From: Actinokineospora xionganensis
GTDB lineage: Bacteria > Actinomycetota > Actinomycetes > Mycobacteriales > Pseudonocardiaceae
Direction: 5' to 3'
Assembly: GCF_014323725.1 (NCBI RefSeq)
Contig: NZ_JABVED010000003.1
Coordinates: forward strand, 434,001-498,000
Length of the DNA: 64,000 bases
The number at the start of each line of letters is the position of its first letter. The stretch's first letter is position 1. Under the pieces are notes generated by a model. The model saw only the letters and a program-made list of their open reading frames with translations. It did no database searches and was not told where the DNA came from. The position numbers and the translations under genes were made by a program. Shown one piece after another: positions 1 to 64,000 of this stretch.

Positions 1-1668
1 CGTGGCCGCGCCGCCGCGCAGCCTCCCGTGCCTGCGGGCGACGTCGTCGATCAGGTAGGTCAGCGACTGCGGGATCGGCGTGCGGGACCGCAGCCGGAAT
101 AGTTCGTGCAGGTCGGCGGCGGTGCGGCCGACGTCGAGCGCGCGCCGGATCGACGTCTCCGACACCCGGTAGACCGTGGCGCTGCCCGCGGACTCGACGT
201 CGGCGACCTCGCCGACCTGGGCGGCCAGGTGCGGTTCGAGCACGCCGGGGGCGACGACGGTGAGGTCGGCCTGCACCAGGAAGTGGTCGATCGGCTCGGG
301 CATCGCCTCGGCCATCCGCTTCGCGGAGGCCGCGGCGCCCTCGTCGAGCAGCGCCCGGCCTGGTCCGCTCACCGCGCCGAGGGCGACGACGCCGAGAGCG
401 GAGGCCTCGGTCAGGGTCCAGCGGACGATCTCGTCGCGCAGCCTGCCGCCGCGCCGGGGGGCGCGCCAGGCGAGGACGGCGGCGAGTTCGTCGGGGGAGA
501 CGATGCCGGTGCCGGGTTTGAGGTCGGTGAGGGCGGTCAGCACCCGCAGCCGCTCCAGCGGCGCGACCGGGCGGCGCAGGTCCTCCGACAGCGGCGCGAG
601 CAGCTTGTCCTTGCCGTCGCGCAGCCCGCCGAGGCCGGGGAGTCGCGGCAGGTCGAGCCACGCGGTCGCGAGCGTCGCCCAGCGGTTGGCGGGGGAGGCG
701 GCGAGCCAGAGGTCGGCGTGGTTGGTCGGCACCCACTCGGGGATCACGGTGTCGGTCTCGGCGACCAGGCTCGCGCCGAACGCAAGCTCCACGAGCAGTG
801 TCGCCTGCCGCTCGCTGATCTCGAGGGCCTTGGTCAGCCGCCGCACGTCGCGCACGCCGATGCCGCCGGACTTAAGCGTCGTGGCGGGATCGTCGGACCA
901 CATGTGGATGAGGGCTTCCATGTGCCGCAACACTTCAAGCGTCTCACTCGCCGCCGTGGCGTCCACAGTGGACTGCTTGTTCGTGGCGGTGTGCAGGGTC
1001 GGCTCGGTAAGGGCGCCGGTGCGCTCCCGGCGGACGGCCAGCCCGACCTCGCGCGGCAGTTCGACGGTCTGCGCGTCCACCCGCAGCAGCAGGCCGCGGG
1101 CGAGCAGCCGCTGGATCGGGGTCCGCGCGTCGGCCAGCGGAAGGATCTCCGCGGCGTCCTTCGTGCGTCCGACCGGCTGCCCGTGCGCGAGGGCGGTGAC
1201 GACCTTGCGCTCGTCGTCCTCGATCTCGGCGAGCAGCACGGACACGTCGACGTCGGTCAGCGAAGGTGAGGACCGGCCCAGCCCGCCCGGGTAGAGGCCG
1301 CCCGCCTCCCGGGCGGCGGGGACCAGACTGATCCCGTCGTCCTCGCCCCAGGCCAGGATCATGGTGCGCAGCGTGTCGGCCGCCTCCTTGAGCCGCTCGG
1401 GCGGCACGTCGAGCAGGCCTTCGAGCGGCACGGGCTGCTTGTCCGCGCCCGCCGTGAGCAGCGCGTCGAGCACGGCGAGGGTGAACGTGTCGAGCCCCTC
1501 GGCCGCCCTGGCCACGGACGCGCGGGTCCCGGCCCTGGTGGCGAGCACCGTCGTGTCGGCGGGCCGTGGCGTGGCCAGGTCGGGGCGCACGCGCAGCACC
1601 TCGGTCAGCGCCTCGTCGTCCCGGGCGCGCAGCCAATCGGTGAGCGTGGTGCTGGACACCCTGACCAC
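1..1668 (-). CDS. Helicase-associated protein (XPB/Ssl2 N-terminal-like), C-terminus outside window
   Basis: Open frame of 556 codons running off the left edge, so the C-terminus is missing. It begins at a GTG (MVRVSSTTLTDWLR). It contains long Ala/Leu/Arg-rich helical stretches and the conserved-looking segments LEPHLAAQVGEVADVES and TPIPQSLTYLIDDVARRHG, which I recognise from the Rv0862c-type family annotated as helicase XPB N-terminal or helicase C-terminal domain protein. In mycobacteria the gene sits next to an XPB-like helicase (Rv0861c) and points away from moaC, as here. A role with the XPB helicase in DNA repair is inference from that neighbour. The exact start is uncertain because no clear Shine-Dalgarno sequence is visible. 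Confidence 0.8.
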   Translation of the reverse strand, partial: MVRVSSTTLTDWLRARDDEALTEVLRVRPDLATPRPADTTVLATRAGTRASVARAAEGLDTFTLAVLDALLTAGADKQPVPLEGLLDVPPERLKEAADTLRTMILAWGEDDGISLVPAAREAGGLYPGGLGRSSPSLTDVDVSVLLAEIEDDERKVVTALAHGQPVGRTKDAAEILPLADARTPIQRLLARGLLLRVDAQTVELPREVGLAVRRERTGALTEPTLHTATNKQSTVDATAASETLEVLRHMEALIHMWSDDPATTLKSGGIGVRDVRRLTKALEISERQATLLVELAFGASLVAETDTVIPEWVPTNHADLWLAASPANRWATLATAWLDLPRLPGLGGLRDGKDKLLAPLSEDLRRPVAPLERLRVLTALTDLKPGTGIVSPDELAAVLAWRAPRRGGRLRDEIVRWTLTEASALGVVALGAVSGPGRALLDEGAAASAKRMAEAMPEPIDHFLVQADLTVVAPGVLEPHLAAQVGEVADVESAGSATVYRVSETSIRRALDVGRTAADLHELFRLRSRTPIPQSLTYLIDDVARRHGRLRGGAAT

Positions 1669-1738
1669 GGTATACGGCCCGTGGTTCCGGTAATCTCCGT
1701 ACTCGCGAAACCTGTTCGTGTGATCCCAAGGAGGAGCC

Positions 1739-1927
1739 GTGGCGAAGGCCGCCAAGAGCCACCGTGTCGACCCGCACTGGGCGGGGGACGACGACCACGG
1801 CACGCACCCGGTGAGCGAGCTGACCTCGGACCGCCAGGGCGCTCTCTCGCCCTACGGCGACGTCACGTTCCCGCTGGAGCAGGTGCCCTACCAGCACCCC
1901 GTCACGGAGATCAACAAGACCCGCTGA
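1739..1927 (+). CDS. Conserved small acidic protein
   Basis: A 62-residue protein (MAKAAKSHRVDPHWAGDDD) with a strong ribosome binding site AAGGAGGAG just before a GTG start. It is hydrophilic, with no membrane segment or Cys pair. Its position between the Rv0862c-like gene and moaC matches the small Rv0863-type gene of mycobacteria. Function unknown. A strong hairpin follows it. Confidence 0.7.
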   Translation: MAKAAKSHRVDPHWAGDDDHGTHPVSELTSDRQGALSPYGDVTFPLEQVPYQHPVTEINKTR

Positions 1928-1936
1928 CCCGCGGGC

Positions 1937-1961
1937 GGCAGGCGGTGGACCACCGCCTGCC
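1937..1961 (+). terminator. Hairpin terminator after small ORF
   Basis: GGCAGGCGGTGG pairs perfectly with CCACCGCCTGCC around a very short turn, 9 bp after the stop codon. There is no U-tract, as is common for actinobacterial terminators. Confidence 0.6.
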
Positions 1962-2025
1962 TCGGGAACGGCGTGACCTGCGCCTACTACCGGTCAGTAC
2001 ACAGAATGTGATCACCTCCTCGCGC

Positions 2026-2031
2026 TAGGCT
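2026..2031 (+). promoter_or_regulatory. Probable -10 element for malic enzyme gene
   Basis: TAGGCT (TANNNT type) lies 39 bp upstream of the ATG of the malic enzyme gene. No convincing -35 is visible. Confidence 0.35.
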
Positions 2032-2070
2032 CGCTCCATTCCAGACGCGTCGTCTTCTTTGGAGCCCCGC

Positions 2071-3465
<1,395 letters not shown>

Positions 3466-3469
3466 GTAC

Positions 3470-3475
3470 TAGGCT
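3470..3475 (+). promoter_or_regulatory. -10 element of a probable leaderless moaC transcript
   Basis: TAGGCT ends 6 bp before the GTG of moaC, so transcription would start at or next to the start codon. This implies moaC has its own promoter although the malic enzyme gene ends only 16 bp upstream. Confidence 0.5.
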
Positions 3476-3481
3476 CAATTC

Positions 3482-3961
3482 GTGGGTGAACTCAGTCATG
3501 TTGATGCCAGCGGCGCGGCCCGGATGGTCGACGTCTCCGCCAAGGAGGTGACCTCGCGCACCGCGGTGGCCAGCGGGGTTGTCAGAACCACCGAGGAAGT
3601 GGTCGCGCTGCTGCGGCGGGACGGCCTGCCCAAGGGCGACGCGCTGGCCACGGCCCGGATCGCCGGGATCATGGCGGCGAAGAAGACCTCGGAGCTGGTG
3701 CCGCTGTGCCACCCGATCGCCCTCTCCGGCGTCCGGGTGGACTTCGACCTCGACGGGCCGCGGGTGCGAATCTCGGCGACCGTGCGCACCAACGACCGCA
3801 CCGGCGTCGAGATGGAGGCGCTCACCGCCGTCGCGGTCTGCGGGCTCACCCTGCACGACATGATCAAGGCCGTCGACCCGGCCGCCGTGCTCGACGCGGT
3901 CCGCGTGGAGCGCAAGGACGGCGGGAAGAGCGGCACCTGGGTCCGGGAGGAGCAGTCGTGA
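3482..3961 (+). CDS. moaC: Cyclic pyranopterin monophosphate synthase MoaC
   Basis: 159 residues, the usual family length. MoaC converts the MoaA product into cyclic pyranopterin monophosphate, the first stable molybdenum-cofactor intermediate. Motifs visible are ELSHVDASGAARMVDVS at the N-terminus, KKTSELVPLCHPI with the catalytic His, GVEMEALTAVAV, and LHDMIKAVDP near the C-terminus. The stop overlaps the next gene by GTGA, so moaC and mog-moaE are translationally coupled. The GTG lacks a Shine-Dalgarno sequence but has a -10 element 6 bp upstream. Confidence 0.97.
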   Translation: MGELSHVDASGAARMVDVSAKEVTSRTAVASGVVRTTEEVVALLRRDGLPKGDALATARIAGIMAAKKTSELVPLCHPIALSGVRVDFDLDGPRVRISATVRTNDRTGVEMEALTAVAVCGLTLHDMIKAVDPAAVLDAVRVERKDGGKSGTWVREEQS

Positions 3962-4872
3962 ACACCGCACACGTCATCACCGCGTCCAACAGGGCCGCCA
4001 CCGGCGTATATGAGGACAAGACCGGCCCGGTCATCGTCGCCTGGCTGCGCGAGCGCGGTTTCGACGTCCCGGACCCGGTGGTGGTGCGCGACGGCGCCCC
4101 GGTCGAGACGGCCCTGCGGGCGGCTGTGGCCGCCGGGGTGGACGTCGTGGTGACCACTGGCGGCACCGGCCTCACCCCGACCGACGGAACCCCGGAGGCG
4201 ACGCGGGCGGTCCTGGACTACGAGATCCCGGGCTTGGCGGACGCCATTCGGGCAGCCGGGTTGCCCAAAGTGCCGACTGCGGTGCTGTCCCGCGGCCTCG
4301 CGGGCGTCGCTGGGCGCACGCTCGTGGTGAATCTGCCGGGGTCCTCCGGGGGCGTTCGGGACGGTCTGGGCGTTCTGGAGCCGGTCCTGGCCCATGCGGT
4401 GGACCAACTACGTGGGGGTGACCACCCACGACCTGCTGAAGCGCCCGCGACGGCCCAGGTGCTGCGGGCCGACATCAGCGACTCCACCATCAGCGTCGAG
4501 GAACACGCGGCCCTGGTGGAACACGCGGCGGCCGGTGCTGTGGTGACCTTCGCGGGCGTTGTCCGCGACCACGACCACGGCCGTGGCGTGCGCGGGCTGA
4601 GCTACGAGGGCCACCCCAACGCGAAGGACATCGTCGCCGAAGTGGCGGCTGACATCGCCAGGCGCCCGGGCGTCCGGGCGATCGCGGTGAGCCACCGGAT
4701 CGGTGACCTGGCGATCGGGGACGTGGCCCTGGCGTGCGCCGTGGCCGCCGAACACCGGCGAGAGGCATTCGTGGCCTGCGCGGATTTGGTGGATGAGGTC
4801 AAGGCGCGGTTGCCGATCTGGAAGCACCAGCTCTTCACCGACGGCACCGATGAATGGGTCAACTGCCCCTGA
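3958..4872 (+). CDS. Fused MogA/MoaB molybdopterin adenylyltransferase - MoaE protein
   Basis: 304 residues carrying two molybdenum-cofactor enzymes that are usually separate. Residues 1-150 are MogA/MoaB-like (HVITASNRAATGVYED, TTGGTGLTPTDGTPEAT, NLPGSSGGVRDGL), which adenylylates molybdopterin. After a short Pro/Ala linker, residues 165-304 are MoaE, the large subunit of molybdopterin synthase (GAVVTFAGVVRDHDHGR, SYEGHPNAKD, KARLPIWKHQLFTDG with the active-site lysines). The GTG start overlaps the moaC stop and is preceded by GGGAGGAG. The partner MoaD is encoded at 6125-6385. No stop or frameshift lies between the domains, so the fusion looks genuine. Confidence 0.93.
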   Translation: MNTAHVITASNRAATGVYEDKTGPVIVAWLRERGFDVPDPVVVRDGAPVETALRAAVAAGVDVVVTTGGTGLTPTDGTPEATRAVLDYEIPGLADAIRAAGLPKVPTAVLSRGLAGVAGRTLVVNLPGSSGGVRDGLGVLEPVLAHAVDQLRGGDHPRPAEAPATAQVLRADISDSTISVEEHAALVEHAAAGAVVTFAGVVRDHDHGRGVRGLSYEGHPNAKDIVAEVAADIARRPGVRAIAVSHRIGDLAIGDVALACAVAAEHRREAFVACADLVDEVKARLPIWKHQLFTDGTDEWVNCP

Positions 4873-4955
4873 TCCGCCGCACCGCCTGCCCGTATCGCAG
4901 CCTCTTCACCCCAAACAGGCACCCGCAACGAATCCGCGAACGCCCGGAAACAGAA

Positions 4956-4994
4956 CCGGACCCTCACCGCCGGGGGGTAGCGGTGAGGGTCCGG
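4956..4994. terminator. Bidirectional hairpin terminator between convergent moa and rpfA genes
   Basis: CCGGACCCTCACCGC and GCGGTGAGGGTCCGG form a perfect 15-bp stem around a 9-nt loop, 84 bp after mog-moaE and 33 bp after the end of the convergent rpfA-like gene. Confidence 0.8.
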
Positions 4995-5026
4995 AGCTGG
5001 GGCCCCAATCGAGCGGGGCGTCGTAC

Positions 5027-5895
<869 letters not shown>

Positions 5896-5948
5896 TGGTT
5901 CGGGGCCAGCCAGAAAGCGACGGTACGTAACCGGGAGGGGTTTCGGAA

Positions 5949-5954
5949 ATTATC
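5949..5954 (-). promoter_or_regulatory. Probable -10 element of rpf-like gene
   Basis: GATAAT on the minus strand, upstream of the riboswitch. It would place the start of transcription near 5942, giving a leader of about 260 nt. Confidence 0.45.
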
Positions 5955-5959
5955 CAAGC

Positions 5960-5975
5960 CGTGACCGTCGTCACA
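5960..5975 (-). promoter_or_regulatory. CRP-like binding site upstream of rpf-like gene
   Basis: TGTGACGACGGTCACG on the minus strand matches the CRP consensus TGTGA-N6-TCACA at 9 of 10 positions. CRP control of rpfA is established in M. tuberculosis and Streptomyces. Here the site lies only 5 bp from the proposed -10, so if that promoter is right, binding would more likely repress. Confidence 0.55.
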
Positions 5976-6124
5976 GTAACGCTGGACGAAGGGCCTTCGA
6001 TGGCCGTAAATCCGCAGGTCAGAGGGTTGTGTTTCGCTGTTATGATTCCGTGTCCTGCTCGAGATAATTCACGCTAGGTGAGGTTTGGCTCACGTCGTTT
6101 CGGCGTGTTGGGCCGTTCGTGAAC

Positions 6125-6385
6125 TCAGCCGCCGGCGAAGGGCGGGAGCACATCGAGCACGATTCCGTCGCTCAACGGAATCGATCGATCGCGCACCGCG
6201 ACACCGTCGAGCAGGAAGCTCGACGCCAGCAGGACCCGGGAGAGCGCCTCGCCGTGGCGGACGGAAAGCTCCTTCAGCGCATCGGCGACCGTGGCGCCGG
6301 AGGGAAGTCCCAGGGTCTCCTCGGGCACGCCCGCGGCGGCTCGCGCCCCGGCGAAGTACCGGACCGTGGCTGTCGTCACGCTCAT
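6125..6385 (-). CDS. moaD: Molybdopterin synthase sulfur carrier subunit MoaD
   Basis: 86 residues with a beta-grasp/ubiquitin-like pattern. It ends in the Gly-Gly tail (LPPFAGG) that is thiocarboxylated to carry sulfur for molybdopterin synthase. Start MSVTTATVRYFAGARAAAG. The ATG overlaps the moaA stop (ATGA), so it is coupled to moaA. Its large-subunit partner is the MoaE half of the fusion at 3958-4872. Confidence 0.95.
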   Translation of the reverse strand: MSVTTATVRYFAGARAAAGVPEETLGLPSGATVADALKELSVRHGEALSRVLLASSFLLDGVAVRDRSIPLSDGIVLDVLPPFAGG

Positions 6386-7437
6386 CCCCCGATCGCGCTC
6401 ATCGGTCGCAGCGGCTGGGCGAACCCGGCGTCGTTGATCTGGTGCCCAGCGAGTTTGGCCCACATCGTGGCCCGCCACAGGTCGGCGATCTCCGCGTCGT
6501 CGGCCCCGGCCCGCAGCGGCGCGCGCAGGTCGGTCTCCGACTGGCTGAAAAGGCACGAGCGCAGCGCGCCGTCGGCGGTCAGCCGGGTGCGGTCGCAGTC
6601 GCCGCAGAACGGGCGGGTCACCGAGGCGATGACGCCGACCTCGGCGGGTCCGCCGTCGACCAGCCAGCGCTCCGCGGGGGCCGCCCCGCGCGGACTCGGG
6701 CTCTCGGTCAGCTCGAACTCTTCGCGAAGCATCTCGAGGATGCGCTCCGCGGTGATCATCTGCGTGCGCTTCCAGCCGTGCTGCGGGTCGAGCGGCATCT
6801 GCTCGATGAACCGCAGGTGGTAGCCGTGGTCGACGCAGTAGCGCAGCAGCGAGGCGGCTTCGTCGTCGTTGATCCCGGGCAGCAGCACCGCGTTGACCTT
6901 GACCGGCGTCAGCCCGGCGTCGCGCGCGGCGGCGAGGCCGTCGAGCACGTCGGAGAGCCGGTCGCGGCGGGTGATCTCCATGAACCGCTCGGGCCGCAGG
7001 GTGTCCAGGGAGACGTTGATCCGGTCGAGCCCGGCGTCGACCAGCGACTTGGCGCGGCGCACCAGCCCGATGCCGTTGGTCGTCATCGAGATCCGCGGTC
7101 GGGGGGAGAGGGCCGCGGTGGCGGAGATGATCTTCTCGATGCCCTTGCGCAGCGTCGGCTCGCCGCCGGTGAACCGGACGTTGGTGATGCCGAGGGTCTC
7201 CACGGAGATGCGGATCAGCCTGCTGAGTTCGTCCTCGTCGAGCATCTCGCCGCCGGGCATCCAGTCGAGGCCCTCGGCGGGCATGCAGTAGGTGCAGCGC
7301 AGGTTGCAGCGGTCGGTGAGCGACACCCGCAGGTCCCTGGCGATCCGACCGAACCGGTCGATCAACGCGGGGTTGTCCGGGCGTGGCGCACTCGACGTGC
7401 CGGGCATTGCCGGAAGTCCCAGATCAACCGCTGTCAC
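6382..7437 (-). CDS. moaA: GTP 3',8-cyclase MoaA (radical SAM)
   Basis: 351 residues. It catalyses the first step of molybdenum-cofactor synthesis, cyclising GTP. The radical-SAM cluster is CNLRCTYC (Cys44, 48, 51). FTGGEPTLRKG and the second Fe-S cluster (CGDCDRTRL...ALRSC) are present, and the chain ends in the Gly-Gly needed for activity (SAIGG). First gene of a two-gene moaA-moaD operon on the minus strand. Confidence 0.97.
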   Translation of the reverse strand: MTAVDLGLPAMPGTSSAPRPDNPALIDRFGRIARDLRVSLTDRCNLRCTYCMPAEGLDWMPGGEMLDEDELSRLIRISVETLGITNVRFTGGEPTLRKGIEKIISATAALSPRPRISMTTNGIGLVRRAKSLVDAGLDRINVSLDTLRPERFMEITRRDRLSDVLDGLAAARDAGLTPVKVNAVLLPGINDDEAASLLRYCVDHGYHLRFIEQMPLDPQHGWKRTQMITAERILEMLREEFELTESPSPRGAAPAERWLVDGGPAEVGVIASVTRPFCGDCDRTRLTADGALRSCLFSQSETDLRAPLRAGADDAEIADLWRATMWAKLAGHQINDAGFAQPLRPMSAIGG

Positions 7438-7536
7438 CTGATCCAGGGTAGTCGCGATTTCACCGAATGGGCTGAGGTGCCCGCTATCTGAGCACGACCG
7501 CGAGGCGAGTGTCCAACCGCGATTGCGGGTGAAATT

Positions 7537-7549
7537 GTCCTATGAGGAC
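7537..7549. promoter_or_regulatory. Small palindrome upstream of the HTH-TOBE gene
   Basis: GTCCTATGAGGAC: 5-bp arms around ATG, in the 138-bp divergent region between moaA and the HTH-TOBE/mod operon. A possible operator; the regulator is unknown. Confidence 0.3.
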
Positions 7550-7563
7550 GTGACTGCGGAGGT

Positions 7564-7569
7564 TACGCT
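7564..7569 (+). promoter_or_regulatory. -10 element of the HTH-TOBE/modABC operon
   Basis: TACGCT followed by 6 bp and the GTG start codon, as expected of a leaderless transcript. Confidence 0.45.
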
Positions 7570-7575
7570 CCCAGT

Positions 7576-7968
7576 GTGCCGTACTTCCGGTTATCCGAAG
7601 CCGCCCGCCTGCTCGGCGTCAGTGACGACACCGTTCGCCGATGGGTCGACGCCGGACACCTTCGGGCGGAATCCGACGCGGCCGGGCGCAAGGTCGTGGA
7701 GGGCTCGGTCCTCGCCGACTTCGCCCGGACCCAGGCCCGCGAGATACCCGACCCCATGGCGGGCGGGCGGTCGGCGCGCAACCGGTTCGTCGGACTGGTG
7801 ACCGAGGTGTTGGCCGACCAGGTCATGGCCCAGGTGGAGATGCAGTGCGGTCCCCACCGCGTGGTGTCGCTGATGAGCTCGGAGGCGGTCCGGGAACTCG
7901 GCCTCGAACCGGGGGTGCTCGCCGTCGCCTACGTGAAGGCCACCCAAGTGGTGGTGGAGACGCCATGA
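7576..7968 (+). CDS. MerR-type HTH plus TOBE (Mop) domain protein
   Basis: 130 residues. The N-terminus is an excisionase/MerR-like helix-turn-helix ([25 protein letters not shown]). The C-terminal 65 residues are a molbindin/TOBE fold ([23 protein letters not shown]...VRELGLEPG...[11 protein letters not shown]). This family is generally a molybdate-responsive regulator or molybdate-binding protein. It heads modABC, overlapping modA by ATGA, so local control of molybdate uptake is likely. That is inference from domains and context. Confidence 0.88.
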
Positions 7969-8678
7969 TCAAGGCCGTGCTCCTGGCCGCGGCGCTGCTC
8001 GCGGGCTGCGGCACCGGCGCGGGCCCGGCAGAGACGACCGTGACCGTGTTCGCGGCCGCCTCGCTGACCGAGTCGTTCACCGCCCTGGAGAAAGGATTCG
8101 AGACCGACAACCCCGGCGTCGACGTGCGGCTCAACTTCGCGGGCTCATCGGCGCTCGCCCAGCAGATCGCCAACGGCGCCGACGCCGACGTCTTCGCCGC
8201 CGCGGACGAGACGACGATCGCGCGCGTGGCCGACCACCTGGAAAATCCGGCGGTGTTCGCCACCAACCACCTCACCATCGCCGTCCCGCGCGGCAACCCG
8301 GCCAGGATCACCGGCCTCGCCGATCTGACCCGCCCGGGCGTGACCGTCGTCGTCTGCGCCCCCCAAGTCCCCTGCGGCGCGGCGACACGCAAGGTCGCCC
8401 CGGGTCTGCGGCCCGCCAGCGAGGAGCAGGACGTGAAGGCGGTGCTGACCAAGGTCGCGGCGGGGGAGGCCGACGCGGGCTTGGTCTACGTCACCGACGC
8501 CCGGTCGGGAAAGGTCGACGCGATCGACTTCCCGGAGTCGGCGGCGGCGGTCAACAACTACCCGATCGCGCTCACCAAACAGGCCCCGAACGCCCCCCTT
8601 GCCCGCCGCTTCGTCGACTTGGTGCTGAGTTCCACCGGCCAGAACGAGCTGGTCAGAGCCGGTTTCGGCAAGCCATGA
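7965..8678 (+). CDS. modA: Molybdate ABC transporter substrate-binding lipoprotein ModA
   Basis: 237 residues. A short lipoprotein signal ends in LLAGC with Cys15 as the lipid anchor. The family start of the mature protein is [16 protein letters not shown]. Other matches are [23 protein letters not shown] and [11 protein letters not shown]. It captures molybdate or tungstate outside the membrane for ModB/ModC. The start overlaps the previous stop (ATGA) and its stop overlaps modB. Confidence 0.96.
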
Positions 8679-9610
8679 CCCCGCCATCCACAGGGTGCCC
8701 CGGTTATCCACAGCAACCCCACACCCCCTCCTCCCCGGCCCCCAGCGCCGATAGACTGGCCAAGGGACGTCCCCCCAGGGAAGGGCGGGGGCCGCGCTGG
8801 TTTCGGGCGACGAGAAGCAGGCGTGGAGCGTCGTGGGTGCCGGGGGTGTTGTGGGTGCCCGCTGTGCTCGGGTTGGCCATCGTGGTGTTGCCGCTGGTCG
8901 GTTTGCTCGTCCGCGCGGACTTGGGGAACTGGGTCGAACACGTCACGAGCCCGGGCGCGGTGGCCGCGCTCGGGCTTTCCTTGCGGACGGCGGCCATGTC
9001 GACCGTTCTCTGTCTTATCCTGGGCGGCCCCCTCGCCGTCGTGCTCGCACGCGCGCGCGTTCCGGGGGTGCGGGTGCTCCGCGCGGTCGTGTTGCTTCCG
9101 TTGGTGTTGCCGCCGGTGGTCGGCGGGCTCGCACTCCTCTATCTCCTGGGCCGTTCCGGCTTCGCCGGTCACGCACTCGACCTGGCGTTCGGCGTCCGGG
9201 TCCCGTACACGACCGCCGCCGTCGTGATCGCGCAGACGTTCGTGGCCATGCCGTTCCTCGTGGTCGGGCTCGAAGGGGCACTCAGGACCGCGGGGGAGCG
9301 CTACGAGGCTGTCGCCGCGACCCTCGGGGCCCGGCCGTGGACGGTGTTCCGCCGGGTCACCGTCCCGCTCCTGCTGCCCGCCATCGGCTCCGGCGTCGTC
9401 CTGTCGTTCGCCCGCGCGCTCGGCGAGTTCGGGGCCACGATCACCTTCGCGGGCAGCCTCGAAGGCGTGACCCGCACGCTCCCGCTGCAGGTGTACCTCC
9501 TCGGCGAGACCGATGTGGACGGTGCGATCGCCGTGTCCCTGCTGCTGGTCCTGGTCGCGATCGCGGTGATCGTCGTGGCCCGCCCGCGCGCGGTGGAGCG
9601 CGCGCCGTGA
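8675..9610 (+). CDS. modB: Molybdate ABC transporter permease ModB
   Basis: 311 residues as called. The first roughly 55 are Pro/Arg-rich and unlike the family, so the true start may lie downstream among GTG codons; the called ATG overlaps the modA stop. About five or six membrane segments follow, with the permease coupling motif region [32 protein letters not shown] (split here for description: [12 protein letters not shown] is the EAA loop) and [14 protein letters not shown]. Forms the channel for molybdate. Overlaps modC by GTGA. Confidence 0.93.
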
Positions 9611-10683
9611 CCGGGCTGCGCGCGGACTTCGTGCTGACGCAGGGGGATTTCCGGCTCCAAGTCGACCTGCGCACGGAGCCGGGGGAGGTCATCGCCGTGC
9701 TCGGGCCCAACGGCTCCGGCAAGTCCACCCTCCTCGACGTCCTCGCCGGTTTGCGCCAACCCGATTCCGGGGTGGTCGCCGTCGACGGCATGACGCTGAC
9801 TGACACCGCGGGCGGCGTGCGGGTGCCGCCACACCGCCGGGGTGTCGGCCTGCTCGCCCAGGTGGCGCTGCTCTTCCCGCACCTCACCGCGCTGGCGAAC
9901 GTCGAGTTCGGACCGCGCGTGCAAGGCAAGGACCACACCACGGCCCGCCGGTGGCTCGACGACGTCGGCGCCGGGGACCTCGCCGACCGCAGGCCGCGCG
10001 GCCTCTCCGGCGGCCAGGCGCAGCGTGTCGCGCTCGCGCGGGCGCTCGCGGCCGACCCCGTGCTCCTCCTGCTCGACGAGCCGTTCGCCGCCCTCGACGT
10101 CGACGCCGCCCCCGCGCTGCGCGGCGTGGTCCGCCGCGTCCTGCGGGACCGCGCGGCCGTGCTGGTCACCCACGACCCGCTCGACGCGCTCGCCATCGCC
10201 GACCGGGTCGTCGTCCTGGCAGGCGGGAGGGTCGTCGAACAGGGCCCGACCCGCGAGGTCCTGTCCCGCCCACGCACCCCGTTCACCGCCCGCGTCGCCG
10301 GGCTCGACCTGGTCGCGGGCACCGCCTGCCCCGACGGGCTGCGAACAGTGGACGGTGCGCTCATCGCGGGTTCCGGCGGCGCCGAGATCAACGGTGAGCC
10401 CGCGGTCGCCGTGTTCCGGCCCGCCGACGTCGCGGTCTACACCGAGCGGATCCACGGCAGCCCGCGCAACGTGTTCGAGGCGACGGTGACGGCGATGGAG
10501 CCGCACGGCGACGTCGTGCGGATCCGGGTCGCGGGTGGCAGGCCGTGGGTGTCCGGGCTGGCCGCGGACCTGACCGTGGGCGCGGTCGCCGAACTCACAA
10601 TCGAGCCGGGATCTCGCGTCTACCTGGCGGTGAAGGCCACCGAGGTCCGCGTCCACCCCGCCGTCGCCGACCCGGCTGGGTAG
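9607..10683 (+). CDS. modC: Molybdate ABC transporter ATPase ModC
   Basis: 358 residues. Walker [10 protein letters not shown] (residues 33-41), Q-loop region [13 protein letters not shown], signature [15 protein letters not shown], Walker [13 protein letters not shown] and switch His VTHDPLDAL. The C-terminal about 120 residues form a TOBE-like regulatory domain typical of ModC. The GTG start overlaps the modB stop by 4 bp. Last gene of the HTH-TOBE-modABC operon. Confidence 0.96.
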
Positions 10684-10692
10684 CCTCACGCC

Positions 10693-10770
10693 ATGAGCGA
10701 GCTTGCGAGCGAATCAATGTCACAGTGCCTTCGCGAGTGGAGCCACCGAACCGGTGAGGTGGCCAGGTGA
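10693..10770 (+). CDS. Possible 25-residue leader peptide
   Basis: ATG to TGA reading [20 protein letters not shown] and five more residues. The stop overlaps the GTG of the HAD gene in a GTGA, the same arrangement used by true coupled genes in this window. No database-like feature is recognised. It could be chance. Confidence 0.25.
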
Positions 10771-11567
10771 GTGGGCCCTGGACGTATCTCATGGACATGG
10801 ACGGGGTGCTGGTGCACGAGGAGCACCTCATCCCCGGCGCGGACGCGGTGATCGCCGAGCTCACCGCGGACGAGACGCCGTTCCTGGTGTTGACCAACAA
10901 CTCGATCTACACCCCGCGCGACCTGCGGGCCCGGCTGCTGCGCACCGGACTCGACGTGCCCGAGTCCTCGATCTGGACCTCCGCGCTGGCCACGGCGAAG
11001 TTCCTCGACAGCCAGCGCCCCGGCGGATCCGCGTTCGTCATCGGCGAGGCCGGGCTGACCACCGCCCTGCACGAGATCGGCTACACCCTCACCGAACGCG
11101 ACCCCGACTACGTGGTCCTCGGCGAGACCCGGACGTACAGCGTCCCCGCGATCACCCACGCGATTCGGCTGATCGTCGCGGGCGCCCGCTTCATCGCGAC
11201 CAACCCCGACGCCTCCGGCCCCAGCCGTGAGGGCATCACCCCCGCGACCGGCGCCGTCGCCGCGCTGATCGAGAAGGCCACCGGCCACGCGCCGTATTTC
11301 GTGGGCAAGCCGAACCCGCTGATGATGCGCTCCGGCCTGCGTTCCCTCGGTGCGCACTCGGAGAACACGCTGATGATCGGCGACCGGATGGACACCGACG
11401 TGCTCAGCGGCCTGGAGGCGGGCCTGCGGACGATCCTCGTCCTCACCGGCATCTCGGACCGCGACACGGCCGAGCGGTTCCCGTTCCGCCCGACCCGGGT
11501 GATCGACTCGATCGCCGACCTCGTCGGGCAGACGAAGGACCCCTTTCCGGTGGGCGTCGAAGGATGA
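10767..11567 (+). CDS. HAD-IIA family hydrolase (NagD-like)
   Basis: 266 residues. The HAD nucleophile motif is YLMDMDGVL, with Asp at about residues 10 and 12. Motif II is [10 protein letters not shown]2-type cap follows ([47 protein letters not shown]), and the last motif is [19 protein letters not shown]. The family contains sugar-phosphate and nucleotide phosphatases such as NagD; the substrate cannot be told from sequence. Start GTG, read from the GTGA overlap with the short upstream ORF. Confidence 0.92.
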
Positions 11568-11603
11568 TCAGCCGATACCTTCGCATCGTGAGCGAGGCTC
11601 GCC

Positions 11604-11609
11604 TATCGT
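11604..11609 (+). promoter_or_regulatory. -10 element of metallophosphoesterase gene
   Basis: TATCGT, then 6 bp, then the GTG start: leaderless pattern. Confidence 0.45.
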
Positions 11610-11615
11610 CGGACC

Positions 11616-12428
11616 GTGCAGGAAGAAAGTTCCGTGGCGCGCACCTACGTCGTCGGTGACGTCCACGGGCACCGCGACGAACTCCTTGACGCGCTCCGCT
11701 CCGCGGACCTCATCGACGACGACGCCGCCTGGGCGGGCGGCGACGCGCGCGTGTGGTTCCTTGGCGACTTCGTCGACCGCGGCCCGGACGGCATCGGCGT
11801 CATCGACCTGGTCATCCGCCTCGGCGTAGCAGCGGAGAAGGCGGGCGGCAAGGTCGAGACGCTCCTCGGCAACCACGAGATCCTGCTCCTGGGCATGCAC
11901 AAGTTCGGCGACACGGAGGTCCCGTCCGACTTCGGCCCCCGCAGTTTCGCGCGCAGCTGGGAGATGAACGGCGGCATGGTGAGCGACCAGGAGGCGCTCA
12001 CCGACGACCACGTGTCCTGGCTGCTCGACCGCCCGGTCCTGGCACTGGTGGGCGACCACCTGCTGATGCACTCCGACACCCTCGAATACCTCAACTGGGG
12101 CCCGGACATCGAAGCCATCAACACCGCCGTCAGAGACGTCCTGCGCTCCGACGACCTCGTCGACTGGTGGGAGGTCTGGCGCCGGATGACCACCCGGTAC
12201 GCCTTCCGCGGGCCCCATGGGGAACAGGTGGCGGACGACCTGCTGGCCGTGCTGGGCGGAAGTCAGGTCGTCCACGGGCACAGCGTGATCGCCGACCAGG
12301 TCGGCAGGCTGCCGGTGGAGATCGACGGTCCACACGAGTACGCCGGCGGCAAGGCGCTGGGCGTGGACGCCGGGGTGTTCGTGGGCGGGCCGTGCCTGGT
12401 GGTCGAACTTCCGTGGAAGCCGGACTAG
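11616..12428 (+). CDS. Metallophosphoesterase (calcineurin/PPP-like)
   Basis: 270 residues. All metal-site motifs of the superfamily are present: VVGDVHGH near the N-terminus, LGDFVDRGPDG, LLGNHEIL, and VVHGHSVI near the C-terminus. Order and spacing resemble serine/threonine phosphatase or diadenosine-tetraphosphatase (ApaH-like) enzymes. The substrate is not evident. No signal peptide, so cytoplasmic. It converges on the broken XRE gene, with which its stop overlaps. Confidence 0.9.
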   Translation: MQEESSVARTYVVGDVHGHRDELLDALRSADLIDDDAAWAGGDARVWFLGDFVDRGPDGIGVIDLVIRLGVAAEKAGGKVETLLGNHEILLLGMHKFGDTEVPSDFGPRSFARSWEMNGGMVSDQEALTDDHVSWLLDRPVLALVGDHLLMHSDTLEYLNWGPDIEAINTAVRDVLRSDDLVDWWEVWRRMTTRYAFRGPHGEQVADDLLAVLGGSQVVHGHSVIADQVGRLPVEIDGPHEYAGGKALGVDAGVFVGGPCLVVELPWKPD

Positions 12429-12726
12429 GCGACGGACTTCGGGTTCAGCTCGACCACCAATTCAGCGGCCAAGGCGACGGCCAGCCGCTCAAGCACGGGA
12501 TGGTGGGAACGGTCCCACCCACCTCGAACCGTGCGATCGCGGGCTGGGTCATCTCGGACGCCTCAGCGAGCCGCGATTGGGTCCACCCGCGTGCTTCTCG
12601 CATCTCCCGCACCGCTGTGCCAAGCTCGAACGCCAGCCGCGCCGCCTCATACGCTTCCGCCGCGCCCGGCTCCGCCATCCGCCGATCACGAAGGCCGCGC
12701 CAGTCTTGGTCCGACACCCGCCTCAC
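12425..12726 (-). pseudogene. XRE-family antitoxin-like HTH protein, frameshifted near the C-terminus
   Basis: The N-terminal 76 residues look like a HigA/XRE antitoxin (VREMREARGWTQSRLAEASEMTQPAIARFEVGGTVPTIP). After TVPTIP the open frame runs into CLSGWPSPWPLNWWSS and stops at 12445. One base away, the family-typical continuation VLERLAVALAAELVVEL reads on to a TAG at 12425. A single-base deletion at about 12497-12499 explains this. No RelE/HigB toxin gene lies beside it. It may be a real mutation or a sequencing error; the 93-residue product could still be made. Confidence 0.7.
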
Positions 12727-12882
12727 CCCTCCGCCGTGTGTTCCTGATCGACACAGAGCCGCAACGCCTGCTGAGCCGATCCGCCGTCGGGCGGTGTCTG
12801 ATCGGACCGGCCGTGGTCGTCTGCGGCTGCTTGGGAGACGTAAGCGCGCTCAGGCTCTTAGCGGGTTGGTGGTCAGTATTTA
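12727..12882. other. Short intergenic stretch, nothing recognised
   Basis: 156 bp between the XRE remnant and the DUF3558 gene. No gene, hairpin or convincing promoter was seen; it could contain the lost neighbour of the antitoxin-like gene. Confidence 0.3.
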
Positions 12883-13491
12883 TCAGGGCAGTTCCGGCTC
12901 GACGAGCTTCGCGGCTTGCTCTGCGATTGCGCACGACTTTTCAAGACTCGCCGATGACGTCAGGACGTCCACCCTGGTCGACGGGCCAACGGCGAGCGAG
13001 AATACGCAGTTGTCCGCAATACCGACCCACTGTCGTGCCTCATGTTTCCCGATGTTTGGGATTGTCTTGACTTCACCTTTGGCTTTAATGTCTTTGACAC
13101 CGAGGGTGTCAAAGATCGCGATGGTGAAGTTCGCCCGGTCTCGAAGCGACTCAGCGGGAATCGTCCACAGACAGATCCTTCCTCGTCCGACTTCATCGTC
13201 GGACCCGGCCCCCGCAACCTTGATCGCACTTGCGGCCGAGCTGGTCAAGAGATCGCATGGCCGCGCATCTGCGAGTGGGCTGTCCGGTACCTTCGTCGAG
13301 CTTGTCGGTTTGAACGTCTTGGTCGAGCTACCACCAGTAGACGTCGGCTCACTTGTCACATCACCGGTTGGGGTAGCGGTTCCTGATGTCGGACTTGTGC
13401 AGCCGCCGATGCTGATGAGCGCAGCAACGGCACAAGAAAGAACCAGAGTCGAACGCCTCACGATGATTCCCGCCATCCTTCCACCGCTCAT
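12883..13491 (-). CDS. DUF3558-type lipoprotein
   Basis: 202 residues. A lipoprotein signal ends in the lipobox ISIGGC, followed by a long Thr/Ser/Pro linker. The globular part (CDLLTSSAASAIKV...GRICLWTIPAESLRDRANFTIAIFD...CAIAEQAAKLV) resembles the DUF3558 family common in Pseudonocardiaceae. These are surface proteins of unknown function, often beside XRE/DUF397 genes. The ATG overlaps the stop of the upstream truncated XRE gene (ATGA); an internal ATG five codons later is an alternative start. Confidence 0.8.
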   Translation of the reverse strand: MSGGRMAGIIVRRSTLVLSCAVAALISIGGCTSPTSGTATPTGDVTSEPTSTGGSSTKTFKPTSSTKVPDSPLADARPCDLLTSSAASAIKVAGAGSDDEVGRGRICLWTIPAESLRDRANFTIAIFDTLGVKDIKAKGEVKTIPNIGKHEARQWVGIADNCVFSLAVGPSTRVDVLTSSASLEKSCAIAEQAAKLVEPELP

Positions 13492-13970
13492 CCTTTGAAC
13501 TTCGATGAGCCAATTTCATCGACATGCCTCGCTTGGCGCCGCTCGGTCGATATGTTCTCGTGACTGAGCAGGGCCTGGATATATGGCTCGGTCTGAAGTA
13601 GACCGGGAATGACTTCCGGCTGGTAATTGACCGCCTGGTTCGCCGACGACTCGTGGAACATCAGCGATCGCAGGCTGTCGGACATCCACTCGCCGCTCGG
13701 GCACAGCCAGTATCCGCGGTCGTCATTGGCATCCCGACAGAACTGCAGCAGTCGCTCGACGTCCCCGTAGCTCGCCCCGCAAGAGGCGAGGTAGTAGACG
13801 ACCTCCGACTCCGACGCCGTGCCCGGAACGCCGTTCTCGAGCCGGTTCAAATGTGCGGGCGACCGGCCGACCTTCTGGGCGAGATCGCGCAGGGTCAATC
13901 CGGCACTGTCGCGGTAAGCCTGGAGTCGCGAGCCCAATTCGCGCGCGCTGGCCCTGTTTCTCGATCCCAT
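13488..13970 (-). pseudogene. Truncated XRE regulator with partial DUF5753 domain
   Basis: 160 residues (MGSRNRASARELGSR). It has an intact N-terminal helix-turn-helix (LTLRDLAQKVGRSPAHLNRLENG) and the start of the DUF5753 (Scr1-type) domain (RSLMFHESSANQAVNYQPEVIPGLLQTEPYIQALL). Full relatives, such as the one at 52519-53349, run to about 275 residues; here it stops after SSKFKG, losing over 100 residues. The usual DUF397 partner is absent. The stop overlaps the DUF3558 start. It may be a remnant or a short regulator; a 36-bp inverted repeat just upstream could be its operator. Confidence 0.7.
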
Positions 13971-13973
13971 GCG

Positions 13974-14009
13974 TGGCACGCTACGGACATTCGATGCCGC
14001 AGCGTGCCA
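13974..14009. repeat. Inverted repeat upstream of truncated XRE gene
   Basis: TGGCACGCTACGGACAT faces ATGCCGCAGCGTGCCA. Apart from one inserted base the arms match at 15 of 16 positions. It lies 4 bp upstream of the XRE start codon, so it is a candidate autoregulatory operator or RNA hairpin. Confidence 0.55.
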
Positions 14010-14063
14010 TCCTGACCCGGATTCCACCTGATCAGGCCAGTTGTCACCACCCGTGAAACAAGC

Positions 14064-14438
14064 TCAGTCGACCGGAACGATGCGCGCGCCGAGAGGCACC
14101 AGCGACACCGGAATCATCTTGAAATTGGCGATTCCCAACGGGATCCCGATGATCGTCACGCACAGCGCGATCCCCGTGACGATGTGGCCGATCGCCAGCC
14201 ACCAGCCGGCGAACACGATCCAGATGATGTTGCCGATCACGGACGGCGCGCCCGCGTCCACGCGGGGTTCGATGGTGCGACCGAAGGGCCAGAGGGCGTA
14301 GTTGGCGATCCGGAACGACGCGAGGCCGAACGGGATCGTGATGATCAGGATGCAGCAGAGGATTCCGGCGAGGACGTAGCCGATGGCCATCCAGAAGCCA
14401 CACAGCACGAGCCAGATCAGGTTCAGGATGAGTCGCAC
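14064..14438 (-). CDS. YccF domain membrane protein
   Basis: 124 residues with two internally similar halves, each containing hydrophobic segments ([20 protein letters not shown] and [20 protein letters not shown]) and ending in a GIP/TIPFG motif. This matches the YccF family of small inner-membrane proteins, whose function is not established. It is divergent from the acyl-CoA ligase gene. Confidence 0.88.
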
Positions 14439-14531
14439 AAGGTCATTGTCCTCGCCCTCTCCCTTTGGAGATGTGCAGGCCGCGCGTTTGTGAGGAGGAT
14501 GGCTCGAACGAGTCGAGAGGAGCGCGTCGCG

Positions 14532-16151
14532 ATGGGTCAGCCGAGTTACGCCTCAGGGACGTCCACCGTGCCGTTGCTCGGGGACACGATCGGGGGGAAC
14601 TTCGACCGGACCGTGGCCGCCCACCCGGACCGCGAGGCCCTTGTCGACCGCGCCTCGAACCGCCGCTGGACCTACGGGGAGCTGGCAGAAGAGATCGACT
14701 CCGTGGCAAAAGGGCTGGTCGCGATGGGCGTCGGCAAGGGCGACCGGGTCGGGATCTGGGCGCCGAACTGCGCGGAGTGGGTGTTCATCCAGTACGCGAC
14801 GGCGAAGCTCGGCGCGATCCTGGTCAACATCAACCCCGCCTACCGGGTCCACGAGCTGAAGTACGTCCTCAACCAGGCGGGCGTCCGCACTCTCGTCGCC
14901 GCACCGTCGTTCAAGACCTCCGACTACGCCGCGATGATCGAGGAGGTCCGCCCCGAGTGCGCCGGGCTGACCGACGTCGTGCTCATCGGCCGGGACTCGT
15001 GGGACGCCCTGGTCAGCCACGGCGGTGACCTGCCCGAGATCGCGCTCTCCGCCGACGACCCGATCAACATCCAGTACACCTCCGGCACCACCGGCTTCCC
15101 CAAGGGCGCGACCCTCTCGCACCACAACATCCTCAACAACGGCTACTTCGTCGGCGAGCTGTGCGGGTACACCGAGCAGGACCGGATCTGCGTCCCCGTG
15201 CCCTTCTACCACTGTTTCGGCATGGTCATGGGCAACCTCGCGGCCACCTCGCACGGCGCCTGCATTGTCATCCCCGCCCCCGCGTTCGACCCCAAGGCGA
15301 CGTTGGCCGCGGTGGCCGAGGAGAAGTGCACCTCCCTCTACGGCGTCCCCACGATGTTCATCGCCATCCTCGCCGAACCCGGTGTCGACGAGGCCGACCT
15401 GAGCGCGCTGCGCACGGGGATCATGGCCGGGTCGCCGTGCCCGGTCGAGGTCATGAAGCAGGTCGTCGAGCGGCTGGGCATGGCCGAGGTGACCATTTGC
15501 TACGGCATGACCGAGACCTCCCCGGTCTCCACCCAGACCCGCGCCGACGACAGCGTCGACCGCCGCGTGTCCACGGTCGGCCGGGTCCACCCGCACCTCG
15601 AGGTCAAGATCGTCGACCCTGAGACCGGCCGGACCGTTCCGCGCGGCGAGCCGGGCGAGTTCTGCACCCGCGGCTACTCGGTGATGCTGGGCTACTGGGA
15701 TCAGCCGGAAAAGACCGCCGAGGCCATCGACAGTGCCCGCTGGATGCACACCGGCGACCTCGCGGTGATGGACGACGAGGGCTACCTCAACATCACCGGC
15801 CGCATCAAGGACATGGTCATCCGCGGCGGCGAGAACATCTACCCACGCGAGATCGAGGAATTCCTCTACACCCATCCCGACGTGCTCGACGCGCAGGTGA
15901 TCGGCGTCCCGGACGAGCGCTACGGCGAGGAACTGATGGCGTGGATCCGGATGAAGGAGGGCGCGGAGCCACTGACGGCGGAGTCGGTGCGCGAGTTCTG
16001 CGCGGGCAAGCTCGCCCACTACAAGGTCCCGCGCTACGTGCACGTCGTCGAGGAGTTCCCGATGACGGTCACCGGGAAGATCCGCAAGGTCGAGATGCGC
16101 CAAGCGGCCGTCGACCTGTTGGGGTTGAACACCGACGTCCGGCACGCATAG
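14532..16151 (+). CDS. AMP-binding acyl-CoA synthetase (FadD-like)
   Basis: 539 residues. Activates a carboxylic acid to its CoA thioester through an acyl-adenylate. Motifs: the P-loop [73 protein letters not shown], and the C-terminal [11 protein letters not shown] with the adenylation lysine. The start at [21 protein letters not shown] is chosen because GAGAGGAG lies 9 bp upstream; an earlier ATG has no room for a binding site. It resembles medium/long-chain FadD proteins of fatty-acid oxidation. Confidence 0.93.
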
Positions 16152-16244
16152 CGGACGGGACATCGGACCCGTTGCGCGACAACTGACCTGAGCGCAGCAT
16201 GGGTTGGCCGCGCCGGACGGCGCGGAGTGGACGAGGGAGGTCCC

Positions 16245-16634
16245 ATGCTCAACAAGTCAGCCATCACCACCATGCTCCCGGTGTCCGACGTCGACCGTGC
16301 CACCCGGTTCTACGGTGAGACCCTCGGCCTGACCCTGCGCGGCAAGGGCCCCGACGGGGCCCCGTACTTCGCCGCGGGCATGGGCGACGCGATCGGCCTT
16401 ATGCCCGCCAAGGACACCATGCCCAGCAAGCACACCGTGCTGAGCTTCGAGGTCGACGACGTGGCCGCGGAGATCAAGGAACTCGAAGGCCGCGGCGTGC
16501 GGTTCGAGGACTACGACCTGCCCGACCTGCGCACCGAGAACCACATCGCCGAAATGGGCGGCGAGAAGGCGGCCTGGTTCACCGACTCCGAGGGCAACAT
16601 CCTCTGCCTGCACCAGGACAGCAAAGCCACATAG
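16245..16634 (+). CDS. VOC (glyoxalase/bleomycin-resistance-like) family protein
   Basis: 129 residues with the beta-alpha-beta-beta-beta repeat of the vicinal-oxygen-chelate fold (TTMLPVSDVDRATRFYGETLGL, FEVDDVAAEIKELEGRGV, AAWFTDSEGNILCLHQ). Members include lyases, dioxygenases and resistance proteins; nothing here fixes a substrate. The ATG is preceded by GAGGGAGG. Confidence 0.88.
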   Translation: MLNKSAITTMLPVSDVDRATRFYGETLGLTLRGKGPDGAPYFAAGMGDAIGLMPAKDTMPSKHTVLSFEVDDVAAEIKELEGRGVRFEDYDLPDLRTENHIAEMGGEKAAWFTDSEGNILCLHQDSKAT

Positions 16635-16643
16635 TCAGCAGGC

Positions 16644-17903
16644 TCAGTTGGTTACTGTCAGCCACACCAGCCCGGCGTCGAGCACGATCACCGCGGCGGT
16701 GACCACCCAGACGACCGCCGTCACCGCCGGGTGGTTCGTCCGCGAGCCCATCAGCGTTCGGCGCGAGGTGAGGATGACCAGCGGGATCAGCGCGAACGGC
16801 AGGCCGAACGACAACACCACCTGAGTGCCGACGAGCGTCCGCGTCGGGTCGTCGGCGATGGTCAGCAGGGCGATGGCGGGAACCAGGGTGAACAGCCTGC
16901 GCGCGGCCAAAGGGACCTGTTTGTGCAGCAGGCCGGACATCACGACCGCGCCCGCGTGCGTGCTGACGGCCGTCGACGCGAGACCGGAGGCGAGCAGGCC
17001 GACGGCGAACAGCAGGGCGAACACCGGGCCGAGGTGCTCGCCGACGGCGGCGTGCGCTTCGGCCAGGCAGTCCACATCGGACATCGCGGGCAGTGCGCCC
17101 GCGGCGAGCATGAGCACCGCGAGGTTCACCAGGCCTGCCAGCGACATCGCCGTGGCCACGTCGGCACGGGTCGTGCGCAGCGCCCGGGTCAGGCCTTCCG
17201 TGCTGGCGCGCGCGCCGCGGTCCTTGGCCAGCGCCGAGTGCAGGTACACCGCGTGCGGCATCACGGTCGCGCCGAGCATTCCGACCATCAGCCACAGGCT
17301 GTCCGGCCCGATGTAGCGCGGGGTGACGCCGGAGAGGATGTCCGCGTCCGAGGGCGGCGCCGCGACCAGGCCTGCCAGGAAGCCGATCCCGACGATCGCC
17401 AGCAGGGCCACGACCACGTGCTCGAACTTGCGCTGACCCGCTTGGTCGCGCATCACGAGCAGGCCGGTGGACACCGTCGCGGTGATGATGCCGCCAAGCA
17501 GCAGCGGCACGTCGAACAGCAGGTTCAGCGCGATCGCCCCGCCGAGGACCTCGGCCAGCCCGGTCGCGACGAGGACCAGTTCCGCCTGCGCCCAGTAGGC
17601 CAGCCGGGCCGGGGTGCCGAGCCGGTCGCGCACCGCCTCGGGCAGGGACTGGCCGGTGACCAGGCCGAGCTTCGCGGCGAGGTACTGGATCATGCCGGCG
17701 AGGACCGTGGTGCCGATGACCACCCACAGCAGCGCATACCCGTAGCGGACGCCCGCCGCGGTGCTGGTGGCGACGTTTCCGGGGTCCACATAGGCGATGG
17801 CGACGACGAAACCGGGGCCGATAAGCGGGGCGCCCGCACGAACGCGGCTGTCTGCGGTCGTCGCCAAGTCGGCTCCCCCTCTCGCACTGGCGAGCTTGGA
17901 CAC
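16644..17903 (-). CDS. Nramp-family divalent metal transporter (Mn/Fe)
   Basis: 419 residues with about eleven membrane segments. The family metal-site helix GPGFVVAIAYVDPGNVAT (DPGN) and the helix-6 motif LGATVMPHAVYLHSAL (MPH) are both present. Imports Mn2+ or Fe2+ with protons. The GTG start is chosen because longer versions would run across the promoter of the divergent TetR gene; no Shine-Dalgarno is visible. The divergent TetR regulator at 18022 may control it. Confidence 0.92.
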   Translation of the reverse strand: MSKLASARGGADLATTADSRVRAGAPLIGPGFVVAIAYVDPGNVATSTAAGVRYGYALLWVVIGTTVLAGMIQYLAAKLGLVTGQSLPEAVRDRLGTPARLAYWAQAELVLVATGLAEVLGGAIALNLLFDVPLLLGGIITATVSTGLLVMRDQAGQRKFEHVVVALLAIVGIGFLAGLVAAPPSDADILSGVTPRYIGPDSLWLMVGMLGATVMPHAVYLHSALAKDRGARASTEGLTRALRTTRADVATAMSLAGLVNLAVLMLAAGALPAMSDVDCLAEAHAAVGEHLGPVFALLFAVGLLASGLASTAVSTHAGAVVMSGLLHKQVPLAARRLFTLVPAIALLTIADDPTRTLVGTQVVLSFGLPFALIPLVILTSRRTLMGSRTNHPAVTAVVWVVTAAVIVLDAGLVWLTVTN

Positions 17904-17977
17904 ATGATGTTGTTCTGTCAACCATCTCGCTCGTTTACGCGCTGAGTAGTCGGATTCCGGTAGACCGCCAGTCACTT

Positions 17978-18003
17978 GTCCAGACAGTTGACATCCTTGA
18001 CAT
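17978..18003. promoter_or_regulatory. Possible operator with three TGTC/GACA half-sites
   Basis: TGTCCAGACA is palindromic and is followed by two spaced TTGACA copies, in the divergent Nramp/TetR region. It overlaps the proposed TetR promoter and is a candidate binding site for the TetR protein or a metal regulator. Confidence 0.35.
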
Positions 18004-18014
18004 AGCTGTAATCT
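17988..18014 (+). promoter_or_regulatory. Promoter of TetR gene
   Basis: TTGACA, 15 bp, TAATCT, then 7 bp to the ATG. A good -35 and -10 with leaderless geometry. Confidence 0.55.
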
Positions 18015-18021
18015 CGGGCCC

Positions 18022-18627
18022 ATGACTGTTCGTGTGCCTTACGCGGAGGCAGCGAAAGCGCTCCTGCGGGAGACCCTGCTGACCGCCGCGGGCGACGTGC
18101 TCCGCGAGCGCAGTTGGCCGGAGACGACCATGGCCGACGTCGCCAAGGCCGCCGGTGTGAGCAGGCAGACCCTCTACAAGGAGTTCGGGTCCCGCCAGGG
18201 CTTCGCCCAGGCGTACATCCTGCGGGAGGCCGACCGGTTCCTGACCGCGGTCGAGGCGGCCGTCGCCGCCAACGTCGACTCGCCGACCGACGCGGTCACC
18301 GCCGCGCTCGAGGTGTTCCTCACCGCCGCGGCCGAAGAGCCGCTGATCAAGGCCATCGTCGCAGGCGACGGCAGCGACGGCCTGCTCGAACTGGTGACCA
18401 ACCACGCGGGCCCGATCCTGTCCGCCGCCACCCACCGGCTCAAGGAGTGCCTGATCGACAGTTGGCCCATGGCCGCGCCCGCCGACCTCGGGCTCGTCGC
18501 CGAGAACCTGGTGCGGCTCGCGGTCAGCTACGCCGCGTCCCCGTCGGGCACGCCCGCCGAGACCGCGCGGTCGGTCTCCGCGGTGGTCGGACCGGCCGTC
18601 GACCACTTCATCGGCGTCGCGCGGTGA
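18022..18627 (+). CDS. TetR-family transcriptional regulator
   Basis: 201 residues. The N-terminal helix-turn-helix is TTMADVAKAAGVSRQTLYKEFGS. The C-terminal ligand domain (about residues 75-200) is helical, with a WPMAAPADLGLVAENLVRLAVSYA stretch. It is divergent from the Nramp transporter and overlaps the following HAD gene by GTGA, so it was cotranscribed with that gene before the insertion. Its target is unknown. Confidence 0.92.
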   Translation: MTVRVPYAEAAKALLRETLLTAAGDVLRERSWPETTMADVAKAAGVSRQTLYKEFGSRQGFAQAYILREADRFLTAVEAAVAANVDSPTDAVTAALEVFLTAAAEEPLIKAIVAGDGSDGLLELVTNHAGPILSAATHRLKECLIDSWPMAAPADLGLVAENLVRLAVSYAASPSGTPAETARSVSAVVGPAVDHFIGVAR

Positions 18628-18703
18628 GCCTCGCCGTCGGCTTCGACCTGGACATGACGCTGATCGATCCCCGGCCCGGCATGGTGCTGCTGATGAACAC
18701 CGT
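18624..18703 (+). pseudogene. HAD hydrolase, 5' fragment (gene split by insertion element)
   Basis: The GTG overlaps the TetR stop. It reads MSLAVGFDLDMTLIDPRPGM with the HAD nucleophile motif DLDMTL, then VLLMNTV, where the element begins. The reading frame and alignment continue exactly at 20226 (CAETGLPLPGEHF...). Left alone the fragment runs into the element and stops at 18729-18731, so no active enzyme is made. Confidence 0.85.
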
Positions 18704-18890
18704 TCACGAAACGCGTGAGGACGTGTCGTGAGCCTTCACCTTGCGGTGCGGCGTTGGCCCAGCTTGGTGGCCGGGTCTTCCCGTGGCGGTACCCGGTGCC
18801 CGCGTGGAGCGGGTCTTACGTGGGTTTCCATCGGGCTCGTTTTGTGTCGCCCCGTAACTCGGGGAGGACATGCCACCTGTGACCTCGTTC
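18704..18890 (-). ncRNA. Candidate omega-RNA (reRNA) at the 3' end of tnpB
   Basis: The last roughly 55 codons of tnpB are low-complexity and lie past the catalytic core, in the place where TnpB guide RNAs are encoded in studied IS200/IS605 elements. Several GC hairpins are visible. The final bases form TCACG/CGTGA around a CGTTT loop right at the element end. The guide would then be read from flanking HAD DNA (ACGGTGTTCATC...). Prediction by position and analogy only. Confidence 0.4.
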
Positions 18891-20089
18891 ACCATCTGGG
18901 CAAGGTTGCGGGCGGCGTTGAGATCACGATCCACGACGAATCCGCACTGGTCGCAGTGGAACGTCCGTTCGGACAGGCGCAGTTTGGCTTTCACCGCGCC
19001 ACAGGCCGAGCAGGTCTTCGAGGATGGGTACCAGCGGTCCGCCAGGTGCACGCGGCCACCGGCCCACTCGGTTTTATAGGTGATCTGTCGGCGTAGTTCG
19101 CCCATGCCGACTCCGCCGATGTGCCGGGCGAGGCGACGATGACGCAGCATCCCGGCGACGTGGAGGTCTTCGAGCGCGATCACGCCGTGGGTGCGGACCA
19201 GCCGGGCGGAAAGTTTGTGCAGCCCGTCGCGGCGGGCGTTGGCCACCGCGGTGTGCAGGCGCCTGATCCGGGTCTGGGTCTTGCGCCACCTCGCCGACGG
19301 GGCCCGCCGGGTGCGTCGGTCCGGGCCGATGCGGCGGGCCGCCTGCCGCTGCAACCGGCGCAGCTCCCGCAGCGCGACGTCGAGATGTCGGGGGTTGGCG
19401 ATGACCTCGCCGGTCGAGAGCACGGCCAGCGACTTGATCCCGAGATCCACGCCGACTACCGAGTCCGGCCGCGTCGGGGCGGGGTCGTGGCGGTCGATCT
19501 CCACGGAGAACGAGCAGAACCACCGTCCACCCTGATAGGCCACGGTGGCCGAGCGGATGCGGGCGGTGCCGCGCTCGACGTGCCGGGCGAGTTTCCGGGT
19601 CGACTCATGGGTCCGCATAGCGCCTATACGGGGCAGCTTCACATGCCTGCGGTCACCCCCGGTCAAACCGAAGCAGCCGGTGGTGAACCGGCACGACAAC
19701 CCGGCGCGCTTGCCCTTGAACCTCGGAAACCGAACCTTCTGGCCCTTGATCTTGCCGGTCCTAGACCCATTCCAGTTCGTCAACGCGGTCGCGAGATTCG
19801 CCAGCCCCGACGAGTACGCCTCTTTCGAGTTCTCACCCCACCATGGCGCGACCGCGTTCTTCGCCTGGTTCCAGTCCTTGCGAAGCGAGTACGCCGACCA
19901 GTTCAGCCATGGTGTCAGGTCGGCCTCGGCGAGGCGACAGGACACCTCCGCCGCCCGCTGGGCAAGGTTGGCTTTCACCCGCGCCAACCCCCAGTTGTAG
20001 GCGTACCGCTGCCCACCACAATGCGACCGCAACACGGCCTCCTGGGCCACAGTCGGGTCCAATGCGTACCGGTACGCCTGCAACACCAT
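18704..20089 (-). CDS. tnpB: RNA-guided endonuclease TnpB
   Basis: 461 residues. The N-terminal TnpB domain is MVLQAYRYALDPTVAQEAVL...QRYAYNWGLARV. The RuvC-like triad is intact: Asp215 in VVGVDLGIKSL, Glu307 in VIALEDLHVAG, and the Asp of VDRDLNAARNL near residue 389. The four-Cys zinc ribbon is C360SAC and C379DQC. It is a compact RNA-guided nuclease that helps the element persist. Its TGA stop is the terminal triplet of the element. The Pro/Arg/Thr-rich tail after residue 400 probably overlaps the guide RNA. Confidence 0.92.
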   Translation of the reverse strand: MVLQAYRYALDPTVAQEAVLRSHCGGQRYAYNWGLARVKANLAQRAAEVSCRLAEADLTPWLNWSAYSLRKDWNQAKNAVAPWWGENSKEAYSSGLANLATALTNWNGSRTGKIKGQKVRFPRFKGKRAGLSCRFTTGCFGLTGGDRRHVKLPRIGAMRTHESTRKLARHVERGTARIRSATVAYQGGRWFCSFSVEIDRHDPAPTRPDSVVGVDLGIKSLAVLSTGEVIANPRHLDVALRELRRLQRQAARRIGPDRRTRRAPSARWRKTQTRIRRLHTAVANARRDGLHKLSARLVRTHGVIALEDLHVAGMLRHRRLARHIGGVGMGELRRQITYKTEWAGGRVHLADRWYPSSKTCSACGAVKAKLRLSERTFHCDQCGFVVDRDLNAARNLAQMVNEVTGGMSSPSYGATQNEPDGNPRKTRSTRAPGTATGRPGHQAGPTPHRKVKAHDTSSRVS

Positions 20090-20225
20090 GGTCATCACCG
20101 CGGACCGTACCGACTACCACCGACAAAACCGTCACCACCCCACACCGGGCTCCAAGCCGCATCGAGGACCTCAACCATCACACTCAGACACGGATAGGCA
20201 CAGAATCGCGAACGGTTCTCAACCC

Positions 20226-20763
20226 TTGCGCCGAGACGGGTCTGCCGCTACCCGGAGAGCACTTCGCGGAGAACCTCGGGCCGCCGCTCGACATGATCTT
20301 CCGCGGCTACGGCGCACCGGAGGAGCGGGTGGCCGACCTGGTCGCCCGGTTCCGCTTCCTCTACCCGGACATCGTGGTGCCCGCGACCGTGGCCATGGCC
20401 GGGGCGGCGGACGCGCTCGCCGCGGTGCGGGCCCACGGCGGCCGCACGCTGGTGCTCACCGGCAAGTACACCTCGAACGCCGCCCTGCACCTCAAGGCGC
20501 TGGGCTGGGAGGTCGACGTGCTCGTCGGCGGCCTGTGGGCCGCGGGCAAGGGAGTCGAACTGGCCAGGCACCAGGCGTCCGTCTACGTGGGCGATCACGG
20601 CGGCGACATGGTGGGCGCGGTGGCCGCGGGCGCGGTCGGTGTCGGCGTGACCACCGGGCCCTGCGACGCGGAGACGCTACTGGCGGCGGGCGCCGAAGTG
20701 GTCCTGAGCAGCCTGGACGAGTTCCCGGCGTGGCTGGACTCTCACCTGCGCCGAACGGCGTGA
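20226..20763 (+). pseudogene. HAD hydrolase, 3' fragment
   Basis: Reads CAETGLPLPGEHFAENLGPPL and continues the gene begun at 18624. It carries the cap domain, TLVLTGKYTSNAALHLKALG, a conserved lysine (AAGKGVE) and the last HAD motif VYVGDHGGDMVGAVAAGAV. Together the parts make about 205 residues, normal for this phosphatase family. No start codon or binding site marks an independent gene at the new 5' end. Confidence 0.85.
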
Positions 20764-20933
20764 CCGATGCCGAGGATCAGGCCCAGCGGCAGGCCCATGG
20801 TGACCATCCACAGCCACGGCGCCTGCTTGTCCATGGCGGCGAGCACGAAAATCGCGACCACAGCCACCAGCCCGATCGCGAACAGGACGAACGCGATCGT
20901 GAGCATCCGGCTGCCGCGTGCGGTTTCGGTCAT
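20742..20933 (-). CDS. Small two-helix membrane protein
   Basis: 63 residues: a short charged start (MTETARGSR), a hydrophobic helix (LTIAFVLFAIGLVAVVAIFV), a short loop and a second helix (WMVTMGLPLGLILGIG), ending HAVRRR. It converges on the HAD fragment, overlapping it by 22 bp, and is divergent from the cold-shock gene, as the small membrane gene Rv0870c is in mycobacteria (from memory). Function unknown. Confidence 0.65.
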   Translation of the reverse strand: MTETARGSRMLTIAFVLFAIGLVAVVAIFVLAAMDKQAPWLWMVTMGLPLGLILGIGHAVRRR

Positions 20934-21013
20934 GCGGCCAGGATAGTTCGGGGCCTGATCGGTAACGCCGCGGTGGTGTGGATACGAAGTAACCCGAGCG
21001 CCCATCTTTGGCC

Positions 21014-21019
21014 TACTCT
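21014..21019 (+). promoter_or_regulatory. Probable -10 of the cold-shock gene
   Basis: TACTCT about 100 bp upstream of the GTG. A long leader is common for cold-shock genes. No -35 is evident. Confidence 0.3.
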
Positions 21020-21120
21020 GGAGAGACGCGCCCCGGCACGCCCAGGGCGCGTTCGTCTTGCGTGGGACGCGGTCCGCACACGCGCGGGCGGGACAAGTCG
21101 ACGAGGGAACGGTGAGATCA

Positions 21121-21507
21121 GTGCCGACCGGCAAGGTCAAGTGGTACGACTCGGAGAAGGGTTTCGGGTTCGTCACGCAGGATGGCGGTGAGGACGTCTA
21201 CGTCCGCTCCTCCGCCCTGCCCGCGGGAGTCGAAGGGCTCAAAGCGGGCCAGCGCATCGAGTTCGGGGTGGCCGACGGCCGCCGCGGGCCGCAGGCGCTG
21301 TCCGTGCGGCTCATCGACGCCCCGCCGTCGGTCGTCGAAGCCCAGCGCAGGCCCGCTGAGGAACTGCACGGCTTGATCGAAGACATGATCAAGATGCTGG
21401 AGTCGGTCATCCAGCCCGATCTGCAGCGCGGCCGCTACCCGGACCGCAAGGTCACCAAGCGCATCTCCGAGGTCGTCCGCGCCGTGGCCCGGGAGCTCGA
21501 CCCGTAA
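21121..21507 (+). CDS. Cold-shock domain protein with C-terminal extension
   Basis: 128 residues. Residues 1-65 are a cold-shock OB fold with the RNA-binding motifs KGFGFVT and VYVRSSAL. The remaining about 60 residues form a helical, charged extension ([25 protein letters not shown]) not found in the 67-residue CspA type but present in the longer CspB-type proteins of mycobacteria (Rv0871). Likely an RNA chaperone. It starts at GTG ([14 protein letters not shown]); longer upstream starts read through non-conserved sequence. Confidence 0.92.
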
Positions 21508-21509
21508 AG

Positions 21510-21959
21510 CTAGTTCACTTCCATTACCCATTGGCCTACGCGCAGGAGCTGGTCGCCGTTCACGACGGCCAGCTTCTGCACGGCCGCGAACAGCAACTGG
21601 TCGGCCGAGTCCGGCAGTTCCAGCGTGTACGCGTGCTGCTTGTTGGCCGGGAGGAACACCCGGCTGCTCGCGTCGACCCGCTTGCCCTCGCGGTCGAGGT
21701 AGGAGAACAGGACGCCCCAGGGCTCTTCGGCGATCTCGGACGACACCGACACCTGCACGACCTTGCCCGGGCGGATCTTCAGCCCGACGACCGCGTCCGC
21801 GTTCTCGTCGCACTTGCGCTCGGCGATGTCGCAGAGGATCTGCGGTGTCGCGCGGATGGCGTTGCCGTCGGCGTAGAAGGTGACGTCGGGCGGCGGCGGG
21901 GTCGCCGAGCACCCGGCCAGCAGGACACAGGCGACGGCGGTGATGAGGACTCGGCGCAC
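21510..21959 (-). CDS. DUF2771 lipoprotein
   Basis: 149 residues with signal peptide and lipobox VLLAGCSA (Cys17). The mature part (VTFYADGNAIRATPQILCDIAERKCDENADAV...EPWGVLFSYLDREG) resembles the DUF2771 family, found beside an MFS gene as in Rv0875c/Rv0876c. Function not established. It follows the MFS gene by 10 bp and converges on the cold-shock gene with 2 bp between stops. Confidence 0.82.
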   Translation of the reverse strand: MRRVLITAVACVLLAGCSATPPPPDVTFYADGNAIRATPQILCDIAERKCDENADAVVGLKIRPGKVVQVSVSSEIAEEPWGVLFSYLDREGKRVDASSRVFLPANKQHAYTLELPDSADQLLFAAVQKLAVVNGDQLLRVGQWVMEVN

Positions 21960-21969
21960 GTCGCTGACC

Positions 21970-23676
21970 CTACGGCCCGGCGCGCCTGGGCGGCGGCGGT
22001 GGTCCCTCGTGCAGTGTCGCGGGTCGCATGTCGCTCATCCGCACGCGCCCTGGCCGCACGGGACGGTCGCCGCCGAGCCCGGGAATCAGCGACTGCCCGC
22101 GCCGCGACAGCAGCGTCTGCGTCAGACCGATCGCCAGCATCACCGACACCACCAGGAAGCCGACCCACCAGATCGGCGGCAACAGCACGCCCACCGCGCC
22201 GCCGAACACCCAGCCGAGCTGCAGCACCGTCTCCGACCGGCCGAAAGCCGACGCACGGGACTCCTCGGGCAGGTCGTCCTGGATGACCGCGTCGAGGCTG
22301 TTCTTCGCCAGCGCGCTGGCGACCGCCCCGACCAGACCCACCATGGCCGCGGCGACGATGCCCGCGGTGAACGCGGCGACGATCGTCGAGGCGAGCGCCC
22401 CCACCACGCACCCGAGCACGACCTGCTCCGGCCGTCCGACGTGGATGCGGGCGCCGACGGCGTTGCCCGCGAAGCTGCCGAAACCGGCCGCGCCCGCGAT
22501 CACGCCGAGCAGCAGCAGCTGTTGGACGGCGTCGGTCTCGTTCTCCGCGCGGACCGCGAACGCGGCGAACATCATCAGGAAGCCGGTGAGCACGCGGATC
22601 GTGCCGTTGCCCCACAGCGACACCACGACGTGGCGGCCCATGGGCTGGCGTTTGGGTTTGTCCGGGTGGGCGCTGATCGACGCGGGCACCTCGCCCTCGG
22701 TGACCTCCACCCAGGCCGGGATGCGCAACGCCTGGAACGCGCCCGCCAGGCAGATCGCCACGGTGAACCACAGCGCGCCGGGGGAGCCGAAGATGTTCGC
22801 CAACAGGGCCGCGAACCCGCCGAACACCGCGCCCGCCGCGAGGCCGAACACCGTGAGCCGGGCGTTGGTCTTGGCGAGGGTGATCTCCGGCGGCAGCACT
22901 CTCGGGGTGACCGCCGCCTTGAGCACAGTGAACGACTTCGAGAGCACCATCTTGCCCAGCGCCGCCGGGTAGAGCAGCCAGCTGTCGAAGTTGAACACCA
23001 TGATCACGCCCATCAGCGCCTGGCCTGCCGCCGCGGCGCACATGGCGAGCCTGCGTCCGCGCTGCAACCGGTCGAGCATCGGACCGATGACCGGCGCCAG
23101 CAGCGCGAACGGGGCGACGGTGATCAACAGGTAGAGGGCGACCTTGCCTTTGCTCTCACCGCTCGCGGCGGAGAAGAACAAAGTGTTCGCCAGCGCCACG
23201 GCCAGCGCCGCGTCGCCCGCGTAGTTGAACATCGTGGCGTAGGTCAGCGCGGACAGCCCCGACTTGTCGGCCCCGTCGGCGTGGGCGGCGCGTTTGAACG
23301 CCGCGATGGCCTGACCGGTCAGCTGCTTGCTGCGCAGCGCGGCGACCCGGGTGACGGTGAGCTTCTTCGGGTACTGCGGCGGTGGCGGCCGGTCGTCCGG
23401 GGGCGGGGTGTCCCGCGGCGGCGGGTAGCCGCCGACGTCACCGTAGGTCTCGTACCCGGAGTGCTCGAACCGGCGCGTCGGCGGGCGGTGGGCCGCGATG
23501 GCGTCGGTCGGCGGTTCCTCGCGCCGCCACGGCGGCACCTGCCGGGGGACGGCGCGCGTCGGCGGCTCAGCGGGCGGCTGGTAGCCCCACCTCTTCTGGC
23601 CTTTCCGGGCCGCGCCTCTCGCGTCGCCCTCGCGGCCGCGGCCGGGTGGCGGGTGATCGGCGGAACCGGAGCGCAT
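21970..23676 (-). CDS. Major facilitator superfamily protein (Rv0876c-like)
   Basis: About 568 residues. The first roughly 105 are a Pro/Arg-rich cytoplasmic tail. About twelve membrane segments follow, starting at SALTYATMFNYAGDAALAVA. The conserved FNFDSWLLYPAALGKMVLSKSF and QDDLPEESRASAFGRSETVL segments resemble the Rv0876c-type family. The substrate is unknown. ATG and GTG codons are adjacent at the start, and either could be used. It lies between the glutaminyl-cyclase-like gene upstream and DUF2771 downstream, all on one strand. Confidence 0.85.
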   Translation of the reverse strand: MRSGSADHPPPGRGREGDARGAARKGQKRWGYQPPAEPPTRAVPRQVPPWRREEPPTDAIAAHRPPTRRFEHSGYETYGDVGGYPPPRDTPPPDDRPPPPQYPKKLTVTRVAALRSKQLTGQAIAAFKRAAHADGADKSGLSALTYATMFNYAGDAALAVALANTLFFSAASGESKGKVALYLLITVAPFALLAPVIGPMLDRLQRGRRLAMCAAAAGQALMGVIMVFNFDSWLLYPAALGKMVLSKSFTVLKAAVTPRVLPPEITLAKTNARLTVFGLAAGAVFGGFAALLANIFGSPGALWFTVAICLAGAFQALRIPAWVEVTEGEVPASISAHPDKPKRQPMGRHVVVSLWGNGTIRVLTGFLMMFAAFAVRAENETDAVQQLLLLGVIAGAAGFGSFAGNAVGARIHVGRPEQVVLGCVVGALASTIVAAFTAGIVAAAMVGLVGAVASALAKNSLDAVIQDDLPEESRASAFGRSETVLQLGWVFGGAVGVLLPPIWWVGFLVVSVMLAIGLTQTLLSRRGQSLIPGLGGDRPVRPGRVRMSDMRPATLHEGPPPPPRRAGP

Positions 23677-23755
23677 CACATATCCATCCTGCCGTACTGG
23701 AGTGCTTCCGGGTGGTTAGACGTGCGAGGTCGGCGATGGATGCGCGACGAAAGTC

Positions 23756-24547
23756 TCAGCCTTCGAAGCGGATGCGGAACATTTTGGGCCAAAGCTTCCC
23801 GGTCACCAGGAACTCGTCGGTCCCGGGGATGTTCGCGATGCCGTTGAGGACGTCGGCGCCCGCCCGCTGCTCGCGCGGAAACAGAGCCGAAAGGTCGGCG
23901 ACGCCCGTGAGCCTGCCCGACGCCGGGTCGACGCGGACGATCTGGTCGGTCTGCCACACGTTCGCGTAGACCGCGCCGTCGACACATTCCAGTTCGTTGA
24001 GTCGCGTCACCGGTCCGTCCTCGCCCGCGACTCTCACCTCGCCGCGGGGCTCGAACGTGTCCGGGTCGCGGAAGGTGAGCTTGTCGGTGCCGTCGCTCAT
24101 GACCAGCCGCCTGCCCCCGCCGTCGAAGCAGAGCCCCCAGCCCTCGCCCTGGTATTCGACCCGGCGGCGTTCGGCGAAGGTCGCGCGGTCGCGTTCGATG
24201 GCGACACCGTCCTGCCACGTGATCTGCCAGATGCGGTCGTCGACGACGGTGATGCCCTCGCCGAAGAACTCCGCGGGCAGCGCGCCGCGCTGCCTCACGG
24301 CGCCGGTGGTCGGGTCGATCGCGCGAATCTCGGACTGCCCGACCAGGCCGGTGCCCTCATAGAGGACACCGTCGACCAGTTCGAGGCCCTGAGTGAACGC
24401 GGCGGCGTCATGAGGGCGGTCTTCGAGGACTTTGACCGTCAGTTTCGTCGTGCTCACGGCGGGCGGCTGGGCGGGTTCGGTCGGCGCCGAACAGCCCGCT
24501 ACGAGGCAGGCCAAGGCCAGAGATGCGGCGAGGCGACGGGCGATCAC
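23756..24547 (-). CDS. Glutaminyl-peptide cyclotransferase-like lipoprotein
   Basis: 263 residues. The GTG start gives MIARRLAASLALACLVAGCS, a lipoprotein signal with Cys19. The mature chain has the beta-propeller pattern of the plant/bacterial-type glutaminyl cyclases (FTQGLELVDGVLYEGTGLVGQS, ITWQDGVAIERDR, LNELECVDGAVYANVWQTDQI, LNGIANIPGTDEFLVTGKLWP). These enzymes cyclise N-terminal glutamine outside the cell. Divergent from the DUF3027 gene. Confidence 0.9.
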   Translation of the reverse strand: MIARRLAASLALACLVAGCSAPTEPAQPPAVSTTKLTVKVLEDRPHDAAAFTQGLELVDGVLYEGTGLVGQSEIRAIDPTTGAVRQRGALPAEFFGEGITVVDDRIWQITWQDGVAIERDRATFAERRRVEYQGEGWGLCFDGGGRRLVMSDGTDKLTFRDPDTFEPRGEVRVAGEDGPVTRLNELECVDGAVYANVWQTDQIVRVDPASGRLTGVADLSALFPREQRAGADVLNGIANIPGTDEFLVTGKLWPKMFRIRFEG

Positions 24548-24590
24548 GGTTCTAGCGTGGCATGGCTGTCGAAGGCCCAATGGCCGTGGG

Positions 24591-24596
24591 GCACAA
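24591..24596 (+). promoter_or_regulatory. Possible -10 for the DUF3027 gene
   Basis: CACAAT lies 9 bp before the ATG (6 bp before an adjacent in-frame GTG). Leaderless geometry, but the first base departs from TANNNT. Confidence 0.25.
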
Positions 24597-24605
24597 TCGT
24601 GTGTG

Positions 24606-25970
24606 ATGAGCCCGATGCCAGCACCAGAAGCCGTGACCGACCCCGCGCTGCTAGCGGCGGTCGACTTCGCGCGCGCCGCCGCCCAGGAACAGGCAGGCGC
24701 GGAGGTCGGTACTCACGTCGCGGCCGAGCCTGAGGACTCCCACGCCGTCACCCACCTCTTCGAAGCCGACAAACCCGGCTACCGGGGCTGGCGCTGGGCG
24801 GTCACCGTCTCGAGCGCGGGCCCCGACACGAAGGTCACGGTCAGCGAGGTCGTGCTGTTGCCCGGCCCCGACGCCCTCACGGCGCCGCCCTGGGTGCCGT
24901 GGCAGGAGCGCGTGCAGGCGGGCGACCTCGGCGTCGGAGACCTGCTCCCGACCGCCCCGGACGACCCGCGGCTGGCGCCGTCGTACCTCGGCTCGGACGA
25001 CCCGTACGTCGAGGAGACAGCCCTCGAGATCGGCCTCGGCCGCCCCCGCGTCATGTCGCGCCTGGGCCGCGTCGAGGCCGCGGAACGTTGGCAGGCGAGC
25101 GACTTCGGCCCGGAAGCCGACATGGCCCGCAGCGCTCCGGCGCACTGCGGCACCTGTGCCTTCTACCTCCAGATCACCGGCGCCCTCGGCGCCGCCTTCG
25201 GGGTCTGCGGCAACGAGATCGCCCCCGCCGACGGCCGAGTGGTGCACGCGGAGTACGGCTGCGGCGCCCACTCGGAGGCGGAGGTCGAACAGATCTCCCC
25301 GGTCCTCGTCGCCGACCTCATCTACGACGACGCCACCCTGGACTACGAGCCCGCGGAGCGCGCGACCAAACCGGCCGCGCAAACCAAGCCCGCCGAAGCT
25401 GCAGAAGGGGATGAGTCCGAGCCCACGGCAGCCAGCACCACCGGCTCCGACCAGCAGTTTCGCAACACCGACGACTACGAATCCGCCGCCGCCGGGCCCG
25501 AGTCCGTCGTGGCCGAGGCTGCGGCTGACATTGAGGACCTGCCGGCAGGTGATCTCGCGCCTGCCGGAGACGACTCGGGTGCTGATCGTGCGGTTGCGGA
25601 ACAGATGGGCAACTCGCCGGAATCGGTGACGATTGACGAGGTCGATGATGACCTTGCGGCGGATGTGGCAGCGGCGGACCAGTCGGATGACCTGACGTCG
25701 GATGAGACGGTGGTCGGCGATGTCGTCGAGCCCGTCACCGGCGAGGACGATGATGCGCCCGTGACCGGTATGGCCGTGGACGAGCCCGTGGTTGAAGAGC
25801 CGATCAGTGAAGCCGCCGGCGAGCAGCTTGCGGGCGACTCTGTGGTGCCTGATGTCGATGAGCCCGTGACCGGCGAGCCGAACAGCGAAGCCATGGATGA
25901 GCAGCGCGCGGCTGAGTCCGTGGTGCCTGACGTGGATGGGTCCGGCGACGAGTCCGACCCGGTCGGGTGA
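24606..25970 (+). CDS. DUF3027 domain protein with acidic repetitive tail
   Basis: 454 residues. Residues 1-250 match the actinobacterial DUF3027 family (VDFARAAAQEQAG, HLFEADKPGYRGWRWAVTVS, APPWVPWQERVQAGDLGVGDLLP, VMSRLGRVEAAERW). They include a Cys group (HCGTCAFY...GVCGNE...YGCGAH) that could bind zinc. Residues 270-454 are a disordered acidic tail with repeated DEPVTGEP and VVPDVD units. Its function is unknown. It overlaps the next gene by GTGA, so the two are coupled. Confidence 0.82.
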   Translation: MSPMPAPEAVTDPALLAAVDFARAAAQEQAGAEVGTHVAAEPEDSHAVTHLFEADKPGYRGWRWAVTVSSAGPDTKVTVSEVVLLPGPDALTAPPWVPWQERVQAGDLGVGDLLPTAPDDPRLAPSYLGSDDPYVEETALEIGLGRPRVMSRLGRVEAAERWQASDFGPEADMARSAPAHCGTCAFYLQITGALGAAFGVCGNEIAPADGRVVHAEYGCGAHSEAEVEQISPVLVADLIYDDATLDYEPAERATKPAAQTKPAEAAEGDESEPTAASTTGSDQQFRNTDDYESAAAGPESVVAEAAADIEDLPAGDLAPAGDDSGADRAVAEQMGNSPESVTIDEVDDDLAADVAAADQSDDLTSDETVVGDVVEPVTGEDDDAPVTGMAVDEPVVEEPISEAAGEQLAGDSVVPDVDEPVTGEPNSEAMDEQRAAESVVPDVDGSGDESDPVG

Positions 25971-28900
25971 GCGGGTTCGATCCGTTCGACACGGCTGCTC
26001 TTCGGGCGGCGGTGTTGTCGGCCTGGACCGCTTCACCCACCCGGTTCCGCGAGGACGCCAACGCTGAGGAAGACCTCTACCTCGGCGGCTACCGCGACCG
26101 GCTCCTCGTCGAACTCGCGCAGAACGCCGCGGATGCCGCTGAGGGCAGCGGAATCCTGCGGGTGTCCCTTGTGGACAACGAACTTCGGGCCGCCAACACC
26201 GGGCGGCCGCTCGACGCCGCCGGGGTGGCCGCGCTGGCCTCGCTGCGCGCTTCGGCCAAGGCCGGTGGGGTCGGACAGTTCGGCGTCGGGTTCGCCGCAG
26301 TCCTCGCGGTCACCGACGCGCCGCGGGTGGTTTCGGCCGGTGGGGGTGTCGCGTTCTCCGCCGACGACACACGCGGCGCGGTGGCCGAGATCCCGGCCCT
26401 GGCCGCGCGAGTCGCCGAGCGGGCGGGGCGGGTTCCCGTGCTCCGCCTGGTCTGGCCCGTGGACGAGACACCGCCGTCGGGGTTCGCCACCGAGGTCCGG
26501 CTGCCGCTGCGCGCCGACGTCGACGGGGCCGCGTTGCTGGCCGGGTTCGCCGAGCAGGCCGTGGACCTGCTGCTGGCCCTCCCCGGCCTGCACCGCATCG
26601 AGATCGACGACGCCGTCTGGGAACGCGCCGAAGAGCCGATCCCCGCCGCCGAGGCGACCGTGGCCCGCGCGGAGAAGCCGGTGCCCGAGACGACCGAACT
26701 CGCAGCCTGGGAACTCGCACCCACGCCCGAAGACCACCCCGAGGCCATCAGGCAGCCGGGCGAAGGCGCGCGGGTCGAGATCCGTGGCCCCGAAGGTGTT
26801 TCCGCCTGGCTCGTGTACCGCGTCGAAGGCACCCTCGGTCAGGACATCGCCGACACCCTCGGTGTCGAAGCCCGTCCACACTGGACAGCCTGCTGGGCCG
26901 TTCCGGTTGGCAACGAAGGCATCCCGCGCCCACAGACCGTCGACGTGCTGCACGCCCCCACGCCGACCGACGACCGGCTCTCCCTCCCGGCCCGCCTGGT
27001 CGCGACGCTGCCGATCGAGCCGACGCGCAGGCGGGTGCGGCCGGGGCCCGCCGCAGACGCAGTGCTGGCCGAGGCCGCGAAGGCCTATCCCGAGCTGGTG
27101 CGACTCGTCGCCGACGAGCACCGCACAAGCCTGGTGCCGCGAGCCGGTTTCCCGCTGTCCGAAGTGGACGACCGGCTTCGCGAGATGCTGCTGGCCGAAC
27201 TCAGGCAAGCGGAATGGTTACCCGCCAAGGGAAAGTACCGTTCGCCCGCCCGGTCGAAGGTGCTCGACGTCGAAGCCGAAGGGCTCGCCGAGCTCATCTC
27301 CGACATCCTCCCCGATCTGCTCGACGGCCCGCTGTCCGCCCAGCGGCACGCCGCTTCCCTTGCCGCGCTTGACGTCCCGCGCATCTGGCTGGCCGAGATG
27401 GTCGAAGCGATCACCGGCATCACCCGGCCGCCGACCTGGTGGCGCGAGCTGTACACCGCCCTCGCCCCGATCGTCGACACCGACCCCGGTGCGCGCGCCG
27501 AACTCGGCGGCCTCCCGGTCCCGTTGGCCGACGGTCGCACCCTCCCCGGCCCTCGGGGCACCGTTCTACTCGACGGCGCCGCCGATCTGCTCGACCTGTT
27601 GGCGCACACCGAAGTCGGCGCGCTCCGGGTCGTCCACGCCGACGCCGCCCACCCGGTCCTGGAGAAGCTCGGCGCCCATGTCGGCGTCCCGGTCGACGTG
27701 CTCGACGGGCTCCAGGAGGCCGTCGAGAGCAGTCTCGACGACGCCGAGTCCGGTGTGGACACTTCCGGTCTGGTCTCCGTCGTGCTCCGCCTGGTCCGCG
27801 ATTCCGGTGTCCGCGCGGGCGACAAGCCCTGGCTCGGTGCGCTGGCGCTGCCCGACTCGGTGGGTGACTGGCGCCGCGCCGACGAACTCGCGCTGCCCGG
27901 CTCACCCCTGCTCGACGTGCTCGACGAGGACTCCCCGGTCGGTGTCCTCAGCGCCGATCTCGCCGCGCGGTGGCCTGAGTCCGTCCTGATCGCGCTCGGC
28001 GTGCTCGACGCGTTCGCCCTGGTCGTCGACGAGAACCCGACCGGACCCGACCACGACCTGGCCGACGAGGCGCAGTGGTGGGACGCCAGCCCCGAACCGC
28101 CCAGCCGGGTCATCGCCGTGCGCGACCTCGACCTCGTCACCGAGGACGCCTGGCCCCGCGCGCTGGCCCTGCTGGCAGGCGAGCCCGACACCTGGCGCGC
28201 GCTGCACGAGGCGGGCGGCTACACCGGCTGGTGGATCTCCCGGCACGCCGTCATCGGCGGCGCCGCCCCCGGCGAGTGGCGGATGCCCGAGGCCCGTGAG
28301 CTGGCCGGACTCTACGACGAGGTGCCCGACATCGGTGTCGACCCGCGCGTCCTCGCCGCGATCGGTGTCCGCACCGAGCTCACGATCGGCAGCCCCGAAG
28401 ACGCCGAGGAACTGCTGGGCAGGCTCGGCGACCTCGACCGTGTCGTCAACCCCGGCACCGTCCTGCGCGCCCACGCCGCGCTCGCCGAGGCGGTCGTCGA
28501 CGAGGTCATCGAACCGGCCGACGTGCGCCCGCCCGCGGGTGTCCGCACGCTCGCGGGAACGGTGAAGGACGAGTGCTCGGTGCTCGACGCGCCCTGGCTG
28601 CTCGCGGTCGTCGGCGAGGACGCCGTGATCTCGGCGGGCCCCGACTTCGCCCTCGCCGAAGCCCTCGCGGACCTGCTCGACCTGCCGCTCGCGTCCGAAG
28701 AGATCGGCGGAGAGCCCGCGCCCGCGGGGGAGTTCGTGCCCTGGGCCGACCTGGGCGCCGTCGCCGCGGCGTGCGACCTGCTCGGGGTCGACGTGCCAGA
28801 AGGCGGCGCGATGGTCCACGACAAACTGGTCATCCAGTGCGCCGACGGCGACCACCCGGCGCCATGGTGGGTCCACGACGGCGTCGCGCACTGCGAGGAC

Positions 28901-29005
28901 ACCCCGCAGGCGCTGGCCCGCGCGCTGGCCTGGACGACGGACCGCTGGCTCGACCGGCACACCCTCGCCGAACTCATCGAGGACCCGGCGAACCACCTGA
29001 TCTAG
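25967..29005 (+). CDS. Sacsin/Hsp90-like GHKL ATPase domain protein
   Basis: 1012 residues. The N-terminus is a GHKL ATP-binding domain: helix LLVELAQNAADA (residues 47-57), NTGRPLDAAGVAALASLRAS (second motif), and GGVGQFGVGFAAVLAV (glycine lid). This is the arrangement of sacsin-type and Hsp90-like proteins. The rest is long, acidic and Leu/Ala-rich with no other domain I can name. Relatives occur in actinobacteria next to DUF3027 genes, suggesting a joint role; chaperone-like function is inference. A family-2 hairpin overlaps its stop codon. Confidence 0.85.
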   Translation: MSGFDPFDTAALRAAVLSAWTASPTRFREDANAEEDLYLGGYRDRLLVELAQNAADAAEGSGILRVSLVDNELRAANTGRPLDAAGVAALASLRASAKAGGVGQFGVGFAAVLAVTDAPRVVSAGGGVAFSADDTRGAVAEIPALAARVAERAGRVPVLRLVWPVDETPPSGFATEVRLPLRADVDGAALLAGFAEQAVDLLLALPGLHRIEIDDAVWERAEEPIPAAEATVARAEKPVPETTELAAWELAPTPEDHPEAIRQPGEGARVEIRGPEGVSAWLVYRVEGTLGQDIADTLGVEARPHWTACWAVPVGNEGIPRPQTVDVLHAPTPTDDRLSLPARLVATLPIEPTRRRVRPGPAADAVLAEAAKAYPELVRLVADEHRTSLVPRAGFPLSEVDDRLREMLLAELRQAEWLPAKGKYRSPARSKVLDVEAEGLAELISDILPDLLDGPLSAQRHAASLAALDVPRIWLAEMVEAITGITRPPTWWRELYTALAPIVDTDPGARAELGGLPVPLADGRTLPGPRGTVLLDGAADLLDLLAHTEVGALRVVHADAAHPVLEKLGAHVGVPVDVLDGLQEAVESSLDDAESGVDTSGLVSVVLRLVRDSGVRAGDKPWLGALALPDSVGDWRRADELALPGSPLLDVLDEDSPVGVLSADLAARWPESVLIALGVLDAFALVVDENPTGPDHDLADEAQWWDASPEPPSRVIAVRDLDLVTEDAWPRALALLAGEPDTWRALHEAGGYTGWWISRHAVIGGAAPGEWRMPEARELAGLYDEVPDIGVDPRVLAAIGVRTELTIGSPEDAEELLGRLGDLDRVVNPGTVLRAHAALAEAVVDEVIEPADVRPPAGVRTLAGTVKDECSVLDAPWLLAVVGEDAVISAGPDFALAEALADLLDLPLASEEIGGEPAPAGEFVPWADLGAVAAACDLLGVDVPEGGAMVHDKLVIQCADGDHPAPWWVHDGVAHCEDTPQALARALAWTTDRWLDRHTLAELIEDPANHLI

Positions 29006-29037
29006 TGGCCCGGCCAACGTTCCTGGACGAGTCACTA
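29003..29037 (+). repeat. Family-2 post-stop hairpin (copy 1)
   Basis: AGTGGCCCG at 29004, overlapping the TAG stop, pairs with CGAGTCACT. The loop contains TTCCTGGA. Loop and stem resemble the copy after sodA at 32492-32517. Confidence 0.5.
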
Positions 29038-29074
29038 GTCACGAATCCCGTGGACCGGACTCCCCGGACAGGAC

Positions 29075-29335
29075 CTAGTCGACCTTCTGCGCGCCCCTTG
29101 CGCCACGAAGAGAAGCTCGGCGCTGCCAAAACATGATCAGGGCACCTACGATGCCCAAAGCGGTGCCCGACACGGCCGTCCACAGCCACACCCGTGGAAC
29201 CGTGTCGGCGATCAGCAGGGCGACCGCGGCGAGGAACCAGAGACCGGTGCCGACGTACACGATGGGACCCAGCGCCAGCAGCCGCCCCGGAAGCGGCGGC
29301 GGCGGACGCAGAGTCTGAGTGTGTTCCTCGGCCAT
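29075..29335 (-). CDS. DUF2530 membrane protein
   Basis: 86 residues: a Pro-rich start (MAEEHTQTLRPPPPLPGRLL), two membrane helices (IVYVGTGLWFLAAVALLIAD and WLWTAVSGTALGIVGALIMF) and a basic tail. Matches DUF2530 (Rv0879c-like), function unknown. Divergent from the purine permease, with only 18 bp between start codons. Confidence 0.85.
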   Translation of the reverse strand: MAEEHTQTLRPPPPLPGRLLALGPIVYVGTGLWFLAAVALLIADTVPRVWLWTAVSGTALGIVGALIMFWQRRASLRGARGAQKVD

Positions 29336-29353
29336 ATCCCGGAAGGTTACGTC

Positions 29354-30844
29354 ATGGCTGAGCGCGAGCAGTACCGCGAAGCACCGGAGAAGGAAGAGCC
29401 GAGCCGGTCCGCCCTGGACCGTTTCTTCAAAATCAGCGAACGCGGCTCGACCCCGGCCCGCGAGGTCCGCGGCGGGCTCGTCACGTTCGTCACGATGGCC
29501 TACATCATCGTCCTCAACCCGCTGATCATCGGCAGCTTCGCCGCGGACGACGCCGCCGCGCACCGGGACCTATTCGGCGCGATCCTCCCGGTTGACCAGG
29601 TCGCCGCCGCCACCGCTCTGGTCGCGGGCGTGCTGACCATCCTCTTCGGACTCGTCGTGAACTACCCGTTCGCGCTGGCCACCGGCCTGGGCATCAACAC
29701 CCTGGTCGCGGTCACCATCGCCCCACAGATGACCTGGCCGGAAGCCATGGGCCTGGTCGTCATCAACGGCCTGGTCGTGCTGCTCCTGGTCGTCACCGGC
29801 GTGCGGACCGTGGTGTTCAACGCCGTGCCCGGCTCGCTCAAGTCGGCGATCGCGGTCGGCATCGGCCTGTTCATCGCCCTGATCGGCCTGGTCGACGCCG
29901 GGTTCGTGCGCAGGCTGCCCGATTCGGCGAACACCCCGGTCCCGGTCGGGCTCGGCATCAACGGCTCCATCGCGTCCTGGCCGACGCTTGTGTTCGTGGT
30001 GGGGCTGATCGTGATGGGCATCCTCGTCGCGAAGCGGGTCAAGGGCGCCATCCTGCTCGGCGTTCTCGCCGGGACGGTCCTCTCGATCGTCATCGAGGCG
30101 ATCGTCAAGGCGGGCCCGTCGATGGGTACCAACCCCAAGGGCTGGAACCTCGGCTACCCGTCGCTGCCGGACACCGTCGTCGGCCTGCCCGACCTGTCGC
30201 TGCTCGGCGATGTCTCGTTCGGCGCGTGGTGGCGGGTGCCCGCGATCACCGCCGCGCTGCTGGTGTTCACGTTGGTGCTGACCGACTTCTTCGACACCAT
30301 CGGCACGATGACCGGCCTGGCCAAGGAAGCCGGGCTGATCAAAAAGGACGGTGAGCTGCCCGGCGTCAGCAAGGCGCTGTTCGTCGACGGCCTCGGCGCC
30401 GTCGCGGGCGGCGCCGCGTCGACCAGTTCGAACACCGTCTACATCGAATCCGCCGCGGGGATCGCGGAGGGCGCGCGCACAGGGCTGGCCAACGTGGTCA
30501 CCGGCCTGTTGTTCCTGCTGGCGATGTTCTTCACCCCGCTCTACCAAGTGGTGCCGATCGAGGCGGCGGCGCCCGCGCTGGTGGTGGTCGGGGCGATGAT
30601 GATGGGGCAGATTCGCGAGATCGACTTCAGCGACTTCAGCATCGCGCTGCCCGCGTTCCTGACGATCGTGGTCATGCCGTTCACGTACTCGATCGCCAAC
30701 GGCATCGGCGCGGGCTTCGTCAGCTACGTGGTGCTGCGCCTGGTGACCGGCCGGGCTCGCGGGGTGCATCCGCTGCTGTGGGTGGTGGCGGTGGCCTTCA
30801 TCGTCTACTTCGCCATCGGCCCGATCCAGGCGGCGCTCGCCTAG
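29354..30844 (+). CDS. NCS2-family purine permease (AzgA-like)
   Basis: 496 residues with about 12-14 membrane segments. GGLVTFVTMAYIIVLNP at the start, TGLGINTLVAVTIAPQMTW in the substrate region, and TDFFDTIGTMTGLAKEAG are typical of the AzgA branch (hypoxanthine/adenine/guanine uptake). GAVAGGAASTSSNTVYIESAAGIAEGART (two adjoining motifs, split at STSSNT) is the second family signature. The ATG follows GGAAGG by 8 bp. A hairpin terminator ends the gene. Confidence 0.93.
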   Translation: MAEREQYREAPEKEEPSRSALDRFFKISERGSTPAREVRGGLVTFVTMAYIIVLNPLIIGSFAADDAAAHRDLFGAILPVDQVAAATALVAGVLTILFGLVVNYPFALATGLGINTLVAVTIAPQMTWPEAMGLVVINGLVVLLLVVTGVRTVVFNAVPGSLKSAIAVGIGLFIALIGLVDAGFVRRLPDSANTPVPVGLGINGSIASWPTLVFVVGLIVMGILVAKRVKGAILLGVLAGTVLSIVIEAIVKAGPSMGTNPKGWNLGYPSLPDTVVGLPDLSLLGDVSFGAWWRVPAITAALLVFTLVLTDFFDTIGTMTGLAKEAGLIKKDGELPGVSKALFVDGLGAVAGGAASTSSNTVYIESAAGIAEGARTGLANVVTGLLFLLAMFFTPLYQVVPIEAAAPALVVVGAMMMGQIREIDFSDFSIALPAFLTIVVMPFTYSIANGIGAGFVSYVVLRLVTGRARGVHPLLWVVAVAFIVYFAIGPIQAALA

Positions 30845-30853
30845 TCCGACAGT

Positions 30854-30883
30854 GGCCCGCCGCACGATCGCGTGCGGTGGGCC
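30854..30883 (+). terminator. Terminator of purine permease gene
   Basis: GGCCCGCCGCACG and CGTGCGGTGGGCC form a 13-bp stem with one mismatch around ATCG, followed by CTATT. Confidence 0.75.
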
Positions 30884-30886
30884 CTA

Positions 30887-30903
30887 TTAGTAAGGTATGC
30901 TAA
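30887..30903. promoter_or_regulatory. Operator-like palindrome over a -10 element (MFS gene)
   Basis: TTAGTA-N5-TGCTAA, near-perfect inverted halves. It contains TATGCT (30896-30901), a good -10 for the MFS gene. In mycobacteria a MarR gene (Rv0880) occupies this locus; none is present here. Confidence 0.45.
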
Positions 30904-30998
30904 GCATCATCGAGTCAGCCCCGGTCGGACGTGTGCTGACCACCTGAATCATGCGCGCGCGGCCGGGATCATCTACAGGATGGCGGTAGCGCGAACCA

Positions 30999-32354
30999 GT
31001 GCGGGCACACGCGGGTGACACCCGAGAGCAGCAGTCCGAACGCGCCTCGCCCCTGCCCACGCCACGGCAGCGCCCCGATCCCGCGCCCCCGGCTCTCGCT
31101 GGAACGTTCTCGTCCCTGCGGATTCGCAACTACCGGCTCTTCGCCGCCGGGAATCTCGCCTCGAACCTCGGCACGTGGATGCAGCGCATCGCCCAGGACT
31201 GGCTGGTCCTGGTGCTCAGCGGGCACAACCCGGTAGCGCTCGGGATCGCCGCGGCGCTGCAGTTCGCGCCGACGATCCTGCTGTCCCTGTGGGCAGGGGT
31301 CCTGGCCGACCGGCTGGACAAGCGCAAGCTGCTGGTCGGTGTGCAGCTCGGTGTCGCCGCGTGCGCTCTGGTGCTCGGCGTTCTCGACGTGACCGGCCTG
31401 GTCGAGGTCTGGCACGTCTACATCCTGTGCTTCGTGGTCGGCGTGTTCTTCGCGATCGAGGTGCCGGTCCGGCAGTCGTTCGTCGCCGAGATCGTCGGCC
31501 GCTCACAGGTCACCAACGCCATCGCGCTCAACTCGACCGGGTTCAACCTCGCCCGGGTGGTCGGTCCCGCGATCGCCGGCTTGATGATTGTCCTGATCGG
31601 CACCGGCTGGTTGTTCATCGCCAACGCTGTGCTGACGCTGGCCGTCGTCGCCGGCCTGGTCCGGATGCGGACCGCCGAACTGCACCGCACGCCGAAGATC
31701 CCGCGCCAGCGGGGGCAGCTCATGGCCGGCCTGCGCTACGTGCGCAAACGCCCCGACATCATGACCGTGATGGTGCTGGTCTTCTTCGTCAGCACCTTCG
31801 GGATGACCTTCTTCGTGACCCTCGCGGTGGTCGCCGCAAACGTTTTCGGCAAGGACGCGGCCGGGTACGGCGTGCTCTCGACCGCCTTGGCTGTCGGCAC
31901 CCTGGCGGGCGCGCTCCTCGCGGCCCGGCGCAGCTCGAACGGCAGGCCGCGGACCCGGCTGCTGCTCGGCGCGGCCTTCGCGTTCGGGGTGCTGGAAGTG
32001 GTGGTCGGCCTGATGCCGACGTACACGGCCTTCGCGATCGCCCTGTTCCCCGTGGGCCTGGCGCTGATGACCTTCATGACCACCGCGAACGCCACCGTGC
32101 AGCTGGCCGTCGCGCCGGAGATGCGCGGCCGGGTGATGGGGCTTTACATGCTGGTCTTCCTGGGTGGCAACCCCGTGGGCGCGCCGATGGTCGGCTGGAT
32201 GGCCCAGCAGTGGGGAGCGCGGTCGCCGCTGTACATCGGCGGGTCGATCGCGGCGCTGACGGCGGTGGCGTGCGGGGTGTTCCTGGTCCGCCGCGGCGGG
32301 GTCAGGCTGCCCGCCCCGAAATGGCGTCGACAACGGGTGATGCGGAGGAAGTGA
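30999..32354 (+). CDS. MFS transporter (drug-efflux-like)
   Basis: 451 residues with about 12 membrane segments. FSSLRIRNYRLFAAGNLASN and GTWMQRIAQDWLVLVLS near the start, GVLADRLDKRKLL in loop 2-3 and VPVRQSFVAEIVGRSQVTNA match the MFS_3/EntS-like exporter group. The substrate is unknown. The GTG start has no Shine-Dalgarno but no better in-frame start precedes the conserved part. The stop overlaps an iron box. Confidence 0.85.
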   Translation: MRAHAGDTREQQSERASPLPTPRQRPDPAPPALAGTFSSLRIRNYRLFAAGNLASNLGTWMQRIAQDWLVLVLSGHNPVALGIAAALQFAPTILLSLWAGVLADRLDKRKLLVGVQLGVAACALVLGVLDVTGLVEVWHVYILCFVVGVFFAIEVPVRQSFVAEIVGRSQVTNAIALNSTGFNLARVVGPAIAGLMIVLIGTGWLFIANAVLTLAVVAGLVRMRTAELHRTPKIPRQRGQLMAGLRYVRKRPDIMTVMVLVFFVSTFGMTFFVTLAVVAANVFGKDAAGYGVLSTALAVGTLAGALLAARRSSNGRPRTRLLLGAAFAFGVLEVVVGLMPTYTAFAIALFPVGLALMTFMTTANATVQLAVAPEMRGRVMGLYMLVFLGGNPVGAPMVGWMAQQWGARSPLYIGGSIAALTAVACGVFLVRRGGVRLPAPKWRRQRVMRRK

Positions 32355-32370
32355 AGTTAGGCTAACCTAA
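32352..32370. promoter_or_regulatory. Iron box (IdeR/DmdR-type)
   Basis: TGAAGTTAGGCTAACCTAA matches the DtxR/IdeR consensus TTAGGTTAGGCTAACCTAA at 17 of 19 positions. It contains TAGGCT, a usable -10. No protein gene starts downstream on either strand: plus leads to a terminator and the 3' end of sodA, minus into the MFS gene. Confidence 0.7.
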
Positions 32371-32371
32371 G

Positions 32372-32460
32372 TCTCGTCGCCTCGTGGTGGGGGTGGCAGT
32401 CAGTTCGGGAACAGTGAGACCCCGCTCCGTGCGTCCGGAGCGGGGTCTCGCCGTTTCGGC
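32372..32460 (+). ncRNA. Candidate iron-regulated small RNA
   Basis: Between the iron box and a strong hairpin (32416-32449), with a smaller GCCG/CGGC hairpin after it. A transcript of about 80-90 nt would start just after the -10 within the iron box and end at these hairpins. It has no credible ORF. Size, IdeR-type site and terminator resemble the mycobacterial iron sRNA MrsI in plan, not in recognised sequence. Hypothesis only. Confidence 0.35.
32416..32449. terminator. Strong hairpin between MFS and sodA
   Basis: GAGACCCCGCTCC and GGAGCGGGGTCTC form a perfect 13-bp stem around an 8-nt loop. It can serve both convergent directions. Confidence 0.75.
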
Positions 32461-32491
32461 GGGCAGCTTGTCGGAGCGGGCCCGCCTGGTT

Positions 32492-32517
32492 AGTGGCCCG
32501 TCCAGGAACGAGCCACT
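32492..32517 (-). repeat. Family-2 post-stop hairpin (copy 2)
   Basis: On the minus strand AGTGGCTCG pairs with CGGGCCACT around TTCCTGGA, 2 bp after the sodA stop. Shares loop and stem with 29003-29037. Confidence 0.5.
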
Positions 32518-32519
32518 GG

Positions 32520-33155
32520 CTACGCCGCCGGAGCGGGCGGACGCAGGCCGTTGGAGCCCGCGCGGGCCGCGTCGAACCGGGCGGCCACGTCAGCCCAGTT
32601 CACGATGTCCCACAGGCGATCGAGGTAGTCGACCTTCAGGTTCCGGTATTGCAGGTAGTACGCGTGCTCCCACGCGTCGAAGACCAGCAGTGGCGTGGTC
32701 GCGATCGACAGGTTCGAGTGGTGGTCCTTGAGCTGCTGGGTGATCAGCCGCTCGCCGACCGGGTCCCACGCGAGCACGCCCCATCCTGAGCCCTGGATGG
32801 TCCCCGATACCGCGCTGAGCTGGGCGCGCAAGCCGTCGAACGAGCCGAAGTGCTCGTCGACGGCCGCGGCCAACTCGCCGGTCGGCTTGTCGCCGCCGTC
32901 CGGGCTCAGGTTCTTCCACCACTGGTTGTGCAGCGTGTGGCCCGCCAGGTTGAACGCCAGCGCGGCCTCCAGTCCGGCGATGGAACCGAAGTCGCCGTTG
33001 TCGCGCACCTCGGCGATCTTGTCCAGGGTGTCGTTAGCGCCCTTCACGTAGGCGGCGTGGTGTTTGCCGTGGTGCAACTCGTTGATCTCGGCGGTGATCA
33101 CCGGTTCGAGCTGGTCGTAGTCGTAGTCCAGGTCAGGCAGGACGTAGGGAGCCAC
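32520..33155 (-). CDS. sodA: Superoxide dismutase (Fe/Mn family)
   Basis: 211 residues. Converts superoxide to oxygen and hydrogen peroxide. Metal ligands are visible in INELHHGKHHAAYV, NLAGHTLHNQWWKNLSP and DAWEHAYYLQYRN. The GSGWGVLAWDPVGERL segment is characteristic. No signal peptide. The GTG start is preceded by GAGGAGAG. Metal choice (Fe or Mn) cannot be decided by eye. Upstream nested palindromes suggest repressor control; a possible iron-regulated RNA lies beyond its 3' end. Confidence 0.96.
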   Translation of the reverse strand: MAPYVLPDLDYDYDQLEPVITAEINELHHGKHHAAYVKGANDTLDKIAEVRDNGDFGSIAGLEAALAFNLAGHTLHNQWWKNLSPDGGDKPTGELAAAVDEHFGSFDGLRAQLSAVSGTIQGSGWGVLAWDPVGERLITQQLKDHHSNLSIATTPLLVFDAWEHAYYLQYRNLKVDYLDRLWDIVNWADVAARFDAARAGSNGLRPPAPAA

Positions 33156-33172
33156 AACTCTCCTCAGGTGTT

Positions 33173-33208
33173 GTTGCCAGTCAGTTCTAACTGCAACTTA
33201 CTGGCAAC
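33173..33208. promoter_or_regulatory. Nested inverted repeats upstream of sodA
   Basis: GTTGCCAGT and ACTGGCAAC (perfect 9-bp arms) enclose a second palindrome CAGTTCTAACTG, 18 bp upstream of the sodA start codon. TTGC/GCAA half-sites recall Fur-family (Nur-type) boxes known at Streptomyces sod genes, but spacing does not match closely. Confidence 0.5.
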
Positions 33209-33234
33209 TAACCGTCCGGTGTGGCTTGGGGTGA

Positions 33235-34731
33235 TCAGTCCTCCGGCCAGGCGTGGACCGGTTCACCCTCGGTGCTCAGCTCGATGTAGCGGCGCAGCAT
33301 CCCGGTGAGGGCTTCGTCGCGGTCCATCCCGCGGCTTTCGAGCTGGGCGACCATGGCGCGCTGCCAGGTCGACCCGGTGCGTCTGGCCAGGCAGCGCTGC
33401 TCGATCACGCCGAGGTAGCGCTCCCGCCAGAAGTCCGGCACACCGCAGTCGACCAGCCCCTCGTGCGCCATCGGCAGCAGCTTGCGCAGCACCAGTTCGT
33501 CCGGCGGGATCCAGCCCATGCCGGGCCAGTACAGCTGGGCGTCGAAGGCGTGCCGGGCGCCGGAGTAGAGGTTCTCCTCCGCCGCCTGGAACGACATCTG
33601 TGTCCACACTGGACGCTCCTCGTTCGTCAGCGCTCGCTGGGCGCCGTAGAAGAAGGCGGCATTGGCCATCAGGTCGATGACCGTGGGGCCCGAGGGCAGC
33701 ACCCGGTTCTCCACGCGCAGGTGGGGGACGCCGTCCATGACGTCGTACACCGGCCGGTTCCAGCGCCAGATGGTGCCGTTGTGCAGCCGCAGCTCCGCGA
33801 GTTTGGGCGCCCGTCCCGAATCCAGCGCCTCGAACGGGTCCTCCTCGTCGACTTCCGGGAGCAGGCCGGGGAAGTAGCGGACGTTCTCCTCGAACAGATC
33901 GAAGATCGACGTGATCCACCGCTCGCCGAACCACACCCGAGGTCGCACACCCTGGTTCTTGAGTTCCTGTGGCCGGGTGTCGGTGGCCTGCTCGAACAGC
34001 GGGATGCGCGTCTCGTGCCACAAAGCCTTGCGCAGCAGGAAAGGTGAGTTGGCGGCGAGCGCGACCTGAACGCCCGCAAGGCACTGCGCGGCGTTCCAGT
34101 TCGGGGCGAACTTGTCCGGCGGCACCTGCAGGTGTAGTTGCGCGGACGTGCACGCCGACTCCGCGAGGATCGAGTCCTGCAGGCTGCGCAAGCGTTCCAC
34201 GCGCTGGCCGGGCAGCGCGGTGCCCTCCATGTTGAGCAGCATCTCCTCGCCGCGCGCGGCGAAGATCTGGTCGTTGAGCTGGCGGTAGCGCGGACTCTGC
34301 GAGAGCCACTTCGACTGGAAGTGCTCGCCGCGCAGCGTCGGCAGCGTGCCGATCATGACGAGCGTGGCGCCCGCGTCCTGCGCCTTCTCGCCCGCGTCGG
34401 CGAGTGTGGCGCGCAACTCGGTCTCCAGATCCGGCGATTGGTCCCCGCGCAACGGCCTGGGCCGAACGTTGAGCTCGAGATTGTGCTGGCCGAGTTCGGT
34501 CGTGTAGCTGGGGTCGTCGATCTTCTCCAGCACCGTGGTGTTGAGCATGGCGGGCCGCAGCGAACTGTCGACCAGGCTCAGTTCGATCTCCAGGCCCATC
34601 CATGGCGGGGACTCCGCGAAGCCGCCTTCGTTGAGCATCCGCTCCAATGCGTCCAGACACCGCTGCACTTTCTGGCGGTATCGCTGCCGGTCTTCCTGGC
34701 TGAAAGCATCGGTCGTGAGGTCCTGCCCCAT
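33235..34731 (-). CDS. Glutamate-cysteine ligase family 2 (GCS2) protein
   Basis: 498 residues. Matches the actinobacterial GCS2 carboxylate-amine ligase family: WMGLEIELSLVD near the start, TTELGQHNLELNVRPRPL, TSAQLHLQVPPDKFAPNWNAAQ, ELRLHNGTIWRWNRPVYD and PHLRVENRVLPSGPTVIDLMAN. Family members ligate glutamate to an amine, for example cysteine. Actinobacteria make mycothiol instead of glutathione, so the true substrate is unclear. Confidence 0.88.
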   Translation of the reverse strand: MGQDLTTDAFSQEDRQRYRQKVQRCLDALERMLNEGGFAESPPWMGLEIELSLVDSSLRPAMLNTTVLEKIDDPSYTTELGQHNLELNVRPRPLRGDQSPDLETELRATLADAGEKAQDAGATLVMIGTLPTLRGEHFQSKWLSQSPRYRQLNDQIFAARGEEMLLNMEGTALPGQRVERLRSLQDSILAESACTSAQLHLQVPPDKFAPNWNAAQCLAGVQVALAANSPFLLRKALWHETRIPLFEQATDTRPQELKNQGVRPRVWFGERWITSIFDLFEENVRYFPGLLPEVDEEDPFEALDSGRAPKLAELRLHNGTIWRWNRPVYDVMDGVPHLRVENRVLPSGPTVIDLMANAAFFYGAQRALTNEERPVWTQMSFQAAEENLYSGARHAFDAQLYWPGMGWIPPDELVLRKLLPMAHEGLVDCGVPDFWRERYLGVIEQRCLARRTGSTWQRAMVAQLESRGMDRDEALTGMLRRYIELSTEGEPVHAWPED

Positions 34732-34906
34732 GCCGTCCTCCCCGTCCGGCCGGATCGTCCGGCATCCGTGCGGGAAGCCAACGTTTTCACAGGGTTGTGG
34801 TCCTTGCTAGCGGCCAAATTGGTGCCGTGAGTTATGTCGATGTCACGCTGAGCAAGCAGTGTCGGTTGCCGCCCGGTTCGGGCCCGACCATGCGAAACTG
34901 CGCGGT

Positions 34907-35737
34907 GTGGCGCAGGTGATCGAGGTGACCGATTCGTCGGATCCCAGGCTGGACGACTTCCGGGACTTGTCGTCCGCCGACCGGCGCCCGGACCGGCCCG
35001 GCGGACGCGGTCTCGTCATCGCCGAAGGGGTCGTCGTGGTGCAGCGGCTGCTGGCCTCCCGCTACCCCGTCCGCGGACTCCTCGGGGTCCGGCGCCGGAT
35101 CGAGGCGCTGGGTCCCGAACTCGACGGACTCGACGTGCCCGCGTACGTGGCAACGGCTGAGGTCATGGCCGAGACCGTCGGCTTCCACCTCAACCGCGGG
35201 GTGCTCGCCGCGGCCGACCGCGCGGTCCCGCCCGACGTCGCCGAGTTGGCCGCCGAGGCCAGGGTTCTGGCGGTCCTCGAAGGGGTCGGCGACCACGAGA
35301 ACCTGGGTTCGATCTTCCGCAACGCGGCGGCCCTGGGTGTGGACGGCGTGCTGCTCGGCCCGGGCTGCAGCGACCCCCTCTACCGGCGCAGTGTCCGGGT
35401 CTCGATGGGGCATGTGCTCGCGGTGCCGTTCGCCCCGCTCGAACCGTGGCCCGATGGGCTCAAATGGTTGCGCGACAGCGGATTTCGGGTATTGGCACTC
35501 ACCCCGGCGGCCGGTTCGGTACCGCTGTCCGAGGCCGTCCGGTCCGGCGAACGGGTGGCGGTGCTGCTGGGCTCCGAGGGGCCCGGTCTGACCGATGAGG
35601 CCATCGCCGCGGCGGACGCGGCGGTGCGCATCCCGATGGCGGGCGGGGTCGACTCGCTGAATGTGGCGACCGCGGGGGCGGTCGCCTTCTACGCGCTTGG
35701 TGGAGGGGACGACGGTGGAGCTGCACGCCAGGGATGA
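34907..35737 (+). CDS. SpoU/TrmH-family RNA 2'-O-methyltransferase
   Basis: 276 residues. The N-terminal part (about 1-110) is the substrate-binding domain. The SPOUT knot follows with LEGVGDHENLGSIFRNAAAL, LLGSEGPGLTD and IPMAGGVDSLNVATAGAVAFYAL, the three family motifs. It methylates rRNA or tRNA; the target is not known. The GTG at MAQVIEVTDSSDPRLDDF is chosen by conservation; no binding site is visible. Overlaps the DUF2537 gene by 23 bp (Rv0881-Rv0882 arrangement). Confidence 0.9.
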   Translation: MAQVIEVTDSSDPRLDDFRDLSSADRRPDRPGGRGLVIAEGVVVVQRLLASRYPVRGLLGVRRRIEALGPELDGLDVPAYVATAEVMAETVGFHLNRGVLAAADRAVPPDVAELAAEARVLAVLEGVGDHENLGSIFRNAAALGVDGVLLGPGCSDPLYRRSVRVSMGHVLAVPFAPLEPWPDGLKWLRDSGFRVLALTPAAGSVPLSEAVRSGERVAVLLGSEGPGLTDEAIAAADAAVRIPMAGGVDSLNVATAGAVAFYALGGGDDGGAARQG

Positions 35738-36302
35738 GCGGGCGGTGCTGGTCGGACACGACGGCACGGCCGAGCGCGAGGTCGACCCGGACAGCCTCGC
35801 CTTGGGCGCCGACCTCGCGGCGTCGCTGCACGAGTGGGCGCGGGTGGTCGGAGCCGTGCACCGCAGTGAGGCGGGCGAGCCGGGTCAGGCCGGGTTCGTC
35901 GTGTCGCGGCGGGGCAGGCAGCTCGCGGGCCGCGTCGCGAACGCCATGGGCCGCCCGATCGGCTACGTGGACCCGCTCACCGGCGAGGTGTCGGTGGTCG
36001 AGCCCGCCGAGCGTCCGAGCGCCCGGCGGCAACGGCCGCCCGAGCCGACGCCATGGCTCACCGGCCTGACCGTCGCCTTCTTCGCTTTCGTCTTCGTCGC
36101 GGTCGCGATCAACGGGCTTGCCGTCACCCTGGCCGAGACCAGCCCGCTGCTGGGTGTCGGATCGAACCTCGTGGTCACCGCGGGCCTGCTGCCCTCGATC
36201 TGGCTGGCCCGCCGCACCCCGGTCCTGCGCTGGTTGGCAGTGGGGACGGCCGCGGGCATCGCCGTGGGCTGGATCGGGCTGCCGTTCATCCTGTTCGGCT
36301 GA
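35715..36302 (+). CDS. DUF2537 membrane protein
   Basis: 195 residues. Soluble N-terminal half (MELHARDERAVLVGHDG...LHEWARVVGAVHRSE), then three or four membrane helices from about residue 115 (GLTVAFFAFVFVAVAINGLA, LVVTAGLLPSIWLA, LRWLAVGTAAGIAVGWIGLP). Matches DUF2537 (Rv0882-like); function unknown. The GTG is inside the preceding gene and has GGAGGGG in front. Confidence 0.87.
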   Translation: MELHARDERAVLVGHDGTAEREVDPDSLALGADLAASLHEWARVVGAVHRSEAGEPGQAGFVVSRRGRQLAGRVANAMGRPIGYVDPLTGEVSVVEPAERPSARRQRPPEPTPWLTGLTVAFFAFVFVAVAINGLAVTLAETSPLLGVGSNLVVTAGLLPSIWLARRTPVLRWLAVGTAAGIAVGWIGLPFILFG

Positions 36303-36303
36303 C

Positions 36304-36332
36304 TTGACGTGCGGGTCCCGCCGGGATATAAA
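36304..36332 (+). promoter_or_regulatory. Housekeeping promoter of the ArsR operon
   Basis: TTGACG, exactly 17 bp, TATAAA: close to the sigma-70 consensus at both boxes. The start of transcription falls near 36339, within the operator. Confidence 0.75.
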
Positions 36333-36336
36333 TCCA

Positions 36337-36354
36337 CTCGGTTATACAACCGAG
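36337..36354. promoter_or_regulatory. ArsR-type operator
   Basis: CTCGGTTATACAACCGAG: perfect 7-bp arms around ATAC, covering the expected transcription start and ending 10 bp before the ArsR start codon. Autoregulation by the ArsR protein is the simplest reading. Confidence 0.7.
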
Positions 36355-36364
36355 AGGTTATGGA

Positions 36365-36694
36365 ATGGCTGTCGACCAGTTGGACGCGACCTTCGCCGCG
36401 CTCGCCGACCCGACCCGGCGGGCGATCCTCAAGCGGCTCAAGTCGGGCGAGGCCACGGTCATGGAACTGGCCGCGCCGTTCGAGATGAGCCAGCCCGCGA
36501 TCTCCAAGCACCTCAAGGTGTTGGAACGGGCGGGCCTGATCTCCCGCGGCCGCGACGCGCAACGGCGCCCGTGCAGGCTGGAACCGGGTCCGCTCAAGGC
36601 GGCGACGGACTGGCTGGAGAACTACCGCCGCTACTGGGAAGAGCAGTACCAACGCCTCGACGCACTGCTCGACGTGCTCAAAGAGGAGACCTGA
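36365..36694 (+). CDS. ArsR/SmtB-family repressor
   Basis: 109 residues, a winged-helix protein: FAALADPTRRAILKRLKSGEATV, then ELAAPFEMSQPAISKHLKVLERAGLI (recognition helix) and a C-terminal WLENYRRYWEEQYQRL helix. No metal-binding Cys cluster is visible, so it is unlikely to be a metal sensor. This subgroup is normally found with an AHSA1-type gene, as here. The stop overlaps the next start (TGATG). Confidence 0.93.
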   Translation: MAVDQLDATFAALADPTRRAILKRLKSGEATVMELAAPFEMSQPAISKHLKVLERAGLISRGRDAQRRPCRLEPGPLKAATDWLENYRRYWEEQYQRLDALLDVLKEET

Positions 36695-37170
36695 TGACCG
36701 TCACCATCACCACCCCGTCGCCCACGGAACTGGCCGTCACCCGCTCGTTCGACGCCCCGCGAGCGCTGGTCTTCGACGCTTTGACCAAGCCCGAACTGCT
36801 GAAACGCTGGCACGGCGCTCAAGGCTGGAACCTGATCGAGTGCGCGGTCGACCTGCGCGTCGGCGGTGACTGGCGGTTCGTCTCCCAGGGGCCCGGCGGC
36901 ATCAAGATGGGCCACGGCGGCGTTTACCAAGAGATCGACGCCCCCGCCCGACTTGTGTACACGGAGTCGTATGACGACCAGTGGTTCGAGGGCGAAGCCC
37001 TGATCACGGCGACCCTCACGGAAACGGCGGGTCGCACGACCGTCCGCACGGTCCTGCGTTTCGGCTCGACGGAGATCCGAGACCTGGTCGCCGCGTCCCC
37101 GATGGAATCCGGAATCAGCCAAAGCTACGCACGCCTCGACGACGTGCTGGCCTCAGTGTCGAAAGGCTGA
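36694..37170 (+). CDS. SRPBCC (AHSA1-type) domain protein
   Basis: 158 residues with the START-like/AHSA1 pattern (AVTRSFDAPRALVFDALTKPELLKRWHG, split at VFDALT; GGDWRFVSQGPGG; PARLVYTESYDDQW; ATLTETAGRTTVRTVLRFGS). Such proteins bind hydrophobic ligands in a cavity. Coupled to the ArsR repressor by a one-base stop/start overlap and followed 2 bp later by the VOC gene, so it is the second gene of a three-gene operon. Confidence 0.9.
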   Translation: MTVTITTPSPTELAVTRSFDAPRALVFDALTKPELLKRWHGAQGWNLIECAVDLRVGGDWRFVSQGPGGIKMGHGGVYQEIDAPARLVYTESYDDQWFEGEALITATLTETAGRTTVRTVLRFGSTEIRDLVAASPMESGISQSYARLDDVLASVSKG

Positions 37171-37172
37171 CC

Positions 37173-37586
37173 ATGAACTGGACCCTGGAAGTCGTAGTCG
37201 TACCGGTCACGGACGTGGCCCGCGCCAAGAAGTTCTACGCCGAAACCCTCGGCTTCAACGTCGACCACGACACCTTCGTCAGCGAGGAGATGCACGTCAT
37301 CCAGCTGACACCGCCCGGATCGGGCTGCTCGATCGTCATCGGCAAGGGCGTCGGCGTCATGGAACCCGGCTCCCTGCAAGGCCTGCAGCTGGTGGTGAAC
37401 GACCTGCGAGCCGCGCACAAGCAGCTGACTGAGCGCGGGGTTGAAGTCAGCGAAATCCGCGTGGCGGGCCCGAACGGCTTCGAACCGGCTGTCGACGGGG
37501 ACGAACTGAACAACGCGGGCTTCTGCTTCTTCACCGACCCGGACGGAAACGGTTGGGCGGTACAGCAGATCACCGCCCGCCCCTAA
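37173..37586 (+). CDS. VOC-family protein
   Basis: 137 residues. VVVVPVTDVARAKKFYAETLGF at the start and FCFFTDPDGNGWAVQQI at the end frame the vicinal-oxygen-chelate fold. Last gene of the ArsR-SRPBCC-VOC operon. The substrate is unknown. A post-stop palindromic repeat follows 2 bp after its TAA. Confidence 0.9.
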   Translation: MNWTLEVVVVPVTDVARAKKFYAETLGFNVDHDTFVSEEMHVIQLTPPGSGCSIVIGKGVGVMEPGSLQGLQLVVNDLRAAHKQLTERGVEVSEIRVAGPNGFEPAVDGDELNNAGFCFFTDPDGNGWAVQQITARP

Positions 37587-37588
37587 CC

Positions 37589-37682
37589 CGCGAGTCCAAC
37601 GTCCAAGACAGTGAGTCCAACGTTCAGAGCAGTGACCCGGGCTCTGAACGTTGGACTCGATGTTCTGAACGTTGGACTCGCG
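37589..37682 (+). repeat. Post-stop palindromic repeat, locus A
   Basis: Two forward and two inverted copies of the unit with core GAGTCCAACGTTCAGAAC. Arms of 42 bp (37589-37630 and 37641-37682) match at 37 positions around a 10-bp loop. It starts 2 bp after the VOC stop and lies between convergent genes. Confidence 0.8.
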
Positions 37683-37698
37683 AGTTGGTGTGGGCGGG

Positions 37699-38274
37699 TC
37701 AGTGGGCGACGTCGAAGACCAGCTTCTGGATGCCGTTCGAGTAGGACTCGCTCTCGACCAGCTTGAGGTTCTGCTTGTCCTTGTCGGCGTCGCTGAACAG
37801 GCGCTTGCCCGCGCCGAGCAGGACGGGGAAGACCAGCAGGTTGTAACGGTCGATGAGGCCCGCGTCGGCAAGGGCGCGGTTCAGCGCGGCGCTGCCGTGG
37901 ACGATGATCGAGCCACCCTCGGTCTCCTTGAGCGCGGCGACGTCGTCGAGCGAGCGCAGGATGGTGATGTCGCCCCAGTTGGACACCAGGTCCTTCTCCT
38001 GCAGCGTGGTCGACACGACGTACTTCGGCATCGCGTTGTAGTCCTTGAAGTCCTCGGTCATCGTCGGCCACACCGGCGAGAACGACTCGTAGCTGACCCG
38101 GCCCATCATCATGGCCGACGCCTCGCCCTGCTCCTGGCCCTTGAGCTCGTAGGCGGCCTCGTCGAACTCGACGTCGTTGAAGGTCCAGCCTGTGTTGCGG
38201 TAGCCCGGTTCCCCGCCGGGCGCCTCGATGACGCCGTCGAGCGAGACGAACGCGGTGGTGATCAGGGTGCGCAT
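37699..38274 (-). CDS. Dihydrofolate-reductase-like (RibD C-terminal) protein
   Basis: 191 residues. ITTAFVSLDGVIEAPGGEP, MMMGRVSYESFSPVWP, KYVVSTTLQEKDLVSNW and GSIIVHGSAALNRALADAGLID are typical of the RibD_C/YyaP-YwjB group of DHFR-fold reductases. NADPH-dependent reduction is likely; the substrate is unknown. The ATG follows AAGGAG by 7 bp. It lies downstream of the ABC exporter pair on the same strand. Confidence 0.9.
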   Translation of the reverse strand: MRTLITTAFVSLDGVIEAPGGEPGYRNTGWTFNDVEFDEAAYELKGQEQGEASAMMMGRVSYESFSPVWPTMTEDFKDYNAMPKYVVSTTLQEKDLVSNWGDITILRSLDDVAALKETEGGSIIVHGSAALNRALADAGLIDRYNLLVFPVLLGAGKRLFSDADKDKQNLKLVESESYSNGIQKLVFDVAH

Positions 38275-38366
38275 TGGTAACTCCTTGTTGTTCTGCTGTG
38301 CTGTCAATCAGTTCGACGAACGGGAGTGCGTCGAATCGACACTCGCGCCGAAAACTTGATGCTCGG

Positions 38367-40244
38367 TCAGGCCAGGGAATCCTGCCAGGCAGTGTGCAGG
38401 TCCGCGAAGTGACCGGTGTTCGCGATCAGCTCCGCGGGCGAGCCGTCCTCCACGATGCGTCCGTCAGCCACCACCAGCACCCGGTCGGCGATCAAGACCG
38501 TCGACAGGCGGTGGGCGATGATCAATGCCGTGCGGTCCGCCAACACCGACTCCAGTGCCGTCTGCACCGCCCGCTCCGTCGGCACGTCCAAGCTTGACGT
38601 CGCCTCGTCCAGCACCAGCACCGCCGGGTCCGCGAGGAAGGCGCGGGAGAAGGCGACCATCTGGCGTTGACCCGCCGATAGCCTGCCCCCTCGCTTGCGG
38701 ACGTCGGTGTCGTAGCCCTCCGGCAGCGCCTCGATGAACGTGTCGGCGCCCACTGCCCGCGCCGCCGCCTCGATCTCCGCGCGGGTGGCGTCCGGGCGGC
38801 CGAGGGCGATGTTGTCGGCGACCGAGCCCGCGAACAGGAAGTTCTCCTGGGTCACCATCACCACCGAGGCACGAAGGTCGACATCGGACACCGACCGCAG
38901 GTCGACCCCGTCGAGCAGCACCGCGCCGGATGACGGGTCGTAGAAGCGGGCGACAAGCTTGGCCACCGTCGACTTGCCCGCGCCGGTCGCGCCCACCAAC
39001 GCCACTGTCTGGCCCGCCGGGATGGTCAGGTCGAACTTCGGCAGGACCACCGGACCCGTGGGGGAGTAGCGGAACTCCACTTGGGCGAACTGCACCGACC
39101 GGCCGCCCGCGTGCGGCCGCAGGGTGACCGGGTTCGCCGGGTCGAGGACGTCTGGCTCCTCTTCCAGCAGACCGGAGATCTTCTCCAGGGCCGCGGTCGC
39201 CGAGGTATAGGAGTTGGCGACCATGGCCAGGTCGTCCAGCGGGTCGTAGAACCGGCGCAGGTAAAGGGTGAACGCCGTGAGGACGCCCAGTTCCAGCCCG
39301 CCGTTCGCGACCCGGTAGGCGCCGATCGCGAGGACCATGGCCAGCGACAGGTTGCCCACCAGTCGAACCGTCATCGTGAACCGGGCGACCACGTTGAGGG
39401 CCTTGCTGTTCGCGCCGCGGAAGCTCTCGTTCAGCTCGTCCATGATGGACTCGTTGCGCGACTCGCGGCGGAAGGCCTGCACGGCCCGCATGCCGTTCAT
39501 GGTCTCGACGAACTGGACGATGATCTTGGCGATCGAGCCGCGGGTGTCGCGGTAGGCCTGGCCGGAGTTGCGGTAGAACCACCTGGTCACCAGCAGCAGC
39601 GGGATGAACCCGGCGAGCACCAGCAGCGCCATCGGGGTGTCCAGCACCAGCAGCAGCACCGCGATGCCCGCGACGGACAGGATGGCCGACAGCAGGTCGT
39701 CGAGGCCGTCCTCCAGCAGGTCGTCGAGGGAGTCGAGGTCGCTGGTGAGCCTGGAGATCACCTTCCCGGACGTGTAGGACTCGTGGAACGACAGCGAAAG
39801 TCGCTGCGAGTGCCGGAAAATGCGCATCCGCAGGTCCAACAGCACGTCCTCGCCGATGCGCCCGGACAGCCGCAGGAACAGGTACCGCAGGCCCGCCGAG
39901 CCGACGCTGGTGATCACGTACGCCGCCACGCACCACGCCATCACCGACGGATCGCCGTCGATCGCGGCGGGGATGCCGGAGTCGATGGCGATCGCGATGA
40001 TCAGCGGGCCCGCCAGGGTCGCGGCGTTGTCGGCCACGACGAACAGCAGGGCGAGCAGCGCCTGGCCCAGGTGCGGCCGGATCAGCGAGCCCAGCAACCT
40101 GCGGGAGCGCGCCTTCAGCTTGAGGCTGGTCGCGTACGCGACCTCCTCGGTGTCCTCGGCGGCGACCCCGCGCCAGGCCTCGGCCTCGCGCGGGCTCTCG
40201 ACGCTGTCCTTGGCATGGTCGGCGGCGTCCTGTGGCGCGCTCAC
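38367..40244 (-). CDS. ABC exporter subunit with canonical ATPase site
   Basis: 625 residues. Six-helix exporter domain (about residues 50-350) followed by an ATPase: GATGAGKST (Walker A), LSAGQRQMVAFSRAF (signature), VLVLDEATSSLD (Walker B with catalytic Glu) and IAHRLSTV. It overlaps the upstream ABC gene by GTGA. Together they make a heterodimeric type-IV exporter, probably for a lipid, drug or peptide. Confidence 0.93.
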   Translation of the reverse strand: MSAPQDAADHAKDSVESPREAEAWRGVAAEDTEEVAYATSLKLKARSRRLLGSLIRPHLGQALLALLFVVADNAATLAGPLIIAIAIDSGIPAAIDGDPSVMAWCVAAYVITSVGSAGLRYLFLRLSGRIGEDVLLDLRMRIFRHSQRLSLSFHESYTSGKVISRLTSDLDSLDDLLEDGLDDLLSAILSVAGIAVLLLVLDTPMALLVLAGFIPLLLVTRWFYRNSGQAYRDTRGSIAKIIVQFVETMNGMRAVQAFRRESRNESIMDELNESFRGANSKALNVVARFTMTVRLVGNLSLAMVLAIGAYRVANGGLELGVLTAFTLYLRRFYDPLDDLAMVANSYTSATAALEKISGLLEEEPDVLDPANPVTLRPHAGGRSVQFAQVEFRYSPTGPVVLPKFDLTIPAGQTVALVGATGAGKSTVAKLVARFYDPSSGAVLLDGVDLRSVSDVDLRASVVMVTQENFLFAGSVADNIALGRPDATRAEIEAAARAVGADTFIEALPEGYDTDVRKRGGRLSAGQRQMVAFSRAFLADPAVLVLDEATSSLDVPTERAVQTALESVLADRTALIIAHRLSTVLIADRVLVVADGRIVEDGSPAELIANTGHFADLHTAWQDSLA

Positions 40245-42007
40245 GTGCTCACCTCCTCACGGTCCATAGTGGACAACAGTGCTCGGTAATCCTCGTTGTG
40301 TGCCAACAGTTCCGAGTGCTGTCCGACGGCGATGATGCGTCCGCCGTCGAGCATCGCGACCCGGTCGGCCAGCTGCACGGTGCTCGGCCGGTGCGCCACG
40401 ACCAGCGCGGTCACGTCCTTGAGGACGCTGCGCAGCGCGTGTTCGACCTCGGCCTCGGTGTGCACGTCGAGCGCCGACAGCGGGTCGTCGAGCACCAGGA
40501 CCTGCGGCTTGCCGAGCACCGCCCGGGCCAGCGCGAGCCGCTGCCGCTGCCCGCCGGACAGCGACAGCCCCTGCTCGCCGATCCGCGTGTCCAGCCCCCA
40601 CGGCAGCTTGTCGACGAACTCCTCCGCCTGCGCGATCCGCAGGGCCTCGCGGACCTGCGCGTCCGTCACGTCCTCCGCGCCGAGCGCCACGTTCTCCCGG
40701 ACGCTCGCGGAGAACAGCACCGGCTCCTCGAACGCCGTCGCGACCGCGGTGCGCAGGTCGTCGAGCGTCAGGTCCCGCACGTCCACGCCGTCGATCGTGA
40801 CCCGGCCCGCCGTCACGTCGGCCAGCCGAGGCACCAACGCGGTGAGCGTCGTCTTGCCCGACCCGGTCGCGCCGACCAGCGCGATCGTCTCGCCCGGGCG
40901 CACGTCGAGGTCGACCCCGCGCAGGGTGTCGCGCTCGGCGCCCGGGTACCGGAAGTGGACGCCCTCGAACCGGAGGCTGCCCACACCGTCGGCGGGCAGG
41001 CGCTTCGGCTCGGCCGGGCCGGTCACGGAGATCTCGGCGTCGCGGACCTCCCAGTACCGCTCACATGCCGTCGCGGCGTCGTTGGTCTCCGCCAGCAGCC
41101 ACCCGATCGAGTCGGTCGGCCAGCGCAGGTAGGTCGCCACCGTGATGCCCGCCACCAGGGTGCCGACCGTCATCGACCCCTCGACGACGCCGGTCGCACC
41201 GAACAGCAGCATCGCGCCGATCCCCAGCTCGGGCAGCATGATGATCGCCGCCCACAGGACCGCCAGGACCCGGATCTTGTGCAGCTCCGTCTTCCGCAGC
41301 TCCTTCGCCTCCGCGGCGAACCGCTCCGCCAGATGCCTGCCGCGCCCGAAGGCCTTGAGCACCCGGATGCCCAGGACGGACTCCTCGACAGTTGTCGCCA
41401 AATCGCCTGCCTGGTCCTGCGAACGCCGCGACAGCACCGAGTACTTCGACTCGTACTGCGTGGAGATCAGCACCAGCGGAGCCGTGCAGACCAGCGTGAT
41501 GAGACCGAGCGTGGGGGACAGGACGAACAGCACCGCCAACCCGGCCAGCAGCGTCAGGGTGTTGACCACCAGGAAGATCACGCCGAACGCGATGTACCGG
41601 CGCAGCGTCGACAGGTCCGACACCGCGCGGGAGAGCAGCTGCCCGGACTGCCACCGGTCGTGAAACGCGATCGGCAGCCGCTGCAGGTGCTGGTAGAGGT
41701 CCATCCGCAGGGCGGCCTCGACCTGCGTGCTCGGCCGCACGATCAGCCTGCGGCGCACGTAGAACAGGATCGCCTCGGTGGACCCGAGCACCGCCACCGC
41801 CAACACCAGCCATGGCAGCGGAGCGGTGTCGCGCGCGGCGACCGGGCCGTCGAGGATGCGCAGGATGATCAGCGGGATCGTCAGGCCGCACACCATCGAG
41901 CCGAGCACGGCCACCGCCGAACCGATCATCCGACTGCGAACGGGTCGCAGGTAAGGCAGGAGTCTGAGCAGCACCCAGACCCGCGTTCCCTGCCGTTCGG
42001 TGTCCAT
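40241..42007 (-). CDS. ABC exporter subunit with degenerate ATPase site
   Basis: 588 residues. Membrane domain to about residue 320, then GATGSGKTT, LSGGQRQRLALARAV, and a Walker B reading VLVLDDPLSALD. The catalytic Glu is replaced by Asp, as in the degenerate half of known heterodimeric exporters (for example TM287/288). First gene of the exporter pair. Confidence 0.93.
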   Translation of the reverse strand: MDTERQGTRVWVLLRLLPYLRPVRSRMIGSAVAVLGSMVCGLTIPLIILRILDGPVAARDTAPLPWLVLAVAVLGSTEAILFYVRRRLIVRPSTQVEAALRMDLYQHLQRLPIAFHDRWQSGQLLSRAVSDLSTLRRYIAFGVIFLVVNTLTLLAGLAVLFVLSPTLGLITLVCTAPLVLISTQYESKYSVLSRRSQDQAGDLATTVEESVLGIRVLKAFGRGRHLAERFAAEAKELRKTELHKIRVLAVLWAAIIMLPELGIGAMLLFGATGVVEGSMTVGTLVAGITVATYLRWPTDSIGWLLAETNDAATACERYWEVRDAEISVTGPAEPKRLPADGVGSLRFEGVHFRYPGAERDTLRGVDLDVRPGETIALVGATGSGKTTLTALVPRLADVTAGRVTIDGVDVRDLTLDDLRTAVATAFEEPVLFSASVRENVALGAEDVTDAQVREALRIAQAEEFVDKLPWGLDTRIGEQGLSLSGGQRQRLALARAVLGKPQVLVLDDPLSALDVHTEAEVEHALRSVLKDVTALVVAHRPSTVQLADRVAMLDGGRIIAVGQHSELLAHNEDYRALLSTMDREEVST

Positions 42008-42133
42008 GAGGCCCCCTGTCGCCTCGATCGACGTTAGCCACGGAGCGTGGCCGGGTCATCTGAATTACGAGCGTTCCCCCTCCAGGGCGGTGGAGGGCAA
42101 GCCGTCCGTTATGGAGCGCGGCATGATGAAGCC

Positions 42134-42379
42134 ATGACTCGACCGGAAGCCGTTCGCTTCCTGCGCACCGAGCCGAGCATGGCCTTCATGGAGGGCAGGC
42201 TGTTGGCGCTGCGCGAGGGAGTGGTCTACGTCCTCGCCCCGGATGGGTGGGCCCGGCTGGGCCGGGAGCGGCCGTCGACAGCGGTGTGGATCGAACGGGA
42301 AGCCGCTGAGGACTGGTGCGAGGCGGAGGGTTGGGACCTGCATCTGCTTGACGCTGTCCCGGTCCCCGGTTCCCTCTAG
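42134..42379 (+). CDS. Small conserved hypothetical protein
   Basis: 81 residues starting MTRPEAVRFLRTEPSMAFME. A compact, mixed alpha/beta-looking chain (VVYVLAPDGWARLG, AVWIEREAAEDWCEAEGWD). No known motif and no membrane segment. Convergent with the DUF2332 gene, with 4 bp between stops. I do not recognise the family. Confidence 0.55.
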   Translation: MTRPEAVRFLRTEPSMAFMEGRLLALREGVVYVLAPDGWARLGRERPSTAVWIEREAAEDWCEAEGWDLHLLDAVPVPGSL

Positions 42380-42383
42380 CCCT

Positions 42384-43463
42384 TTAAGCCAGCCACGCCA
42401 GCAAGCGGCCCCGCGACCAGCAGCGGCCGACGGCCTCGGCGCGCAGGGCCGAGCCGTCGAGCACCGCCACGCCGATGATGCTGTGGCCGGAGGCGTGGCG
42501 ATCGCCGAACGTCGGAATCGCGGGCGCGACCCCGACACCTTCGGCTGACACCCACGCCACTGCCCGGCCCGCCGCCGCTTCGTCGAGGCGGTGCAGGAAG
42601 CGTAAGCGGCTCTCCAGTGGGTAGCGCGACAGCGCCCACGTCGTCGTGACAACCGGCAGCGCGTCCGCGGGCACTTTGGCGACGGCGTCGGACAGCATCT
42701 CGACGGCGTCACCTCGCAGCAGCAGCGGCGGGGCTGTGGCCGCCAACGCCAGGTCCGCTTCGAGCTTCGCGGCATGCTCCGACTGATCCGGCCAAACGCA
42801 GGCGCGTAGCCACCGGGCCTCATCCGCGTCGGCCATGTCGACCGGATCGGGGTCGACGCCGACCCGGGCGACGACCTCGGGCATCGACCGCGCCGGGATG
42901 GGCCGGGCGCCCACGACCGAAGACGACAGGCGCACGGGAGCTGACGGGTCGCCCAGCGTTTGGCCGTTGCTGTACGTGATGCCGACGCGATCGACGTGCA
43001 GGTTGAGCCCGGCCGAGCAGCCGACGTCGATCAGCCCGACCGCGTCCGCGCCCGCCCGGTGCGCCGCCTCGGCGATGGCCGGGTACAGCACCGCGCAGCG
43101 TCCGGTCTCGCTGGTCCGCGGCGGCCTGCGCACGGCGGTGGCCACGACCGAGTCGGTCATCCGCAGCAGCGTGTCGATGGCCGCACCGGCGGCGGCGTCA
43201 CCGTCCGCGGCGGCATAGGCCGCGGCGAGCGCGGGGGCGTGTCCGGCGAGAGCGAGGTCGTGCAGGGCGGCGAGGATCACCGTGGGCTGCCGCTTGCGCG
43301 CGGGCGCCGACTCGATAGCGCGCAGCGCCTCGTCGGACTCACTGATGGCGACGGCGACACGCTCGTACAACGGGGATGTCTCGGCGGCGTCGACCTCACC
43401 GAACTTCCGGTACACCTCGCCGAGTGCGCGCGCCTTGCTCACGGATTCGGTCGACCCTGGCAT
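42384..43463 (-). CDS. DUF2332 domain protein
   Basis: 359 residues. YRKFGEVDAAETSPLYERVA, PAIAEAAHRAGADAVGLIDVGCSAGLNLH (split at GLIDVG) and a C-terminal SIIGVAVLDGSALRAEAVGR match the DUF2332 family. The IDVGCSAGLNL stretch resembles a SAM-binding glycine motif, so a methyltransferase-like fold is possible but unproven. The ATG at MPGSTESV is chosen because a longer version would run through the upstream terminator. Confidence 0.82.
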   Translation of the reverse strand: MPGSTESVSKARALGEVYRKFGEVDAAETSPLYERVAVAISESDEALRAIESAPARKRQPTVILAALHDLALAGHAPALAAAYAAADGDAAAGAAIDTLLRMTDSVVATAVRRPPRTSETGRCAVLYPAIAEAAHRAGADAVGLIDVGCSAGLNLHVDRVGITYSNGQTLGDPSAPVRLSSSVVGARPIPARSMPEVVARVGVDPDPVDMADADEARWLRACVWPDQSEHAAKLEADLALAATAPPLLLRGDAVEMLSDAVAKVPADALPVVTTTWALSRYPLESRLRFLHRLDEAAAGRAVAWVSAEGVGVAPAIPTFGDRHASGHSIIGVAVLDGSALRAEAVGRCWSRGRLLAWLA

Positions 43464-43490
43464 CCCGCCGATCCTAACCGCGTGGAACGC

Positions 43491-43529
43491 GGAGAAGGCG
43501 GCCCCCACGAAATGGGGACCGCCTTCTCC
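43491..43529 (-). terminator. Terminator of sepH
   Basis: GGAGAAGGCGG and CCGCCTTCTCC form an 11-bp stem with an inner CCCC/GGGG helix, 9 bp past the sepH stop. Confidence 0.75.
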
Positions 43530-43538
43530 GTCTGCTTG

Positions 43539-44531
43539 TTAACCCCGGTTGGAGCGGGTGCCGAGCAGGACGTCCTCCCACGAGGGGACGATCGGCCGGG
43601 CCTTCTTGTTCGCCTTCGGCCGCCGGGGCGGTTCGGGCTTGCGGGCGGGCTCGTCGATCAGGGCGTTCTCCGGCTCGTCCCGTTCGCGCGGGGTGGGATC
43701 TTCCTCGACGGACTCGGCCGGGGCCTGCTCCTCGACGATCTCGGCGGGAGCTTCCTCGACTGTGTCCACCAATTCCTCCACCTGCGGAGCGGGCTCCGGG
43801 GTCAGTTCGAAATCTTCCACCACGAAGTCCGCCGCGGGCGGCTCCGAGCCGTTGACCGCCGCGGGCAGTTCCGCCGGACGCTCAGTCGTGTCCAGGTTCA
43901 TCGCGGCCTGGGCGAGTTGGGTGACCGGGCGGACCGTGCGCAGCGGTCGGTTGGGCTGAGGGTCGAGCAGGTCGCGGGCGTGGTCGTCCAATGGTGTGAC
44001 CGTGCCGCCGTGGGCGCCGGGGTGGAACGACCAGTGGGCGCGGTTGAGCGACCTACCGGCCGTCCAGCTCAGCTGCACGACCCACTTGTTGTCCTCGCCG
44101 CGCCACGAGTCCCAGTTGGCCACCGCGTAGTCTTGGCCGCGCAGGCCGAAGGAATGCGCGACGACCTCACCGAGTGTCTGCACGTCCGGGCCGTCCTCAC
44201 GGATCGGGTGCGCGCGCTGGGCGAGGTCGGCGGTGCGGGACCGCTCCAGTAAGACCGGGTAGGCGTAACGCTCGACCTTGTGAGTCGGGATGCCCGCCGC
44301 CTCGGCGACCTGCTCCACGGACTCTCCGGCACGGATACGGGTCTGGATCTCTCGTGGACGCATCTGGCTCTCCAGCTCGATTTCGATCTGGCCGAGTCGG
44401 GTGACGTCTCCTCTGGCGGCCGCACGCAGCCGCTCGTCCGCGGGAAGAGTGAAACGCTCGCCACGCGCCGAGTCTTCGCAGATGACGGTCTTGCCGTCAT
44501 CTCCGAGCCCGACGACCCGCAGCGCGCGCAT
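43539..44531 (-). CDS. sepH: Septation protein SepH (DUF3071)
   Basis: 330 residues. MRALRVVGLGDDGKTVICED begins the DUF3071 domain. MRPREIQTRIRAGESVEQVAEAAG contains a helix-turn-helix-like motif, followed by KVERYAYPVLLER and VVQLSWTAGRSLNRAHWSF. The last 130 residues are a Glu/Pro-rich flexible tail ending in a basic patch (KANKKARPIVPSW). In Streptomyces and mycobacteria SepH stimulates FtsZ assembly at division sites. GGAGGTGCACG precedes the ATG. It lies upstream of DUF2332 and downstream of serC on the same strand. Confidence 0.92.
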   Translation of the reverse strand: MRALRVVGLGDDGKTVICEDSARGERFTLPADERLRAAARGDVTRLGQIEIELESQMRPREIQTRIRAGESVEQVAEAAGIPTHKVERYAYPVLLERSRTADLAQRAHPIREDGPDVQTLGEVVAHSFGLRGQDYAVANWDSWRGEDNKWVVQLSWTAGRSLNRAHWSFHPGAHGGTVTPLDDHARDLLDPQPNRPLRTVRPVTQLAQAAMNLDTTERPAELPAAVNGSEPPAADFVVEDFELTPEPAPQVEELVDTVEEAPAEIVEEQAPAESVEEDPTPRERDEPENALIDEPARKPEPPRRPKANKKARPIVPSWEDVLLGTRSNRG

Positions 44532-44707
44532 CGTGCACCTCCATACGATCTGAGCAGACTTCACTCGCCAGCGTCCCACGGTAGATCGGCGAGTCGCCTT
44601 GACGAACTAGGCGCGCCGTTACCCAAGGGATATCCCGAATGATCTTGCCGTATTCGAACGTGCGACGCACCAAGGTTGTGATCGTTCACCCGTTCGCGTA
44701 TCTGGGG

Positions 44708-46052
<1,345 letters not shown>

Positions 46053-46061
46053 GGGGTTGGG

Positions 46062-47423
46062 TTAGTCGCGGGTGCGCCAGCCGGTCTCGTCGACGCCGCC
46101 GGGGATCGCGTCGGGGGTGCCGTAGGGCTCGCGGGTGAAGACGAAGGTGGCCAGGTCGAAGTGGTTGGGCGCGCCCTCGGCGTCGCGGTGCAGGACCAGG
46201 GTCTCGCCCGCGTAGTAGCCGTCGAGGCCGGTCCAGGTGTCGCGGCCCTCGGGGCGGAAGCGGGACTGCCTGCCGACGCCGGAGACCGGGGCCAGCCGCA
46301 GCCAGCCCTCGGGCAGCAGCCGCAGCAGGTACGGGGTCGGGCCCCAGTGCCACAGGCCCGTCAGCGCCAGCAGCTCCGGGTCGGCCTCGGCCATCGGCTC
46401 CCACTCGGCGGGCAGCGCGGGCTCCAGCTCCTCGACCAGGTTGATCAGGTCGTGCGACAGCGCCACGACCGGGACCCCGGCGGTCGAGTTGGCCATGGTC
46501 AGCGCGCCGGTGCCGGTGCGCCAGTCGATGAGCGCGCTCGCCAGGAAGCCGGGCATCGAGCCGCTGTGTCCCGACAGCCGCCGACCGCCCAGGCGCATCG
46601 CCTCGAAGCCAAGGCCGTAGCCCATCGTCCAGGCGTCGTTGTCGTCGACGTGGACTGGCGTGCGCATCTCCGCGACGGTGTCGGGGTGCAGCACGTCGCC
46701 GGTGTCGCCGCCGATGAAGCGGACCCAGCGGGCCAGGTCGTGCACCGTCGACCACAGCTGCCCGGCCGGGGCCATGGCGCCCGCGTCGGGGGTGGGCTCG
46801 TTGAGCAGGACGTCGGCGAAGGGGTGCACGGCCCAGCCGAGCGCGGCCGGGACCCGCGGCGCCGGGGTGGTGCGGGTCATCCCGAGCGGGGCGAGGATCT
46901 CGCTTTCGAGCGCTTCGAGCCAGCTGGTTCCGCGCACGCGCGCGACCAGCTCACCGAGGACGCCGTAGCCGACGTTCGTGTAGTGGAACCGCGCGCCGGA
47001 GCGGTGGCGCAGCGCGTTCTGGGTGAGGCTGTTCTGCAGCGCCGTCCAGTCGTCGCCGACGGCGCGCTCCCACCACAGGCCGGGCGACTCCGAGGTCAGG
47101 CCCGCGGTGTGGGAGAGCAGCTGCGCGATGGTGACCTCACCGAACGACGTGCCCTGCAGGTGCTTGTCGAGCGGGTCGTTCAGGTCGAGCAGCCCCTCGT
47201 CGCGCAGCCGCATGACCAGCACGGCGATGAACGTTTTGGTGATCGACCCGATCCGGTACTGGGTGTCGGTGGTCGGAGCCTGGCCGTCGACCTTGCCCCG
47301 GGCCCCCGTCCAGACCACGACGCCGTCGCGGACCACGGCCGCGACCAAGGATGGGGCGCGGCTCTCCGCCTGCGCCGTCGCGATCCGGCGGAGCAGGGCG
47401 AAGTCGGTTGTCTGCTGCAGCAT
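46062..47423 (-). CDS. Beta-lactamase-fold serine hydrolase (class C/PBP-like)
   Basis: 453 residues. Active-site Ser60 in SITK, Tyr in YTN (about residue 148) and HSG (about 287) complete the penicillin-binding/class-C set. A C-terminal beta-rich domain of about 130 residues follows. No signal peptide is visible, so it may act in the cytoplasm as an esterase or peptidase. It starts 22 bp after the response-regulator stop, so it is probably the last gene of that operon. Confidence 0.9.
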   Translation of the reverse strand: MLQQTTDFALLRRIATAQAESRAPSLVAAVVRDGVVVWTGARGKVDGQAPTTDTQYRIGSITKTFIAVLVMRLRDEGLLDLNDPLDKHLQGTSFGEVTIAQLLSHTAGLTSESPGLWWERAVGDDWTALQNSLTQNALRHRSGARFHYTNVGYGVLGELVARVRGTSWLEALESEILAPLGMTRTTPAPRVPAALGWAVHPFADVLLNEPTPDAGAMAPAGQLWSTVHDLARWVRFIGGDTGDVLHPDTVAEMRTPVHVDDNDAWTMGYGLGFEAMRLGGRRLSGHSGSMPGFLASALIDWRTGTGALTMANSTAGVPVVALSHDLINLVEELEPALPAEWEPMAEADPELLALTGLWHWGPTPYLLRLLPEGWLRLAPVSGVGRQSRFRPEGRDTWTGLDGYYAGETLVLHRDAEGAPNHFDLATFVFTREPYGTPDAIPGGVDETGWRTRD

Positions 47424-47445
47424 GGAATGAATTGTGGGTCATAAA

Positions 47446-48063
47446 TCAACCCAATAACCCCATCGAGATGGCCTTTGTGACCGCAGCGGTGCGATCCGAG
47501 ACACCAAGTTTATCGAACGATCGGGCCAGATGGGTCTTTACAGTCGCCTCGCTAATGTGTAATGCCCGGCCGACGTCGGCATTGGTCATGCCCTGCCCGA
47601 CCAGCTTCAGCACCTCCCGCTCGCGGGCGGAAAGTGCCTGCTTGGCTGGGGTGCGGACGCTGCGGACGAGCTTGGAGGCGACCGACGGCGCGAGCACCGT
47701 CTCGCCCCGGCTGGCCGCCCGGACGGCGTCGGCCAATTCCAGCGTGGAGGCGTCTTTCAACAGATATCCGGACGCGCCCGCCTCGACCGCGCGCAAAATG
47801 TCCGTATCCGTTTCGTAGGTAGTGAGCACGACCACCGCGGAACCGCCCTCGGCGACGATCTTGGCGGTGGCGCCAGCGCCGTCGAGTCCGGGCATCCGCA
47901 GATCCATAAGGATCACCTGTGGGCGCAGCGCGCGGGCCACCGCGACCGCCTCCTCACCGGATCCCGCCTCGCCGACGACGGTCAGGTCGGGCTCGGCTTC
48001 GAGCATCCCGCGCAGCCCCGCGCGCACCACAGGATGGTCGTCGACCAACAGCACGGTGATCAT
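47446..48063 (-). CDS. NarL/FixJ-family response regulator
   Basis: 205 residues. The receiver domain has [14 protein letters not shown] (acidic pocket), [13 protein letters not shown] (phosphorylated Asp), VLTTY and YLLKDAS. The LuxR-type DNA-binding domain is [22 protein letters not shown]...[11 protein letters not shown]. The ATG overlaps the kinase stop (ATGA). Cognate regulator of the kinase at 48060-49205. Confidence 0.96.
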
Positions 48064-49205
48064 CCGAGCACCTCCACGGTCACCGTGGTCCCGGCGCCCG
48101 GCGCGGACCGGACCGACACCGTGGCGGCGACCTGCTCCGCCCGTGCGCGCATGCCACGCAGCCCGAAACCGCCGGACTGGTCGTCCGGGTGGAAGCCGAC
48201 CCCGTCGTCGGTGACGCGCAAGGTGACTCCTTGGTCGGTCTGAGTGAGGCTGACGTCCACGGTGGACGCCGCCGCGTGCTTGCGCACATTGGCGAGCGCC
48301 TCTTGGGCGGCCCGCAGCAGCAGGACCTCCACGCCGGTCGGCAGCGGCGCGGTGCCCTCGGCGTGAAACCGCGCGTCGACCCCGGTCTCGGCGCGTAGCC
48401 GCTCGACCTGCCTGCCCAGCGCGTCGGCCAGCGAGCCGCCGGACAGCGCGGAGGGCGCCAAGGCCGAGACCAGGACCCGCGCCTCGGCGAGGTTCTCCCG
48501 CGCGGTCCGCGCCGCCAGGTCGAGCAGCCGTCGGCCCTTCTCGGAGTCCACCTCGGATTCCGCGGCCTGCACCAGGGTGATGATGCTGGTGAAGCCCTGG
48601 GCGAGGGTGTCGTGGATCTCGCCCGCCAGCCGCGCCCGCTCGGCGTTCACCCCCGCGTCGTGGGAGAGCCGCGCGACCTCCGCGCGGCTGCTCTCCAATT
48701 CGGTGATCAGCTCGGCGCGGTCCTCGCTTTGCCGCACGATCCGGTGGATGTAGGTGCCGATGAGCAGGGAGAACGCCAAGCCGAAGAACGCCAGCCCGAA
48801 GTCGTGTGGATCGAAGGAGATGCCCGCGAACACCGCCGAGAAGATCGGCGGCAGGACGTTGAAAAGCGCGACGAGCGGCGCGGAGATTCGCAGCCGGAAG
48901 GTCATGAACACCATCGGGCAGATCATGAACAGCGCGTAGGTGCTTTCCGGGGTGAACCCGACAGCGGTGAAGAACAGGGCGGCGAGCCCCGCCACGAACA
49001 CGGTGCCGCGCGGGATGTCGTCGGTGAGGATGACCCGGCGGCCGTAGAGGGCGTACCAGGCGACGAGCGCGGTCAGGGCGGCCAGCGCCCCAGCCTGCCG
49101 GGCGGCGGGCTGGGTCTCGGTCACGACGAGCACGACCACGGCTGCGAAGCCGATCGCGAAGTACACGTCCCAGATCCACCGCGACCGGTCCCAGGCCTGC
49201 GTCAC
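48060..49205 (-). CDS. Sensor histidine kinase (HisKA_3 type)
   Basis: 381 residues. Five or six N-terminal membrane helices (residues 10-160) without a large outside domain, then [20 protein letters not shown] with the phospho-accepting His. The ATPase domain is [45 protein letters not shown] overlaps the permease stop. This intramembrane-sensing style together with an ABC-2 exporter recalls DesK/LiaS-like membrane or antibiotic sensors. Confidence 0.94.
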
Positions 49206-50014
49206 CCGGCTTGCCGCTCGCTCCACCGGAACGTCAGCAGGCACAGCACGAGACCGATCACGCACCACGCGCCCAGGACCAGCGCTGTCATGCCGTGCTC
49301 CCATGAGCCCGCCACCTCCCCGACCATCATGCTGTCCGGTAGGAAGACCGAGCGGAAGCCCTGCCCCATCCACTTGACCGGGAAGAACGACGCCACGGTC
49401 ACCATCGGGCCGGGCAGCACCGAGATGTGCACGAAGATGCCGGAAATGAATTGAAGCGCGATCACCGGCAGGTTCAGCACCGCGGGCGCGCTCTTGCCGG
49501 ACTTGGCGACCGAGCTGGCGGCGATGCCCAGCAGCGTGCAACTCAAGACGGACAGAACGAGCAGCCAGGCCAGCGTCAGCCAGCGCGCCGGGTCGGTGGG
49601 CAACGACAGGTCAAAGAGCAGCACACCGACAGCGAGCAGCAGGACTACTTCGGCCAGGGTCGCCACCGCGACCAGGACGATCTTGCCCACGAAGTACGCG
49701 CCCGCGGTGACCGGCGTGCCCCGCAGCCGTTTGAGCGTGCCGTCCTCCCGGTCGATCGCGATGCCGACGCCGGTGGTCAGGAAGGCTGTCGACAGGATTC
49801 CGTAAGCGATCATGCTGGCGGCGAAGACCTGGCTCATCGGCACGGTCAGGCCCGGGTCGGCCTTGGTGAAGATCGACCCGAGCAGGACGAGCAGGAACGC
49901 CGGGAAGGCGAAGGTGAAGATCACGGCTTCCTTGGCCCGGAAGAACATGCGGAGTTCGGCCTGACCCCTCGACAGGCCGACGCTCGCGGTTCCGGGAAGC
50001 GCGCCGGTGCTCAT
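49202..50014 (-). CDS. ABC-2 type transporter permease
   Basis: 270 residues with six membrane segments. ELRMFFRAKEAVIFTFAFP at the start and GVGIAIDREDGTLKRLRGTPV in the cytoplasmic loop are typical of ABC-2 permeases for drugs or lipids. Start overlaps the ATPase stop and its stop overlaps the kinase start. Exports an unknown compound with the ATPase at 50011-50841. Confidence 0.93.
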   Translation of the reverse strand: MSTGALPGTASVGLSRGQAELRMFFRAKEAVIFTFAFPAFLLVLLGSIFTKADPGLTVPMSQVFAASMIAYGILSTAFLTTGVGIAIDREDGTLKRLRGTPVTAGAYFVGKIVLVAVATLAEVVLLLAVGVLLFDLSLPTDPARWLTLAWLLVLSVLSCTLLGIAASSVAKSGKSAPAVLNLPVIALQFISGIFVHISVLPGPMVTVASFFPVKWMGQGFRSVFLPDSMMVGEVAGSWEHGMTALVLGAWCVIGLVLCLLTFRWSERQAG

Positions 50015-50841
50015 GCCGCCGCTCCGATCAGGTCGAGATAGACGTCTTCCAGCGTCGGCTGGTGCACCCGCAGTCCGCCGATGTTTTGCCCGGCCAACGC
50101 GGCGACCGCGGCGACCGGGTCGTCGGTGCGCAACTCGTGCGGTCCGGTGTCGTCGGTCCAGGTGACGGTGGCTTGCGCGGTCTCGCGCCCACCGAGCGTC
50201 GCGGGCGTCCCCTCGGCGACGATGCGCCCGTCCGCGATCACCGCCAGGCGGCCGGCGAGGGCTTCGGCCTCGTCCAGGTAGTGGGTGGTCAGCACGATGG
50301 TGGTGCCGTCGGCGGCCAGGGTGCGGACGAGGTCCCAGAACTGGCGACGGGCCTGCGGGTCGAACCCGGTGGTGGGTTCGTCGAGGAAGAGCAACTCCGG
50401 ATTGCCGACGATCCCTAGAGCGACATCCACGCGCCTGCGTTGTCCCCCCGACAACGACCGGATGCGCGCGCCTGCTTTCTCGGTAAGGCCGCAGACGTCG
50501 ATCACGTCGGTGACAGACCGAGGATTCGGGTAGTAACCGGCGTAGTGCTTGACCGTCTCGGCGACGGTCAACTCGGCACTGTCGGTGGCGGTTTGCAGGA
50601 CGATCCCGATGCGGGAGCGCCAGTGCCTGCCCGCCTTGCCGGGGTCCTCGCCGAGGACGGTGGCTTCGCCGCTGGTGCGGTGCCGGTGGCCTTCGAGGAT
50701 CTCGACGGTGGTGGTCTTGCCCGCGCCGTTAGGACCGAGGAGGGCGAAGACCTCGCCTTGGGCGACGTGGAGGTCGATACCGGCCACGGCGGTGTTGGCG
50801 CCGTAGTCCTTGCGCAAGCCGCGCACTTCGATCGCGTTCAT
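50011..50841 (-). CDS. ABC-2 transporter ATP-binding protein
   Basis: 276 residues. GPNGAGKTT (Walker A), LSGGQRRRVDVALGI (signature), ELLFLDEPTTGFD (Walker B) and VLTTHYLDEAE. The last 60 residues (TWTDDTGPHELRTDDP...PTLEDVYLDLIG) are typical of drug-resistance-type ATPases. First gene of the five-gene ABC/two-component/beta-lactamase set. The ATG has no clear Shine-Dalgarno; a longer version would run into the palindrome upstream. Confidence 0.94.
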   Translation of the reverse strand: MNAIEVRGLRKDYGANTAVAGIDLHVAQGEVFALLGPNGAGKTTTVEILEGHRHRTSGEATVLGEDPGKAGRHWRSRIGIVLQTATDSAELTVAETVKHYAGYYPNPRSVTDVIDVCGLTEKAGARIRSLSGGQRRRVDVALGIVGNPELLFLDEPTTGFDPQARRQFWDLVRTLAADGTTIVLTTHYLDEAEALAGRLAVIADGRIVAEGTPATLGGRETAQATVTWTDDTGPHELRTDDPVAAVAALAGQNIGGLRVHQPTLEDVYLDLIGAAA

Positions 50842-50884
50842 GCCTAGATCGTTTCCCGGGACTGGGGTGTCCAGGGACGACCGA

Positions 50885-50932
50885 AGCACTGAACCCCGTG
50901 TCATCCGATCGGATGACACGGGGTTCAGTGCT
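50885..50932 (-). terminator. Perfect 48-bp palindrome after the FN3 gene
   Basis: GCACTGAACCCCGTGTCATC and its exact complement meet at CGATCG with no unpaired loop base beyond the turn. It begins 2 bp after the stop of the FN3-domain gene and precedes the ABC ATPase gene by 43 bp. Confidence 0.75.
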
Positions 50933-50934
50933 GG

Positions 50935-52224
50935 TCAGCTAAGGCGGACTTCGAGGGGGTTGTCGGGGCCGGAGACGTTCGAGGTGACCAGGTTGGTGAC
51001 TGGGGCGCAGCCGGTGAACGGCGCGATGGTGAAGGAGCCCGCCATCGTGAGGTTGACGCTGGACATGTCCAGGGCGGTCGGGGCGGTGGTGCGGCAGGGC
51101 GCGACCGGGAGGGGGAAGCCGAAGATGGTCAGGTTCGACAGGGTGATCCCGACGTCGACACGTGCGGTCCGGAACGTGCCGGTCATCTTCCCGATAGGGG
51201 TGAAGCTGACCCGGGCGGTCGCGGGGAACATGCCGTTGAGGGTCATCGTGGCGGTCGCCGGGTCGAGCTTGAGGTCGGCGGTGAAGTTGCCGGTCAGCAC
51301 GTCGTGGTCGACCCCGAGCGTGCCGCGGAGGGCGACTGAGGTGTGGGCGGCTTTTAGAGTGGCGGCGCCCGCGAGGTTCCAGTCGTGGTGGGTCACGCGC
51401 GGGCGGGTGTGGACCGAAAGCGGTGCGCTGAATGGGGATTGGGGCGAGCGGACGGTGAAGACGTAGTCGGTATCCGGGAGTAGGCCGGAGACGCGCGCGG
51501 TGGTGCCGGGCACGGTGGCGGCCAGTTCGCCGTCGCGGAAGACCTCGTAGGCGGGCTGGCCGGTGGAGTCCCAGGCGAGTTCGACGGTGTCGATGCCGAC
51601 GTCTGTGGTCCGCAGGTTCGCGGGTGCGGCGGGTGCGGCGACCCGGATGGCGGCCAGCAAGTTGTCCTGGCCGGGATCCTGCATGCAGTGGACTTCATGG
51701 GCGATGACAATCGAGCCGTCGCTCCGGCGAAGGGTGAGGTTGAGAAAGACGTCGTAAACCTTGATTGACACCTCGCCTACATCGGGAAAGTCCAGCGGCG
51801 CGAGGTAGGTGTTGAAGACGATTTCGAATTCGTCATCTGGTGCTTGCGGAACCGATATCCAATCGATTTCGGTTTCGGATTCCAAAGGTCTGGCGGGGCC
51901 GACGACGGGTTTGATCCGGATGTCGGAGACCATGGTCACTTTGACGCTGGTCGCCCGGGCAAGCCGCATCATCTCCGCGACTTGGCGGCCCAGTAGAAAC
52001 CGCGACTGCATAGGCGCGCGGTCCAAGCGTCGGCCCTGGGTGACCTGCTCGGGCAAGTCGGTGGCGCGGGTGACCTGGGCAGGCTGGGCATCGATCAGCG
52101 GGTAGGCGCACGTGTGGTTCGTCACGAGCTGGATCGGCTCGGCCGACGCCGAAGTGGAGCCCGCGGCCACCAGCGCGACACCGAGGGCGGCCGCGAGTAA
52201 TCGTCGGTAAACAGGTCTCGCCAT
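50935..52224 (-). CDS. Secreted protein with FN3 domain (possible DUF6801)
   Basis: 429 residues. Signal peptide MARPVYRRLLAAALGVALVA...ASAEP. About residues 35-200 start with CAYPLIDAQPAQVTRATDLP, which resembles DUF6801 modules of actinobacterial exported proteins (tentative). A fibronectin type III domain follows (APANLRTTDVGIDTVELAWD...YVFTVRS). The last 130 residues are a beta-rich domain ending in a Cys-containing GCAPVTNLV segment. Role unknown; cell-surface binding is plausible. Confidence 0.8.
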   Translation of the reverse strand: MARPVYRRLLAAALGVALVAAGSTSASAEPIQLVTNHTCAYPLIDAQPAQVTRATDLPEQVTQGRRLDRAPMQSRFLLGRQVAEMMRLARATSVKVTMVSDIRIKPVVGPARPLESETEIDWISVPQAPDDEFEIVFNTYLAPLDFPDVGEVSIKVYDVFLNLTLRRSDGSIVIAHEVHCMQDPGQDNLLAAIRVAAPAAPANLRTTDVGIDTVELAWDSTGQPAYEVFRDGELAATVPGTTARVSGLLPDTDYVFTVRSPQSPFSAPLSVHTRPRVTHHDWNLAGAATLKAAHTSVALRGTLGVDHDVLTGNFTADLKLDPATATMTLNGMFPATARVSFTPIGKMTGTFRTARVDVGITLSNLTIFGFPLPVAPCRTTAPTALDMSSVNLTMAGSFTIAPFTGCAPVTNLVTSNVSGPDNPLEVRLS

Positions 52225-52326
52225 TGTTCCCCATTCCCAGTCGTCAGTTGCTCGGACGCTAGGGGCGCAATGGAGGTGTGGCAATAGTGTTATCGGAAGA
52301 TGCCAATAAATGGATGAGGCGCGCTT

Positions 52327-52512
52327 TTATATTGCTGATGGAGGTGCGGGTATTTCCGCCAGCAGCGAGGCCCAGGAGGATGCGGGGAGGCGCAGGGTGC
52401 CTGCCTCGGGCGCCTTGGAGTCGCGTAGGCGGACCTCGGTCGAGTAGGCCACCTCGACGCAGGCCGCGCCGTCGCCGCTGCTGAAGCTGGATTTCCGCCA
52501 CTCTGCGTGCAT
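52327..52512 (-). CDS. DUF397 protein
   Basis: 61 residues. EWRKSSFSSGDGAACVEVAY and VRLRDSKAPEAGTLRLPASSW are the DUF397 hallmark. DUF397 proteins are small partners, toxin-like in the Scr1/Scr2 model, of the XRE/DUF5753 regulators. Starts 6 bp after the stop of that regulator, so the two form one operon. Confidence 0.94.
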   Translation of the reverse strand: MHAEWRKSSFSSGDGAACVEVAYSTEVRLRDSKAPEAGTLRLPASSWASLLAEIPAPPSAI

Positions 52513-52518
52513 GTTGTT

Positions 52519-53349
52519 TCAGCCCCGTTCGTGATCGGCTGCGACCATCGCCAGAAACTTCACTGAATCGGCGGAATCCAGGGCGATCTTGGCCAGTCGG
52601 GCTGCCTGGTCTTGGAGCTTGCGTTTGCCCATCGGGCTGTCCACGAAGCCGGAACTGCCTCGGTGCTCGACATAGACAAGCGTTGGGGCATCGGTGAACC
52701 CCAGAACGCTGAAGTAGCCGGGGCTGGCGTATTGGCTGTATTTGAAGGGAATCACACGGATATCAACGTGGGGCTGCTTCGCCCGCTCGATCATCGAGCG
52801 GATCTGTTGCGCGATCACGTGGGAGCCGCCCACCGGCCTTCTCAGCACTGCCTCATCGAGGATGGCGAGGTAACGGGGCGCGGCCCGCTTGGACAGCACT
52901 TGCTGCCTGGCCAGGCGATCCGCCACGCGCTCTTCCACGTGCTCAGTCAGGACGTCGCTGATGATCGCTCGCGCGTAGGCCGGAGTTTGGATCAGGCCGG
53001 GGACATTCGCCGGGGAGAAATTCACGATCGAGGACGCCTGCGACTCGAAGTCGGCCAAGGGCCGCAACAGCTCGCGGAGCTGGTGATCATCCTCGAACCA
53101 GGGGGCCGTCAGCTTCTCGATGTTGGCCATGATCCGCTTGCGTTCCGGGCCGACCACCCCGTAGATCGCCAGCATCGCCGACACCTCAGCCACCGTGGCG
53201 GACCGTTTGGCCCGCTCGATCCGGTTCAGGGTCGCGATGGAGGTGCCGATACGGGCAGCCGCCTGCCGAGTGGTGAGTTCGGCTTGTCCGCGCAGGGTGG
53301 CCAGTGTGGATCCGAGGGCCCGCATCCGCGCGGGAAGAAGATCGCTCAT
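52519..53349 (-). CDS. XRE-family regulator with DUF5753 domain
   Basis: 276 residues. N-terminal helix-turn-helix LTTRQAAARIGTSIATLNRIERAKR. The DUF5753/Scr1-type domain has ASSIVNFSPANVPGLIQTPAYARAI, LDEAVLRRPVGG and VDIRVIPFKYSQYASPGYF. Full length, unlike the remnant at 13488-13970. Works with the DUF397 protein downstream. A 61-bp inverted repeat overlaps its start codon. Confidence 0.93.
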   Translation of the reverse strand: MSDLLPARMRALGSTLATLRGQAELTTRQAAARIGTSIATLNRIERAKRSATVAEVSAMLAIYGVVGPERKRIMANIEKLTAPWFEDDHQLRELLRPLADFESQASSIVNFSPANVPGLIQTPAYARAIISDVLTEHVEERVADRLARQQVLSKRAAPRYLAILDEAVLRRPVGGSHVIAQQIRSMIERAKQPHVDIRVIPFKYSQYASPGYFSVLGFTDAPTLVYVEHRGSSGFVDSPMGKRKLQDQAARLAKIALDSADSVKFLAMVAADHERG

Positions 53350-53403
53350 CCGTTCATGTGATCAGCAGCGTCCTGCTGCGGCAATCACACGAACGGATGA
53401 GCG
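53343..53403 (-). repeat. Inverted repeat overlapping the XRE start codon
   Basis: Arms CGCTCATCCGTTCATGTGAT and ATCACACGAACGGATGAGCG (19 of 20 matched) surround an inner CAGCAG/CTGCTG hairpin. One arm includes the XRE ATG and the following bases. It lies 20 bp after the citrate synthase stop, so it may end that transcript, bind the XRE protein, or hide its start codon in RNA. Confidence 0.65.
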
Positions 53404-53423
53404 ATTTCGGGGGGTGAAACAAA

Positions 53424-54581
53424 TCAGAGGTGGGAGATGTTGTCCCAGCCCTCGACCTCTTCCGGCTTGCGCGGGGCGGGGCCGATGTACTTCGCGGCCG
53501 GGCGGACCAGCTTGCCGGTGCGCTTCTGCTCCATGATGTGCGCGCACCAACCGGCTGTGCGGGCGCAGGTGAACATCGCGGGCATCATGTGCGGCGGGAC
53601 CTGGGCGAAGTCCAGAATCACCGCGGCCCAGAACTCCACGTTGGTCTCGATCGCGCGGTCCGGGCGACGCTCGCGCAGCTCGGCCAGGGCGGCCTGCTCC
53701 AGGGCCACGGCCACGTCGTAGCGCTCGGCGCCCAGTTCCTTGCAGGTGCGGCGCAGCACGCGGGCGCGCGGGTCTTCGGCGCGGTAGACGCGGTGGCCGA
53801 AGCCCATCAACCGCTCCTTGCGGTCGAGGATGCCCTTGACGAACTTGCGGGCGTCGCCGTTCTTCTCGACCTCTTCGAGCATCGGCAGCACGCGGGCCGG
53901 GGCGCCGCCGTGTAGCGGGCCGGACATCGCGCCGATCGCGCCCGACAGCGAGGCCGCCACGTCCGCGCCGGTGGAGGCGATGACGCGGGCGGTGAAGGTG
54001 GAGGCGTTCAGGCCGTGTTCGGCGCCGGAGACCCAGTAGGCGTCGACCGCCTGGACGTGCTTGGGGTCGGGCTCGCCGCGCCAGCGGGTCATGAAGCGCT
54101 CGGTGATCGAGTCGCACTCGTCGATGCGCTTCTGCGGGACCGCGGGCTGATGGATGCCGCGCGCGGACTGCGCCACGTACGACAGGGCCATGACCGACGC
54201 GCGGGCGAGCTGGTCGCGCGCGTCCTCGTCGTTGATGTCGAGTAGCGGCTGGTAGCCCCAGATCGGGGCGAGCATCGCGAGACCGGCCTGCACGTCGACC
54301 CGGACGTCGCCGGAGTGCACGGGCAGCGGGAACGGCTCGGCGGGCGGCAGGCCCGGCCCGAAACGGCCGTCGACCAGCAGCGCCCACACGTTGCCGAAGG
54401 TGACCCGGCCGACCAGGTCCTCAATGTCGACGCCGCGGTAGCGCAGTGCGCCGCCGTCACGGTCCGGCTCGGCGATCTCAGTGCGGAAGGCGATGACGCC
54501 TTCGAGACCGGGGCGGAAACCGTCGTCCGGTTCTGCCGCCACAGCGGGTGTTGTATCGATGTCCTGCACCGCGTTGTGCAT
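53424..54581 (-). CDS. citA: Citrate synthase (CitA type)
   Basis: 385 residues. Condenses oxaloacetate and acetyl-CoA. SGAEHGLNASTF and LMGFGHRVYRAEDPRA hold the two catalytic His. The expected catalytic Asp position reads TNVEFWAAV with Glu. RPGLEGVIAFRTEIAEPDRD and the C-terminal PRKPEEVEGWDNI match the second citrate synthase (Rv0889c type) rather than the main GltA. AAGGCGAG precedes the ATG. Confidence 0.93.
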   Translation of the reverse strand: MHNAVQDIDTTPAVAAEPDDGFRPGLEGVIAFRTEIAEPDRDGGALRYRGVDIEDLVGRVTFGNVWALLVDGRFGPGLPPAEPFPLPVHSGDVRVDVQAGLAMLAPIWGYQPLLDINDEDARDQLARASVMALSYVAQSARGIHQPAVPQKRIDECDSITERFMTRWRGEPDPKHVQAVDAYWVSGAEHGLNASTFTARVIASTGADVAASLSGAIGAMSGPLHGGAPARVLPMLEEVEKNGDARKFVKGILDRKERLMGFGHRVYRAEDPRARVLRRTCKELGAERYDVAVALEQAALAELRERRPDRAIETNVEFWAAVILDFAQVPPHMMPAMFTCARTAGWCAHIMEQKRTGKLVRPAAKYIGPAPRKPEEVEGWDNISHL

Positions 54582-54898
54582 TGTCTCGCCTTTCGCGCCA
54601 TGTCCCCGACGGATTCGCGCAGCGGCAGCGGCGTCAAGACAGGTCGCCGTCGCCGAGCACCACTGCACGGCTGGCCAAACCTTGCCCCTATACCACCGGG
54701 TTAGCAATCGTTCACGCTGGTGTCTTCGGTCACGATCCAGTGGATCGATTAAGATTGTTGACCTTCAACACCCTGTAACACCTGCGCACACGATTGCCCG
54801 ATGTGCGTGGCAGCTGTCACCGGCCGGGCGGTTTCCGTTCATCTCGATTACCCGTAACGTCGCTTGCGGGATCCGACGGGTTGGCGGAGGAGATACGG
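54582..54898. other. Divergent intergenic region of citA and pdxH
   Basis: 317 bp. Two small perfect palindromes: GATCCAGTGGATC (54734-54746) and TGTTGACCTTCAACA (54756-54770). A TATAGG hexamer on the minus strand (54687-54692) could be the citA -10. No gene is seen. The palindromes are candidate operators for a carbon-metabolism regulator. Confidence 0.4.
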
Positions 54899-55558
54899 AT
54901 GGCGGACGGCGACATCACCTTGGAACTGCCAACCATGCGGGTGGCCTACGAGCAAGGTGCGCTCACCGAAGCCGACCTCGCGCCGACCTGGCACGAGCAG
55001 TTGCAGCGCTGGCTCGACGCGGCCCGGCAGGCTGGCGTCGCCGAGCCGAACGCCATGGTCCTGGCGACCGCCAACGCCGAGGGGATGCCGTCCTCACGCA
55101 CCGTCCTGGCCAAGGGCCTCGATGAGCGTGGCCTGGTGTTCTTCACCAACTACACCTCCGCGAAGAGTCACGACCTGATGGCCACCCGGTACGCGTCGGC
55201 GACCTTCCCGTGGTTCGCGATGCACCGGCAGGCCACCATCCGCGGCACCGTCGAGAAGGTGTCGACCGCCGAGACCGCCGAGTACTGGGCCAAGCGCCCC
55301 CGCGGCTCGCAGCTGGGGGCCTGGGCCTCACCGCAGTCGATCGTCGTCAACGGCAGGCCCGCCCTGGAGTCCGCCCTGGCCAACGTCGAGCGCCGATTCG
55401 CCGACGCCGAGACCGTGCCGGTGCCGCCCCATTGGGGCGGTTGGCGAATCCAGCCGGAGGTCGTCGAGTTCTGGCAGGGCAGGCAGGATCGCATGCACGA
55501 CCGCCTCCGCTTCCAACTGACCCGCGACGGCTGGCGAGTACAACGCCTCGGCCCATAA
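54899..55558 (+). CDS. pdxH: Pyridoxamine 5'-phosphate oxidase PdxH
   Basis: 219 residues. Oxidises pyridoxine or pyridoxamine 5'-phosphate to pyridoxal phosphate with [36 protein letters not shown] and [19 protein letters not shown] are diagnostic. Start at [11 protein letters not shown], with GGCGGAGGAG upstream. A post-stop palindromic repeat follows its TAA. Confidence 0.96.
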
Positions 55559-55560
55559 CC

Positions 55561-55686
55561 CCCGCGAGTCCAACGTTCAGGACGCCGAGTCCAACGTTCA
55601 GAACATCGCCGGTTTCGCGATCTCGCGAACGTTGGTCTCGGTGTTCTGGGTGTTGGACTCGCTGTTTTGAACGTTGGACTCGCGGG
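55561..55686 (+). repeat. Post-stop palindromic repeat, locus C
   Basis: Two forward unit copies, then three inverted ones. Outer arms of 19 bp are perfect (55561-55579 with 55668-55686) and an inner pair matches at 16 of 19. Starts 2 bp after the pdxH stop; the next gene is on the same strand, so it is not confined to convergent pairs. Confidence 0.8.
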
Positions 55687-55730
55687 TTGGGGTTGGTGAA
55701 AATCACGCGATGAGTGGGCGTTAGTTGTCA

Positions 55731-55736
55731 TAGGCT
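55731..55736 (+). promoter_or_regulatory. -10 element of MFS gene
   Basis: TAGGCT, 6 bp, GTG: leaderless geometry. Confidence 0.45.
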
Positions 55737-55742
55737 AACGAA

Positions 55743-57032
55743 GTGACTCTCGACGCCGAGCCTCGATCTCGATTCCGCACGATGTTCGGCAAGGCCCTCA
55801 TCGACGTCCGGCCGCTGCGGATCAAGGGGTACCGCAGGCTCTGGGTCTCCACCGCCGTCACCGCCGTGGGCAGTCAGCTCACCGCCGTGGCCGTGCCCAA
55901 GCAGGTGTACGACCTCACCGGCTCATCCGCCTGGGTGGGCATCGCGGGCGCGGTGGGGCTGGTTCCCCTTCTCGTCTTCGGTCTGTGGGGCGGGGCCATC
56001 GCGGACGCGCATGATCGGCGGACGGTCATGATCGTCACCAACATCGGGGTCGCGGTGACCTCCGGCCTGCTGTGGCTCCAGGCGTTCGTGTCGCTCGGCT
56101 CTGTATGGACCGTCCTCGCCCTGCTCGGGCTCCAACAGGCTTTCGTCGCGGTCAACATGCCCACCCGCAGCGCCGCCATCGCACGGCTGGTCCCTGAAGA
56201 GCTGATCCCGCAGGCGAACGCGCTCGGGTTCACCACCTTCACCTTCGGCATGGTGTTCGGCCCGCTCGCCGCGGGGGCGCTGATTCCGCTGCTCGGTTTG
56301 TCCACTTTGTACCTTGTGGACACCGTCGCGCTGGTGCTCGCGCTGTGGATGGTGACCTTGCTGCCCAAGCTGCCGCCGGGGGAGGGGTCTTCCCGAAAGG
56401 CAGGCCTGACCGACATCGCCGACGGCTTCCGCTACCTGCGCGGACGCAACATCCTGCTGGTGTCCTTCCTGGTCGACATCATCGCGATGGTCGCCGGGAT
56501 GCCCCGGGCCCTGTTCCCGGAAATGGCCGAGCGCACCTTCGGCGACCCGCCCGGCGGTGGGCTCGCGCTGGGCTGGCTCTACGCAGCCATCCCCATCGGC
56601 TCCGCGCTGTTCGGCATCTTCTCCGGCTGGTTCGCCCGGATGCCCCGGCAGGGCGCGGTGATCACCATCTCCATCATCGTGTGGGGACTGGCGATGGTCG
56701 GCTTCGGACTCACGACCGCGCTCTGGCTCGCGGTGATCTTCCTGGCCGTCGGCGGCGGCGCGGACCTGATCAGTGCGGTGCACCGCAGTTCGATGCTGCA
56801 AACCGAGGCCACCGACGAGATGCGCGGCCGGATGCAGGGCGTCTTCACCGTCGTCGTCGCGGGTGGACCGCGCATCGCCGACGTCCTGCACGGCTGGGGC
56901 GGTGCCGCGCTGGGCACGGCCGCGGCGGCCACTATCGGCGGAATCCTGGTGGTGGCCTTGACCATCGTCACCGTCGTGGCGGTCCCCAAGTTCTGGCGCT
57001 ACCGGTTCGAACCCCGGGTGGTCGGTGTTTGA
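55743..57032 (+). CDS. MFS transporter (EntS/MFS_3-like)
   Basis: 429 residues with about 12 membrane segments. DVRPLRIKGYRRLWVSTAVTA leads in; GGAIADAHDRRTVMI is the loop 2-3 motif; VNMPTRSAAIARLVPEELIPQANAL (split at ARLVPE) and EATDEMRGRMQGVFTVVVAGG are typical of enterochelin-exporter-like MFS_3 proteins. The substrate is unknown. Confidence 0.9.
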   Translation: MTLDAEPRSRFRTMFGKALIDVRPLRIKGYRRLWVSTAVTAVGSQLTAVAVPKQVYDLTGSSAWVGIAGAVGLVPLLVFGLWGGAIADAHDRRTVMIVTNIGVAVTSGLLWLQAFVSLGSVWTVLALLGLQQAFVAVNMPTRSAAIARLVPEELIPQANALGFTTFTFGMVFGPLAAGALIPLLGLSTLYLVDTVALVLALWMVTLLPKLPPGEGSSRKAGLTDIADGFRYLRGRNILLVSFLVDIIAMVAGMPRALFPEMAERTFGDPPGGGLALGWLYAAIPIGSALFGIFSGWFARMPRQGAVITISIIVWGLAMVGFGLTTALWLAVIFLAVGGGADLISAVHRSSMLQTEATDEMRGRMQGVFTVVVAGGPRIADVLHGWGGAALGTAAAATIGGILVVALTIVTVVAVPKFWRYRFEPRVVGV

Positions 57033-57070
57033 CCTTGTGCGACGGTAGTCGGTGGGACAGTCTCTAATGC

Positions 57071-58444
57071 ATGGTTGACCAACCGAAATCGATCATCGTC
57101 GAGCCCGGGGAGCAGGCACAACCCGAGCTCAAGCGGGTCATCGGACCCGGGCTGCTGCTGTTGTTCGTGGTCGGCGACATCATCGGCACGGGCGTGTACG
57201 CGCTCACCGGGACGGTCGCGGGCAAGGTCGGCGGCGCCCTGTGGCTGCCGTTTCTGATCGCGTTCCTCGTCGCCTTCCTGACCGCCTTCAGCTACTTGGA
57301 ACTGGTCGGCAAGTACCCGCGCGCCGCCGGTGCGGCGCTCTACACGCACCGCGCGTTCAAGATCCAGTTCCTGACGTTCATGGTCGCGTTCGCCGTGATG
57401 TCATCGGGCATCACCTCCGCCGCGTCAGCCGCCCAGGCGTTCGGCAACACGTACCTGCGCAAGCTGATGGGCGACTCACTCACCATCCCGACCGTGTGGA
57501 TCGCGGTCGGGTTCATCCTGCTGCTGGCCGCGGTCAACTTCCGCGGCGTCGCGGAATCGCTGTGGGCCAATGTGGTCCTGACGATGATTGAGTTGTCCGG
57601 GCTGCTGATCGTGATCGTGATCGGCTTCTACGCGATCACCCAGGGCCAAGGCGAGCCCGGCCGCCTGCTGGAGATCGACACCGCGAACCAGACCCCGTTC
57701 ATCGCGGTCACCTCCGCCACGGCGCTGGCGTTCTTCGCGATGGTCGGCTTCGAGGACTCGGTCAACATGGCCGAGGAGTGCCGCGAACCCGTCCGCATCT
57801 TCCCCAAGGCGATGCTGATCGGCATGGGTGTCGCGGCGACGATCTACGTCCTGGTCGCCCTCACGTCCTCGCTGCTGTTGCCCGCCAACGAGTTGTCGGC
57901 GGCGAAGAGCGACGCGCTGCTGCGGGTCGTCTCGGTCGGGGCGCCGGACTTCCCGCTGTGGGTCTTCGCGCTGATCGGCCTGCTGGCGGTCATCAACTCG
58001 GCGCTGATCAACATGCTGATGGCGAGCAGGCTCGTCTACGGCATGGCCAACGAGCGGATCATCCCGCGCGCATTCGGGACGGTGCACCCGTTCCGCCGCA
58101 CGCCGTGGGTGTCGATCCTGTTCACCAGCCTGATCGCGGTGGGCCTGGTGGCGTCGGTCGACATCACCCTGCTCGGCGGGACGACGTCGCTGTTGCTGCT
58201 GCTGGTGTTCACCGTCGTCAACGTCGCCGTGCTCGTGTTGCGCAAGGACCCGGTTGCGCACAAGCACTTCCGTGCGCCCACGATCGTCCCGGTGATCGGC
58301 GCGGTCACCTGCGCCTTCCTGGCGAGCCCGCTTTCGGGCAGGCCCGCCAGGGAGTACGGCATCGCCGCGATCCTGCTGGCGATCGGGGTCGTGCTGTGGG
58401 GTGTCAACCAGCTGGTGTTCAAATCTTCCGTGTCAGACGACTGA
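57071..58444 (+). CDS. APC-family amino acid permease
   Basis: 457 residues, about 12 helices. ELKRVIGPGLLLLFVVGDII and GTGVYALTGTVAGKVGG hold the substrate-site glycine motif of APC carriers. FFAMVGFEDSVNMAEECREP is the conserved helix 6-7 region. Imports amino acids or related cations; specificity is not clear. Follows the MFS gene by 38 bp and overlaps the convergent MBL gene by 12 bp. Confidence 0.92.
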   Translation: MVDQPKSIIVEPGEQAQPELKRVIGPGLLLLFVVGDIIGTGVYALTGTVAGKVGGALWLPFLIAFLVAFLTAFSYLELVGKYPRAAGAALYTHRAFKIQFLTFMVAFAVMSSGITSAASAAQAFGNTYLRKLMGDSLTIPTVWIAVGFILLLAAVNFRGVAESLWANVVLTMIELSGLLIVIVIGFYAITQGQGEPGRLLEIDTANQTPFIAVTSATALAFFAMVGFEDSVNMAEECREPVRIFPKAMLIGMGVAATIYVLVALTSSLLLPANELSAAKSDALLRVVSVGAPDFPLWVFALIGLLAVINSALINMLMASRLVYGMANERIIPRAFGTVHPFRRTPWVSILFTSLIAVGLVASVDITLLGGTTSLLLLLVFTVVNVAVLVLRKDPVAHKHFRAPTIVPVIGAVTCAFLASPLSGRPAREYGIAAILLAIGVVLWGVNQLVFKSSVSDD

Positions 58445-59269
58445 GCCCGTCAGGCGACGCAGTTCGACGGCGTCGTGCGCGGAGAACACGGTGACCTCGT
58501 CGCCGTGGTCGCGGACCAGGTCCCGCAGCCGGGCCTGGTTCGCGACCCGCGCCTTGCTGTCCACCTGCATGATCTTCTCAAACGCGCTCATCAGCGGTGG
58601 GCAGGTCGGGTTCACCGGGTCGATCTCGCCGTGGTTGAAGTACGCGTCGCCCGCGTGCAGCAGCCAGCCCGAGCCGGTGTCGACCGCGACCCCGACGTGG
58701 CCGCGCGTGTGGCCTTCGAGCGGGACCAGCAGGAAGTCCTCGGGCAGCCCGACCAGGCCCCGGACCGCGCGCATGCCGAACCACTCGTCGCCGCCGCCGG
58801 CCTGGTAGATCTCCCACTTCGGGCCGTGCGCCCACTGCGCGGCGCGGAACCGCTGCCGTTCGCGCACAGTCGCCTGCGCGGTCGCGATCGTGTGCTCCGG
58901 CTCGTACACGTGCACGGTGGCGCTCTGGAAGTCGCGCAGGCCGCCGGCGTGGTCGAGGTCCATGTGCGTCAGGATGATGTGCCGGACGTCGGATGCCTTG
59001 TGGCCCAACGCCTCCACCTGGTGGATCGCCGACATCGACGGGTCGGCCACCGGGCGGACCAGGTGCACGAACTCACGGGGCAGCGAGCCCGGCAGCCGCG
59101 CCAGGTCGGTCTCGCCGAAGCCGGTGTCGATCAGGACCAGGCCCTGCTCGCTCTCGACGAGCAGCACATGGCAGACCATGTTCGCCATGCGGAACAGGCC
59201 CGGCTGCCCGTCGAGCAGCTTGCCGCCCAGGGGGTGCATGGAGCCGCAGTTCAGGTGGTGTACGCGCAC
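58433..59269 (-). CDS. MBL-fold metallo-hydrolase
   Basis: 278 residues. LVLIDTGFGETDLARLPG, ILTHMDLDHAGGLRDF, PLEGHTRGHVGVAV and LLHAGDAYFNH give the metallo-beta-lactamase set resembling AHL-lactonase relatives. The central motif reads HxDxDH rather than HxHxDH. The GTG start is 2 bp past the TetR stop, so it is cotranscribed with and probably controlled by that repressor. Confidence 0.9.
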   Translation of the reverse strand: MRVHHLNCGSMHPLGGKLLDGQPGLFRMANMVCHVLLVESEQGLVLIDTGFGETDLARLPGSLPREFVHLVRPVADPSMSAIHQVEALGHKASDVRHIILTHMDLDHAGGLRDFQSATVHVYEPEHTIATAQATVRERQRFRAAQWAHGPKWEIYQAGGGDEWFGMRAVRGLVGLPEDFLLVPLEGHTRGHVGVAVDTGSGWLLHAGDAYFNHGEIDPVNPTCPPLMSAFEKIMQVDSKARVANQARLRDLVRDHGDEVTVFSAHDAVELRRLTGSVV

Positions 59270-59271
59270 GT

Positions 59272-59829
59272 TCAGCGTCCTTTCAACAGTGTTCGCATGG
59301 TCGTGCCGACCGCGTGGAGGGGCGCGGTGTCGCGGCGGGTGCGGGCCAGCAGCTGCGCGCCCTCCAGGGCGGCGAGCAGGGTGGTCGCGACGTCGTCGGC
59401 ATCGGGGATGTTTCGTTCTGCGAGGAAGTCGCGCACCACGCCCTGCCAGGATGCGAACGCGGAGGCGCAGGCTTCGCGCACCATGTCGCCGCCGTCCGGC
59501 GCTACCGTGCCGATAGGACAACCGCGACTGAAGTCGGAGGCGACGAGGTGCTCGGCGAGCGTCTGGATGACCGCGTCGAGCCCGGTCGCGGCGTCGGGGG
59601 CGGATTCGAGGATGACGGAGACCCAGTCGCACAGCTCGCCCGCCGCGAGGGTGACGGCCTCGGCGGCGAGTTGTTCCTTGCCGCCGGGGAAGTGGAAGTA
59701 CAGCGAGCCCTTGGGGAGGCCGCCTTCGGCGAGGACCTGGTTGAGGCCCGTGCCGTGGTAGCCCTGGGTGCGGAACAGGGTCGCCGCGGTCCGCAGCGTC
59801 CGTTCGCGAGTGTCGGTGCGCTTTCCCAT
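59272..59829 (-). CDS. TetR-family repressor (LmrA/YxaF-like)
   Basis: 185 residues. N-terminal RTAATLFRTQGYHGTGLNQVLAEGGLPKGSLYFHF (motif GTGLNQVLAEGGLPKGSLYF) is the helix-turn-helix. The C-terminal domain has DFSRGCPIGTVAPD, typical of the LmrA/YxaF subgroup. It heads a two-gene operon with the MBL hydrolase and is divergent from the aldose epimerase gene. A palindrome in its promoter is the likely operator. Confidence 0.94.
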   Translation of the reverse strand: MGKRTDTRERTLRTAATLFRTQGYHGTGLNQVLAEGGLPKGSLYFHFPGGKEQLAAEAVTLAAGELCDWVSVILESAPDAATGLDAVIQTLAEHLVASDFSRGCPIGTVAPDGGDMVREACASAFASWQGVVRDFLAERNIPDADDVATTLLAALEGAQLLARTRRDTAPLHAVGTTMRTLLKGR

Positions 59830-59835
59830 GACCGT

Positions 59836-59863
59836 ACTATACAGACCGGTCTAGTAATGTCGA
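59836..59863 (-). promoter_or_regulatory. TetR promoter with operator in the spacer
   Basis: On the minus strand TCGACA, 16 bp, TATAGT, then 6 bp to the ATG. The spacer contains the palindrome AGACCGGTCT (59843-59852), close to LmrA/YxaF-type boxes. Binding would block the polymerase directly. Confidence 0.7.
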
Positions 59864-59884
59864 GCCCGCGTACGCTCCTGTTAC

Positions 59885-60784
59885 ATGGCCGATGAGTACG
59901 AGATCACGTATGCCGGAGCCCGGGCCGTCATCACCGCCACCGGCGCGACCCTGCGCGTCTTCGAGGTCGACGGCGTGTCCTACGTGGAGACCTTCCCCGC
60001 CGACGAGCCCGCGCCGATGGGGTCCGGCGCCGTCCTGATCCCGTGGCCCAACCGCACGGCGGGCGCGGTGTGGACCTACAACGGCGAGCCCCAGCACCTC
60101 GCGGTGAGCGAGCCCGCTCGCGGCAACGCCAGCCATGGCTTGGTGCGCAAGGAAACCTGGTCGGCCACGGTCGAGGAGGACTCGTCGGTCACCCTGGAGT
60201 TGACCGTCGGCGACCGTCCCGGCTGGCCCTTCCGGTTCCGCACCACGGTCACCTACGCGCTCGACGTCGAGGGACTCGCCGTCACCCACACCGTCCACAA
60301 CCTCGCCGACCAGCCGATGCCCTTCGGCGTCGGCGCGCACCCGTACCCGCGCCCCGGGCGGGCCGACGCCGAAGACTGCGTGCTCACCCTGGCCGCCACC
60401 ACCCGCCTGCCGCTCGACCCGGAACGCATGGTGCCCACTGGCCCGGCCGTCGCGGACGACTCGTTCGCCGACGGCAAGCCGTTGCGCGGCACGACCCTCG
60501 ACGACGCCTTCGGCGGCTGCGTCCCCGGGCTCGACGGCCTGGTCCGCCATTCGCTGCGCGGCCCGGGCGGCGGCGTGGAGGTCTGGGCCGACCCGGTGTT
60601 CGGCTGGGTGCAGGTGTACACGCCGGATTCGTTCCCCGGCAAGGAATCCGGTCGGGCGATCGCCATCGAGCCGATGACCTGCCCGCCGGACGCGCTCAAC
60701 TCGGGCACCGACCTGCTGCAGGTCTGTCCGCGCGAAACATGGTCGGCATCATGGGGCCTTCGACCTATACAGTCGATTTTGTGA
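59885..60784 (+). CDS. Aldose 1-epimerase family protein
   Basis: 299 residues. Galactose-mutarotase fold: VLIPWPNRTAGAVWTYNGEP, NASHGLVRKETWSA (first His), FGVGAHPYPRPG (second His) and AIAIEPMTCPPDALN (catalytic Glu). Interconverts sugar anomers. TACGCT lies 8 bp upstream of the ATG (59871-59876). The stop overlaps the amidohydrolase start by GTGA. Confidence 0.93.
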   Translation: MADEYEITYAGARAVITATGATLRVFEVDGVSYVETFPADEPAPMGSGAVLIPWPNRTAGAVWTYNGEPQHLAVSEPARGNASHGLVRKETWSATVEEDSSVTLELTVGDRPGWPFRFRTTVTYALDVEGLAVTHTVHNLADQPMPFGVGAHPYPRPGRADAEDCVLTLAATTRLPLDPERMVPTGPAVADDSFADGKPLRGTTLDDAFGGCVPGLDGLVRHSLRGPGGGVEVWADPVFGWVQVYTPDSFPGKESGRAIAIEPMTCPPDALNSGTDLLQVCPRETWSASWGLRPIQSIL

Positions 60785-61995
60785 CTATCGCGGTAACGAA
60801 CGGCTATGTGGTTCCGGTCGATGGAGATCCCATCCACGGCGGAACGGTCCTGATCGACAACGGCAAGATCGTGGCCGTCGGCGCGGACGTGGACGTCCCC
60901 GACGGCGCCGAGATCGTCGACGCCGGGGGTTGCTGGGTGCTGCCCGGGTTCGTCGAGGCGCACGCCCATGTCGGCGTCTATGAGGAAGGCGAGGGCTGGG
61001 CGGGGCAGGACACCAACGAGATGACCGACCCGGTCACCGCGAAGGTCCGCGCCATCGACGCCATCAACCCCGACGACGAGGGCTTCCGCGACGCGCTGTG
61101 CGGCGGGGTGACCACGCTGGTGGTGAAACCCGGTTCCGGCAACGTGATCGGCGGGCACACGGTCGCGGTGAAGGCCTGGGGCCGGACCGTGGAGGACATG
61201 CTGCTGCGGGACCCGGTGAGCATGAAGAGCGCGCTCGGCGAGAACCCGAAGCGCGTCTACGGCGAGAAGAAGGTCATGCCGTCGACCCGGCTCGGCGTCG
61301 CCGCGATCATCCGCGAGGCGATGACGAAGGCGCAGGACTACAAGGCACGCAAGGAACACGCGGCGGGCGAGGGTAAGCCGTTCGACCGCGACCTCACCAA
61401 TGAGGCGCTCGTCGCGGTGCTCGACGGTGACCTGCCGTGGTGTCAGCACTCGCACCGGGCCGACGACATCGCTACCGCGATCCGCTTGGCCGACGAGTTC
61501 GGCTACCGGCTGGTGATCAACCACGGGACCGAGGCGCACCTGCTGGCCGACCTGCTCGCCGAGCGGGACATCCCGGTGGTGACCGGGCCGCTGATCGTCG
61601 GCCGGTCCAAGGTGGAGGTCCGCAGGCGCGACTTCCGCAATCCCGGCATCCTCGCCCGCGCGGGCGTGCGGATCGCGCTGACCACCGACGCGCCGGTCGT
61701 GCCCATCAACTTCCTGGTGCACCAGGCGACTTTCGCGGTGAAGGAAGGCCTCGACCCGGTTGAGGCGATCCGCTCGATCACCGTCAACCCGGCGGAGATG
61801 CTCGACCTCGACGACCGGGTGGGCGCGCTCAAGCCCGGCCTCGACGCCGACCTCGTGATCTGGTCCGGTGATCCGCTCGACGTGATGAGCCGCGCGCTGC
61901 GGGTCTTCATCGAGGGCCGCGACGTCTACCACTTCGACGAGGCCACCGGCTTGGGCGTAACCAAACCCGCCTTCTACGCCGAACCCCGCCCCTAA
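60781..61995 (+). CDS. Amidohydrolase (imidazolonepropionase-like)
   Basis: 404 residues. LPGFVEAHAHVG (HxH metal ligands), PWCQHSHRADD, LVINHGTEAHLLADL and ALTTDAPVVP, with C-terminal LDLDDRVGALKPGLDADLVIW, match the amidohydrolase superfamily. The true substrate is unknown. The GTG overlaps the epimerase stop; a TACAGT hexamer 7 bp upstream could also give an independent leaderless transcript. Locus D follows its stop. Confidence 0.9.
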   Translation: MTIAVTNGYVVPVDGDPIHGGTVLIDNGKIVAVGADVDVPDGAEIVDAGGCWVLPGFVEAHAHVGVYEEGEGWAGQDTNEMTDPVTAKVRAIDAINPDDEGFRDALCGGVTTLVVKPGSGNVIGGHTVAVKAWGRTVEDMLLRDPVSMKSALGENPKRVYGEKKVMPSTRLGVAAIIREAMTKAQDYKARKEHAAGEGKPFDRDLTNEALVAVLDGDLPWCQHSHRADDIATAIRLADEFGYRLVINHGTEAHLLADLLAERDIPVVTGPLIVGRSKVEVRRRDFRNPGILARAGVRIALTTDAPVVPINFLVHQATFAVKEGLDPVEAIRSITVNPAEMLDLDDRVGALKPGLDADLVIWSGDPLDVMSRALRVFIEGRDVYHFDEATGLGVTKPAFYAEPRP

Positions 61996-62006
61996 ACACC
62001 CTCCGC

Positions 62007-62203
62007 GCGAGTCCCACGTTCCCGACACCGAGTCCCACGTTCCCGACAATGAGTTCCACGTTCCCGACACCGAGTTCTCACTTCGCGACAGCCAGTCCCG
62101 AAACCTGGGGGCCAGCGGCGGCGCGAAATGCGAACTCGCTGTCCTGAACGTGGAACTCACTGTCGGGAACGTGGGACTCGTGGTTCTGGGCGTGGGACTC
62201 GCG
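62007..62203 (+). repeat. Post-stop palindromic repeat, locus D (largest copy)
   Basis: Four forward units starting at 62009, 62030, 62051 and 62072 (exact 21-bp period; GAGTCCCACGTTCCCGAC form) and three to four inverted units (about 62131-62201). Changes in units, such as GAGTTC for GAGTCC, are matched by GAACTC in the other arm. Lies between the amidohydrolase (+) and the convergent membrane-protein gene. Confidence 0.85.
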
Positions 62204-62204
62204 G

Positions 62205-62825
62205 TTAGGCGGAGGAGTTGACTACCTGGATGACGGTGCGTTCGGGGTTCTGGCCGCAGCCGTAGAGGACGCTCGCGACGATGTACGGGTCGTGTTCACG
62301 CAGCGGCTCGTTGCGTTGCCGGTAGACGTGTTCGAGCAGGGCACGCTGCTTGTCCGGGTGCATGGCGAAGAAGTCGCGGCAGGACGTGTTGCCGTCGGGC
62401 TGGGGCTCCTCGGTCAGGTGCAGGTACGCGACGCGGCCGCCGATGATCAAGCCGGTGGCCGCGAGCACCGACACCACGATGACCGCCATCCGCCTGCGGT
62501 TGAACCCGGACGGCTCGTCCACGGGCTCCGAGCCCGCGGGCGGCGCGATGTTCGTCGCCCGCACCATCCCGGCGATCAGGTCACGGAACTGAGGGTCGTC
62601 GCGGAACTGGTGGTTGAGCACCCCGACGAGCGGCCTGCGCCGGGCGGGAGCGTCGGGCTCGGCGGCGAACAGGTCGAACGTGCCCGCCGTCCCCGTCCGC
62701 CGCAGCCTGCCGATCACCGCGTCGAACAGCGTGTCCGCCGCGCGGTGATGCGGGGCGTCGATGGTCATCCGGGCTCGCTGAGCCAGGATTTCCACCACGT
62801 GTTCCGCCAGTGTCGGAAAGCTCAT
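62205..62825 (-). CDS. Single-pass membrane protein of unknown function
   Basis: 206 residues. A cytoplasmic N-terminal helical domain (MSFPTLAEHVVEILAQRARM...HRAADTLFDAVIGRLRRTG), a basic RRR then one membrane helix (MAVIVVSVLAATGLIIGG, about residues 112-129). The outside domain of about 75 residues has two Cys (NTSCRDFFAMHPDKQRALLE, VLYGCGQNPERTVIQVV) that may pair. Family not recognised. Start chosen at ATG after a GGGGG stretch; earlier starts lack support. Confidence 0.65.
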   Translation of the reverse strand: MSFPTLAEHVVEILAQRARMTIDAPHHRAADTLFDAVIGRLRRTGTAGTFDLFAAEPDAPARRRPLVGVLNHQFRDDPQFRDLIAGMVRATNIAPPAGSEPVDEPSGFNRRRMAVIVVSVLAATGLIIGGRVAYLHLTEEPQPDGNTSCRDFFAMHPDKQRALLEHVYRQRNEPLREHDPYIVASVLYGCGQNPERTVIQVVNSSA

Positions 62826-62923
62826 CGAACCCCCACGTCTAGGGACAGACTTCCGTATACCGGTGAGATCGTCGGATGCCCGGCGAACGTAAGTCTGACG
62901 GCGGCGCGGATATTCGACCACAC

Positions 62924-64000
62924 CTAGCTCACGCGTAGTTGCCGCGCGATCACCATTCGCTGTATTTGGTTCGTCCCTTCAAAAATCTGCGGGACCTTGG
63001 CCTCGCGCATATAACGCTCGACAGGGAAATCGCGCGTGTAGCCCGCTCCACCCAGGACCTGGACCGCGTCGGTTGTGACCTTCATCGCGGCGTCGGTGGC
63101 CACCAGCTTCGCGATCGAGGCCTGTCGCAGGAACGGGAGTCCGCGATCGCGCCTGCGGGCGGCCTCCAAATAGGTCGCCCGCGCCGACTCGACGGCGGCG
63201 GCCATGTCGGCGAGGAGGAACTCGACGCCCTGGAAGTCGATGATGGACTTGCCGAACTGCACCCGCTGCTTCGCGTAGGCGACGGCCTCGTCGAGCGCGG
63301 CCTGCGCCAGGCCCACCGCGCAGGCGGCGATGCCGAGGCGGCCGGAGTTGAGGGCGACGAGGGCGATCTTGAGGCCCTGCCCCTCGGCGCCGAGGAGCCG
63401 GTCGGCGTCGACCCGGGCGCCGTCGAAGATCATCTGGGCGGTGGTGGAGCCGGTCAGGCCCATCTTGCGTTCCGGCGCGGCGGCGGACAGGCCCGGTGTG
63501 TCGGCGTCCACCAGCAGGCAGCTGATGCCCTTGCCCTTGGAGCCATCGTCTGTGTCGAAAAAGGAAGTACGGACCATGGTCGTGTAGAAGTCGGCGTGGC
63601 CCGCGTGGGTGATCCACGCCTTGGTGCCGTTCACCACGTACTGGTCGCCGTCGCGGACCGCCCTGGTGGACAGCGCCGCCGCGTCGGAGCCCGCGTGGGT
63701 CTCCGAGAGGGCGTACGCGCCGAGCAGGTCGCCGCCGAGCATGTCCGGCAGGAAGCGCTCGCGCTGCTCGTCGCTGCCGTATTCGGCCAGGGCGAAACAG
63801 GACATGGTGTGCACCGACAGGCCGACGCCGACCGACATCCAGGCGGCGGCGATCTCTTCGAGGACCTGCAGATAGACCTCGTAGGACAGGGCCGCGCCGC
63901 CCCACTTCTCCGCGTACGGGAGACCGAGCAGGCCGCTGCGTCCGAGGAGCTTGAACTGCTCGCGCGGGAACCGCTCCTCTTCCTCGTACTGGCTCGCCAG
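62924..64000 (-). CDS. Acyl-CoA dehydrogenase (N-terminus outside window)
   Basis: 358 residues visible plus stop. Flavoenzyme oxidising acyl-CoA. GGDLLGAYALSETHAGSDAA (FAD/substrate motif), VVNGTKAWITHAGHADFY, GRLGIAACAVGLAQAALDEA, YAKQRVQFGKSIIDFQGVEF, VQVLGGAGYTRDFPVERYMR and the catalytic-Glu region PQIFEGTNQIQRMVIARQL are all present. It enters from the right edge, so its start and operon context are not visible. Confidence 0.95.
   Translation of the reverse strand: MASQYEEEERFPREQFKLLGRSGLLGLPYAEKWGGAALSYEVYLQVLEEIAAAWMSVGVGLSVHTMSCFALAEYGSDEQRERFLPDMLGGDLLGAYALSETHAGSDAAALSTRAVRDGDQYVVNGTKAWITHAGHADFYTTMVRTSFFDTDDGSKGKGISCLLVDADTPGLSAAAPERKMGLTGSTTAQMIFDGARVDADRLLGAEGQGLKIALVALNSGRLGIAACAVGLAQAALDEAVAYAKQRVQFGKSIIDFQGVEFLLADMAAAVESARATYLEAARRRDRGLPFLRQASIAKLVATDAAMKVTTDAVQVLGGAGYTRDFPVERYMREAKVPQIFEGTNQIQRMVIARQLRVS

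Follow-up and report, generated by a model that had tools for sequence, protein, structure and literature searches.

The window, a 64,000-nucleotide stretch of the Actinokineospora xionganensis genome, carries four hairpin elements, A to D, at the 3' ends of genes. The features concerned are given below, with gene coordinates and starts taken from a crude gene caller and elements listed without strand.

37173..37586, plus strand: glyoxalase/VOC gene before element A (gene-caller start; longest open reading frame from 36981)
37589..37682: element A, two forward and two inverted 21-bp units (forward cores at 37592 and 37613, inverted cores at 37646-37658 and 37667-37679), between the convergent glyoxalase/VOC gene (stop ends at 37586) and a RibD_C gene (stop at 37699)
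45927..46052: element B, of the 120-bp class, with two clear forward and three inverted units
46062..47423, minus strand: beta-lactamase-family gene, whose 3' end adjoins element B (stop codon 9 bp away)
54899..55558, plus strand: pyridoxamine 5'-phosphate oxidase gene before element C (longest open reading frame from 54794)
55563..55684: element C, 3' of the pyridoxamine phosphate oxidase gene, whose stop ends at 55558, and followed by a same-strand MFS gene
60739..61995, plus strand: amidohydrolase gene before element D (longest open reading frame from 60043)
62006..62203: element D, longer, a GAGTCCCACGTTCCCGAC variant, between two convergent genes, the amidohydrolase gene (stop ends at 61995) and one with no match in Pfam (stop at 62205)

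The outer CGCGAGTC termini of the elements lie at 37589/37682 (A), 45927/46052 (B), 55563/55684 (C) and 62006/62203 (D), and the unit spacing is 21 bp in all four. Four loci with inverted-repeat units of about 21 bp are present as the initial annotation had described, and their hairpins are strong (z -11 to -18). The predicted folding energies of A, B, C and D are -69, -109, -92 and -145 kcal/mol, with z scores against shuffled sequences of -10.8, -18.1, -13.4 and -15.6, and none of 200 shuffles was equally stable for any element. Searching the window for GAGTCCNACGTTC with up to two mismatches returned 24 matches compared with 8.7 expected, a number that none of 100 shuffles reached. The gap from the stop codon to the nearest terminus is 2 bp for A, 9 bp for B, 4 bp for C and 10 bp for D, and on the right side a minus-strand stop lies 16, 9 and 1 bp away from A, B and D, respectively. 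The description of each copy as following the stop codon of a gene read in the same direction is amended for B, which follows no plus-strand gene and adjoins the beta-lactamase gene, on the minus strand, at its 3' end. A and D both sit between convergent genes.

In the 6.8 Mb genome of A. xionganensis the exact core has 119 matches, and a reversed control pattern has none. The arms of the elements are built of tandem 21-bp units; the repeat unit reads GAGTY or GTGTY plus 16-17 nt, and the palindrome arises from whole inverted arrays; the core seen in the window is one among several variants. The number of units varies, leaving the elements without one fixed length. Forward units followed by inverted ones, as first described, are found at the four window loci, whereas 12 of the 54 clusters in 1.24 Mb of this genome carry units in a single orientation. 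Across these bacteria, the repeats amount to dozens to hundreds per genome, many of them hairpin-forming. The lack of a known named family for the repeat agrees with our searches: above gathering score, Rfam matched only Actino-pnp, away from the elements (window, L041, L053 and L070), and no paper was found that contains any of six core strings or joins DUF559 with inverted repeats, DUF559 papers, by title, including none on repeats. A two-unit 21-bp pattern matched five stretches, all from Amycolatopsis (one strain and one MAG), in a contig collection that may omit the A. xionganensis genome itself.

As a rule, the outer end (CGCGAGTC) comes a few bases 3' of a stop codon, in many cases in a gap between convergent genes. 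In A. xionganensis, 69/90 measurable outer termini fall -30 to 60 nt from a same-strand stop, compared with 4.3% of 4,000 random positions; termini without a measurable same-strand stop were left out (4/94 here, and 2/44 and 2/9 in two further sets). The 3'-end placement and orientation proposed for the window thus hold beyond it, and random scatter relative to stop codons, set beforehand as the outcome speaking against the proposal, did not occur. Outer ends lie 0-10 nt past the stop in 41/90 cases, and 35 of the 54 clusters are between convergent genes, compared with 194 of 1,112 adjacent gene pairs overall. Both counts favour the idea that the hairpins are selected host 3'-end elements, acting as bidirectional, T-tract-poor terminators or as mRNA 3'-end protectors. 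We consider this unlikely. In stems that can be oriented by gene, five G.U pairs were counted and seven A.C mismatches; G.U pairs are not the commoner, and in these few cases there is no sign of RNA-level selection, which is therefore unsupported. Convergent elements (19:12) are uninformative by symmetry. Two of 38 hairpins were left out of this count, L068:3538 as unrelated and L051 because its family units read outward, as were two hairpins lacking a terminus at both ends. For plain intrinsic terminators, in which a GC-rich hairpin precedes a T-rich tract, a scan of 44000-63900, covering B, C and D, gave 8 matches compared with 6.9 expected, of which one touches an element, in the inner part of B; the scan does not separate elements from shuffles.

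One A. xionganensis element, outside the window, encloses a gene in its loop (locus L078, contig C67). The gene is single-copy in this species and encodes a protein of about 300 amino acids, in which residues 1-190 are predicted to form an AbiEi-type winged-helix DNA-binding part and residues 193-297, approximately, a PD-(D/E)XK nuclease of the Vsr/homing-endonuclease type. The N-terminal part matches the AbiEi fold, and the C-terminal part a Vsr-type fold in which acidic and His residues are conserved. Within Pfam, DUF559 scored above and MTES_1575 below the cut-off. Residues E194, D231, E242, H249 and D256 are invariant and of catalytic type by character, and the protein is a likely DNA-cleaving enzyme. 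No other gene was found between arms in the A. xionganensis DNA examined, and further gene-in-loop candidates in A. alba (L138, with a gap of 2.9 kb, and L150), judged by array positions alone, are neighbouring elements or tandem arrays. The nuclease gene lies between inverted repeat copies at 28/30 loci from 30 Pseudonocardiaceae genomes, and this repeated enclosure rules out a chance neighbour. DnaA-box-like sites were found at the start of the gene at 18/31 loci, and those loci that were read showed no intron. The initial annotation had thought of a REP- or MITE-like origin and of a co-occurring transposase. The former is close in kind, but the REP transposase family (RAYT/Y1, PF01797) has no match in A. 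xionganensis, with the control positive in 5/14 genomes; a partner gene does exist, and it encodes a different enzyme, the AbiEi-like/Vsr-like nuclease.

Protein and repeat co-occur. At E ≤ 1e-40, with weaker relatives counting as absent, the protein is present in 121/297 Pseudonocardiaceae genomes; a looser cut-off of 1e-10 matches 206/297. At least ten matches to one of three repeat forms are present in 107 of the 121 protein-bearing genomes, and at least ten GAGTY arrays in 6 of the 176 protein-free ones, 25 of which were also searched for the GTGTY form with no positives. Conversely, the protein was found in 75/81 genomes with at least ten GAGTY arrays and in 46/216 without, counted with and without G032 and G088, two genomes whose reversed control equals or exceeds their count. 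Adding the GTGTY and single-unit forms accounts for most of these 46 genomes, which mostly cease to be counter-evidence; in 14/121 protein-bearing genomes none of the forms tested is in excess. For most GTGTY genomes, these figures are counts with units unread, flanks having been read in one (G033), and some matches, runs in G187 among them, may represent 21-bp repeats of another kind. As the genomes are related by descent, Fisher p-values for the co-occurrence overstate the evidence. In 400 kb of genome G044, all eight clusters are one-sided and the long hairpin was not found, which indicates that the hairpin is not essential. Class-wide, 2/394 genomes match, both of them Pseudonocardiaceae.

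The sister species A. alba encodes a nuclease 57% identical to that of A. xionganensis, and its repeats, which often occupy the same gene ends, are in a different dialect. The dialects differ at orthologous gaps of the two genomes, which are about 93% identical; 9 of 24 anchored gaps have no units in A. alba. The A. alba gaps matching element A and L080 hold ordinary GC-rich hairpins instead, and so do L192, L193 and L194, which follow the gene that neighbours the nuclease locus. An unscripted look found no recognisable target-site duplication. In the nuclease tree, L158 was skipped (stop) and L183 is apparently in the wrong frame (end branch 8.5), and the placement of A. alba is independent of both.

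We propose, with a probability of roughly 0.7, that the repeat of which these hairpins are scattered copies belongs to one dedicated enzyme, as REPs belong to RAYTs. Together with the enclosed gene, they look like a previously undescribed self-spreading repeat system. We infer its binding, cutting, copying and mobility alongside what was directly observed, namely the repeat, its placement, the gene in the loop, the co-occurrence, the match of dialects and the conserved catalytic-type residues, to which the predicted fold is added. The AbiEi-like part would bind the 21-22-bp unit, and the nuclease would nick or cut the extruded hairpin or the DNA at gene ends, after which repair would bring in units copied from a different array. 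With repeated rounds of copying, the arms of a locus would stay alike and unit numbers could change by 21-bp steps. A new nuclease allele would rewrite the copies of a genome into its own dialect, and copies once in place may serve as bidirectional terminators. Neither an insertion with target duplication nor a transposition event was seen. More tentatively, and at slightly below even odds, such repeats would spread themselves family-wide through a homing-type nuclease whose allele sets the dialect, with an allele exchange in the A. alba lineage followed by rewritten repeats. The rewriting would have reached both arms where two exist and many existing gene ends in a gene-drive-like conversion, and elements would have replaced host terminators in places. 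Instead of an exchange of alleles, the nuclease may simply have diverged fast.

Selected host elements would make the nuclease a regulator or an accident of location. The ordinary GC-rich hairpins at the A. alba gaps and at L192-L194 suit that explanation, but it leaves unexplained the link of the repeats to one enclosed nuclease gene, the differing dialects at the same gaps of sister species and the one-orientation arrays (12/54 clusters; G044).

It is also rather improbable that the AbiEi-like protein binds the arrays as a regulator or nucleoid protein while the nuclease acts elsewhere, e.g., in repair or defence. Gyrase or IHF is said to bind BIMEs. According to PMC7319586, the promoters of AbiEi and Rv2827c contain 23-bp inverted repeats to which these proteins themselves bind, a size close to that of the 21-22-bp unit. 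Since arrays flank the nuclease gene itself, autoregulation is plausible, and the DnaA-box-like sites at the gene start fit an operator. However, an operator would not be expected in many copies at gene 3' ends, the dialect change between such similar genomes is unaccounted for, and the catalytic-type residues are invariant. Miniature elements of a known transposon, either REP/REPIN with RAYT (Y1/HUH) or DDE MITEs with 21-bp end sites, are very improbable, as resemblance to REPs in hairpins, intergenic and convergent placement and species-specific sequence (PMC3733652) is opposed by the lack of PF01797 in A. xionganensis, by the DUF559-type gene being the only one between arms in the DNA of that genome that was examined and by the variable unit number.

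The dedicated-enzyme arrangement shares with REP/REPIN and RAYT (TnpAREP) systems dispersed intergenic hairpin repeats, an enzyme gene set between two inverted copies, a repeat number that goes with the presence of the enzyme and, as described for RAYTs in PMC2817692 and, less fully, PMC3116915, a fast-evolving enzyme that changes with its repeat. The enzyme itself differs, being AbiEi-like plus Vsr-like PD-(D/E)XK where RAYT is Y1/HUH; the unit is a 21-22-bp tandem where REP is a 20-40-bp palindrome, the arms differ by whole units, and the system was found only in Pseudonocardiaceae. The short palindromic unit of REPs, with its unpaired GTAG or CGTC tag, is absent here. CGTC-tagged REPs likewise lie downstream of and between convergent ORFs, yet in PMC3733652, whose text nowhere contains 'actinobacter', they are reported without a dedicated transposase and from other phyla. 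From I-Bth0305I (PDB 3r3p) and Vsr (1vsr, 1cw0), the protein differs by its fused AbiEi-like part and its gene by the enclosing multi-copy repeats and by the absence of an intron from those loci that were read. From the AbiEi antitoxin and Rv2827c (type IV toxin-antitoxin), it differs by carrying a nuclease domain.

The usual known example of a bacterial repeat in many copies linked to a single enzyme gene is that of REP sequences and RAYTs. If true, an enzyme that is unrelated to RAYTs yet leaves the same signature in genomes would mean that this arrangement arose more than once. Enzyme specificity could then be compared with genome-wide repeat sequence in roughly a hundred genomes, among them those of two sister species whose alleles differ, and a role would be found for a DUF559-type protein that annotation lists as unknown or Vsr-like. 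The finding would also bear on the interpretation of 3' ends, terminators and assembly breaks in Pseudonocardiaceae, a family that includes many natural-product producers.

The four long inverted repeats that the initial annotation had described in the window were all found as claimed (elements A, 37589-37682; B, 45927-46052; C, 55563-55684; D, 62006-62203), with z-scores of -10.8, -18.1, -13.4 and -15.6 against shuffles. At each locus the hairpin stability was matched by 0 of 200 shuffles. The adjoining genes are mutually unrelated, as had been stated, and encode a glyoxalase, a beta-lactamase family protein, a pyridoxamine phosphate oxidase and an amidohydrolase. Across the window's own genome (G000), GAGTCCAACGTTC showed 119 exact matches and the reversed pattern none. 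The positions referred to in G000 are:

Contig C23, 434001-498000: the window, part of the 6.81-Mb assembly G000
Contig C67, near 284.6 kb: element L078, with ~1 kb between its arms
Contig C67, inside the L078 arms, minus strand: DUF559/MTES_1575-type gene

Element anatomy was studied in 1,236,413 bases of G000, comprising the window, stretches picked to surround known units, and a 240-kb portion of contig C1 picked independently of them. The scan detected 54 clusters, with no cluster and no GAGTY triple in the unselected 240 kb. Units follow a period of 21 bp, and first-to-last-core lengths are stepped by 42 bp: the classes of 78, 120, 162 and 204 bp (±2 bp), equivalent to 2, 3, 4 or 5 units per arm, hold 7, 19, 4 and 1 of the 54 clusters, while 23 others deviate. 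Twelve clusters contain units in a single orientation only. Long hairpins in the examined DNA numbered 38, of which 36 carry inward-reading GAGT units; L051 carries outward-reading units and one is unrelated. Among the hairpins listed, base pairing frequently extends past the units into locus-specific sequence. Arms differed on average by 2.35/45 nt within a locus and by 8.46/45 nt between loci (34 loci); the arms of an element thus change together. Strong local expansions were observed at L067:9953-10198, with two forward and nine inverted units, and in A. alba at L150:8846-10279, with 34 detected units in ~1.4 kb.

Placement was assessed with a simple purpose-made gene caller. Convergent-gene gaps hold 35 of the 54 clusters, compared to 194 such gaps among 1,112 adjacent gene pairs, element-bearing gaps included. 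The enrichment at stop codons that the initial annotation had proposed to test was borne out in three genomes. Counting outer termini with a measurable same-strand stop, 69/90 in G000, 30/42 in the sister species Actinokineospora alba (G201) and 5/7 in G044 lie -30 to 60 nt from that stop, in comparison to 4.3%, 5.1% and 4.8% of random positions; 41, 24 and 3 termini lie within 0-10 nt (random, 0.5%). Recurrent contexts include TAACCCGCGAGTC. In 400 kb of G044 all eight clusters are one-sided and no long hairpin was found, thus one-sided arrays can persist. At L042:10042-10064, L068:9934-9956 and L070:9943-9965, genes run into the element and the unit linker supplies the stop codon TGA, resulting in C-terminal tails such as PRVQRSGQ. 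An Actino-pnp RNA (RF01688) was also noted at L041:14569-14653 (62.2 bits).

The initial annotation had proposed to look for a co-occurring transposase; a partner gene for a different enzyme was found in G000 inside the arms of L078. It is the gene of DUF559/MTES_1575 type, which in most genomes possessing it gives a single match at 1e-10. Inverted GAGTY arrays flank the gene on both sides at 17 of 30 loci. Twelve of the other 13 were read (all except L167), and 11 have inverted unit copies on both sides; flanking units are degenerate at L160 and single at L169 and L179, and reading of L158 revealed no inverted flanking units. L217, beyond these 30, is enclosed as well. DnaA-box-like TTRTCCACA sites occur at the start of the nuclease gene in 18/31 loci (L155-L184, L217), always in the gene's direction and in ~10 of the 18 as two sites 18-20 bp apart, so expression of the gene may be tied to replication.

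Repeat and protein were then compared across 297 Pseudonocardiaceae genomes, counting three GAGTY at 21-22-bp steps and protein matches at E<=1e-40. Ten or more GAGTY matches were found in 81 genomes; the protein is present in 75 of these vs 46 of the 216 others (Fisher 1.2e-30, or 2e-29 minus two high-control genomes, kinship being ignored). The six protein-free genomes with at least ten matches, out of 176, are G004, G064, G129, G162, G181 and G216; two of them, G129 and G216, match the protein partially. Where protein-bearing genomes lack GAGTY flanks, the DNA beside the gene showed GTGTC units in seven cases, and two genomes of genus g20 had a single unit there. The GTGTY pattern gave 23-477 matches in 12 protein-bearing genomes (flanks read in six), the 23 in G249 not exceeding its control, 0-1 in five g20 genomes, six in G000 and none in G201. 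With a tolerance of one mismatch, matches to the g20 unit numbered 38-230 in 6/6 g20 genomes and zero in 15 other genomes. Among 34 remaining protein-bearing genomes, 21, most of them known from GTGTY counts alone, have 16-460 GTGTY matches exceeding reversed controls, and 13 do not. GTGTY counts covered 25 of the 176 protein-free genomes, with 0-7 matches in 11 and at most five in 14 controls. Overall, 107/121 protein-bearing genomes have at least ten matches for one of the three forms. Within the window's genus, protein and repeats occur together only in G000 and A. alba; in the other 14 genomes the protein had no match at 1e-10, and pattern matches numbered 0-5, those listed being unlike the units. 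Among 394 genomes of the class, only G000 and one other member of its family matched the protein at 1e-30.

A. alba, of the same family, is 91-96% identical to G000 in most aligned blocks. For 24 of the 54 G000 clusters, both flanks found an anchor in a single piece of the A. alba DNA examined. Units are present in 13 of these gaps by an automatic test and in two more by eye (L067, and L075 at a cut edge); nine have none. A different dialect, GAGTCGCC..., usually with looser units further in, occupies nine of the 13, and G000-like or other units only the remaining four. Six of the nine form hairpins in A. alba; L038, L050 and L056 do not and are also one-sided in G000. The shared loci L071/L118 and L078/L146 stand apart from these 24 gaps. 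The A. alba gaps corresponding to window elements A, B and D lack units (for C, no single piece of A. alba DNA provided both anchors): the D gap measures 22 bp vs 242 in G000, and the B gap holds other sequence. An ordinary GC-rich hairpin occupies the A gap (L141:1813-1886), and another (L147:7176-7274) that of the G000 element L080:8186-8264, as if element and terminator replaced each other at these two places. A. alba also contains at least two further long inverted-repeat families, with arms TGCCTGTTTGGGTGG... and CCCCTCGTCCTGGCC..., dissimilar in look to the GAGTY-unit family (L116, L118, L119, L120, L126, L128).

At the place corresponding to L078, the A. alba gene likewise lies between arms, which are in A. 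alba's own dialect. The partner proteins of the two species are 57% identical, a neighbouring gene 99% and an unrelated gene 97%. In the tree, the G000 protein groups with that of another Actinokineospora sp. (support 100/99), and the A. alba protein falls outside this clade. This fits an allele exchange in A. alba of the nuclease together with its dialect; a fast rate of nuclease divergence alone may also account for it.

RAYTs, the REP-associated Y1 transposases, have been described in PMC2817692 as lying between two inverted REPs, coevolving with them, evolving rapidly and correlating with REP number. All four traits have counterparts here, coevolution from one species pair and matching dialects only. 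Both enzyme and repeat are different, and the defining Y1 enzyme was sought in G000 and not found. We therefore do not class the system as RAYT, although it would be RAYT-like in its working; since enzyme and repeat both fall outside the REP/RAYT kind, we regard it as categorically new despite a REP/RAYT-like logic. A literature search, with thin coverage of subscription papers and bioRxiv, returned no description of this repeat-nuclease system.

The repeat, its placement, the enclosure of the gene, the co-occurrence, the dialect match, the conserved residues and a predicted fold are what the analysis shows. In the mechanism we propose as most likely, the AbiEi-like part of the protein would recognize the repeat unit, the nuclease would break DNA at gene ends or hairpins, and repair would copy units in. 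Recognition, breakage and repair copying together would explain the linked change of arms, growth in 21-bp steps and the turnover of dialects.
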